From: a virus
IMG/VR virus record: IMGVR_UViG_3300033148_008526
Location: 1-24,542 of that record
Direction: 5' to 3' (one strand)
Length of the DNA stretch: 24,542 bases
Shown here: positions 1-24,542 of the stretch, piece after piece
Numbering within the stretch: position 1 is the stretch's first letter
Layout of the letters: every line of letters begins with the position of its first letter
Made by a program: the position numbers and the translations under genes
The notes under the pieces: generated by a model
Seen by the model: only the letters and a program-made list of their open reading frames with translations
Database searches by the model: none
Told to the model about the DNA's origin: nothing

Positions 1-438
1 TTCCGCATCCACTTGGCCCATGCCGGTGGGGGTTTCTCTTTCTTTTTTCATTTTACTAATATCATACAAAATTTCCCTAAGATGATTGTCTGAACTTATT
101 TTGAATTCTCGGGCCTTTCCTTTTTTGTCTGGTCGTGCCTCATACTCTTGTATGCACGAAAAAGTACGGAGTTTAGATATTATGTCTTCTTTCTCTTGTT
201 CATATTTGCTAGCTATTTCTTCCATAATTTCTCTGTCTACTCTAAGTCCCCGATGTTTCAAATTAGCTAACACAGGTAAACATCGCATAAAGAAATTATT
301 AAATTCTTGCAGAGAACTATCTAAAGACAATTTTATTTTCTGATCTAAATAGGATTTGAAAGTATAACGAGAATCAAAATTGTTATAATTTGCAAGGTTC
401 TCAAGTGTTTCCTCTTGAAGCTTTGTCCTGTTGTATTT
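1..438 (-). CDS. PolA-type DNA polymerase, continuation in shifted frame (partial)
   Basis: This frame opens just after a TAG at 439-441 and runs to the window edge, so the C-terminus lies outside. It has no usable start codon near its beginning and reads as the direct continuation of the upstream UDG/exonuclease ORF after a frame change. It carries a YNNFD segment, which fits the YxxxD exonuclease III motif of family A polymerases. After that comes a stretch with LKHRGLRVD, typical of the beginning of the PolA thumb region where the sequence MexxGixVD recurs. The polymerase palm and fingers would lie beyond position 1. The match to family A polymerase order is what I see; that both frames form one gene is inference. 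See the linked finding about the frame break and the shortened spacing. Confidence 0.7.
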
Positions 439-1547
439 CTATTGCAGTTCACAACATGTGCTGTAACCATGGTGTCATGAATAAAATTGTTCATTGGTGT
501 ACCATATACTATTCTGCTCCACATCTCTTCCATATAATAATTCTGAACAATCTTAGGGCTAGACCCTGCTATATACCGTTTGAGGGCGGCCACAATTCTA
601 TCTAACTCCTGCTCTGTCCATATGGGTTTTCCATTTACTTGAAACTCAATAGGTATGCACACAGCACTTTCTACTTCATCTGTTATGGAAATTGCATACG
701 TTATAGTTTTTGGAGAAAAAGCATTATAAGTATTTGTTTCAAAGTCAAAAGATGTGGGCTTCTCAGTAGTAGCAAAATGATCCAAAAGTTCTACAGCTTG
801 ATCTGCATCTGTAATAAGTAAATTTCCTTCTTCTGTTAGTGGCTGGGGCAGTGGAACATCCAGACTACCTAATATGTCTGCTAAATCATTGGTAAATACT
901 GCTTCATCACACTTGCCCCCCGGATCCATTCTATTTCGTATGAAAAAAGAAGGACGAAAAAGTGAACCTGCCCAGCAGTTAAACTCATGTACAGGAAAAG
1001 ATAATCCATGTACATTACTTGCAGCAAAAGCACTAAGGCCTTTAGGATTCGCTACCGCTTGAATGGCTTTAGTTCCACAACATATTATTAACTTAGGTTG
1101 AACTTCTGCTATATCTTGCAGCAATTTATCTCTACAGCATAATATTTGCGTAGGAGTAGCTTTTTTATCTTTACCTTTCTTATCTCGTCCAGGATAGCAT
1201 TTGACAACTGTAGTTCTAATACAGTCATCATCTAAATCTATATCGAAAAAATTCTTTAATTGGCGTTTCAAAAAGATACCTGGAGCACCCACTAAAGGCA
1301 TTCCATATTTATCATCTGATCTACCTGGTTGTTCATCAATAATAAGAATTCCTGCTTTTCCTTTTCCTGCTCTTTTGATTTTAGGATGCTTGCATTTTTC
1401 TGAGAGACCACAAGTTGAGCAATCAAATACTTTTGGAGCTTTTTTAGTTTTAGCTTTAGAAGAACTTTTTTTCTTTTCAAATTCCTCAGGATGTTCCGCC
1501 ATATACACTTCTAATGGTCTAAGAAAGAAAGGTTGAGTTATTCCCAT
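345..1547 (-). CDS. Uracil-DNA glycosylase-like domain fused to DNA polymerase I 3'-5' exonuclease domain (frame-disrupted)
   Basis: Residues about 41-230 resemble a family 4 type uracil-DNA glycosylase. There is a CxxC pair (C43, C46), a DEQPGRSDDKYGMPLVGAPG segment at 71-90 that fits the GExPGxxEDxxGxPFVGxAG active-site loop, and C117 and C137/C138 that fit the remaining iron-sulfur ligands. Residues about 265-360 are a DnaQ/PolA proofreading domain: exo I is DFETNT (D268, E270) and exo II is QNYYMEEMW, where the usual Asp seems replaced by Glu. An HDTM segment follows at 357-360. After about residue 370 the frame degenerates into a hydrophobic tail and stops, while the other frame carries exo III and the thumb. 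The ATG at 1547 follows GAGGAAAAG and lies directly after the clamp stop. The intact protein would be the replicative polymerase, with the N-terminal domain perhaps sensing or removing uracil. Confidence 0.8.
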   Translation of the reverse strand: MGITQPFFLRPLEVYMAEHPEEFEKKKSSSKAKTKKAPKVFDCSTCGLSEKCKHPKIKRAGKGKAGILIIDEQPGRSDDKYGMPLVGAPGIFLKRQLKNFFDIDLDDDCIRTTVVKCYPGRDKKGKDKKATPTQILCCRDKLLQDIAEVQPKLIICCGTKAIQAVANPKGLSAFAASNVHGLSFPVHEFNCWAGSLFRPSFFIRNRMDPGGKCDEAVFTNDLADILGSLDVPLPQPLTEEGNLLITDADQAVELLDHFATTEKPTSFDFETNTYNAFSPKTITYAISITDEVESAVCIPIEFQVNGKPIWTEQELDRIVAALKRYIAGSSPKIVQNYYMEEMWSRIVYGTPMNNFIHDTMVTAHVVNCNRNTTGQSFKRKHLRTLQIITILILVILSNPI

Positions 1548-1548
1548 A

Positions 1549-2652
1549 TTACTTTTCCTCTTTCTTCTCTTCTGTTTTACTTTCTTTTATAATAGTTGGC
1601 ATAATACACAAACATGTGCCACCAGATATTTTAAGCAAAATTTTGTCTGGATAATAAGAAACAATTCGTTGATCATCTGTGACTTCATTTAACGCATCTA
1701 TAATATAAGACGGATTAACACAAATGGTTATTGCCAAATCCGCACTCACTTCTGGCATATCTATTTCTTCATCTAGAGAACCATAATCGCTATTCACTAC
1801 TTTGAATTCACATTTTTGATTTACTATAGAAATGAACAATTCTTGATCTGTAGTAGCTACATTAGAAAGAAATGAAGCTTGCCTATTTACTGCTCGAACA
1901 AAATCTTCATTATATGGGAAATCAATTCTTTTATCTTTTTCTTGCGGGAAATATTGAACTAGATCTTCATATTCTCCTTCTAATAAAATAGAAGAAATTA
2001 TAGTAGAATCTTCTAGCAGTGCTTCCACATGATTCACTTTGTCTCCATTGTAGAAGAAAAGAATGCTGCGAACTTCATCCTTATATTTATCTACTACATC
2101 TATAAATTGTACAGGAAGAGTACAAGTCATGTTTTCTTTAACTTTTCCTTCTCTTTCATAAGTAAAGATTCTATACCTATCAGAACCAAATGTCCACTGA
2201 TCATATAAATGCACTCCACATAGCGTTCCAGTAGTTAAATCTTCAGAGGCAGCCAATCTGCAAAATTTAATCGCTTCAATAAAATCGGAACAAGAAGAAA
2301 TTTCTATCTGATTCGTTATTTTCTCTTTCTTCTCTTTTTCTCCTTCAGGAACAGTAACTAATTTACCTTTAAGTTTATTCGTTTTCACTCTGAGAAGATC
2401 GTCCTTAAAAATCAACTCTACTTCATCTTCTGGAATACTGTTTAAAAGCTTTAATAGTGGTCCTGCTGGAACGTATCTTCCTGTATCTGGAATAATAGCC
2501 GTGGGCGTAGTTATGGTTAACGTTCCGTTTTGTGCAGTTATTAGTCCTCCAGAAAACAAAAAGTATGAATACTCTGGTGTAATTGAACTACTATTAACTG
2601 CTGCACCTAATTTCGTAAGGCGTTCAACCCATTCTATTCTATTTATTCTCAC
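1549..2652 (-). CDS. dnaN: DNA polymerase III beta-like sliding clamp
   Basis: At 367 residues it has the length of a bacterial beta clamp. Family-like features include a central FGSDRYRIFTY segment, comparable to the ATDGHRL strand of DnaN, and a C-terminal LCIMPTI that matches the conserved yxxMPM end of the third clamp domain. A short charged Glu/Lys-rich tail follows. The clamp would encircle DNA and tether the polymerase encoded immediately downstream. The start is a GTG at 2652 preceded by AAGGAG; no ATG lies nearby in frame. Its stop is one base from the polymerase ATG, so the two are translationally linked. Overall similarity is remote, so the call rests on length, the C-terminal motif and the gene order clamp then polymerase. 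Confidence 0.7.
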   Translation of the reverse strand: MRINRIEWVERLTKLGAAVNSSSITPEYSYFLFSGGLITAQNGTLTITTPTAIIPDTGRYVPAGPLLKLLNSIPEDEVELIFKDDLLRVKTNKLKGKLVTVPEGEKEKKEKITNQIEISSCSDFIEAIKFCRLAASEDLTTGTLCGVHLYDQWTFGSDRYRIFTYEREGKVKENMTCTLPVQFIDVVDKYKDEVRSILFFYNGDKVNHVEALLEDSTIISSILLEGEYEDLVQYFPQEKDKRIDFPYNEDFVRAVNRQASFLSNVATTDQELFISIVNQKCEFKVVNSDYGSLDEEIDMPEVSADLAITICVNPSYIIDALNEVTDDQRIVSYYPDKILLKISGGTCLCIMPTIIKESKTEEKKEEK

Positions 2653-2670
2653 TGCTTTTCTCCTTCTTAT

Positions 2671-2934
2671 TTACCCAGTATTGGGAACAGTTTTAGCTAT
2701 TCTTTTACAGATTGCAGATTTAGGACTTATGTTTCCGAAAACTTCTAACTGAAGATTATCTGGCCATTCTTCTTGATGATGCCATGCCCCACAAGAACAA
2801 GGCCCAGAAAGCATATCACACGGCTCAGTACTGGCATTATAATACATTCCGATATATTTTGTGGGCATTGACGCCAAACCATTGTTTGAATTGAAATGTT
2901 TATTCCCATTTTCGTCTACAGATAAATCATTCAT
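2671..2934 (-). CDS. Small Cys/His-containing phage protein of unknown function
   Basis: This 87-residue protein has no function that I recognise. The central GPCSCGAWHH block, preceded by a further Cys in EPCDM, looks like a compact metal-binding knuckle, and short phage proteins with a GPCxCGAWH block are known to me as hypothetical proteins. The ATG at 2934 is preceded by AGGAGA at good spacing, which together with the conserved-looking core supports a real gene. It lies 9 bases after the TGT/DpdA-like gene and 18 bases before the clamp start, so it is in the same transcript. Confidence 0.65.
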   Translation of the reverse strand: MNDLSVDENGNKHFNSNNGLASMPTKYIGMYYNASTEPCDMLSGPCSCGAWHHQEEWPDNLQLEVFGNISPKSAICKRIAKTVPNTG

Positions 2935-2943
2935 TCTATTCTC

Positions 2944-3939
2944 CTAAAAGAAAGGTTTAGGTATTCTCTTTCCTGTATTTATTTTTTCTTCTTCTATATA
3001 CTTTAATAGGTTCTCAAAGTAGATCACGTTAGCTCGTGCTCTTTCTGAATAGCTTCGTTCTAATAAATCTACATCTATACCTATCTCTTCTAAATAGTTC
3101 AAAAGAACTTTTTGTTCTTTGGCTGTTCGTTCTAAAGTAAAATGAACAACAGATTTAGGATTTATCTTAGACTCCCAACTTACACCTATTGGATTTGGCG
3201 GCAAATCGTATCTAAGTTGTCCTGTAACAAAATTATATTTTGGCACAAAAATTTTACCGTACGCTGCTACCTGTAACCAAGTTGTCGAGTCAACACTGAA
3301 CCATGGATATCTAAACATCAACGGCACACTAGTAATGCCAAATCCGTGAACCATCGTCTCTTTATCTAAACCATCAATGATACGAAAAACTTCATCACCA
3401 AACCTAGTTATATATTTGTGACTATTCAGTCCTCCGCTAACTCCTCCGCCTAACGCTATGTAATCATACTCTTGCAGCATTTCTCGTAAAAAACCAAAAT
3501 GATACTTTTTACGTTCGGGATTGCCTAGCTCCGGATGATAATGAAAAACAGGTACAGGTGTAACTCCCGCTGCTTCCATATAACGTTGGGTTCGTAAAGT
3601 CTTCTCTGGATTACCCACAAAGTCAAGGTTAGCATATCCGTATAATCTATCCCTATGCTCTTTAATAAAAGTAATATAGGTATCCAGGTACTCCATTTCT
3701 TTTTCTTCCGTAACCGTTTCTCCGCGTTTAGTTATAAATTGATCCCAACTATACGCACCAGAATCCAGAAACACCTTGAAACCTTCCCATTTAGAAAAAG
3801 ATCTAGTCATGCCACCTTTATACCAGAAGGATTCAAGGGTCATCATCCTTTTTTTCTGGAGATACTCTATCATCCATTCTCGTTCTTTTAGGCCCATCTG
3901 TTTGCATGCACCAGCTAAGTAAATTCTTTGTAATTTCAT
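2944..3939 (-). CDS. dpdA: tRNA-guanine transglycosylase-like protein, probable DpdA-type DNA 7-deazaguanine transglycosylase
   Basis: The protein (331 aa) reads as a TIM-barrel of the tRNA-guanine transglycosylase (TGT) superfamily. FLDSGAYS at 57-64 aligns with the TGT TDSGGFQ motif, giving D59 as general acid/base. HGFGIT at 198-203 fits the barrel strand before the second catalytic loop, and FSVDSTTWLQVAAYG at 214-228 would supply the nucleophilic Asp (D217). TGTs exchange guanine for a 7-deazaguanine base in RNA; the DpdA branch does so in DNA, and phage DpdA proteins are known with preQ0 genes. It lacks the C-terminal CxCxxC zinc site of bacterial tRNA TGT, which favours the DNA branch. 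It lies 27 bases downstream of queC. The fold call is fairly firm; the DNA substrate is inferred from context. Confidence 0.65.
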   Translation of the reverse strand: MKLQRIYLAGACKQMGLKEREWMIEYLQKKRMMTLESFWYKGGMTRSFSKWEGFKVFLDSGAYSWDQFITKRGETVTEEKEMEYLDTYITFIKEHRDRLYGYANLDFVGNPEKTLRTQRYMEAAGVTPVPVFHYHPELGNPERKKYHFGFLREMLQEYDYIALGGGVSGGLNSHKYITRFGDEVFRIIDGLDKETMVHGFGITSVPLMFRYPWFSVDSTTWLQVAAYGKIFVPKYNFVTGQLRYDLPPNPIGVSWESKINPKSVVHFTLERTAKEQKVLLNYLEEIGIDVDLLERSYSERARANVIYFENLLKYIEEEKINTGKRIPKPFF

Positions 3940-3966
3940 ATTGGTTTCTTTCGGTATACTTCTATC

Positions 3967-4908
3967 CTATAGAAAAATAGCCTTATCATCTATTAGAAAA
4001 TCATACTGATGCTTCCCTAAGCTTAGTGAATTATAGTTCACTTTATGTTTTTCTAGCCACGCTTCTGTAACCTCCCGATCTACCGGGAATCTACTAGTCC
4101 ATAGATTAATAGTATGCCCAGCTCTATATAAAGCGTTGATTTTATTTATGTTTTCAACGTTAGGAGTTCGATTGGCATAATCATGCCCCTCCGTTTCAAT
4201 TGTAAGCACGCCGTCTATATCAACAGAATATATTTTCTTAGCTAAAAATTCACGCACTGTCCTAATGATGTTGTCATTGCGTTGCGAAACAAATACACCA
4301 GATCGAGCCTTCTTGAAATATTCAGCTATAAGATCCCGATTGTAGAAAGGTAACTTAATTCCATTCACCCATAACGCTACCCATTTTCTAAAACAGCATC
4401 TACACTTTCCACAGTAATTCCCTTCCGTAAGATCATAGCAGCTACCTGTTTTTATTAGCTGCTCTGTCTCTTTGACGTTTTCTAAATACCATTTTACAAT
4501 ATCTGCCTTGGTGTGCTCCCAAAAAGGACTCATAACTTTGATAGGTTTATTATTTAGAATGGTTAATGTTCTGGAAAATTCTTCAAAGATGCCCGGGTTT
4601 TTGTCGTTTACATTATCATCCGCTAAGCCGGCCATATAAATTTCATCAGCATATTTGGTAGCTAATAAAGCATAATATAAGTTACGGCCAGGTATAAACT
4701 TGGAATCCCCCGCCACTTCCCTATCTGCAAGATTTATAGAAGAGTCTATGGTTATTGGAACACCTAATTCTTTAATAACACGTATCTCTTCTTTACATAC
4801 CGGCAAACCTATATCAAAGTAAACGCAAGGCGGTTTGCCCAAGAAATGCCAAGCAATATATGAGTCTAGTCCCCCACTGAATAGTAATACTCTTTTATCT
4901 TCTTCCAT
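3967..4908 (-). CDS. queC: QueC (7-cyano-7-deazaguanine synthase) fused to a C-terminal HAD-type phosphatase domain
   Basis: Residues 1-180 are QueC: an ATP pyrophosphatase PP-loop SGGLDS at 11-16, FIPGRN at 71-76, and the zinc site C157, C166, C169, C172 in the CGKCRCC segment. QueC converts 7-carboxy-7-deazaguanine to preQ0 with ATP and ammonia. From about residue 226 a second domain starts: SVDIDGVL gives HAD motif I (D230, D232), LWTSR gives motif II (T271 or S272), and a lysine near K299 followed by FLIDDKA (D307, D308) gives motifs III and IV. QueC alone is about 220-230 residues, so the roughly 85-residue HAD tail is an addition. Reading is uninterrupted. The ATG overlaps the stop of the upstream tiny ORF (TAATG). 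The substrate of the HAD domain is unknown. Confidence 0.88.
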   Translation of the reverse strand: MEEDKRVLLFSGGLDSYIAWHFLGKPPCVYFDIGLPVCKEEIRVIKELGVPITIDSSINLADREVAGDSKFIPGRNLYYALLATKYADEIYMAGLADDNVNDKNPGIFEEFSRTLTILNNKPIKVMSPFWEHTKADIVKWYLENVKETEQLIKTGSCYDLTEGNYCGKCRCCFRKWVALWVNGIKLPFYNRDLIAEYFKKARSGVFVSQRNDNIIRTVREFLAKKIYSVDIDGVLTIETEGHDYANRTPNVENINKINALYRAGHTINLWTSRFPVDREVTEAWLEKHKVNYNSLSLGKHQYDFLIDDKAIFL

Positions 4909-5021
4909 TAGAACTTTCCCGAAATAGTTGTTACTAAATTACTAATATACTCCACACAGGAAAACCATCCTATATGCGTTACCAATGTTCCTATTACTAT
5001 TCCGCATAGTAACTTAATCAT
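4908..5021 (-). CDS. Tiny single-pass membrane peptide upstream of queC
   Basis: A 37-codon ORF starts with ATG at 5021 behind GAAAGGAAAAAAG and ends in TAA overlapping the queC ATG (TAATG). The product begins MIKLLCGIVIGTLVTHIGW, a hydrophobic helix of about 18 residues after one Lys, followed by a short polar tail. It lies directly downstream of the palindromic promoter at 5062-5101, so it is the first gene of the queC/dpdA/clamp/polymerase operon. It may be a small membrane protein or a leader whose translation couples to queC. I recognise no family. Confidence 0.6.
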   Translation of the reverse strand: MIKLLCGIVIGTLVTHIGWFSCVEYISNLVTTISGKF

Positions 5022-5061
5022 TCTTTTTTCCTTTCAATAAGTATCATAGTTTCTTCCGAAT

Positions 5062-5101
5062 CTTATACTTAAATTATAAGATAGTTGAATGAATGCTAAT
5101 A
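5062..5101 (-). promoter_or_regulatory. Minus-strand promoter with palindromic -10 region
   Basis: On the minus strand, TATAAT (5073-5078) lies inside the inverted repeat CTTATA...TATAAG (5062-5080). The same 19-base palindrome occurs at 9879-9897 and 13176-13194. The -35 here is weak (TTAGCA-like, about 5095-5100). It faces the tiny membrane ORF and queC, and lies behind the end of the glycosyltransferase gene, so it probably drives the operon from 5021 to the window start. Confidence 0.65.
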
Positions 5102-5127
5102 AAAAATATTAGAAATTACTAATTAAT

Positions 5128-5919
5128 CTACTTACCCTTCAAAAAATCCTCTACCGCTTTTGGTTCATTCTGAAAACGTTGCCTAAATACATTTTCTAAT
5201 GAATACTGCCAATCCCTCCGCTGCTCTCGACTCATAAGATGCCAGCAGACGGCTCCAGTAACAAGCAAACCATTTCCCACATTTCGCGTCTGAACAAACT
5301 CCTCCAACGGAGCATTATCGGGGAAACCTTCCAGGGCTTCCAGTAAAGTCCCTACACAATAATTTCGGAAAATCACTCCAGAGATGCCACCATATTTTAT
5401 GGGAATGATTTGTTCTGTTTTATATCTGAAGAATGCATATTGATATTCTTGAGCATCTGCAGGAGGACTATCATATGCTTGTGTTGAAAAATCTGGTTTT
5501 GCTACTTCGTTATTTGGTAAAAGGAATAATCCACCTACAAAATTCTTAATTTTTGTTGGACAATTTTTTGCCAGTATTTCATATTCCTTTAAAACTCTGA
5601 TCAGCGTTTCAATATAATCTGGTGCTAATAGTGCATCATCATCTAAAGGCATGAAATCATTTTTTTGTACTTGCTTAAGTAAAACTTCTCGAGCTCTGCT
5701 TAACCCCTCTCGTTTATTCGATCGGAGATACTGCATCTCAATTCCGAGTTCAGAAAGTATGTCCCAAATCATCCTGTTTTTATAATCTGAAAAAATAGGT
5801 TGACTACCATTATCATAAACAATAACTCGAGCGGGTTTAATTGTTTGACTAGATAAAGACATTAAACATAGACCAATTACATCCGGTCGATCTGCTGTTG
5901 GTATAAGCACATCAATCAT
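5128..5919 (-). CDS. Family 2 glycosyltransferase
   Basis: The 263-residue product has a GT-A fold layout. It opens IDVLIPTADRP and continues to VYDNGS about 35 residues on, the nucleotide-sugar binding half. A LDDDALL segment near residue 95 is the metal-binding DxD. GT2 enzymes transfer a sugar from a nucleotide-sugar donor; in phages, targets include modified DNA bases and surface glycans, and the acceptor here cannot be told. I place the start at ATG 5919, not the upstream TTG, because GGAG lies at the right spacing and the ATG overlaps the kinase stop (ATGA). No membrane segment or signal peptide is seen. It is the last gene before the promoter at 5062-5101. Confidence 0.82.
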   Translation of the reverse strand: MIDVLIPTADRPDVIGLCLMSLSSQTIKPARVIVYDNGSQPIFSDYKNRMIWDILSELGIEMQYLRSNKREGLSRAREVLLKQVQKNDFMPLDDDALLAPDYIETLIRVLKEYEILAKNCPTKIKNFVGGLFLLPNNEVAKPDFSTQAYDSPPADAQEYQYAFFRYKTEQIIPIKYGGISGVIFRNYCVGTLLEALEGFPDNAPLEEFVQTRNVGNGLLVTGAVCWHLMSREQRRDWQYSLENVFRQRFQNEPKAVEDFLKGK

Positions 5920-6431
5920 TTTATTCTCCAAATTTCTTTAAAACCTTCATGCTCATGCGGTTCAACATATTTAGAATTCTTGCTTGCCCATACCTCCTCC
6001 CATACTTTCAAATCCTGCCCATAACTATTTTCTGCCAGGGCTTTCCGTTTAAGAGTTTCTTCTTTAGTCAGCTTAGGAAGAACAACCGCTATAATGTCGC
6101 ACGCGGGGGCGCTCTCAGTAATATGTTCAATAATCTCTGCACGCGTTATTACTGCTTCATTTGTTTCATCACAAATGACATTAATGCCTATCTGTAAAAG
6201 ATACTTTATAGCGTGTTTGGACATATCATGCACAAATGTTTCAAAGTTATTTTCATCATACACATATTCGCCACCGCCTATCATTCGGCGAATAGCATCT
6301 TTAGATACCACTGCCCAAGGACAACTTTTTCCTTCAGCTACTAAATCCTTTTGTGTTGCTAAGAAATTCTTAATCCAGGTAGTTTTACCAGATGCAACAT
6401 TCCCTACCATAATAAGTGCAGTAAGTTTCAT
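5916..6431 (-). CDS. P-loop kinase, polynucleotide-kinase-like
   Basis: This 171-residue protein has Walker A GNVASGKT at 10-17 and SKDAIRRM at 43-50, which resembles the SRD/SKD phosphoacceptor-binding segment of T4 polynucleotide kinase and related AAA_33-type kinases. A Walker-B-like NVICDETN follows, and a lid region with KRK. It should phosphorylate a 5'-OH end or a nucleotide-like group. An RNA ligase is encoded at 16701-17891 and three tRNA-like genes lie just upstream, which fits RNA repair; a DNA base hypermodification kinase is an alternative, given the overlapping glycosyltransferase gene. No 3'-phosphatase domain is fused here. Its ribosome binding site is weak. Confidence 0.72.
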   Translation of the reverse strand: MKLTALIMVGNVASGKTTWIKNFLATQKDLVAEGKSCPWAVVSKDAIRRMIGGGEYVYDENNFETFVHDMSKHAIKYLLQIGINVICDETNEAVITRAEIIEHITESAPACDIIAVVLPKLTKEETLKRKALAENSYGQDLKVWEEVWASKNSKYVEPHEHEGFKEIWRIK

Positions 6432-6442
6432 ATGTAGTTTCT

Positions 6443-6560
6443 CTATAAGGCCTTTAACTTCTTCTGTGCTTCATAAATTCTGATTACTGGTCTAAATATC
6501 CGTATTATCTTTCTCTAATGAATATAATTGAATGGGAGCGTATGTCCTATAACATATCAT
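6443..6560 (-). pseudogene. Possible tiny ORF with a single-base disruption
   Basis: From the ATG at 6560 the minus strand reads about 20 plausible codons and then hits TAG. One frame over, a second open stretch ending FRPVIRIYEAQKKLKAL continues to a TAG at 6443, just before the kinase gene. The length is one base more than a multiple of three, so removing one base near the TTT of ATATTTAG would give a single 38-residue ORF. No clear Shine-Dalgarno is present. A 9-base inverted repeat (6529-6537 with 6585-6593) also covers this gap and may be an RNA hairpin instead. Evidence is weak. Confidence 0.25.
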
Positions 6561-6607
6561 ATTAATAGCACAGGTTTTCTAGCATCCCATTCATAATTCT
6601 TAAAATT

Positions 6608-6681
6608 TAGCCCCGACCGGATTTGAACCGGTGCCGCCGGGTTGAAGGCCCGGTATCCTGACCAGCCTAGACGACGGGGCC
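6608..6681 (-). tRNA. tRNA-Glu (UUC anticodon)
   Basis: A complete cloverleaf can be drawn: acceptor GGCCCCG with CGGGGCT (first pair G-U), anticodon stem CCGGG/CCCGG with loop CCTTCAA giving anticodon TTC, and T-arm ACCGG-TTCAAAT-CCGGT. No CCA is encoded. It lies 7 bases downstream of a small CDS in a tRNA cluster. Confidence 0.92.
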
Positions 6682-6688
6682 ACTATAG

Positions 6689-6877
6689 TTATCTTTCACC
6701 CATCACTTCTGCTGTATGGCGGTCTTGTGCCTCCTCCAAGATGATATCTGCTGTCTGGAGCATACCTCGTTGGATTGCTATTTTGGCCTCTTCCAATTTT
6801 TTATTGTACTCAGCCGGGAGTATAAATCTAGCAATTCTGTATTTGTACTCTACGTTTGCTCTTGTAAGCTCTGCCAT
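6689..6877 (-). CDS. Small helical protein between tRNA genes
   Basis: The start at ATG 6877 is chosen because AGGAGA lies at ideal spacing; the longer reading frame would begin inside the neighbouring tRNA. The product is 62 residues, starts MAELTRANVEYKYRIARF, is rich in Glu, Lys and Ala, and is probably helical. I recognise no family. Its position between two tRNA genes on the same strand means it is transcribed with them. Confidence 0.6.
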   Translation of the reverse strand: MAELTRANVEYKYRIARFILPAEYNKKLEEAKIAIQRGMLQTADIILEEAQDRHTAEVMGER

Positions 6878-6897
6878 TTTTTGTTCTCCTAAAAAAA

Positions 6898-6971
6898 GAT
6901 GATCGATGGGATTCGAACCCATAACCTTCGGGATTACAATCCGGTGCTCTAGCCAGTTGAACTACGGCCAA
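6898..6971 (-). tRNA. Degenerate tRNA, probably tRNA-Thr (UGU) with a 6-nt anticodon loop
   Basis: The D-arm (GTTC...GAGC), variable loop and T-arm (ATGGG-TTCGAAT-CCCAT) are good. The anticodon arm reads CCGGA-TTGTAA-TCCCG: a 6-base loop instead of 7, with one C-C mismatch in the stem. Restoring one T gives anticodon TGT (Thr); adding an A instead would give GTA (Tyr), but the short variable loop argues against bacterial tRNA-Tyr. The acceptor stem has further mismatches. It is either a decaying tRNA or a sequence with a base missing. Confidence 0.55.
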
Positions 6972-6981
6972 CGTTTAGTAA

Positions 6982-7065
6982 TAGCCCGGGTGAGATTTGA
7001 ACTCACACTCTCCGAAAAGAAAGGGTTTTTAAGACCCTTGCGTCTGCCGATTCCGCCACCGGGCC
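6982..7065 (-). tRNA. tRNA-Leu (UAA anticodon)
   Basis: This 84-base class II tRNA has acceptor GGCCCGG with CCGGGCT, anticodon stem AGGGT/ACCCT and loop CTTAAAA giving anticodon TAA. A long variable region as expected for Leu precedes the T-arm GTGAG-TTCAAAT-CTCAC. It reads UUA, a codon favoured in this AT-rich sequence. It starts 7 bases after the radical SAM gene ends. Confidence 0.92.
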
Positions 7066-7072
7066 AACTATT

Positions 7073-8080
7073 TTACTTTTTATGAGCGAAATTCCTTTTG
7101 CCCTCATCAGCTCTATTTTCTGAAGCGTATTTATTAGTCTCGTACATATGATCCCAAAAACATCCTCGCTTACAATCTGCAATAGTATTTTGAAAAGATA
7201 TATAAATCTCTTCATCCTTTTTCCCATCTGCTAAATCAAAAATTGAATAAGCCCTGTTCAACGGTCGATCTATGCATGCCATCAAACTACCATCAGGATT
7301 TACTGCTGGACATGCCCATTCATAGCAATGCCAATTTTGCTCTATACCAAACTTAGTCCACACTTCAAAATAATCTTTTTGATTATGCAATTTTAATCTA
7401 TTATAATTTCGCACAAACCATTTAGAAGTATTTCCAACTACATTTTTATCTTGTAAAATATTCTTGAAAACTAATTCATTATTGTCTTCTGTTTCTGGTC
7501 CTCTGTACCACCAATACATGGACTCACTGGGCGGACAAACATGAAAGAATGAAAGAATACTCCAAATGTTCTTCTTTGTAAAGTGTTCAACTAATTGAGG
7601 CAGTTGCCCTATATTTTTTCGAGTTACTGCCATATTAGCCACTAAATCACATTCTGGAAGATCTTTTTTAAGTTTAAGCAGAAGCTCCCCACCTATCTCA
7701 CTTTTCTTATTATCATGAAAAACATCTTCAGCTTTAAGAGCATTTACGGATGTACTGATACCAAATGGTTTAGAAGCTATAAGATGCTCATAATATTTTT
7801 CATCTTTCATAAGTCGGATGCCATTAGTTATGATCGTATGCGGCATCTCTATCTCATTTAGATACTCTACCATATACGGCAGATCATCTCGAAGAGTGGG
7901 TTCCCCTCCAAAAAGAACCACAAAACCCACGCCTCGATTTTTCATAATATCAAAGGCTTTTATCCACTTTACAAGATTCATATTAACTTCTGTCTGATGG
8001 TGAATAACATTACAACCTCGACATCTAAGATTGCATTCTCGGTTAATGAAACAGCAAACCTTTTGCCAGTGCTCAAACAT
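7073..8080 (-). CDS. Radical SAM enzyme with C-terminal Cys-rich (SPASM-like) region
   Basis: Near the N-terminus ECNLRCRGC gives the CxxxCxxC motif that binds the 4Fe-4S cluster used with S-adenosylmethionine. LFGGEPTL, about 60-65 residues later in the protein, matches the GGEP motif. The C-terminal third has CYEWACPAVNPDGSLMAC, then a later CKRGC, which resembles the auxiliary-cluster region of SPASM/twitch enzymes where CxxNPDGxxxxC is common. It is not QueE, which is encoded separately. The start is ATG 8080 behind GAGGAG rather than the TTG at 8086, giving 335 residues. The substrate is unknown: peptide, tRNA or nucleotide modification are all possible. It lies just upstream of the tRNA cluster. 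Confidence 0.82.
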   Translation of the reverse strand: MFEHWQKVCCFINRECNLRCRGCNVIHHQTEVNMNLVKWIKAFDIMKNRGVGFVVLFGGEPTLRDDLPYMVEYLNEIEMPHTIITNGIRLMKDEKYYEHLIASKPFGISTSVNALKAEDVFHDNKKSEIGGELLLKLKKDLPECDLVANMAVTRKNIGQLPQLVEHFTKKNIWSILSFFHVCPPSESMYWWYRGPETEDNNELVFKNILQDKNVVGNTSKWFVRNYNRLKLHNQKDYFEVWTKFGIEQNWHCYEWACPAVNPDGSLMACIDRPLNRAYSIFDLADGKKDEEIYISFQNTIADCKRGCFWDHMYETNKYASENRADEGKRNFAHKK

Positions 8081-8102
8081 ATCCAACTCCTCAATTTTTA
8101 AT

Positions 8103-8131
8103 ATTATACTGGACTAACCCTTCTTAGTTAC
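8103..8131 (-). promoter_or_regulatory. Possible minus-strand promoter for the radical SAM gene and tRNA cluster
   Basis: A perfect TATAAT (8103-8108) lies 22 bases upstream of the radical SAM ATG. The -35 at 17-base spacing (GTAACT) is poor, and the palindrome seen at other promoters here is absent, so this is a weak call. Confidence 0.3.
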
Positions 8132-8246
8132 TCTTCCCATAAAGAACTTTCATATACTTGTCCCTTCCTTGCAGATCTATTTTTAATCTATGAAAGGCTG
8201 ATTTGACAGATCTTACTGTTAATTTAGATGAATCCATTTCATCCAT
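8124..8246 (-). CDS. Small ORF without a clear start, possibly the displaced end of the upstream gene
   Basis: From ATG 8246 a 40-residue ORF ends in TAA at 8124. The frame stays open upstream for another 27 codons without any ATG; that part contains three Cys (DCP, SLCF, IWC) and looks protein-like. No Shine-Dalgarno precedes ATG 8246. Skipping one T in the upstream gene's terminal AAG-TAA-AAG would join the two frames into one protein of about 230 residues. It may be a separate gene with an unusual start, or the C-terminus of the 8299-8814 gene after a frame change. No function is recognised. Confidence 0.4.
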   Translation of the reverse strand: MDEMDSSKLTVRSVKSAFHRLKIDLQGRDKYMKVLYGKSN

Positions 8247-8298
8247 GCACCAAATGGATCTTGTTTTCTCTGCCTCGGTAAAACACAAACTATCACTT

Positions 8299-8814
8299 TT
8301 ACTTGGACAATCTGAATCTGTTTCTCAAATACTCTTGACGATCACCACGTTCGGGTATCTGTCTCGGTACCTGTCTTTTCCCAGATGAATCTAAAGCATA
8401 CTCAAAATTGGTATGCTCACCGGCCTTAGTTACGAAATTGTGAATCTGCTTCGTTCCCCATCCCTTCTTCCGCAAACTACTGAGAAAGATAAGCAGTTCT
8501 TTATCCATCTCTTCTGTACCCAGGAAGTCTCGCAAATTGAATAAGTCCCGTATGTACAACGTTATTTCATATTCATCGTCCAGATCTACTGTACTGGGCT
8601 GATCGTGCTTATAAAGCCTACGATCCCCCTCCAACCTATTCTTTATAGTACGGACGATCTGCACGCTCTTCCTTCTCACTTCCTCTTCTAGCTGGCCATC
8701 GGAAAGAAGCATCTGGGCAACCTCCTCTACTATTTCTTCTTGTGAACTCCCTTCAATGAGTCTGACGTTTACTATTTCTGTGATTGCTGCCATCTTATCT
8801 TTGCTGGTCTTCAT
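8299..8814 (-). CDS. Unknown phage protein, charged and helical
   Basis: This 171-residue protein is mostly acidic and helical; a long EEIVEEVAQ...EEEVRRKSVQIV region near 25-60 could form a helical bundle. The middle contains a GWGTKQIHNFV segment. There are no catalytic motifs that I recognise. ATG 8814 follows TGGAGAG. It lies 14 bases after the end of the next upstream gene, within the operon that starts at the 9879-9917 promoter. The C-terminus may continue in another frame (see the ORF at 8124-8246). Confidence 0.6.
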   Translation of the reverse strand: MKTSKDKMAAITEIVNVRLIEGSSQEEIVEEVAQMLLSDGQLEEEVRRKSVQIVRTIKNRLEGDRRLYKHDQPSTVDLDDEYEITLYIRDLFNLRDFLGTEEMDKELLIFLSSLRKKGWGTKQIHNFVTKAGEHTNFEYALDSSGKRQVPRQIPERGDRQEYLRNRFRLSK

Positions 8815-8828
8815 TTTTCGCTCTCCAG

Positions 8829-9305
8829 TTATTTCTTCTTTTTCTGCTCTCTAACCTGTCCCCGATAGATGCTAGCTGCTCTAGCGATGGCCTTTTGCTC
8901 AGGGTAGCCTGCCCGTTTGTACCTTTCTGCTAGAAGTGCCTGAATTACTATCTCATTCTCGCCCTTATTCATTAACTCAAGGCAATAGGCGATAATACCT
9001 GGAACTCTGGGCAATCTTGTGGATACTTTCTTTTCTACCTTCTGTTGGGTCTTTTTGGGAGGAGCCTCCTGTTGTGCGGATACTTTATGGGAATCATTAA
9101 TGACTTTTCCAAAAGCTGTAAGTGGACCGCGAACTCTTTTCGTCTTGCCCTTCACAACTATAATGGAAGTACCTTCTTCCTTTGCTGTTGCTTTTCCGCA
9201 CTTCTTATAAAGCTCCTCATTATCCTTTGCACACGCCTTACACTGCTTTGTTTGGGCTAACTTATCCCCACGAACTCCGAAAAATTTGCATTCTTGTGTG
9301 GTCAT
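8829..9305 (-). CDS. Unknown basic protein with N-terminal Cys cluster
   Basis: The first 36 residues hold four Cys (C6, C22, C25, C36), with a CKAC pair, which would suit a small zinc site. A Lys-rich, Pro-containing linker follows (about 75-95), then a helical C-terminal domain ending in QKKKK. Such basic, zinc-containing small proteins often bind nucleic acid, but I cannot assign a function. ATG 9305 overlaps the stop of the preceding ORF (ATGA), and GGAG lies upstream. Confidence 0.6.
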   Translation of the reverse strand: MTTQECKFFGVRGDKLAQTKQCKACAKDNEELYKKCGKATAKEEGTSIIVVKGKTKRVRGPLTAFGKVINDSHKVSAQQEAPPKKTQQKVEKKVSTRLPRVPGIIAYCLELMNKGENEIVIQALLAERYKRAGYPEQKAIARAASIYRGQVREQKKKK

Positions 9306-9502
9306 ATGTCACTCCTGTCTATTTGGCATGTCATGCCGAATCGCTGGGCTATCTCACGACCAACCTTAACTGCCTCTTCCACATCTGTGAATGGAAGAAT
9401 TAAATATATCTTCTTTTCGAGGTTGACCCTGTACACGCCCCATTCATCCCCTTGGGTCTTCCTCATTAAGAACCCGGATGTTCCTTGAAGACTACTTGCC
9501 AT
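9302..9502 (-). CDS. Unknown 66-residue protein
   Basis: It starts at ATG 9502 inside the end of the upstream gene (11-base overlap), with GGGGAG upstream, and its TGA overlaps the next ATG. The sequence WGVYRVNLEKKIYLILPF followed by TDVEEAVKVGREIAQRFG suggests a small alpha-beta fold with two strands and a helix. The double overlap supports a real coupled gene. Confidence 0.55.
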   Translation of the reverse strand: MASSLQGTSGFLMRKTQGDEWGVYRVNLEKKIYLILPFTDVEEAVKVGREIAQRFGMTCQIDRSDI

Positions 9503-9821
9503 TCTTTTTAGCTCCCCTTCTTTTGCATCTCTTCTGCTTTTTCTTACTCATAACTACACGATTCATATTGCCGGGTTTGGCGACTTCGGCGGAATCTGGA
9601 GTATTTTCTATGGCTGCCCGCAATCTGGCTGTCTCTTTTTTCGATTCACCTCGTCGCTCAGCTATAATAGCCAACTGCTGAGCATCCGTCAATTTGTCTC
9701 GCCGGGCCTGTCTTTCCTCTGCTTCTCGCCTTCTCTTTGCCTTCTTTGCTTCCGCCGTCTCTTGCGGAATGTGCTCCTTGCCTGCTCTGTTCTTTGAGCA
9801 CCTTACTTTATTAGCCTTCAT
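9492..9821 (-). CDS. Highly basic coiled-coil-like phage protein
   Basis: The 109-residue product is rich in Lys, Arg, Glu and Ala, with EAKKAKRRREAEERQARRDK near 25-44 and QQLAIIAERRGESKKETARL in the middle, then a very basic KKKQKRCKRRGAKKNGK end. Similar short charged proteins are common in tailed phages with no assigned role; binding to nucleic acid is a guess from composition. It is the first gene after the 9879-9917 promoter and has AGGACC upstream of its ATG. Confidence 0.55.
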   Translation of the reverse strand: MKANKVRCSKNRAGKEHIPQETAEAKKAKRRREAEERQARRDKLTDAQQLAIIAERRGESKKETARLRAAIENTPDSAEVAKPGNMNRVVMSKKKQKRCKRRGAKKNGK

Positions 9822-9878
9822 TGGTCCTGCCTCCAGCTACTAAATCAATTCCAATCCTTTACTTTATTATCTTTTCTC

Positions 9879-9917
9879 CTTATACTTAAATTATAAGATA
9901 TTTTAAGCAAAATGCAA
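9879..9917 (-). promoter_or_regulatory. Minus-strand promoter with palindromic -10 region
   Basis: The -35 is TTGCAT (9912-9917), the spacer is 16 bases and the -10 is TATAAT (9890-9895) within the palindrome CTTATA...TATAAG (9879-9897). It is almost identical to the promoter at 13176-13214 and faces the operon starting at 9821. The 190 bases between here and the lipoprotein stop hold a hairpin (10080-10101), one degenerate copy of the palindrome region near 10001-10016, and no convincing gene. Confidence 0.75.
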
Positions 9918-10079
9918 ATGAAAAATGGGCAAAATCAGAAAAAGAGGTAAAATTAATGTTCTGCGTTACTTGCATTCTGTTTTTGTAATTCTTTATGGAG
10001 CTTACACTTAAATATATGACCTATTTTATATTATTCTGCGTCCTTGCAGATAGCATACAATTCTAGATCATTGAATAAA

Positions 10080-10101
10080 CCCCGCCTGTAGAAGCACGGG
10101 G
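10080..10101 (-). terminator. Hairpin after the lipoprotein gene, possible terminator
   Basis: CCCCG and CGGGG flank a 12-base interior, with an extra T-G pair possible. On the minus strand the stem is followed by TTTATT, a weak U-tract. It lies 16 bases past the lipoprotein stop and ahead of the next promoter, where a terminator is expected. Confidence 0.5.
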
Positions 10102-10117
10102 CCGAATGTTCTAACAT

Positions 10118-10555
10118 CTATTCATTGGTGGGCACTATCTTTTCACCTATTATTAAATATTTTGTTTTGGTAAATTTATTCACAGGGTTTAATTTGAAGT
10201 GTAGGGCTTTGGGAGTATACTTGTAACCTCCTCCAGATACTTGATCAATCACTCCTCCAATAATACCTCCTATTAAGAAGTTGCCAAATGCCCAACCACT
10301 AATAGAACTTTTGAGAGTTACTGTTTGTGGGTAGTAGGCGGAGTGTTTTATTGTAACAGTGACTTTTCGGCCCATTCCACGTTTCAAAGGTATTTCTCCA
10401 GGAGTTTGAATAGTAAGCCCCGTACTTGTGGTCACCTCTGCTCCAGGAGGTGAGGAGGTAACTGGAATGGTTTGCATTGTTCCATTCATAATAGTTCCGC
10501 ATCCTTGCACCATAAGCGTTCCGACTACTAACAGCATTAGTATTAACTTCTTCAT
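10118..10555 (-). CDS. Secreted lipoprotein with PEGA-like segment
   Basis: MKK starts a hydrophobic signal helix that ends in VQGC, a lipobox placing the lipidated Cys at residue 19. The mature part opens GTIMNGTMQTIPVTSSPPGAEV, which resembles bacterial lipoproteins with a PEGA-type beta domain (SxPxGAxV). A Gly-rich hydrophobic stretch near 85-105 (FGNFLIGGIIGGVID) may be membrane-associated. The ATG follows GGAGG. It has its own promoter (10612-10638) and a downstream hairpin, so it is a single-gene unit. Phage lipoproteins expressed from such units often act in superinfection exclusion or are acquired host genes; which applies here is not visible. Confidence 0.75.
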   Translation of the reverse strand: MKKLILMLLVVGTLMVQGCGTIMNGTMQTIPVTSSPPGAEVTTSTGLTIQTPGEIPLKRGMGRKVTVTIKHSAYYPQTVTLKSSISGWAFGNFLIGGIIGGVIDQVSGGGYKYTPKALHFKLNPVNKFTKTKYLIIGEKIVPTNE

Positions 10556-10611
10556 CTTACAATCCTCCTAAATCATTAATTTTTAAGAACACCAATGGTT
10601 CCTACATTTAA

Positions 10612-10638
10612 ATTATAATACCTTTTCTGCAAGATCAA
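10612..10638 (-). promoter_or_regulatory. Minus-strand promoter of the lipoprotein gene
   Basis: The -10 is TATAAT (10612-10617), the spacer 15 bases and the -35 TTGATC (10633-10638). The bases after the -10 (TTTAAATGTAGGAACC) resemble those of the other cassettes but lack the full palindrome. Downstream, AGGAAC...GTTCTT could form a small hairpin in the leader. Confidence 0.6.
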
Positions 10639-10663
10639 AATAGAATCAGGAAAAATTTCCTTT

Positions 10664-12622
10664 CTACCTCTTCAACCAACCAAATTTATAAACTCCCTCT
10701 CTCATTCTGTCCTCAAATTCTTTATAAAGGATCATAAACTTACTGTAACTTTCTTTGTAATACTTCTTCATCATAGGTCTCATTTGGGCCCAACCTGCAT
10801 CCCAAGCATTTAAGTGGTACTTAGGATTGGCATTATGATATGCTTTTCTCATCATCATACTTTTACGAACCAACTCTTTTGCTGCATCTAGCACTTCCTG
10901 AGCATCCTTTGATAGTGGGGTAGACTGAAGAAGGTTACAAACATATCTGTCCTCCTTAAAACTCTTTGCATCCTGATACATCTCGTTAAAATTGTTGCTA
11001 TCCGCAAGCTTCCTCATTTCTTCATTGCTCATCCAGAAGAATTCGTTTTTGACATCCCACTTCTTATCTTTATAATCTACATTTCGTAAGGAGGATTGCT
11101 GAGAACTTACATTGAATAGGGCGTATATAATGCAGTCATTATTCCACTGTTCATAATCAGGATGTTCTGTATTAGGGATAAGATACTCATCTTTACAGTT
11201 GAGCCAGGTGGAGACTATAGTTTTACGGGCCGTAAAGAAAGCCATTGCACGTCGAAAATTTATGGGGAGGATAGAATAGCAAGCATATGCAAATTTTGAA
11301 GAAAACAAAGCAACAAGTGTTCCATTCCAAGTGATTGAATTGCTATTGCTAAGAAGACAACCTAAGAATCCTTTCCATAGTTTGCTTTTTTCTTCATTTT
11401 TTACTTTTACAGCACTGGAAAGAGGGACGGCAATTACTTTTTCTAATTTTTTTAATTCATCCTTTTGTTGAATCCAAGTATTGACAGTTGAGTTTACTGA
11501 ATATAACACCTTTTCATCTATCTTTTCAATAAGATAATTTTCTTCATTCACATCTTTAACATTTAGTAAAATACTTGCCTTTTTATCCTGTTTTCCGCTA
11601 TTCCAAAGAGTAAAACTTATGCCCCAAACAGTAGACACTTCAGTAAAGTGTCTTGCTTGAAAAAGCATTCCAGAAGCAAACTTAAAATCTGTATACATAA
11701 TAGTCCGAAATTTATCATTGGTTGAGCTGGTCATAAAAAGAGGAGGAGTAAAAGTAGCTAAAGCAACATCATTTTTGTACTGCCTTTTCAGTAAGGATAT
11801 TTTATAAAGAAACTGACAGTAAAGCTGACTAGCAGAGAAACCCAGCTTACTTTTTAGCATTTCTTTATTTACTGCAGTTTTGGCCATCCCGGCTTTCCCG
11901 GTTCCATATACACCACTACTGCCTGTTCCATAAGGGGGATTGATAAAGAAAAGCACCTTCTTTCCATTTTCAAATGCTTTTTTCAAACCTTCTGGTGCTC
12001 CATCAATTCCTACTTCCTCCAAGAAATCATACTGGAATATGGTGGCTTCTGAGTTGTATCCACAATTTTTTATGGTATCTATATCACTTTGATTTAATGT
12101 ACTTATGTACAATTCCTTAAATCTATAACCTCGAGTAAGATTGGCAGTTCCTGCTGCACAATCCCAAACTATATACTCCTCCTTCCAGTTCTCACCAAAT
12201 TGCTTTGTAATCATTTTATGAGCTTCATCTGCCCATATCTGAGGTGTAAAGAAAGCTCCAGTTCTGCGTCGAAACATTTCTTCTAAAATTCTATCTTTGT
12301 TAGCGGTGAGCTCCTCTAATTCAGATGGAGAATAATCTTGTCTAAAATGAGAAAAGAATGTTCTATAATATGAAGAATCAACTTTAATCTCTTTCCCTTT
12401 TACAATTACAGTATTTTCTTTTTTAGGATGCAGATAGACATTATTTGGGGAAGTTAAGCAGGTAAAAAATAAATCAACTAGTTCAGATATCTTCTTTGTA
12501 GTAGAGCCTTTCTTGGGCTCTTTTTCCCATACAACATTCCTTTTAAATTGTTTAAATATTTCTATAATATTTCCTTTAGTGATAGAAATAGCATACGGTT
12601 TATTTAAGGATATGTTTTCCAT
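10664..12622 (-). CDS. N6-adenine DNA methyltransferase with target-recognition region (type IIG-like)
   Basis: Residues 118-127 RRRTGAFFTP match the conserved helical lead-in of gamma-type adenine methyltransferases. VWDCAAGTANL (152-162) is the SAM-binding motif I, and NPPY (228-231) is catalytic motif IV. About 400 residues follow with repeated aromatic segments, consistent with a DNA target-recognition domain. The enzyme would methylate adenine N6 in a specific sequence. The adjacent upstream ORF looks like the nuclease domain that in type IIG enzymes is fused N-terminally. The ATG at 12622 has no Shine-Dalgarno, only TAGAAAAA before it, and an open frame upstream of it joins well to the nuclease ORF if one base is added. 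It may therefore be the C-terminal part of one split gene. Confidence 0.85.
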   Translation of the reverse strand: MENISLNKPYAISITKGNIIEIFKQFKRNVVWEKEPKKGSTTKKISELVDLFFTCLTSPNNVYLHPKKENTVIVKGKEIKVDSSYYRTFFSHFRQDYSPSELEELTANKDRILEEMFRRRTGAFFTPQIWADEAHKMITKQFGENWKEEYIVWDCAAGTANLTRGYRFKELYISTLNQSDIDTIKNCGYNSEATIFQYDFLEEVGIDGAPEGLKKAFENGKKVLFFINPPYGTGSSGVYGTGKAGMAKTAVNKEMLKSKLGFSASQLYCQFLYKISLLKRQYKNDVALATFTPPLFMTSSTNDKFRTIMYTDFKFASGMLFQARHFTEVSTVWGISFTLWNSGKQDKKASILLNVKDVNEENYLIEKIDEKVLYSVNSTVNTWIQQKDELKKLEKVIAVPLSSAVKVKNEEKSKLWKGFLGCLLSNSNSITWNGTLVALFSSKFAYACYSILPINFRRAMAFFTARKTIVSTWLNCKDEYLIPNTEHPDYEQWNNDCIIYALFNVSSQQSSLRNVDYKDKKWDVKNEFFWMSNEEMRKLADSNNFNEMYQDAKSFKEDRYVCNLLQSTPLSKDAQEVLDAAKELVRKSMMMRKAYHNANPKYHLNAWDAGWAQMRPMMKKYYKESYSKFMILYKEFEDRMREGVYKFGWLKR

Positions 12623-12627
12623 TTTTT

Positions 12628-13128
12628 CTAGACAGTTTGAAAATCAAACTTCTCATCTATGTTATAAATAAATAGCCTAGTATTGATATCTTCTGATAAT
12701 TTTACTGCAAGATTTGTATTTTCATTGGCAGCATCAGATGAAGTGATACTCCAGTTCACGTCGTAGTCGAGGTACTTAGTTAAATCTTTTGTTGGTAAAC
12801 AAAAACATTCATTTATATCACCAATAAATATTACTTTAACTAATGGATCTCTCCTACTTTGCATCTTTTTAAGATAGTATAAAACTTGTATAATAATAAT
12901 ATTACTTCTTTCAAGGTTGTTTCTTAGGTCCAAATCAAATTTAAATTCCATTAAAACAGAAATAAAATCTGTTCTTAAAACACCATCACTTCTGTTTGGA
13001 GAAGAAACACTTCCGGGAAAGATTTTTTCAATGGCAGCTCTGTAGGAATTTTCAACGTCTTTCTCTACACAAGCACTTTTTAATGACTTAAGTAAGTTAG
13101 TTGTTATTCTACTTGATATTTTATGCAT
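12628..13128 (-). CDS. PD-(D/E)XK nuclease-like protein, N-terminal half of a split type IIG enzyme
   Basis: The 166-residue protein has SDG at 47-49, then MEFK with E61 and K63, fitting the D...ExK core of PD-(D/E)XK nucleases, with a preceding Glu (E28) and QVLYYL at 81-86 (a QxxxY-like motif V). The later part, with FIGDINECFCLP and YLDYDVNW, resembles the N-terminal region of large restriction/methylase proteins. It ends FDFQTV-TAG only five bases before the methyltransferase ATG. One base gained at the junction would read through as TVLEKMEN. If active, the nuclease would cut DNA not protected by its partner methylase. It is the first gene after the 13176-13214 promoter. Confidence 0.68.
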   Translation of the reverse strand: MHKISSRITTNLLKSLKSACVEKDVENSYRAAIEKIFPGSVSSPNRSDGVLRTDFISVLMEFKFDLDLRNNLERSNIIIIQVLYYLKKMQSRRDPLVKVIFIGDINECFCLPTKDLTKYLDYDVNWSITSSDAANENTNLAVKLSEDINTRLFIYNIDEKFDFQTV

Positions 13129-13158
13129 TTTAATCTTTCACATCATTAACTTTTTTTC

Positions 13159-13178
13159 AAGAACCCCCATTGGTTCTT
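13159..13178 (-). promoter_or_regulatory. 5' leader hairpin of the restriction-modification transcript
   Basis: AAGAACC and GGTTCTT form a perfect 7-bp stem with a 6-base loop, starting about 10 bases after the -10 box. The hairpin would therefore sit at the extreme 5' end of the mRNA, where such structures usually protect the transcript from decay. It is followed by an A-rich stretch, not a U-tract, so it is not a terminator in this direction. Confidence 0.45.
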
Positions 13179-13214
13179 ATACTTAAATTATAAGATATTT
13201 TAAGCAAAATGCAA
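13176..13214 (-). promoter_or_regulatory. Minus-strand promoter with palindromic -10 region
   Basis: The -35 is TTGCAT (13209-13214), spacer 16 bases, -10 TATAAT (13187-13192) inside the palindrome at 13176-13194. It is nearly base-for-base the same as the promoter at 9879-9917 over about 40 bases. It drives the nuclease/methyltransferase pair. Confidence 0.75.
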
Positions 13215-13222
13215 ATAAAAAA

Positions 13223-14089
13223 TCAATCTAATCCCATATTTAGTATTAATTGATTAAACTGTAATTCTTCAAATATCTCCAGTAGCTTATCATTATCGTA
13301 TTCTTGCAAATCAAAATTATCAAAATCAGTATGAATAGGTACATCACATTCAATAGTTACCAACTTCTTGTACAAAAGAAGCAGCTCTTTATTTTCTTTC
13401 AATGTACTGTTGTGTCTACCTTTCACTTCATCCACATGCTTCAATAGATTCTTAATTGAACCATATTTATGTATCCACTTAGCAGCAGTTTTAGCTCCAA
13501 CATTTGGTAGTCCAGGAATATTATCACTGCCATCTCCTTGTAAAGCTAGATAATCTATAAACTCACATGGTTGAATACTTGTCTTCTCTACCATATCCTC
13601 AACGTCCATATATGTACAAGTACTCACATTATACATACAAGTACGATCATTTAATAATTGATACATATCTTTATCATTAGAACATATAATAGTTTCGTAT
13701 TCAGTAGTGTAAGCTCTTTTACAAAGAGTTCCTATGATGTCATCCGCCTCATATCCTCTAAACCAAAGTATGGGGATATGCATGACATTAAGAATTTGCA
13801 TAATCCTATTCTTTTGAATTGCAAAATCATCAGGTGGGTGGCTACGAGTTTTTTTGTATTCTGGATAAAGTTCGGCACGAAATGTTTTGCTCCCACCCTC
13901 CATAGCCACAACTAATGCATCTGGTTCCTGATCCCGAATTAATTTAAGCAAAGAAACAACAAACATATATGTAGCGGAAGTAGGTTCACCTGTTGGGCTA
14001 ATCATCCTCATTCCCATTGGGGCATAGTATGCCCGAAAGATATGGTAGTATCCATCTAAAATAAATAAGCGTTTTAATTTGGAATGCAC
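13223..14089 (-). CDS. 5'-3' exonuclease (PolA N-terminal/FEN-like)
   Basis: After a GTG start at 14089 the protein reads KRLFILDGYYHIFRAYYAP, the usual opening of PolI-type 5' nucleases. It continues with a TFRAELYPEYKKTR arch segment, YEADDIIGTL and SNDKDMYQLL with metal-binding Asps, and GDGSDNIPGLPNVGAKTA, the helix-three-turn-helix DNA-binding region. The motif before TFR reads AMEGG where FDxxx is common, an Asp to Glu change. It would remove RNA primers and flaps during lagging-strand synthesis; the polymerase in this window lacks such a domain. GTG is chosen because GGGGAGG precedes it at 6 bases and upstream codons encode no family sequence; the start lies inside the end of a tiny ORF in another frame. 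Confidence 0.9.
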   Translation of the reverse strand: MHSKLKRLFILDGYYHIFRAYYAPMGMRMISPTGEPTSATYMFVVSLLKLIRDQEPDALVVAMEGGSKTFRAELYPEYKKTRSHPPDDFAIQKNRIMQILNVMHIPILWFRGYEADDIIGTLCKRAYTTEYETIICSNDKDMYQLLNDRTCMYNVSTCTYMDVEDMVEKTSIQPCEFIDYLALQGDGSDNIPGLPNVGAKTAAKWIHKYGSIKNLLKHVDEVKGRHNSTLKENKELLLLYKKLVTIECDVPIHTDFDNFDLQEYDNDKLLEIFEELQFNQLILNMGLD

Positions 14090-14178
14090 CAGCAACCTCC
14101 CCAATCCACAGCCAAGGTCACGATAGCCACTGTGCCTGCCGCTAAAATTTTGAAGAAAAGTCTGTATGTTCGGTTCAT
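14074..14178 (-). CDS. Tiny membrane peptide overlapping the exonuclease start
   Basis: A 34-codon ORF begins at ATG 14178 behind AGGAAGGA and ends in TAA at 14074, sharing 16 bases with the exonuclease gene. The product has a basic start (MNRTYRLFFK), a hydrophobic helix (ILAAGTVAIVTLAV) and a short Cys/Trp-rich tail (GGCWC). The ATG overlaps the stop of the upstream 59-aa gene (ATGA). The tight double overlap suggests translation is coupled through it. No family is recognised. Confidence 0.55.
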   Translation of the reverse strand: MNRTYRLFFKILAAGTVAIVTLAVDWGGCWCIPN

Positions 14179-14354
14179 CCAAATTCCTTCCTTATATAAG
14201 CTAATTCTTCTGCATTTTTGTCAGCATTCATGGCTTCATTTAGACTGCCTCGTACATATCCACGAACTAGTAACATCTTATCACATTCATCAAGAATGTA
14301 AGACGAACCTAAATCTCGTTGTACGTCTTCAAATAACTTATGTATAGCATTCAT
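14175..14354 (-). CDS. Small acidic helical protein (59 aa)
   Basis: ATG 14354 follows GGTGAGAGAAG and the ORF ends in TGA overlapping the next ATG. The product, MNAIHKLFEDVQRDLGSS and onward to AYIRKEFG, looks wholly helical and soluble. It lies between DNA ligase (61 bases upstream) and the tiny membrane ORF. Function unknown. Confidence 0.6.
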   Translation of the reverse strand: MNAIHKLFEDVQRDLGSSYILDECDKMLLVRGYVRGSLNEAMNADKNAEELAYIRKEFG

Positions 14355-14415
14355 CTTCTCTCACCTCTTAAAACGCATCACTCAGTTTACCCCAACATTC
14401 ACTGATTACTTTTTC

Positions 14416-15699
14416 TTAAAATATCTGTGAATCAAGAAACTCTTCTGATATTTCACAATCCAAATATGTTTTATCATCTCGAAATCCTCGATCCCAATCT
14501 GCTCTAGCATGGCGGAACCTTTTGGCCTTGGGTGAAATATCTTGACCATCTATCGTCAAAACTTTTCTTAAATAAATCGGATTGAGTGCTGGCTTACCTT
14601 CCACCATAATCGTAAGCTGCTCTCGTATTTTCAATGGCATGGCACCTACTGAGGCTATTATGACCTCTTCCTCACTCCCGTCCTGTCTCTGTAACATGAC
14701 AGACATATCCACCGCACCGATAAGATGGGCGAACTTGTTGTCTTTGTTAGAAACGGAAACACCTGTGATGTAGGCGTCAATGTCTGCTCCGTATGCTTCA
14801 GACACAGTTCGTTTACGCTTTACGAATCCACTTTCCGATCGAGAACCAGTTGAGCAATAAGGAAGATTGATATTTTTTAGTACCACGCCTTCCTCTCCAT
14901 TAGCTATTAGCTCATCATAAAATTTTTGTAATTCTCCCGCCTTCCATTCTACCTCTTCAATTGTTACTCCTTCTTCAGTAAGATTACGTACTACATCTTG
15001 CCTCATTCTCATTCTATCGAGAAGCTTTTCCTTTTGAACATCCAAACCATTCCATAGAAGACAATCAAACACAACCAAAGATAAAGCACATTGCTCCCTT
15101 TGGATTTTATGGGACATTTCTGGTTCAGTGGATAAAATAGTTGTAGCAGCATTTAACTGTGAATTTGTTACTGTTCCTCTTTTTTTCCTGTATCGTGTGG
15201 TATCAATTTCTACTACATCACAACACGCTTCTGTATCTACTACAAATGCTGAAAGAAAAATGCCTCGGAATTCTTTTGCTTCTTTTAGTTCTCCATGATG
15301 CTCTATAAGAATAGTATCTGTATATTCCACTGGAAGAAAATTAGTTACAGATAAATTACGTGAGAAAAATTGAAATCCCTCCTCAGGACAGTACGTCATT
15401 AGCATACGAACGCCATTAAGTTTCTTCTCAGCAATCCAATCTTTGGATGTCATGCACTCTTCTTGTTTTTGAGGTTTCATATCTTTATAGTCAGAACAAA
15501 GTGCAGGACATTTTATGCCTAATCTTTGTTGCATGCCCCAGGATAAAGCATCAAACCCTCCGAGCTTATTTATTTCATACTCCTGTATGCGACGGACAAG
15601 ATCTTTAGACGTGATCTTCTTACCATTATGCAGCATTTCAACAGTGTCTGGATCTATTCCTCTGTTTCGCAATTCATCTTGAAGTTTAGATATTTTCAT
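14416..15699 (-). CDS. ATP-dependent DNA ligase
   Basis: Motif I reads EKKLNGVRM with the adenylated lysine at K93 (K-L-N-G-V-R); the usual KxDG Asp is Asn here. Later come VVFDCLLWNG (motif IIIa-like, about 228-237), NGEEGVVLKN (motif IV) and GFVKRKR (motif V), then a C-terminal OB-fold-like region. The order and spacing fit the nucleotidyltransferase core of ATP-dependent DNA ligases that seal nicks, here probably between Okazaki fragments. Length (427 aa) is normal for a phage ligase. The first 60 residues form a short helical DNA-binding-like extension. Its ATG overlaps the TGA of the upstream 70-aa gene. Confidence 0.88.
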   Translation of the reverse strand: MKISKLQDELRNRGIDPDTVEMLHNGKKITSKDLVRRIQEYEINKLGGFDALSWGMQQRLGIKCPALCSDYKDMKPQKQEECMTSKDWIAEKKLNGVRMLMTYCPEEGFQFFSRNLSVTNFLPVEYTDTILIEHHGELKEAKEFRGIFLSAFVVDTEACCDVVEIDTTRYRKKRGTVTNSQLNAATTILSTEPEMSHKIQREQCALSLVVFDCLLWNGLDVQKEKLLDRMRMRQDVVRNLTEEGVTIEEVEWKAGELQKFYDELIANGEEGVVLKNINLPYCSTGSRSESGFVKRKRTVSEAYGADIDAYITGVSVSNKDNKFAHLIGAVDMSVMLQRQDGSEEEVIIASVGAMPLKIREQLTIMVEGKPALNPIYLRKVLTIDGQDISPKAKRFRHARADWDRGFRDDKTYLDCEISEEFLDSQIF

Positions 15700-15908
15700 T
15701 TTATTTTCAGAGTAGGATGTGCATCTGTAGCACTAAAATCTTCTTTTTTAGAGGGGAAATGAGATATTTGTTGCCATTGTTCATACCATAAAGCTGTTCC
15801 CTCCTCTACTGCTCGCCCAGTTATAAGATCAGAAAAAGTAAAATAATGCCATTGCTTCTCTTTGATATGCCATGCTTTGTATTTTGTTTTGAATAAAGGT
15901 GTTTCCAT
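15696..15908 (-). CDS. Small Trp-rich phage protein (70 aa)
   Basis: The start is set at ATG 15908 with AGGA upstream; the longer frame would begin inside the promoter at 15937-15975, so it is rejected. The product contains YKAWHIKEKQWHYFTFSDL then TGR, reminiscent of the short YopX-like phage proteins in which a W..K...W segment opens the fold, but that is a loose resemblance. It is the first gene of the ligase-exonuclease operon. Confidence 0.55.
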   Translation of the reverse strand: METPLFKTKYKAWHIKEKQWHYFTFSDLITGRAVEEGTALWYEQWQQISHFPSKKEDFSATDAHPTLKIK

Positions 15909-15936
15909 TCTCTTTTTTCCTATATTACTTCTTGTT

Positions 15937-15975
15937 CTTATACTTAAATTATAATATACTTTGAGCAAAATACAA
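15937..15975 (-). promoter_or_regulatory. Minus-strand promoter of the ligase/exonuclease operon
   Basis: The -35 is TTGTAT (15970-15975), spacer 16, -10 TATAAT (15948-15953), followed by the same TTTAAGTATAAG as in the other cassettes. The left palindrome arm is changed (TATTATAAT instead of TCTTATAAT), so only the downstream half is conserved. Confidence 0.7.
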
Positions 15976-16017
15976 ATAGAAAATTATCTTTCTTCTTTAG
16001 CACCAGGCCACAAGATT

Positions 16018-16701
16018 TTATGAAGTTGAAGACTGTAGGTAGTCCATATTATCTCGTATCATCTTTTCAACTAATTGTCGTGGCCAATCCATATTTGGAA
16101 CTAAAGGAGTAGCTGGCCGCAACCTGTGTAAAGAGATAGCTGGACTAAAAACTTTCTTAGCTACCCAGTGCGGATGATTATCTATAACGTCCTTGGCATA
16201 CTTATAATCATAATCATTAGCAATAACAAATTTAATTACATCTATTTGTCTTAGATCTTGAAAAACCTCATCTTTCATATGCTTGTTCATTCCAGATGAA
16301 GGAAGCTTATAGTCGACTACGTATCTTGTATTCTCCCATACTTCTTTACTGCGACATGTATTATCTATTTTAATTGATCCATTTGTTTCAATACTGATTT
16401 TACAATAGTGAATAGGATGCTTCCACATAAGTTTCACACATAATTTGTTTACTGCTTCTTGCTGGAGCAATGGCTCACCTCCAGTTATAGTTACTTTCTT
16501 AAAATGTACTTGTTCAATTATTTCATTAATAGTCATCCAATTTTCAGGTGTAGGTGATTGAGAGTAAGCGGTGTCGCAGTACCCGCATGATAAATTGCAA
16601 CCCTTTAGTCTTATGAAAGTCGTAAGTTGACCAGCCCCATCAAAACAATTATATTCACCATCTATGCTATTGAAAATAGAACACACGTTTAATTTACACA
16701 T
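16018..16701 (-). CDS. queE: QueE, 7-carboxy-7-deazaguanine synthase
   Basis: The 227-residue protein opens with SIFNSIDGEY, the QueE signature for the substrate-binding start. It has CNLSCGYC with C35, C39 and C42 for the radical SAM cluster, followed by DT as in QueE, and TGGEPLLQ near 73-80. The later DYKLPSSGM and KFVIAND segments also match QueE. The enzyme rearranges 6-carboxytetrahydropterin to 7-carboxy-7-deazaguanine, the step before QueC. The ATG overlaps the RNA ligase stop (TAATG) and GGAGG lies upstream. Length is normal. Confidence 0.92.
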   Translation of the reverse strand: MCKLNVCSIFNSIDGEYNCFDGAGQLTTFIRLKGCNLSCGYCDTAYSQSPTPENWMTINEIIEQVHFKKVTITGGEPLLQQEAVNKLCVKLMWKHPIHYCKISIETNGSIKIDNTCRSKEVWENTRYVVDYKLPSSGMNKHMKDEVFQDLRQIDVIKFVIANDYDYKYAKDVIDNHPHWVAKKVFSPAISLHRLRPATPLVPNMDWPRQLVEKMIRDNMDYLQSSTS

Positions 16702-17891
16702 TATAATTCGTCCTCCACATCGCCCACGTTCTTCTCCATTCTTTTATCCTGATCTAGCAAAAATTCAGGAGATTTATATTTCAAACAAGTCCAATTTCCA
16801 TCCTTCTTTTCAAACCAAACAACAACTCCTTCACACAATGTTTTTGCATCTACTCTAGACATTCCAGAAGCTGCAGATTGAGATGCTTCTACCACTTCTT
16901 CTTTACCGAACGCCATACCTATAAAAAATGGTTGTTCCATGCCTAGCTCTAACGCTCTAGCATAAACCTGTTTACGACTTAAATCTATCGGACATCTGTA
17001 ACGAACATTCGGTGGAAGCGATTGCGTCACTCGATACAGCATTGCTTTGAATTCACCACTACGACAATCATATGGATATCCCGGCTGAATCATTTTACCT
17101 CCATCGTACCCATAAATCTCATAGTAAATGGTTTCTCCACGATGCAAATGCGGAGCTACTCTTCTTTCAATCTCTTGCCGTATTGCCGGAATATGATGAT
17201 TAATATTATCCACTCTACGAGTTCCGCTAATGATTTTCCATTCCTGTTTGGGTGCCCAAAATTTCCACCAGGAACGTTTTGTATCTACTAATACGTTTCC
17301 TGTTCTACCACTCGTACCATGAATTTTTTCCTCAATCCAACACACAGTGCTATCAGGAATACTGTCCAATTCTCTCATCAACTGTTTGGTGTCCCAGTGT
17401 TTATGAAACATTTTAGATACAGATGGCCTTTGTTGTCTCTGAGCATGCTTAGTTGGTACGATATACTTACTGCATATCTCAATTCCATTAATAGATACGA
17501 ACTCATCCCCGACCCGCAGAGAAAATGGTTTATCATTAACTAGTTCAGGTATTTTGAATAGAGAATCAATATCAATAACGTATCCGTTGCTCATTTCTCC
17601 CCGAAACTTCTGAGCACGAACTTTGCCATTTTTTCCGAAATATCCTTTTTTAGTTGAATCAATATTCATCTCTGAACTACTATAAAGATTGTTGTGGTAC
17701 AAAAAAGTATGTGACAATCTCAAATTAGAATCAAAGTAAACCATCAGATCATCTTCTTTGGCTTCCCACCCTACTATCACAGTAGTGCCTAAAACAGTGG
17801 CCAGCTTAAGTCTATCGGCGTTGGGATGCTTCCGCACATTCTGCAGACGCACTATAATTGCATTGTTATTTTCTGACTTAGTTAGTTTCAT
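16701..17891 (-). CDS. RNA ligase (Rnl2/DraRnl-like) with N-terminal OB-like domain
   Basis: The nucleotidyltransferase core starts near residue 180: EEKIHGTSGR gives motif I with lysine K189 (K-x-H-G). YYEIYG (about 256-261) is motif III, CEGVVVW near 353-359 is motif IV, and LKYKS (370-374) is motif V. The first ~140 residues carry NADRLKLATVLG, which resembles tRNA-binding OB folds and fits the Deinococcus-type RNA ligase arrangement. It would join RNA ends, possibly repairing tRNAs cut by host defences; a P-loop kinase gene and tRNA genes are also in the window. GAGGAAG precedes the ATG, which overlaps the stop of a tiny disrupted ORF. Confidence 0.85.
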   Translation of the reverse strand: MKLTKSENNNAIIVRLQNVRKHPNADRLKLATVLGTTVIVGWEAKEDDLMVYFDSNLRLSHTFLYHNNLYSSSEMNIDSTKKGYFGKNGKVRAQKFRGEMSNGYVIDIDSLFKIPELVNDKPFSLRVGDEFVSINGIEICSKYIVPTKHAQRQQRPSVSKMFHKHWDTKQLMRELDSIPDSTVCWIEEKIHGTSGRTGNVLVDTKRSWWKFWAPKQEWKIISGTRRVDNINHHIPAIRQEIERRVAPHLHRGETIYYEIYGYDGGKMIQPGYPYDCRSGEFKAMLYRVTQSLPPNVRYRCPIDLSRKQVYARALELGMEQPFFIGMAFGKEEVVEASQSAASGMSRVDAKTLCEGVVVWFEKKDGNWTCLKYKSPEFLLDQDKRMEKNVGDVEDEL

Positions 17892-17987
17892 ATCTTCCTC
17901 TTCTCAAAGTATTTATCTAACCATTCATCCACAATTTCTGAACTATTTGTTCTCTCCAACGTCTTCCAATATTTACCAAAAAACCAT
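17888..17987 (-). pseudogene. Tiny ORF with one extra base in a T6 run
   Basis: ATG 17987 is preceded by AGGA at good spacing, but the frame stops after MVFW. Removing one T from the run of six that follows gives an open frame of 32 residues (MVFGKYWKTLERTNSS, then a helical end) whose TGA overlaps the RNA ligase ATG, as is usual for genes in this region. The span is one base more than a multiple of three. I read it as a real small gene disrupted by an indel or a sequence error. Confidence 0.45.
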
Positions 17988-18033
17988 TTTCTTTCCTGTC
18001 ACAGCAATAGTATCTACTAAAACATATATATAA

Positions 18034-18060
18034 ATTATACTGCCGTTTTGTTAAAATCAA
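18034..18060 (-). promoter_or_regulatory. Minus-strand promoter of the RNA ligase/QueE operon
   Basis: The -10 is TATAAT (18034-18039), spacer 15 bases, -35 TTGATT (18055-18060). The sequence after the -10 (TTTATATATATG) differs from the TTTAAGTATAAG of the other cassettes. It lies immediately after the end of the 18073-18606 gene. Confidence 0.55.
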
Positions 18061-18072
18061 AATACTTTTTAT

Positions 18073-18606
18073 TTAATCCCACCATTCTTGAACATGTCTA
18101 CTGAATATCTTACAAAACAAATCTATATCTTGTTGTATCATTTCTGCTTCATGCTTACTAGCTGGTATGATCCATCTAGCATCTGGTTCATCTGATTCAT
18201 CATGAGAAACAATACATATCATTCCATTTTCATCTGATTCTTTAGTAAAAGATTCCTTCATTTTTTTACTGAACCAATCAAAATGCGGTTTATTTCTTTT
18301 GTCATATGGAGTCGTGTAGTTTTCCTCCATGAGACGTTTCAAAAGTAAGTAACATATTTTTGTTTGCTTAGCATACTTGGGTGCTCCCATAGTTATGCCA
18401 TACTTTGCGTGAAATCTAGACATCTTTTGAAGCTTCTTATGCATGACTGCGTAAAGGAAGTAGTTGTCCCAATCTCGATCTTTCCAGATTATTGGAAACC
18501 AAACGATCAGATTCTGAATACCATACTTAAGGTTATTCTTCAATCTTCTAGGAGTCAAATTGTTATAAAAAAATCTACGAATACAATAGTACCATTCCCA
18601 ATTCAT
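18073..18606 (-). CDS. Unknown phage protein (177 aa) with WFPIIWKDRDWD core
   Basis: Start at ATG 18606, not 18618: GGGAG lies just before it and the ATG overlaps the stop of the upstream gene (ATGA). The sequence has a NLIVWFPIIWKDRDWDNYF block, which I associate with a widespread family of uncharacterised phage proteins; no catalytic role is known to me. The C-terminal half is acidic, with DESDEPDARWIIP. The clustering with replication genes suggests a nucleic-acid related role but nothing in the sequence proves it. Confidence 0.65.
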   Translation of the reverse strand: MNWEWYYCIRRFFYNNLTPRRLKNNLKYGIQNLIVWFPIIWKDRDWDNYFLYAVMHKKLQKMSRFHAKYGITMGAPKYAKQTKICYLLLKRLMEENYTTPYDKRNKPHFDWFSKKMKESFTKESDENGMICIVSHDESDEPDARWIIPASKHEAEMIQQDIDLFCKIFSRHVQEWWD

Positions 18607-19118
18607 TTTATCTCCCAAGGCATTGGATCTTCAGGATTCAAATCTTTTTCTAACTGAGACACACATCCATTCTCTTTAATTTTGCGATTTTCATACGGTC
18701 TGCAAATTCTCCAGTAGAATTCATCCGCAGCACATAAAAACACACCATCTATATCCTTTTTCTGTTTATGGTTCCAAAATTCATTGAACTCTTTTAAAGC
18801 TATATGAAAAACAGCTCGAAGATTGTTAAGATTAGCATACTTTAACCCTCGATCCATTACAGCTTTATGGGATAGCCAAGTAAGCATATAATTGAAATCT
18901 CCCACATTAAACTTAGGGAGTAAATTTATTAAATCTTCCACTCCAGGATATGCTTTCAAATCTGGAGCAAAAGAAAGACAGGACGTTACATCAGTTTGAA
19001 TCATATATTTGCAGGCCAATGCTATAAAAACTTTTATCAATCCTTTATCATCCATATCTGGAAATTGTTCTAAAATTTCTGTAAACTTAGATCTATCTTC
19101 TGGTTTTATATAGGGCAT
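18603..19118 (-). CDS. Unknown phage protein starting MPYIKPEDR
   Basis: ATG 19118 is chosen because GGGAGAAAG precedes it; an upstream TTG frame would overlap the previous ORF. The product (171 aa) opens MPYIKPEDRSKF, has a GDFNYMLTWLSHK helix in the middle and ends with FYWRICRPYENRKIKENG. This start and the late RxxxPYExxKxxxNG block match a common phage family of unknown function. It is coupled to the next gene by ATGA overlap. Confidence 0.65.
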   Translation of the reverse strand: MPYIKPEDRSKFTEILEQFPDMDDKGLIKVFIALACKYMIQTDVTSCLSFAPDLKAYPGVEDLINLLPKFNVGDFNYMLTWLSHKAVMDRGLKYANLNNLRAVFHIALKEFNEFWNHKQKKDIDGVFLCAADEFYWRICRPYENRKIKENGCVSQLEKDLNPEDPMPWEIK

Positions 19119-19131
19119 TTTCTTTCTCCCA

Positions 19132-19293
19132 TCATTTAAAAACAAATATTATTATGTTTGCACACCCATAAAGTACACCTAAGGCAATTGTTTTCCAATT
19201 TGATCCTGGAATGAAACAGTCAGTTATGGCTACACCAAACATGCCTACGAGTAAAAAAATGACCAAAACAAATCGCAAGGTTTTTAAATTCAT
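19132..19293 (-). CDS. Tiny two-helix membrane protein after primase
   Basis: A 53-residue ORF begins at ATG 19293, overlapping the primase stop (ATGA), with GGAGG five bases upstream. It has two hydrophobic helices, RFVLVIFLLVGMFGVAI (about 7-23) and TIALGVLYGCANIIIFVF (about 35-52), separated by a short polar loop with Cys and Pro. This is a small membrane hairpin of unknown role. A holin is a formal possibility from topology, but its place among replication genes does not support that. Confidence 0.65.
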   Translation of the reverse strand: MNLKTLRFVLVIFLLVGMFGVAITDCFIPGSNWKTIALGVLYGCANIIIFVFK

Positions 19294-20237
19294 GCTACCT
19301 CCGGAAACACTCGATCGTATATTCTATGCCATATCTCTTTAGTGCCTAAACTGTCTGGATCTTCCGTAAAGGGTATTTTAACTACTTCAACCTTATTTAC
19401 ATATGGGGTAAAGAAAGTGGCTTCATCTCTGGAGTGCCAATATGCATCACCATCCAAACAAAACACAAGGCAATCCAAATCTAATTTAAGAATTAATGAT
19501 TTTTGTACATCTGTTAAGTATAAACCAAACATAGCTACAGCTTCTTTTCCTACCCGCCATTTATCCAGAATGCCTTCTGTAATGATTAGTAAATTTTCTA
19601 TCCCATCATACCCGTATAGATAATTATTGATGGACATGCTTGGATACAAATAACTTATTTTTGCTTGCCCTGTCATATCTACAGCCGCAAAACTAACCTG
19701 TTGCTGATTCTGATGAATAGGTATAATCATTCTATTCATATATTTTCCTACTCTACATACTCCGCAGCCCTGTTCTATAACATGCTCTATAGATAATTTT
19801 CTTCTTCGTAAATATTTTCTAAGCAATGGGTAATTTATATCTGTGTATATCTTTTCAAAATATTTAGGCAAAGGCGAGAAAGTGTTTTCCTCTTTTCTTT
19901 TTTCTCTCTTGCCTTGCCAAGATCTAGAAGCATCAACTATTCTATCTGCTCCATCTTTGTCTTTAGCTCCAGATACTTCATCAATCATGCTCTGACATTC
20001 TGCACTACTATTTCCTGTAATAACCTGCAACAAGAAAGAGAAGTGTCCCTTCCTCTTACACTTCCAACAAGAAAATAGCATGCTATCATCAAAAATGCCC
20101 ATATGATTAGAATGATCTCCGCAATCTTGAAATGGGCATTGGATATTGATTGAACCGATAGAAACATTGGTTCCTTCATCCCACCAGGGAATATTTAATT
20201 CATCCAGAATAGTAGTAACTATTTGTCGAGTATGCAT
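19290..20237 (-). CDS. DnaG-like primase (zinc finger plus TOPRIM)
   Basis: The N-terminus has CPFQDCGDHSNH (C34, H42 or H45) and CWKC (C57, C60), a CHC2-type zinc finger that binds template DNA. After a linker, ITEGILDKW supplies the TOPRIM glutamate (E222), LDGDAY the DxD (D263, D265), and EDPDSLG a further acidic segment common to DnaG/phage primases. At 315 residues it is short and has no helicase domain; the helicase is encoded separately at 23235-24542. It would make RNA primers for lagging-strand synthesis. It starts six bases after the FolE fusion gene. Confidence 0.88.
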   Translation of the reverse strand: MHTRQIVTTILDELNIPWWDEGTNVSIGSINIQCPFQDCGDHSNHMGIFDDSMLFSCWKCKRKGHFSFLLQVITGNSSAECQSMIDEVSGAKDKDGADRIVDASRSWQGKREKRKEENTFSPLPKYFEKIYTDINYPLLRKYLRRRKLSIEHVIEQGCGVCRVGKYMNRMIIPIHQNQQQVSFAAVDMTGQAKISYLYPSMSINNYLYGYDGIENLLIITEGILDKWRVGKEAVAMFGLYLTDVQKSLILKLDLDCLVFCLDGDAYWHSRDEATFFTPYVNKVEVVKIPFTEDPDSLGTKEIWHRIYDRVFPEVA

Positions 20238-20243
20238 GTGTTT

Positions 20244-21416
20244 TTAAAAATTTCCTTTTTCAATAAGAGACAAAAATTCAGATCTAGTAGCTTGATTTTT
20301 TTTGAAAGCCCCAACAACAGAAGTAGTCACAGTTACAGATTCAGGTTTACTTACTCCTCTCATACGCATACAAAAATGTTGTCCTTCTACATATGCAGCC
20401 GCTCCTTGGGGTTTTATCTTCATAAGATATTTTGTTATTTCATTTGTTAATTGTTCTTGAACAACTGGTCTTTTTGCTAATATTTCTGCTAATCTAGCTA
20501 ATTTAGATATCCCTAAAATGTGCCCATTAGGAATGTACGCTATGGAGATATACAATTCCACCGGTAAAAAATGATGTGGACACATTGAAAAAACATGTAT
20601 ACCATTAACTACAATCATCTCATCCGTATCGTCTTTAAAAGCTGTAGATAGAATAGAATCAATTTGTTTTTCTGTATCTTTAACTCCTTCAAAAATTTCT
20701 GCGTATGCTCGAGCAACACGCTTGGGTGTTTGCAAAAAATGCTGATCTTTTATTTTCAAACCAAACTCTTTACGAAGACCTTTCAAAATAAGATGCATTC
20801 CTTTTTCAATATCATAAAGGCCCACATATCTGGTAGAAGTTCTTCTTAATTCATTGTGCAGTTTGGAATGGCAACTTCTACACATTACGGTTAAGTTTTC
20901 TAGAGAATGATTTCCTATTTCAGAATTATAGTTATTACAATCTATGTGATGAACAACTAATCTTTTTTTAGGAAAAATTTTTCCACATCTTGAACAGGTC
21001 CTTCCATAATGTTCAAGAGCTCGATTTCTATAATTATTAGCATTATAGTATTCTGTATTTCTTTTAGTTTGTTTCATTTTTTCATTAGATTTTTTTCGTG
21101 TCTTTGAATCCATATTATCTTTACTCCTAACACGTATTTGATTTGGATCTTTCATTTGTTCAATAGCTGAAGAACGTTTTGCATCTTTAAGTTCTTTTGC
21201 TTTAACGGGACCAAACATTTCTATATACGTTTTTCCTCGACTATGATCCCCACGAGTATTCGTTCTATGACATGTTTCCATAAGTGCTTTTGGAAACTTT
21301 TCTTTATATTTTTTCATTGTCATATTATGATATTTTTTAAGATGGGTATTAGAAATTCTCTTAAATTTTTTATCACACAGTTGGCAAACTACAAAATCAT
21401 CATCCAATTTGTGCAT
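20244..21416 (-). CDS. folE: HNH endonuclease fused to GTP cyclohydrolase I
   Basis: Residues 1-55 contain a C2H2-like finger (C11, C14, H25, H30; HLKKYHNMT) of the type found in phage HNH homing endonucleases. Residues 141-190 are the HNH domain: CSRC (141-144), VVHHID (154-159), N174, and CRSCHSKLH with C179, C182, H183, H187. From about residue 200 FolE begins with YDIEKGMHLILKGLRKEFG, continues with TPKRVARAYAEIF, the zinc site SMCPHHFLP (C279 and the following His) and the second Cys in GQHFCMRMRGV (C349). FolE turns GTP into dihydroneopterin triphosphate, the first step to preQ0. No stop, start codon with good Shine-Dalgarno or frame change separates the halves. ATG 21416 follows AGGAGA. 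Confidence 0.88.
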   Translation of the reverse strand: MHKLDDDFVVCQLCDKKFKRISNTHLKKYHNMTMKKYKEKFPKALMETCHRTNTRGDHSRGKTYIEMFGPVKAKELKDAKRSSAIEQMKDPNQIRVRSKDNMDSKTRKKSNEKMKQTKRNTEYYNANNYRNRALEHYGRTCSRCGKIFPKKRLVVHHIDCNNYNSEIGNHSLENLTVMCRSCHSKLHNELRRTSTRYVGLYDIEKGMHLILKGLRKEFGLKIKDQHFLQTPKRVARAYAEIFEGVKDTEKQIDSILSTAFKDDTDEMIVVNGIHVFSMCPHHFLPVELYISIAYIPNGHILGISKLARLAEILAKRPVVQEQLTNEITKYLMKIKPQGAAAYVEGQHFCMRMRGVSKPESVTVTTSVVGAFKKNQATRSEFLSLIEKGNF

Positions 21417-21431
21417 TGTTTTCTCCTATCT

Positions 21432-21459
21432 ATTATACTTTAAATTGAAGTGACATCTA
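21432..21459 (-). promoter_or_regulatory. Possible promoter of the HNH-FolE/primase operon
   Basis: TATAAT (21432-21437) lies 15 bases upstream of the HNH-FolE ATG, with AGGAGA in between, giving a very short leader. The -35 at 16-base spacing (TAGATG) is weak. It overlaps the end of the helicase gene region. Confidence 0.4.
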
Positions 21460-22962
21460 TTAAATATTTTCTACTCCTCCGTAGTCTCGCATGTACTGAT
21501 TAGCTATGGCTACGAAGTCCATTCGCTTTCCTCTATTTTTAATCACACCCCTATCAACAGAATGTTTGAGAAGTAAATCCACAACTAGACATTTTTGTTT
21601 TTGGCCCTTACGGTGGATACGCCCAATGCATTGTTTCCGTACTTTAGGAGAAGCTACCAATGTATAGAATACTGCCAAATTAGCTATCGCACCGTCCCAT
21701 CCTTCTGATCCTGCACCAATCTGAGTTAGCATACATCTAATTGAATCCTTCTCCCAAAAATCCTTTTCTCCTTTTTTCTTTTCTAATCGAGACTGCCCTC
21801 CCTTTATTTCACGAAAACCTATTTTAGCTTTCGTAAATGCTTTTCGGAGCATTTCTCCTTCTGCCCTATGTAAATAAAATATTACAGCTTTTCCTGAAGC
21901 ATCTTCTAAAAGATCTAGCAGTGCTTCTAATTTAGCATTTTTCTTAAGGTAATAAGCATCTTTAAGTTTATCTGTTTTATTCTCTTTGTAGTAAATGAAT
22001 CCTCCGCATAGTTCTCGAAGAAGAGCCGGCCTAGATTGCAGTTCTTCTCTTGCTCCACCCTTTTTTTCTACCGCTTCTCCTAAATAAATAGATCGTCCAT
22101 TTACTATCACATCTGCTGTGGTTATAATTTTATGCTGCAAATCAAGAAATTCCTTTGATGGCTCTACCTCACGAATCACTTTTTGTATTTCAGGCAATTC
22201 AAAACATTCCTCTCTATCAAAAGATATAGTGGATTTAGCCATCATAGCTAATATTTTTTCTTCCATTTTTTTATCTTTAATTGTCCAATTATAAAGACCA
22301 GGTTTGAAAAATCTTCGTCTGTATGTAAAGAAATTAGGACCAAGCGCCTTCCCTAGATCAATAACTTTATAAATATTAAATGGTTCAAGTAAGTCTGTAT
22401 CAAAAGCTGTTCCCGTTAACCCAATCACATGTTTAGCTTTCTTAGAAAGAATATAGCATATATTACTCTGAAGAGAATTATATGCTTTACACCTATGAAC
22501 TTCATCTAGAATAAGACAATCAAAGTTATGAATAAAAGAATTATACTGTATTTTCCAACCCATTCCTTTTTTCAAATTGCAATAAAGCGTTTTCAAACCT
22601 TCATAATTTATTACTGCTACATCTGGATTTTTACGAAGTTTAGTTTTCCTTTCTCTACCAGAACCAGTTAAAAATTCATAAGAAAAATTAGTATATTTAG
22701 TTATATCCCTTTCCCAAGCATTAAAAGCGGAAGAAGGACATACCACTAATATTTTTTTGCTTTCCCAAAGTTGTGTTGTCCACAAAGAGAGAAGAGTTTT
22801 TCCTGTTCCTACGCCGTGCCAAAAAGCCACTCGGTCGTGGTCTGCAGCAAAAGCGAGAGAGACTAATTGATGCCACATAGGAGCAAGCTTGAACGATAGG
22901 GTGCCATTAAAAATTTTAGATAATTCTTCCTTCGTTAAGGATTTATAATTGAATTCAACCAA
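21460..22962 (-). CDS. SNF2-family superfamily 2 helicase/translocase
   Basis: The 500-residue protein has Walker A GVGTGKT (50-56), DEVH (153-156), LTGTAFDT (motif III, near 180) and the C-terminal motif VI QCIGRIHRKGQ, all in the usual order of SNF2-like ATPases. The RIHRKGQ sequence is characteristic of that family. Such phage helicases may remodel forks or displace bound proteins; the specific role is not visible. The start is a TTG at 22962 behind GAGGTG; no ATG is closer to the family start, and the first coding residues (VEFNYKSLT) continue straight into the core. It follows the 80-aa gene by two bases. Confidence 0.87.
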   Translation of the reverse strand: MVEFNYKSLTKEELSKIFNGTLSFKLAPMWHQLVSLAFAADHDRVAFWHGVGTGKTLLSLWTTQLWESKKILVVCPSSAFNAWERDITKYTNFSYEFLTGSGRERKTKLRKNPDVAVINYEGLKTLYCNLKKGMGWKIQYNSFIHNFDCLILDEVHRCKAYNSLQSNICYILSKKAKHVIGLTGTAFDTDLLEPFNIYKVIDLGKALGPNFFTYRRRFFKPGLYNWTIKDKKMEEKILAMMAKSTISFDREECFELPEIQKVIREVEPSKEFLDLQHKIITTADVIVNGRSIYLGEAVEKKGGAREELQSRPALLRELCGGFIYYKENKTDKLKDAYYLKKNAKLEALLDLLEDASGKAVIFYLHRAEGEMLRKAFTKAKIGFREIKGGQSRLEKKKGEKDFWEKDSIRCMLTQIGAGSEGWDGAIANLAVFYTLVASPKVRKQCIGRIHRKGQKQKCLVVDLLLKHSVDRGVIKNRGKRMDFVAIANQYMRDYGGVENI

Positions 22963-22964
22963 TT

Positions 22965-23207
22965 TTACAGCACCTCAAATATTTTAGGATCCACTCTATC
23001 CTCAATAGTTAGTAACTGATTGAGTATTGTTTTAGGTACCCGCTCATTAGTTAGCATCGCCATAAGGGCAATTACAGCCGTCCTGAGAAGTTTCCCGCCT
23101 GCCTCTATCACTGATCCATCTTTTCGTATGGCCACTACTTGAAAAGGAAGAGGTGAATCTTCAACATACTTTGAACTTACTGACGATAGATTACGTAATG
23201 CTCTCAT
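22965..23207 (-). CDS. Unknown 80-residue protein between two helicase genes
   Basis: Start at ATG 23207, because GGAGGAGA precedes it; the track-like longer start at 23231 lies upstream of that site. The product has a strand-like PFQVVAIRKDGSVIEAG then helices KLLRTAVIALMAML and TILNQLL. It may be a small helicase accessory protein judging only from its place between the DnaB-like and SNF2-like genes. I recognise no family. Confidence 0.6.
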   Translation of the reverse strand: MRALRNLSSVSSKYVEDSPLPFQVVAIRKDGSVIEAGGKLLRTAVIALMAMLTNERVPKTILNQLLTIEDRVDPKIFEVL

Positions 23208-23234
23208 TGTTTCTCCTCCATATTTTTTCATTCA

Positions 23235-24542
23235 TTACATTGCTTCTCCGCCCCAACTTTCTCTACGAATAGGCCAACAATCCATAACTAATTGCCCAAC
23301 TTTAAGATTTGAATTAAAAGCACATCCGAAGAATTGCTCGCCGTGTCTATTTGCTAAAACCCAAGCCTGCATAATGTTTGCTCTTCTTTGAGCTTTGCTT
23401 TGTGAAATAGCCAGCATGAGGTCAACATTCCCAACCTTACGAATATCCTCCGCCGTATCTCCCTGTTCCATAACTGCCTTTTGTAGAGCTGCCCTATTTA
23501 CCTGGCTAACAGTGATCATACCTAATTTTCGTTCATCCGCAATTCCTTTGCTTTCCAAATACATATCGTTAATAACATCATGTCTTTTTGCACCATCTGG
23601 TATAAACATTTTCTCAACATAATCATTGATAACTATATCCGGCATAAACCCTTTATAGGTTATTAGATAATCTAAATATCTATTGATTTCTCCCATAGTA
23701 CATCTGCCCATAGGATATTTCTTTATGATAAGATTCCCGCCGTGTACTGCTAAATTCTTCCTTCCTTTCATAACCAAAGGAATATTATGAACAGTATCCA
23801 CCCTCTGTTCCCAAGTATCTATTCGTGAACCAGCATCATCATATTCTTCAAAAGTAACAACTGGTCTTCCGTCCCCACCACTAGGAGGATCACTACACAG
23901 TTGGTTTATAGCCATATCATATCGCATTTCGGTATCTTCACCGGAAAGCTCATGAGTAATATGCACTACTTTTAATCCGTGGAATAAAGCCACCTCCCCT
24001 AAATTGATACACGACCAGGACTTTTTACCCTTAAATCCTCCTAAGATGCACACAAAATCTGTTCTTCTAATTCCTCTAGGTAATCTTTCATCCAAAATGC
24101 TTAAACCTAAAGGCATTAAGAATCCGGATTCTTTTTCTTCTGTAAGATACGTCGGGCATACCGCATCAAAATATTCTATGCCTGTATCCTCTTGAGTAAT
24201 GCCTATCTTAAGAGCTCGCTGCATAAGTTCCCGAGCTTGCTCAAAGTTTCCTTTGCTGGCTATATCAATAAATTTTACAGCCGCATCTTCAAATTCTATA
24301 GCTTGAACATACTTGTTAATACGAGATAAAACATATTCTTTATTGGGAGCTGCTATTTTTTGTATTTTTTCAAGATAAGTTAAAACAAATTCTTTCTGTT
24401 CCGTCTTCTTACTTCCAAGAGCAATAACTAATTCATCATGCAGATGATCTTTGGGTGCAGAATTTGTTACATCAAAAAAGTTGTAACATATTTTTATCAC
24501 ATCCCTAACGGTGGAATTTTTAAAATGCTTAGGTTGAACCAC
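23235..24542 (-). CDS. DnaB-like replicative helicase (RecA-fold), open at the 5' edge
   Basis: The frame is open to the window edge, and its first visible codon there is GTG, so the true start may lie outside. An N-terminal helical domain (1-110) is followed by a RecA-type ATPase domain. Walker A is GGFKGKKS (168-175), which has Lys where the canonical GxxxxGK[ST] has Gly before the catalytic Lys. HITHELSGED (194-203) resembles the DnaB segment with the catalytic Glu, MPDIVINDYVEKM is Walker B, and VSQVNR is the sensor/H4-like motif. It would unwind DNA at the fork with the primase at 19290-20237. Confidence 0.8.
   Translation of the reverse strand: MVQPKHFKNSTVRDVIKICYNFFDVTNSAPKDHLHDELVIALGSKKTEQKEFVLTYLEKIQKIAAPNKEYVLSRINKYVQAIEFEDAAVKFIDIASKGNFEQARELMQRALKIGITQEDTGIEYFDAVCPTYLTEEKESGFLMPLGLSILDERLPRGIRRTDFVCILGGFKGKKSWSCINLGEVALFHGLKVVHITHELSGEDTEMRYDMAINQLCSDPPSGGDGRPVVTFEEYDDAGSRIDTWEQRVDTVHNIPLVMKGRKNLAVHGGNLIIKKYPMGRCTMGEINRYLDYLITYKGFMPDIVINDYVEKMFIPDGAKRHDVINDMYLESKGIADERKLGMITVSQVNRAALQKAVMEQGDTAEDIRKVGNVDLMLAISQSKAQRRANIMQAWVLANRHGEQFFGCAFNSNLKVGQLVMDCWPIRRESWGGEAM

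Follow-up and report, generated by a model that had tools for sequence, protein, structure and literature searches.

Introduction

To our knowledge, the 7-deazaguanine bases of phage DNA are all small, and a limited literature search for four newer ones retrieved none. The closest described system, that of phages 9g and CAjan, is reported by Hutinet et al. (2019; PMC6884629) as FolE-QueD-QueE-(Gat-)QueC-DpdA. The locus analyzed here resembles it in a homologous DpdA (34% identity), in FolE and QueE, and in the position of DpdA near a sliding clamp and polymerase. It differs in that its QueC, neither canonical nor Gat-QueC, continues into a HAD domain, a family-2 glycosyltransferase (GT2) and a second radical SAM protein (rSAM2) are added, FolE and QueE lie 12-16 kb off, QueD is not in the record, and the polymerase carries a UDG domain.

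Other known systems share single traits with the locus. Its QueC has the SGGxDS and PxRN motifs, the zinc Cys4 and the conserved Lys described for the QueC family PF06508, which comprises canonical QueC, QatC and Cap9 (PMC13329287, PMC13279940); unlike these branches, it lacks YxQxHxxE and YPDC, forms its own clade and has a C-terminal HAD. The huimycin cluster likewise combines preQ0 genes with a glycosyltransferase, and its product is a glycosylated 7-deazaguanine-type compound; however, huimycin is a free actinomycete antibiotic, and the cluster as described there is without DpdA (PMC7439116). A HAD similar to that of the window (tblastn 7e-7) is found in phage JS98 beside a gene like orf052c of RB69, a phage with arabinosyl-hydroxymethylcytosine-type DNA. 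The RB69 system targets cytosine, and the glycosyltransferase proposed for it resembles the T4 alpha-glucosyltransferase and not family 2 (PMC6024577).

We consider it slightly better than an even chance that the locus, from an uncultivated tailed phage, encodes DNA modification with a 7-deazaguanine that has an enlarged, possibly glycosylated side chain. The altered QueC and the three added enzymes recur in related phages and therefore suggest a larger DNA base.

Gene layout

FolE, QueE, QueC, DpdA, rSAM2 and GT2 were all located on the minus strand of the window, the whole 24,542-nucleotide stretch of DNA that was analyzed. Four of them had been named in the original prediction (FolE, QueE, QueC and a TGT/DpdA-like protein), and each was found in its predicted place on this strand. 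The scatter of the pathway genes noted there is real, with FolE 16.3 kb and QueE 12.1 kb from DpdA. Of 80 DpdA loci, 55 had FolE, QueD, QueC and QueE all in the flank, and in these the furthest of the four was 1.8-6.4 kb from DpdA; scattered cases are under-counted in this survey, because no flank exceeded 10 kb and contig ends cut some of them shorter. Four parts went beyond the earlier description: the HAD fused to QueC, an HNH domain fused to FolE, rSAM2 (7073-8086) and GT2 (5128-5931).

DpdA

The protein encoded at 2944..3939 (minus strand, 331 aa) is a predicted 9g-type DNA guanine transglycosylase. It matched the PHROG profile phrog_887 (2.7e-41), and query residues 28-305 aligned to the DpdA of E. 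coli phage 9g with 34% identity (E 4e-30). D59, D106, H198 and D217 were invariant in 65/65 aligned rows, the window included; D59 lies in LDSGA and D217 in SVDSTTW, which we take to be the catalytic aspartate positions of TGT. With the AF2 model (pLDDT 78.7), the best Foldseek matches were TGT 7a4x (9.9e-5) and the bacterial DpdA 7ui4 (3.1e-4), and comparison with TGT 2ash gave a Z of 18.6 and an rmsd of 3.9 over 275 residues. Pfam and NCBIfam scans assigned no family and gave no Pfam TGT match, and a PDB sequence search returned no TGT, just chance-level matches to other proteins. The identity was settled by PHROG profiles, alignment and fold comparison. The predicted TGT/DpdA-like identity was upheld: the phrog_887 match, the homology to 9g, the TGT fold and the invariant aspartates place the protein inside the TGT superfamily and, as judged from sequence and model, identify it as a phage DpdA.

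FolE, QueE and QueD

FolE is part of an HNH-FolE fusion of 390 aa (20244..21416, minus strand). The FolE domain (about 20247-20810) scored 6.8e-57 against PF01227 (192 bits, cut-off 27) and 184 bits against TIGR00063 (cut-off 181.6), and contains CPHH at 279 and EGQHFC at 344. The N-terminal part (about 20817-21416) is a zinc-finger/HNH homing-endonuclease-like domain (PF01844, 1.4e-6), and the folE genes of relatives L002 and L003 are without it. An AGGAG precedes the long ATG of the fusion; an internal GTG is a possible start for FolE alone, with no Shine-Dalgarno evident by eye.

QueE (16018..16701, minus strand), a predicted 7-carboxy-7-deazaguanine synthase, matched phrog_2076 (1.1e-34) and TIGR03963 (2.3e-42; 145 bits, below the curated cut-off of 260), and the NCBIfam equivalog cut-offs were not reached. 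It has the radical SAM CxxxCxxC motif as CNLSCGYC. The claim that the active-site motifs are intact fails for QueC, as described below.

The absence of QueD from the window was borne out (0/1, the record being a fragment), and QueD was likewise not found in the records of L001-L003 (0/3, none known to be complete). The record of relative L131 does carry QueD, which is why, of the two options raised in the original prediction, a location elsewhere in the phage genome is likelier than supply by the host; we consider that this gene is probably encoded there. Of the scanned window proteins, none gave a QueF, ArcS or Gat domain.

QueC:HAD fusion

The gene at 3967..4908 (minus strand) encodes a fusion of 313 aa. 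Its QueC domain (about 4294-4908) is non-canonical and scored 2.5e-13 against PF06508, over the cut-off, but 40 bits against TIGR00364, for which the cut-off is 150. The SGGxDS ATP loop (residue 11), PxRN (IPGRN, 72-76) and the C(x)8CxxCxxC zinc motif (157-172) are kept. YxQxHxxE and YPDC are absent: the Y35 position is I, the stretch at 131 has no Tyr, and DK replaces the end of YPDC. In E. coli QueC, the exchanges Y35A and Y131A are reported to abolish activity, and Y131F to leave part of it (PMC13329287).

In a tree of 88 rows, canonical QueC (37, E. coli included), Gat-QueC (37) and the DK-type (10) each corresponded to one change. The DK-type clade had a support of 97/82, the tree tool flagged long branches, and L091, L055, NCTBa and NCTBb fell in no group; NCTBa is probably not a QueC. 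By its sequence, the window QueC is assigned to a separate phage clade that is neither canonical nor Gat-QueC. An equation of the DK-type with dADG was dropped, as phage CP220, reported with dADG (PMC8306585), has a canonical-type QueC (FPDC). An apparent loss of the zinc site in Gat-QueC was an alignment artefact; in a later alignment, 9g and NP1 both had the Cys.

At the C-terminus, the HAD phosphatase domain (about 3970-4233) contains DIDG at 230, WTSR at 270 and DDK at 307. It matched phrog_1238 (6.1e-20), PDB entry 9iqw, a 'capsule biosynthesis protein' (1.8e-8), and the EcbF-BcbF model TIGR01689 (1.7e-6; 28 bits, cut-off 162). All EcbF-BcbF matches of these HADs were far below cut-off, the HAD of L134 scored above the cut-off for PF25109, a PNKP phosphatase model, and those of L143 and L199 scored best with BT0820, another family; a 'capsule-type' label for the HAD is weak. 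The fusion was also found in L001, L131, L211 and L132/L133. In L132/L133 and L137/L141 the HAD occurs in the clusters, yet Tyr is retained at position 35. A Menderavirus HAD near QueC was dropped as a candidate for the same HAD, since it looks different by eye and the window's HAD did not match it at E 1e-3. The L002 record also contains a HAD; no module was seen around it within 3.3 kb, and it was left out of the counts.

rSAM2, GT2 and the neighboring kinase

rSAM2 (7073..8086, minus strand; PF04055, 6.5e-14) has CxxxCxxC at 18-25 and, toward the C-terminus, conserved Cys at 271/305/309, invariant in the alignment, a pattern that recalls SPASM/twitch-like radical SAM proteins. It is 63% identical to its counterpart in L131 and 60% to that in L211, and it scored with many radical SAM families, TrsS and MoaA included, all under the NCBIfam cut-offs. 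No match to it was found in 50,697 named phage records; the rSAM2 of L136 as query matched 15 records (best E 2e-7), one of them with coverage >80%.

GT2 (5128..5931, minus strand) is a predicted GT-A glycosyltransferase with a DDD motif (PF00535, 8.2e-12). Its listed start is TTG, and comparison with L001 points to an ATG at 5919. The gene is kept upstream of QueC:HAD in L001, L131 and L211, and tblastn at E 1e-3 gave no match in the 50,697 named phage records. Its structure model (pLDDT 42) was too poor for a structure search.

A P-loop kinase (AAA_33/PNK-like; 5916..6431, minus strand; PF13671, 2.4e-11) was a doubtful member of the module. It is present in L001 and was not found in L131 or L211, where HAD, rSAM2 and GT2 persist, and it was rejected on this ground. 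The window contains both this PNK-like kinase and an RNA ligase.

Recurrence in related phages

The uncultivated relatives L131 and L211, the latter recovered by the rSAM2 query only, share the order rSAM2-GT2-QueC:HAD-DpdA-clamp-UDG-polymerase with the window, with other genes interspersed. In L001, GT2-QueC:HAD-DpdA is kept, and the contig stops about 0.5 kb past the kinase, before the expected position of rSAM2. A compact cluster, QueD-QueE-FolE-HAD-rSAM2-QueC-DpdA, was found in L135, and L136 has the same order with a GT1 between rSAM2 and QueC. The cluster of L143 adds a UDP-glucose/GDP-mannose dehydrogenase, and those of L134, L138 and L206 a short-chain dehydrogenase.

Among groups with DpdA (window counted) and with 'non-canonical' defined by the 131-134 motif, several rows with unaligned motif columns being scored as non-canonical, rSAM2 lay no more than 3 kb from QueC or DpdA in 8/30 non-canonical versus 0/51 canonical/Gat groups. 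A HAD was near in 13/30 versus 1/51, an enrichment that is biased because the scan query included the HAD domain; in loci found by DpdA alone the figures were 0/3 non-canonical and 1/50 canonical groups. When Y35 alone defined the class, the counts were 7/27 versus 1/54 for rSAM2 and 11/27 versus 3/54 for HAD, and with the DK motif alone across all loci the rSAM2 difference was not significant (5/58 versus 4/102, p 0.29). Duplicate records or references (L012, L013, L094-L116, L130, L153, L154 and L172) were dropped before counting; L211, found afterwards, and L212, a weak rSAM2 match without QueC or DpdA, stand outside the counts.

In standard DpdA records, the GT2 family occurred in 1/50, about 46 kb from DpdA, and a second radical SAM match over the cut-off in 0/50, with a weak second frame of 57 aa in one record; L057 was the exception among those examined in having a HAD near DpdA. 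In the nearest pairs, dN/dS was 0.05-0.13 for DpdA, QueC:HAD, GT2 and rSAM2 (GT2: 0.13 against L001, 0.24-0.30 against L131 and L211). Clamp and kinase gave 0.19-0.23; all these values are rough, as dS was >1 throughout and undefined in 3/13 pairs.

Proposed pathway and alternative explanations

The original prediction had this phage carry 7-deazaguanine, made by way of preQ0, in its genome. The first part is well supported at the level of sequence by the homology to 9g DpdA, the TGT fold, the catalytic residues and the synteny. The plain preQ0 pathway is weakened, because the QueC is non-canonical and is accompanied by HAD, rSAM2 and GT2, unlike what was seen near DpdA in the standard records examined.

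Judged by homology, GTP would be converted to 7-carboxy-7-deazaguanine (CDG) by FolE and QueE together with a QueD that probably lies elsewhere in the genome, and DpdA would exchange guanine in DNA for a 7-deazaguanine. QueC:HAD may activate the CDG carboxyl with ATP to give an amide or conjugate; this product may be other than, or besides, preQ0, since residues needed by canonical QueC are lost. The HAD domain could dephosphorylate an intermediate of a phosphorylated, sugar-like or amine-bearing kind. On the side chain, rSAM2 could perform radical chemistry, and GT2 could attach a sugar either ahead of insertion by DpdA or afterwards. These steps would end in a 7-deazaguanine that bears an enlarged side chain and shields the DNA from restriction. 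More specifically, and with somewhat less than even confidence, we propose a DNA base not described before, a glycosylated or otherwise enlarged 7-deazaguanine, in which the diverged QueC joins CDG to a new partner and the HAD, the SPASM-type rSAM and the GT finish the side chain. Larger guanine replacements are predicted by the recurrent set of phosphatase, second radical SAM and sugar-transfer or -oxidizing genes with diverged QueC and DpdA, which also supplies candidate genes for testing them. In addition, this set would single out a QueC-family branch with an unassigned product; QueC relatives show unexpected anti-phage defense chemistry.

A rather doubtful but serious alternative is a plain 7-deazaguanine phage, whose QueC has kept preQ0 production, or ends at the amide ADG, for insertion by DpdA, with HAD, rSAM2 and GT2 serving RNA repair, nucleotide metabolism or receptor/tail glycosylation. 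FolE, QueE, a QueC fold and DpdA are all present, as this would require, and L093 has a complete DpdA-QueC-QueD-QueE-FolE set with a DK-type QueC and neither HAD nor rSAM2. Neither was near in 16/30 non-canonical groups with DpdA, so an altered QueC alone does not imply a bigger base. RNA repair would suit the PNK-like kinase and RNA ligase of the window, and such HADs also score with PNK phosphatases (phrog_415/505, PF25109); yet the kinase is not kept in L131/L211 while HAD, rSAM2 and GT2 are. Also against this alternative, two lineages (window/L001/L131/L211 and L132/L133) have QueC and HAD as one protein, HAD or rSAM2 lies within compact preQ0 clusters of divergent phages, and the standard DpdA records examined are without these genes near DpdA, except for the HAD of L057.

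A role of the altered QueC and rSAM2 in defense or counter-defense, by protein deazaguanylation in the style of QatC/Cap9 or by a viperin-like rSAM2, is very improbable. QueC scaffolds repurposed for CDG-protein conjugation are described (PMC13329287, PMC13279940), and weak QatC matches were obtained, but the window QueC has the Cys4 pattern and not the C(x)19CGxCxxRR of QatC, and no Qat or CBASS partner was found among 8 window proteins scanned with PADLOC. rSAM2 matched PADLOC viperin models (2.9e-14 and 1.3e-8); against the NCBIfam viperin model it reached 35 bits (cut-off 180), TrsS and MoaA fit equally well, and in 8 groups it lies alongside DpdA and QueC.

DpdA and the replication genes

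TGTs that act on tRNA have a zinc site with three Cys. Because DpdA has one Cys in 331 aa, a zinc site of this type is not possible, and modification of queuosine-type tRNA bases instead of DNA is highly unlikely, despite the TGT fold and a tRNA-Tyr(gta) with a GUA anticodon at 6897-6972: the 20 longer window proteins, scanned against PHROGs, gave no hit to a QueA or QueG family, DpdA lies near the clamp and polymerase as in 9g, and its closest characterized relative, 9g DpdA, is reported (PMC6884629) to insert into DNA and to leave a tgt mutant of E. coli uncomplemented.

The order DpdA-clamp-polymerase matches that of 9g, as would be expected of a Queuovirinae-like phage, and a clamp is near DpdA in CAjan too. 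An 87-aa ORF separates DpdA from the sliding clamp (1549..2652, minus strand; phrog_947, 1.7e-36), and CAjan likewise has a small gene there. The polymerase gene is interrupted in this record: the piece at 345..1547 (minus strand) contains a UDG part (PF03167, 8.6e-15) and a 3'-5' exonuclease part only (PF01612, 1.3e-4, just under cut-off; phrog_17, 2.5e-13). Its counterpart in L001 is a single ORF of 883 aa, against which the window has a 58-bp gap, and NP1 and R7M are annotated with a family-B polymerase.

DpdA and the scattered pathway genes

The genes discussed here all lie on the minus strand of the window, which is the entire IMG/VR record (24,542 bases; class 'linear', often a fragment). 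Open reading frames and profile searches supported the four pathway proteins of the original prediction: FolE (20244-21416), QueE (16018-16701), a QueC-fold protein (3967-4908) and a TGT-like protein, DpdA (2944-3939). Profile scans of DpdA returned no match among Pfam or NCBIfam families; it matched PHROG 887 with an E-value of 2.7e-41. Across query residues 28-305 it shared 34% identity with the E. coli phage 9g DpdA, and D59, D106, H198 and D217 were among the invariant residues of a 65-row alignment. The AlphaFold2 model built from this alignment (pLDDT 78.7) matched TGT structures (Foldseek 9.9e-5), the bacterial DNA preQ0 insertase DpdA 7ui4 (Foldseek 3.1e-4) and the Thermotoga TGT (Z 18.6). 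Phages 9g and CAjan have the same DpdA-clamp-polymerase order as the window. The PHROG match, the identity to 9g DpdA, the invariant residues, the fold and this gene order together place the protein inside the TGT superfamily, as had been predicted. The 9g enzyme is described as inserting preQ0 into DNA, and also G+ when accompanied by Gat-QueC (PMC6884629). Work on 9g measured nucleosides and EcoRI resistance of plasmids; its Gat-QueC did not restore tRNA queuosine to an E. coli queC deletion, yet worked together with DpdA. It is very likely that the DNA of the window phage contains 7-deazaguanine.

QueD was not found in the window (0/1), in agreement with the original prediction, and was also missing from the records of the relatives L001-L003 (0/3), counts that fall short of true absence because none of these records is known to be complete. 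QueD was found in one of six further module records, that of the relative L131, and in six of seven records of other DpdA phages. The pathway genes were scattered, as the original prediction had stated, with FolE 16.3 kb from DpdA. FolE, QueD, QueC and QueE were all present within the examined flank at 55 of 80 DpdA loci, the furthest of them lying 1.8-6.4 kb from DpdA. Scatter also occurs in another lineage, since QueD and QueE of the L015 record are likewise ∼16 kb from DpdA. The window FolE carries an HNH (homing-endonuclease-like) domain as an in-frame N-terminal fusion (PF01844, 1.4e-6), and folE of L002 and L003 is without this part. A good Shine-Dalgarno sequence precedes the long start of the HNH-FolE gene.

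A non-canonical QueC fused to a HAD domain

The window QueC retains SGGLDS, IPGRN and C(x)8CxxCxxC and is missing YxQxHxxE and YPDC; it is not canonical. Alanine substitution of either tyrosine, Y35A or Y131A, is reported to inactivate E. coli QueC (PMC13329287). Scanning IMG/VR with the window QueC type gave 184 putative relatives, and the top 80 were retained. An 88-row QueC tree, with several long branches whose joins are flagged by the tool, contained 37 canonical sequences (including E. coli), 37 Gat-QueC and 10 with a DK motif replacing YPDC (including the window). A single change sufficed for each of the three sets, and the DK set had a support of 97/82.

The ∼90 C-terminal residues of the window QueC form a HAD domain with its motifs. 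Its closest PDB match was 9iqw, a 'capsule biosynthesis protein' (1.8e-8). The capsule phosphatase model TIGR01689 matched at 1.7e-6, yet its score of 28 bits lies below the cut-off of 162, and HAD relatives from other clusters also scored with PNK phosphatase or BT0820 models.

Conservation of the gene neighborhood

Upstream of QueC are a family-2 glycosyltransferase, GT2 (5128-5931; PF00535, 8.2e-12), and a second radical SAM protein, rSAM2 (7073-8086; PF04055, 6.5e-14). rSAM2 scored best with TrsS, MoaA and the viperin models of PADLOC (2.9e-14); none of these matches identifies its function. Neither protein had a tblastn match at E 1e-3 among 50,697 named phage records. Between rSAM2 and the kinase and GT2 genes lie tRNA genes for Glu, Tyr and Leu, three in all (6607-7066).

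The order rSAM2-GT2-QueC:HAD-DpdA-clamp-UDG-polymerase recurs, with other genes interspersed, in the relatives L131, whose QueC:HAD is 62% identical to that of the window, and L211, which was retrieved by a search with rSAM2 alone. L001 has GT2-QueC:HAD-DpdA, and its contig stops ∼0.5 kb past the kinase. The dN/dS values of the nearest pairs were 0.05 (DpdA), 0.07 (QueC:HAD), 0.13 (GT2) and 0.11-0.13 (rSAM2), and those of GT2 against L131 and L211 were 0.24-0.30, with dS above 1 in every pair and values undefined in 3 of 13 pairs.

Compact clusters of more distant phages enclose HAD and rSAM2 as well. The cluster of L135 reads QueD-QueE-FolE-HAD-rSAM2-QueC-DpdA, those of L134 and L136 are similar, and L137 and L141 have rSAM2-QueC-HAD-DpdA. 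HAD is placed between FolE and QueC in L143, between QueC and DpdA in L199 and between DpdA and QueC in L208, and is fused to QueC in L132 and L133. Between or beside the cluster genes we found a family-1 glycosyltransferase (L136), short-chain dehydrogenases (L134, L138, L206), a UDP-glucose/GDP-mannose dehydrogenase (L143) and a methyltransferase (L134). L138 (4883-6505) and L208 (10336-11778) contain a second, longer QueC alongside a non-canonical QueC and rSAM2 in one cluster; it is Gat-like by its YPDN/YSDN motif, and no Gat domain match was seen. In Stenotrophomonas phage Bhz51, a HAD-like gene (2633-3753) and a non-canonical QueC gene share a 4-base overlap; FolE and QueE are present, and no phrog_887 DpdA match was found.

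At 85% QueC identity, 160 loci were collapsed into 105 groups, of which 54 were non-canonical by the 131-134 motif and the other 51 canonical or Gat. Where DpdA was present in the examined stretch, rSAM2 was no more than 3 kb away from QueC or DpdA in 8/30 non-canonical groups (window counted) versus 0/51 others (Fisher 1.8e-4), and HAD was near in 13/30 versus 1/51, a count that is biased because the scan query included the HAD domain; the contrasts were weaker under other definitions of non-canonical QueC. Neither gene was near in 16 of the 30. Among loci found by DpdA alone, HAD was near in 0/3 non-canonical and 1/50 other groups, and rSAM2 in none of either. As controls, 50 of the 80 DpdA-seeded records were picked among the canonical or Gat ones. 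The GT2 family occurred in one, ∼46 kb from DpdA, and radical SAM proteins in 48; each of these had a single match, apart from one in which a second, weak frame of 57 aa also matched.

Judged by gene neighborhood, the conserved gene sets are best explained by a putative side chain that would exceed those of known phage bases in size, with HAD, rSAM2 and GT2 participating. In huimycin, a glycosylated compound of the 7-deazaguanine type, the sugar is attributed to a glycosyltransferase encoded in its preQ0 cluster (PMC7439116). A literature search, with most subscription papers outside its reach, found among the titles listed no phage pathway combining HAD, rSAM2 and GT2 with 7-deazaguanine. Further phage 7-deazaguanines were reportedly described in a 2023 study.

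Other genes

A uracil-DNA glycosylase domain starts the polymerase gene behind DpdA and the clamp in several DpdA phages (L014, 7516-10041; L001, 5951-8602). Compared with the intact 883-aa frame of L001, this gene is broken in the window (345-1547 and 1-330) by a 58-bp gap, for which a natural origin and an assembly error are indistinguishable. The region 10664-13128 encodes two adjacent proteins, one of 652 aa, in which an NPPY-like methyltransferase motif was seen by eye, and one of 166 aa that contains the stretch VLMEFK. Neither had a significant family match in Pfam, PHROG, NCBIfam or PADLOC scans; they are possibly a modification/restriction pair. The one trace of the pair in L211 is a remnant similar to the beginning of the small protein.

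Follow-up and report, generated by a model that had tools for sequence, protein, structure and literature searches.

Phage DNA containing 7-deazaguanines is shielded against restriction (PMC6884629). In the same source, the Gat-QueC proteins of phage 9g-like and archaeal systems combine QueC with an added catalytic domain, and they occur in phages with DpdA. According to PMC13279940, 7-carboxy-7-deazaguanine (CDG) is recognized in B. subtilis QueC by the residue pair Y129/D131, and Cap9 joins a deazaguanine to a protein N-terminus. In a different modification, RB69p051, which has a phosphatase domain, is listed among the genes presumed for arabinosyl-hmdC synthesis (PMC8056088).

The window analyzed here, a viral DNA of 24,542 nucleotides (positions 1 to 24,542 of IMG/VR record IMGVR_UViG_3300033148_008526), has 36% G+C and carries phage replication genes. 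It encodes a 313-aa QueC-HAD fusion protein on the minus strand (3967..4908), whose frame is open from the ATG at 4908 to the stop at 3967. The initial annotation had claimed a continuous frame from QueC into a HAD phosphatase, and this was borne out: the motifs SGGLDS, FIPGRN, the four Cys, DIDGV, WTSR and IDDKA were all present, and the same fusion was found on two further IMG/VR contigs from two other metagenomes, L007 (79% identity over residues 1-313) and L008 (61% identity over residues 5-313), both among the best 80 of 154 relatives in the QueC scan. A stop or frameshift between the domains near residue 225, which that annotation had named as the way the fusion could fail, was excluded since L007 and L008 carry the same fused frame, and a sequencing artefact as the source of the fusion was ruled out by the agreement of the three contigs. 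Purifying selection seems to act on the HAD codons, with a dN/dS of 0.23 between the window and L007 and of 0.16 between the window and L008, the latter at a dS of 2.2, which is near saturation. The AlphaFold model of the fusion, built on a 47-row alignment, had a mean pLDDT of 91.4 and a pTM of 0.81; an earlier model from 3 rows (pLDDT 63) was set aside. Among named phages, 406 records matched the fused protein, but in none did a single match span 80% of its length, and a close full-length fusion was therefore not seen among them. Foldseek against viral models returned single-domain QueC or HAD matches, with no clear QueC-HAD by coverage among the best 50 of 1079. A cellular origin was also considered and rejected: in the scan of genome contigs there were 12 relatives of QueC, and the profiles detected a HAD with none of them.

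The QueC domain (residues 1-205; 4294..4908, minus strand) is of the phage type and matched Pfam PF06508 over residues 42-175 with 50.5 bits (cut-off 22; E 2.5e-13). It contains the PP-loop SGGLDS (residues 11-16), FIPGRN and Cys 157, 166, 169 and 172, and in a six-row alignment of the window with five other phage QueCs the SGGxDS PP-loop and the four-Cys zinc site were invariant. Structure comparison by VIA-align gave Z scores of 17.5 with QatC, 17.2 with B. subtilis QueC, 16.9 with Cap9 and 16.6 with 2pg3. The curated equivalog TIGR00364 was not reached (40.2 vs 150.3 bits), and D102 aligned with B. subtilis D131 while Y129 fell in a two-residue gap of the six-row profile. This half is assigned, on its sequence, to the QueC family and not as a proven 7-cyano-7-deazaguanine synthase. 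By eye, residues 206-222 resemble the C-terminal stretch of the non-fused QueC of L153, and because that protein ends alike they look like QueC's own C-terminal helix.

The HAD phosphatase domain (residues about 223-313; 3970..4242, minus strand) was matched by phrog_1238 over residues 217-311 (E 6e-20). The EcbF-BcbF family TIGR01689 matched at E 1.7e-6, far under its curated cut-off (28 vs 162 bits), and no Pfam HAD model matched the fused protein above its own cut-off. The domain is cap-less, with predicted catalytic residues D230, D232, T271, K299 and D307, and its DxD, Thr/Ser, Lys and Asp motifs together with its fold place it in the HAD superfamily. Conservation of the catalytic Asp had been proposed as a check, and it held: both Asp of the DxD motif were invariant in 10 aligned HADs, as were the motif-III Lys and a motif-IV Asp, with Thr or Ser in motif II, and DxD was present in all of the 19 HADs from 7-deazaguanine clusters described below, in which motif IV differed in a few (LDNK, IDEK, ICDK). 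In VIA-align with the AlphaFold model, the nearest structure was 9iqw, AfhF (Z 11.8, rmsd 1.6 A, 83 aligned residues, 32% identity), followed by 1xpj (Z 11.6, 2.0 A), T4 Pnkp (Z 9.6, 3.1 A) and Pnkp1 (Z 9.5, 3.0 A). The QueC half dominated the best 50 rows of the fold search, which barely probed the protein beyond residue 172, so that the ranking of AfhF over Pnkp rests on the six rows that cover the HAD. A profile of the cluster HADs gave matches to 9iqw (E 7e-19), 1xpj (4e-15), Pnkp1 (7e-7) and 2obb (4e-4). A stretch of 10-12 residues after motif II, present in AfhF and 1xpj, is missing from the cluster HADs, and for this reason their substrate is probably not arabinose 1,5-diphosphate.

The fused gene lies among genes for 7-deazaguanine synthesis and insertion. 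A DpdA-type guanine transglycosylase (2944..3939, minus strand; phrog_887, 2.7e-41) begins 27 bases past the QueC-HAD stop; it was 29-33% identical to Tgt/DpdA-like proteins among the matches listed (30 of 170 phage records), and no Pfam family matched it even at E 1. QueE (16018..16701, minus strand; phrog_2076, 1e-34) and FolE (20244..21416, minus strand; PF01227, 7e-57) are encoded farther along, and the window thus contains DpdA with FolE, QueE and QueC, the set that defines a 7-deazaguanine DNA-modification cluster. FolE forms the C-terminal half of its frame, and an HNH endonuclease (PF01844, 1e-6) with a ROS/MUCR-like zinc finger precedes it in the same frame, possibly as a homing-endonuclease fusion. 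No QueD was found in the 24.5-kb record, and L008's record has one. The idea that the HAD substitutes for QueD was discarded, since 14 of 20 HAD-bearing records, among them that of L008, encode QueD; the six without it are records of 12.6-50 kb whose completeness is not given. At the window's end (1-1547, minus strand), a UDG-DNA polymerase matches the single 883-aa frame of L007 in two frames meeting near 414-432, which may reflect a frameshift, an insertion or a sequencing error.

The co-occurrence of QueC-HAD with DpdA, another point the initial annotation had raised, was confirmed, as dpdA directly follows all three fused genes, and it extended to separate HAD genes. We scanned related loci with profiles for QueC, QueE, QueD, FolE, DpdA, DpdA2, two HAD groups and a second radical-SAM protein (rSAM2), taking the best 80 of 154 QueC relatives, all 65 DpdA relatives and the best 80 of at least 423 HAD relatives. 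The data showed that within 7-deazaguanine clusters QueC is repeatedly accompanied by a small HAD, which is new here. After removal of near-copies, a first HAD clade comprised 12 records (three of them fused to QueC) and a second clade 7 records; the HAD was fused to, or at most two genes from, QueC or DpdA in 18 of these 19, and the distance in cluster cases ranged from 0 to 4 genes. In the first clade it was fused in the window, L007 and L008, adjoined QueC or DpdA in L012, L022, L099, L151, L152 and L153, was separated by one gene in L010 and L201, and lay farther off in L009. In the second clade it adjoined QueC or DpdA in L017, L025, L042, L043, L082 and L089, with one gene between in L011. 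The HAD of L204, which adjoins DpdA, was cut by the contig end and left out of the counts. QueC or DpdA was seen in 60 of the 65 DpdA-scan loci, and a HAD in 3 of those 60 (among them L087, the contig of L007), at distances of 0, 1 and 1 genes from QueC/DpdA; the ranking in that scan is independent of the HAD. Among the best 80 of at least 423 HAD-scan loci, 12 showed QueC/DpdA, 11 of them with a counted HAD. In an adjacency test on 15 loci without near-copies, the HAD was fused or adjacent in 11 against 2.3 expected, and none of 100,000 simulations reached as high a number, with a bias in favor of this result in that these loci had themselves supplied the HAD profiles and the full-length fused protein was the query by which the QueC scan was ranked.

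These HADs also formed distinct groups in a tree of 89 rows, from which 3 duplicate loci had been removed along with identical rows and those shorter than 75 aa and in which the cluster label was blind to DpdA2. The window's group consisted of cluster HADs in 12 of 13 rows (support 97/89), the odd row being L163, with no QueC/DpdA in its 16 kb, and the second group in 8 of 8 (98/95); the cluster label required 4 changes vs 19 in shuffles. The distribution bears on a further explanation, that the HAD is one of many small phage HADs of nucleotide or sugar metabolism that drifted into the operon and was fused to QueC without a joint function. This HAD family is indeed widespread without QueC, as 68 of the best 80 of at least 423 HAD-scan loci had no QueC/DpdA in the fetched DNA, and in L056 and five HAD-scan loci (L187, L193, L197, L220 and L221) a HAD sat 8-9 genes from a QueC/DpdA-type gene. 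L056's distant HAD grouped with ordinary HADs, as expected of a negative control, as did the others at 8-9 genes that entered the tree. In a quick QueC tree (74 of 122 rows), 10 of the 13 QueC rows of first-clade records formed an exclusive clade (SH-aLRT 96), outside which lay both QueCs of L022 and the QueC of L201. The clade structure, the adjacency test, this joint inheritance with QueC and the existence of two separate groups all speak against drift, which we regard as quite unlikely. The QueCs of second-clade records were scattered over the tree (7 changes vs 7.7 in shuffles), a pattern consistent with what may have been several gains or losses. Two QueC genes were seen in L022, and likewise in L089.

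A serious, though less likely, alternative is that the HAD serves core preQ0 synthesis, clearing phosphorylated by-products or spent nucleotides and so pulling a high-flux pathway forward, with no new base being made. The candidates for such clearing would be AMP or PPi from QueC, triphosphate from QueD, and stray dihydroneopterin phosphates. The fusion partner is an enzyme that produces AMP and PPi, and two separate HAD clades neighbor FolE, QueC and DpdA. The HAD lies amid core genes in the compact clusters L152 (QueD-QueE-FolE-HAD-QueC-DpdA), L082 (QueD-QueE-FolE-QueC-HAD-DpdA) and L043, and the seven second-clade records that remained after removal of near-copies had no strong rSAM2 match. 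On the other hand, a HAD was present in 16 and absent by profiles, within the fetched DNA, from 64 of the best 80 of 154 QueC-scan loci, so the core pathway seems not to need it. AfhF-like cap-less HADs are also not known to act as pyrophosphatases or nucleotidases, which would count against clearing.

The other neighbors of the fused gene were then compared among 49 hand-chosen records (19 HAD-bearing and 30 other QueC-scan records). The second radical-SAM protein (7073..8086, minus strand) is MoaA/PqqE-like with a Cys-rich C-terminus. Strong matches to it (E below 1e-40) occurred in 12 of the 49 records, 10 of them with a first-clade HAD. With the window and the near-copy L021 counted (50 chosen records), 11 of the 13 first-clade records had rSAM2, compared with 2 of the 37 remaining records (Fisher p 1.5e-7), and within the best 80 of 154 QueC-scan loci the figures were 6 of 7 and 2 of 73 (p 6e-7), the rSAM2 profile and alignment having been seeded from records in which it was then counted. 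The contig of L007 starts where rSAM2 would sit, and L152 is without it. On the QueC tree, the two features gave 2 independent contrasts, too few for significance, and rSAM2 and the first-clade HAD may therefore be one inherited module. Three tRNA genes lie at 6608-7065 (minus strand), between the kinase and rSAM2. Directly upstream of QueC-HAD is a family-2 glycosyltransferase (GT2; 5128..5931, minus strand; PF00535, 8e-12). It is beside all three fused genes, in L007 at the same place as in the window and in L008 one gene farther. Of the 49 records, L007 and L008 had PF00535 above cut-off, whereas the remaining 47 yielded no more than two weaker matches; thus it reached the cut-off in none of the 17 HAD-bearing records besides the three fused ones. 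Elsewhere the neighbors included SDR genes (L022 by Pfam; L009 and L014 by reading of the sequence), methyltransferase-like genes (L009, and weakly L151), a gene resembling UDP-glucose/GDP-mannose dehydrogenases (L025) and, in L011, a weak match to PI3/4-kinase or HipA.

The window also encodes a P-loop kinase (AAA_33, polynucleotide-kinase-like by Pfam and phrog matches; 5916..6431, minus strand) and an RNA ligase (16701-17891). The initial annotation had pointed to the kinase, and the HAD could be the 3'-phosphatase of a polynucleotide kinase-phosphatase whose two halves are encoded separately and which repairs RNA or DNA. Consistent with this, the kinase matched positions 4-123 of phrog_505 and the HAD positions 156-240 of the same family, Pnkp folds were matched at Z 9.3-9.6, Pnkp1 was among the profile matches, and several of the standalone cluster HADs matched the Pfam PNKP phosphatase model, 2 of 10 above its cut-off (L022 and L009). 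However, AfhF was nearer than T4 Pnkp, and the linkage of the HAD is to QueC and DpdA. L007 encodes a counterpart of the kinase, but tblastn (E 1e-8) gave no match to it in 16.9 kb of the fused locus L008, whose record has a sub-cut-off AAA_33 match elsewhere than that locus. Of the 49 other records, 3 matched AAA_33 above cut-off (21 at E 1e-3), and 3 matched the RNA-ligase family above its cut-off (5 at E 1e-3). As a general rule the kinase link was not supported; the idea fits mainly the window's own neighborhood, and we consider a repair role improbable.

The best explanation of these data is that QueC-HAD is a bifunctional enzyme of a phage 7-deazaguanine DNA-modification pathway, with two domains that both look active; we infer both the activity of the HAD and its service to that pathway. 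Our leading, still tentative, reading is that the HAD removes the phosphate from a small group with which the 7-deazaguanine is then elaborated, and other roles for it share the remaining probability. The QueC half would adenylate CDG and yield the amide and nitrile, or another amide, and DpdA, encoded next, would insert the base into DNA. The HAD half would be an AfhF-type Mg-dependent phosphohydrolase acting on a small phosphorylated metabolite, most likely the sugar- or polyol-like group added in this elaboration, or a precursor of that group. Where QueC and HAD are fused, the neighboring radical-SAM enzyme and GT2 glycosyltransferase might build and attach this group.

The favored sugar- or polyol-phosphate rests on related HADs that lie with sugar genes, on the listing of RB69p051 and on the GT2 beside the fused genes. 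HAD queries matched 400, 328, 6 and 284 named-phage records. Over its aligned stretch, AfhF is almost the same in sequence as a Mosigvirus HAD, which follows sugar-phosphate isomerase-like and nucleotidyltransferase-like genes and lies two genes before a dCMP-hydroxymethylase-like gene (names by reading). An Acinetobacter phage is annotated with kpsF, cytidylyltransferase, HAD and thyA, and in S-CBWM1 the HAD is followed by a thymidylyltransferase. In the surroundings of five named-phage HADs (3-6 kb), no QueC was annotated or, in the unannotated Mosigvirus, recognized. A route through a sugar nucleotide was rejected, as no PF00483 nucleotidyltransferase was present in any of the 20 HAD-bearing records. 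This absence counts against elaboration of the base, as do the limitation of above-cut-off GT2 to the fused lineage and the compact clusters L152 and L082, among whose genes no elaborating enzyme was found, the records being of unstated completeness. By analogy with Cap9, QueC-HAD might instead be a condensing enzyme that joins adenylated CDG to a small phosphorylated amine (an amino-sugar or amino-alcohol phosphate); the HAD would remove the phosphate, the radical-SAM enzyme and the glycosyltransferase would finish an undescribed hypermodified 7-deazaguanine, and DpdA would place it in DNA. We offer this as a speculative scheme with little probability.

Several other arrangements were observed in the related loci. 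A phosphoribosyltransferase-like domain (DDxxDSG) fronts FolE in 11 ORFs and is a separate ORF in 25 more (36 ORFs, some of them near-copies), the separate ones mostly near FolE, QueD or DpdA2. Examples are L009:4378-5289, L013:4782-5699, L153:8679-9644 and L022:4178-4612, of which L022 and L153 have Pfam matches that pass the cut-off, L013 has a weak one and L009 has none. This domain might convert the guanine released by DpdA back into GMP, from which GTP could be supplied to FolE. In Stenotrophomonas phage Yut2, the gene immediately preceding QueC encodes another kind of small HAD, too far diverged to be caught by the cluster-HAD profile (E 0.03), and Menderavirus phages likewise have a different HAD next to QueC. 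In Yut2, at L005:2254-3995, a myo-inositol-1-phosphate-synthase-like gene, so called in PMC9025141 for the related phage Ps15, and a HAD annotated as polynucleotide kinase are followed by QueC, a DpdA2-like gene and QueE. Gat-QueC-like ORFs, with an N-terminal amidotransferase by reading, were present at L014:4889-6508 and L201:11323-12675, in clusters with a plain QueC and rSAM2. The DpdA-like gene at L003:6680-8878 (732 aa) is interrupted by a lengthy insertion that keeps the frame and, by reading of the sequence, resembles an intein.

In a partial check of the open-access literature, no description of QueC-HAD was found, which is not a claim of absence from print, and no paper on 9iqw/AfhF was found there. 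The available portions of PMC6884629, PMC11888242, PMC9025141, PMC6024577, PMC8056088, PMC8651126 and PMC13279940 do not describe QueC-HAD or a cluster HAD; in the text of PMC6884629, the only use of 'phosphatase' is in the methods for mass spectrometry, and 'phosphoribosyl' is absent. The DNA-modification system itself is known, while its phosphatase component was not found described in this partial check.

The fusion was finally compared with the systems it resembles. It shares with B. subtilis QueC (3BL5) and Pectobacterium QueC (2PG3) the fold, the PP-loop and the four-Cys site, and the Asp of the CDG pair aligns, but it has an appended HAD, the stacking Tyr Y129 falls in a profile gap, and the TIGR00364 cut-off is missed. 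Cap9 of type IV CBASS and QatC of qatABCD resemble the QueC half in fold (Z 16.9-17.5), whereas they belong to bacterial defence systems and are without a HAD domain, and DpdA is not named in the available text of PMC13279940. Gat-QueC differs in that its added domain is a glutamine amidotransferase, not a phosphatase (PMC6884629). T4 Pnkp is like the HAD half in its core; unlike it, it deviates by 3.1 A and is fused in T4 to a kinase, and a polynucleotide kinase-phosphatase has kinase and HAD in one protein where the window has separate ORFs. AfhF, by its entry title a D-arabinose 1,5-diphosphate phosphatase of phage HY126, has the same HAD fold and catalytic motifs, but it is a 134-residue chain without QueC, has the stretch after motif II and belongs to another DNA-modification chemistry. 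Because the name of AfhF refers to a sugar-phosphate reaction and its relatives are found with arabinosyl-hmdC genes, more than one DNA hypermodification may draw on a single family of small HADs. On at least two occasions, one of them a fusion, a phosphatase seems to have become associated with QueC, and it marks a step absent from the described core of FolE, QueD, QueE, QueC and DpdA. The linkage of HAD and QueC suggests that the way in which some phages disguise their DNA includes a step not yet described.

Follow-up and report, generated by a model that had tools for sequence, protein, structure and literature searches.

A zinc finger-HNH nuclease fused in frame to GTP cyclohydrolase I in phages that carry 7-deazaguanine genes

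The stretch of viral DNA analysed here (the window, 24,542 nucleotides) contains a gene in which a homing-type HNH nuclease runs in frame into GTP cyclohydrolase I (FolE), and the same architecture occurs on four further, separate contigs of uncultured phages (L170 to L173; n=5 in total). Judged by these sequences, the HNH-FolE fusion is a real and long-kept design, beyond chance. We propose, with a probability of about 0.55, that FolE captured a homing-derived nuclease, which became a stable domain, giving one bifunctional polypeptide that would still be an active, site-specific cutter and would serve homing or competition. Homing nucleases of phages usually come and go fast, and the retention of one calls for explanation. 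Here such a nuclease forms one half, itself conserved, of a metabolic enzyme whose pathway protects phage DNA, and fused and unfused sisters can be compared directly. This makes it possible to test if a nuclease can persist through its link to a useful gene, and if phages employ such nucleases as weapons against DNA that is unmodified or belongs to rivals.

Table 1. Features of the fusion gene and of the 7-deazaguanine pathway genes in the window
Feature	Positions	Strand	Details
HNH-FolE fusion gene	20244..21416	(-)	390 aa; positions include the stop codon; from ATG (21416) to stop (20244); 390 codons without interruption; four homologous fusions in L170-L173
Shine-Dalgarno AGGAG of fusion gene	21423..21427	(-)	duplex energy -7.3; graded good
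N-terminal ROS/MucR-type C2H2 zinc finger, aa 4-41	21294..21407	(-)	Pfam PF05443; AF2 pLDDT 92-95 over aa 11-40
HNH nuclease core, aa 141-189	20850..20996	(-)	Pfam PF01844; VHH, NL, CxxCH...LH motif residues present
Linker, 15 residues, last HNH histidine H187 to FolE I203	20811..20855	(-)	same length in 5/5 fusions; AF2
FolE / GTP cyclohydrolase I domain, aa 203-390	20247..20810	(-)	PF01227, TIGR00063; CPHH and QHFCM metal and catalytic motifs
QueE (7-carboxy-7-deazaguanine synthase)	16018..16701	(-)	phrog_2076, 1.1e-34
QueC with C-terminal HAD-like domain	3967..4908	(-)	PF06508; phrog_1550 and phrog_1238
DpdA-like TGT family enzyme	2944..3939	(-)	phrog_887, 2.7e-41

The first-pass annotation described a nuclease that runs unbroken into a nearly full-length FolE with only its short N-terminal lead replaced, and both points hold: one 390-aa reading frame carries the zinc finger, HNH and FolE (Table 1), and what is absent in comparison with the relatives L002 and L003 is a lead of 7 aa. 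In the window protein, the Pfam matches exceed their cut-offs for the ROS_MUCR zinc finger (25.8 versus 25.4 bits), for HNH (28.8 versus 21.4 bits) and, over aa 216-385, for GTP_cyclohydroI (192 versus 27 bits). The zinc finger is presumed to be a DNA-binding module, and a basic middle region lies between it and the HNH core. The FolE half passes the cut-off of the NCBIfam folE equivalog TIGR00063 (184.0 versus 181.6 bits), and residues C279, H281, H282, H347 and C349 of the CxHH and HxCM motifs are retained in all fusions; from this score and these motifs, this complete GTP cyclohydrolase I is predicted to be active. The suggested comparison with unfused relatives places the FolE boundary at aa 203, where homology to L002 and L003 (68% identity) starts. 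Their separate folE genes, both preceded by a good ribosome-binding site, begin seven residues ahead of the common 'IE'.

The further fusions came from scans of IMG/VR. A DNA pattern consisting of the end of the HNH motif followed 101-161 bases on by the FolE TPxRVA motif, with the window as positive control, returned 35 stretches, three of which were true in-frame fusions, and an alignment-based scan added the fourth; single-protein scans of viral and genome contigs had missed all four because the exact peptides differ. The fusions are 385 aa long in L170 (119-kb contig, 48% overall identity to the window fusion), 414 aa in L171 (23 kb, 38%), 348 aa in L172 (64 kb, 37%) and 360 aa in L173 (83 kb, 38%), and Pfam calls both HNH and GTP_cyclohydroI in each of them. 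The HNH motif residues VHH, N, C, H and H are invariant in the alignment of all five proteins, a conservation from which the HNH half is predicted to be an active nuclease; in one metal-binding pair, L173 has CxxD for CxxC (Cys to Asp). In every fusion, exactly 15 residues separate the last HNH histidine from the point where conserved FolE residues begin, and a junction motif, [FY]xG[LI]xx[IV]E, is common to four of the five. Between L172 and L173 the identity is 61% in the HNH core and 56% in FolE, with similar dN in the two parts (0.36 and 0.38), and between the window and L170 it is 52% and 54%, respectively. On these figures the nuclease core is conserved about as well as FolE, unlike a decaying selfish remnant, and the architecture is best described as old and common to diverged phages.

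An artefact was seriously possible because folE is a separate gene in L002 and L003, the nearest relatives, an out-of-frame ATG lies at the window junction and the same contig has a break in its DNA polymerase gene near 390-434; in addition, one contig alone showed the fusion at first. With four independent contigs that have the same fusion and the same linker length, an error in sequencing or assembly by which two overlapping genes lost the stop or the frame shift between them has become an extremely improbable account. As the origin of the architecture, an error or frameshift is ruled out by L170 to L173, and with it the lost stop codon that the first-pass annotation had named as the danger to its reading. 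The broken gene itself (window 1-1547, at the contig end) encodes a family A DNA polymerase, whose halves match phrog_17 at 472-772 and 807-912 in different frames. A one-base frameshift alone would not explain this break, as the alignment suggests that about 35 residues are also missing, and the break therefore says little on base-level accuracy.

A Shine-Dalgarno scan of the five fusions found in none of them a convincing internal FolE start close to the junction. L173 has no ATG, GTG or TTG near the junction, L171 has a single TTG upstream of it, and L170 has only TTGs nearby, without a ribosome-binding site; the candidates in the window and in L172 are weak or too far inside FolE, the window's best being a TTG eight codons into FolE. 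In contrast, the folE genes of the unfused relatives have good Shine-Dalgarno sequences. For L172 and L173 the strength of this signal is not decisive, because no clear Shine-Dalgarno sequence is found even at their main starts. The lack of a convincing internal start suggests that FolE would most simply be made solely as part of the fusion; proteolytic processing of the fusion into parts is possible.

The AF2 model of the window fusion, the mean pLDDT of which rose from 70 to 86 once the four further fusions joined the alignment, has a folded zinc finger, an HNH part with strand-strand-helix topology, and helices 180-194 and 198-218 that join the two halves almost continuously, with a three-residue break. 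Such a near-continuous helix between the domains, together with the metal-ligand Cys lost in L173, would suit an HNH/zinc-finger part that is catalytically idle and acts on the FolE oligomer as no more than a structural or DNA-binding domain. We find this very doubtful, given that all five fusions keep the histidines and the asparagine of HNH unchanged.

The fused genes are found in the company of 7-deazaguanine genes, with FolE, QueE, QueC and DpdA in the window and QueD or a QueD-like protein in L170, L171 and L173; no QueD match was obtained within the 24,542-base window fragment. The DpdA-like enzyme of the window would insert 7-deazaguanine in DNA, and the joint presence of FolE, QueC, QueE and DpdA-like genes suggests that this phage probably makes 7-deazaguanine for its own DNA. 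In the window the fusion gene is flanked by an SNF2 helicase gene and a primase gene, and the pathway genes are at other places in the fragment; the contigs of L002 and L003 have genes for helicase, primase, ligase and QueE in common with the window. The gene order is QueD, QueE, fusion, QueC, DpdA in L173; QueD, QueE, QueC, phosphoribosyltransferase (PRTase), fusion, DpdA, clamp in L171; PRTase, fusion, QueC, DpdA in L172; and DpdA, QueD-like protein, fusion, clamp in L170. The QueD-like protein of L170 (3609-3971) is a small protein of the unknown PHROG 17812 in the queD position. The combination of QueC with a C-terminal HAD-like domain (phrog_1238) at window 3967-4908 is unusual. The window also encodes a radical SAM protein (7073-8086) with a match to viperin models (PADLOC pVip, 2.9e-14) and three tRNA genes (6608-7065).

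A pointer to the likely origin of the nuclease half comes from L164, the phage record of L172. At about 1310-2968 of this record, queE is split by an insert with a zinc finger-HNH gene (1504-2148), a full-length relative of the window HNH (E 3e-20), and a second HNH gene lies behind queC in the same phage. These two genes support the descent of the HNH half from homing nucleases that lodge in genes of the pathway, and kinship with homing endonucleases is indicated both by the matches to PHROG HNH families and by the L164 gene in queE. A homing endonuclease typically has a reading frame of its own, free-standing or in an intron or intein; here the nuclease is fused to FolE. By eye, the flanks of the L164 insert resemble group I intron elements (GAGACTA...GATAGTCC), with no Rfam call, and Rfam called no group I intron around L170-L173 or in the window, where a search for an intron core had been proposed.

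In a FolE tree of 108 rows, all five fused FolEs fall in one ten-member clade (support 100/98) along with the unfused L002, L003, L014, L038 and the long-branched L045. Losses or a re-gain of the fusion are needed because the window FolE groups with the unfused L002 and L003 (support 99/90); a fused-only clade, when forced in a 25-row tree, cost 15.7 log-likelihood units (AU p 0.077) and is disfavoured, not rejected. One early gain with losses and a gain with re-gain by homing would both fit these data, and the constant linker favours the early gain. The initial picture of a selfish nuclease that invaded the 5' end of folE and was kept as a fusion is retained as to homing-endonuclease kinship, 5' position and retention; a single recent invasion in this phage has to be given up. 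A 12-base match (ATGAATTAAGAA) between the 3' end of the window HNH and the L002 folE leader upstream of 5980, reached in about 2 in 10,000 shuffles, may be the remnant of a fusion lost in L002. Just upstream of folE in the same record (4596-5810), a TnpB/OrfB-like transposase gene is inserted, with an apparent duplicated tail of the preceding 159-aa gene.

Repeated capture of one HNH homing family at the same folE spot, or homing that re-inserts the fused allele, would produce cycles of gain and loss with no single ancestral fusion. This is possible because the window HNH is about equally similar to the free-standing HNH of L164 (26%, 74 bits) and to the fused HNH of L173 (30%, 74 bits), and it would agree with the mixing of fused and unfused FolEs in one clade and with the differing N-terminal DNA-binding modules, a zinc finger in the window, L170 and L171 and a treble-clef-like zinc knuckle in L172, L173 and also L171. 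The linker of identical length (15 aa) in all fusions and the junction motif shared by four argue against it, as does the presence of both module types in L171, which is expected of an ancestral form. We consider repeated capture somewhat unlikely.

In the reading that we favour, with a captured and still active nuclease, the C-terminal half would work as a normal FolE, converting GTP to dihydroneopterin triphosphate in the first preQ0 step for phage DNA modification. The N-terminal zinc finger and HNH of a phage homing endonuclease would have replaced the start codon and ribosome-binding site of folE, probably once, in the ancestor of the fused-FolE clade, with later losses. Deletion of the nuclease would be hard in such a fusion, because translation of FolE would begin at the nuclease's start. 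The nuclease would make site-specific cuts or nicks, most probably in the DNA of co-infecting phages without the fused allele, which would result in homing or interference competition. Cutting of alleles or rivals that lack the fusion is judged the most likely use by analogy with the HNH intron endonuclease that is reported to give phage PhiPA3 a competitive advantage over a co-infecting phage (PMC11620839). This protein, Phi-PA3 gp210, resembles the window protein as an HNH nuclease tied to a phage gene, and is reported to hinder the co-infecting phage; gp210 is, however, an intron-encoded separate protein, whereas the window HNH is fused to a biosynthetic enzyme.

The main alternative to the cutting of rivals or alleles, and the more novel one, is a restriction-like role tied to modification. 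The nuclease would attack unmodified DNA of the host chromosome or of competing phages, 7-deazaguanine made via FolE of the same polypeptide would protect the phage's own DNA, and the fusion would couple both. This would accord with the company of 7-deazaguanine genes in all five cases, with the conservation of nuclease residues across long divergence and with the known role of 7-deazaguanines in shielding phage DNA from restriction (PMC6884629). However, the FolE product is a diffusible small molecule and physical linkage brings no obvious targeting benefit, the unfused sisters L002, L003 and L014 manage without the nuclease part, and the HNH homologues in the same phage resemble ordinary homing nucleases, which leaves such coupling an unlikely explanation. 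Less likely still is a restriction-modification logic in one polypeptide, where HNH would degrade DNA that lacks 7-deazaguanine, FolE would start the synthesis of the protecting base and the two could not be inherited apart.

In cultured phages, no tblastn place among about 393 FolE-bearing records covered 80% of the fused query, and the HNH part had no tblastn match at 1e-3. The best 80 FolE loci of cellular genomes match essentially the FolE part only, and the 88 other viral FolE loci contain no HNH fusion, in a set whose underlying peptide patterns would miss the known fusions. No model among the matches listed from a viral structure library covers both domains, and a search of one collection of papers came upon no published fusion of an HNH endonuclease with GTP cyclohydrolase. 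Absence from the searched collections is not absence from nature.

Enterobacteria phage 9g and phage FolEs of 7-deazaguanine clusters (Hutinet et al. 2019, PMC6884629) are similar to the fusions in having a complete FolE in the company of QueC, QueE and DpdA, joined by QueD in the other fused phages. The order in 9g is queC-queD-folE-dpdA-clamp, compared with dpdA-queD-like-fusion-clamp in L170, and unlike the window protein the 9g FolE has no HNH part that would cover the fusion; the term HNH is absent from that paper. Phage HNH homing endonucleases with an N-terminal zinc finger (PHROG 8048, 1271 and 144) have the same order of zinc finger, basic middle and HNH, but the known ones are free-standing or intron-borne, whereas the window nuclease makes up the N-terminal half of a protein and leads into a metabolic enzyme without an intervening stop. 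Viral contigs also contain PRTase-FolE fusions, in which another domain likewise sits on the N-terminus of a phage FolE, which evidently tolerates N-terminal extensions; their partner is phosphoribosyltransferase-like, not a nuclease, and they belong to other FolE branches. This N-terminal phosphoribosyltransferase-like domain was seen on FolE in L015, L022, L029, L032, L034, L040, L041, L044, L056, L061, L068, L070, L072, L074, L100, L103, L109 and L176, and a separate phosphoribosyltransferase-like gene lies directly upstream of folE in L038, L171 and L172.
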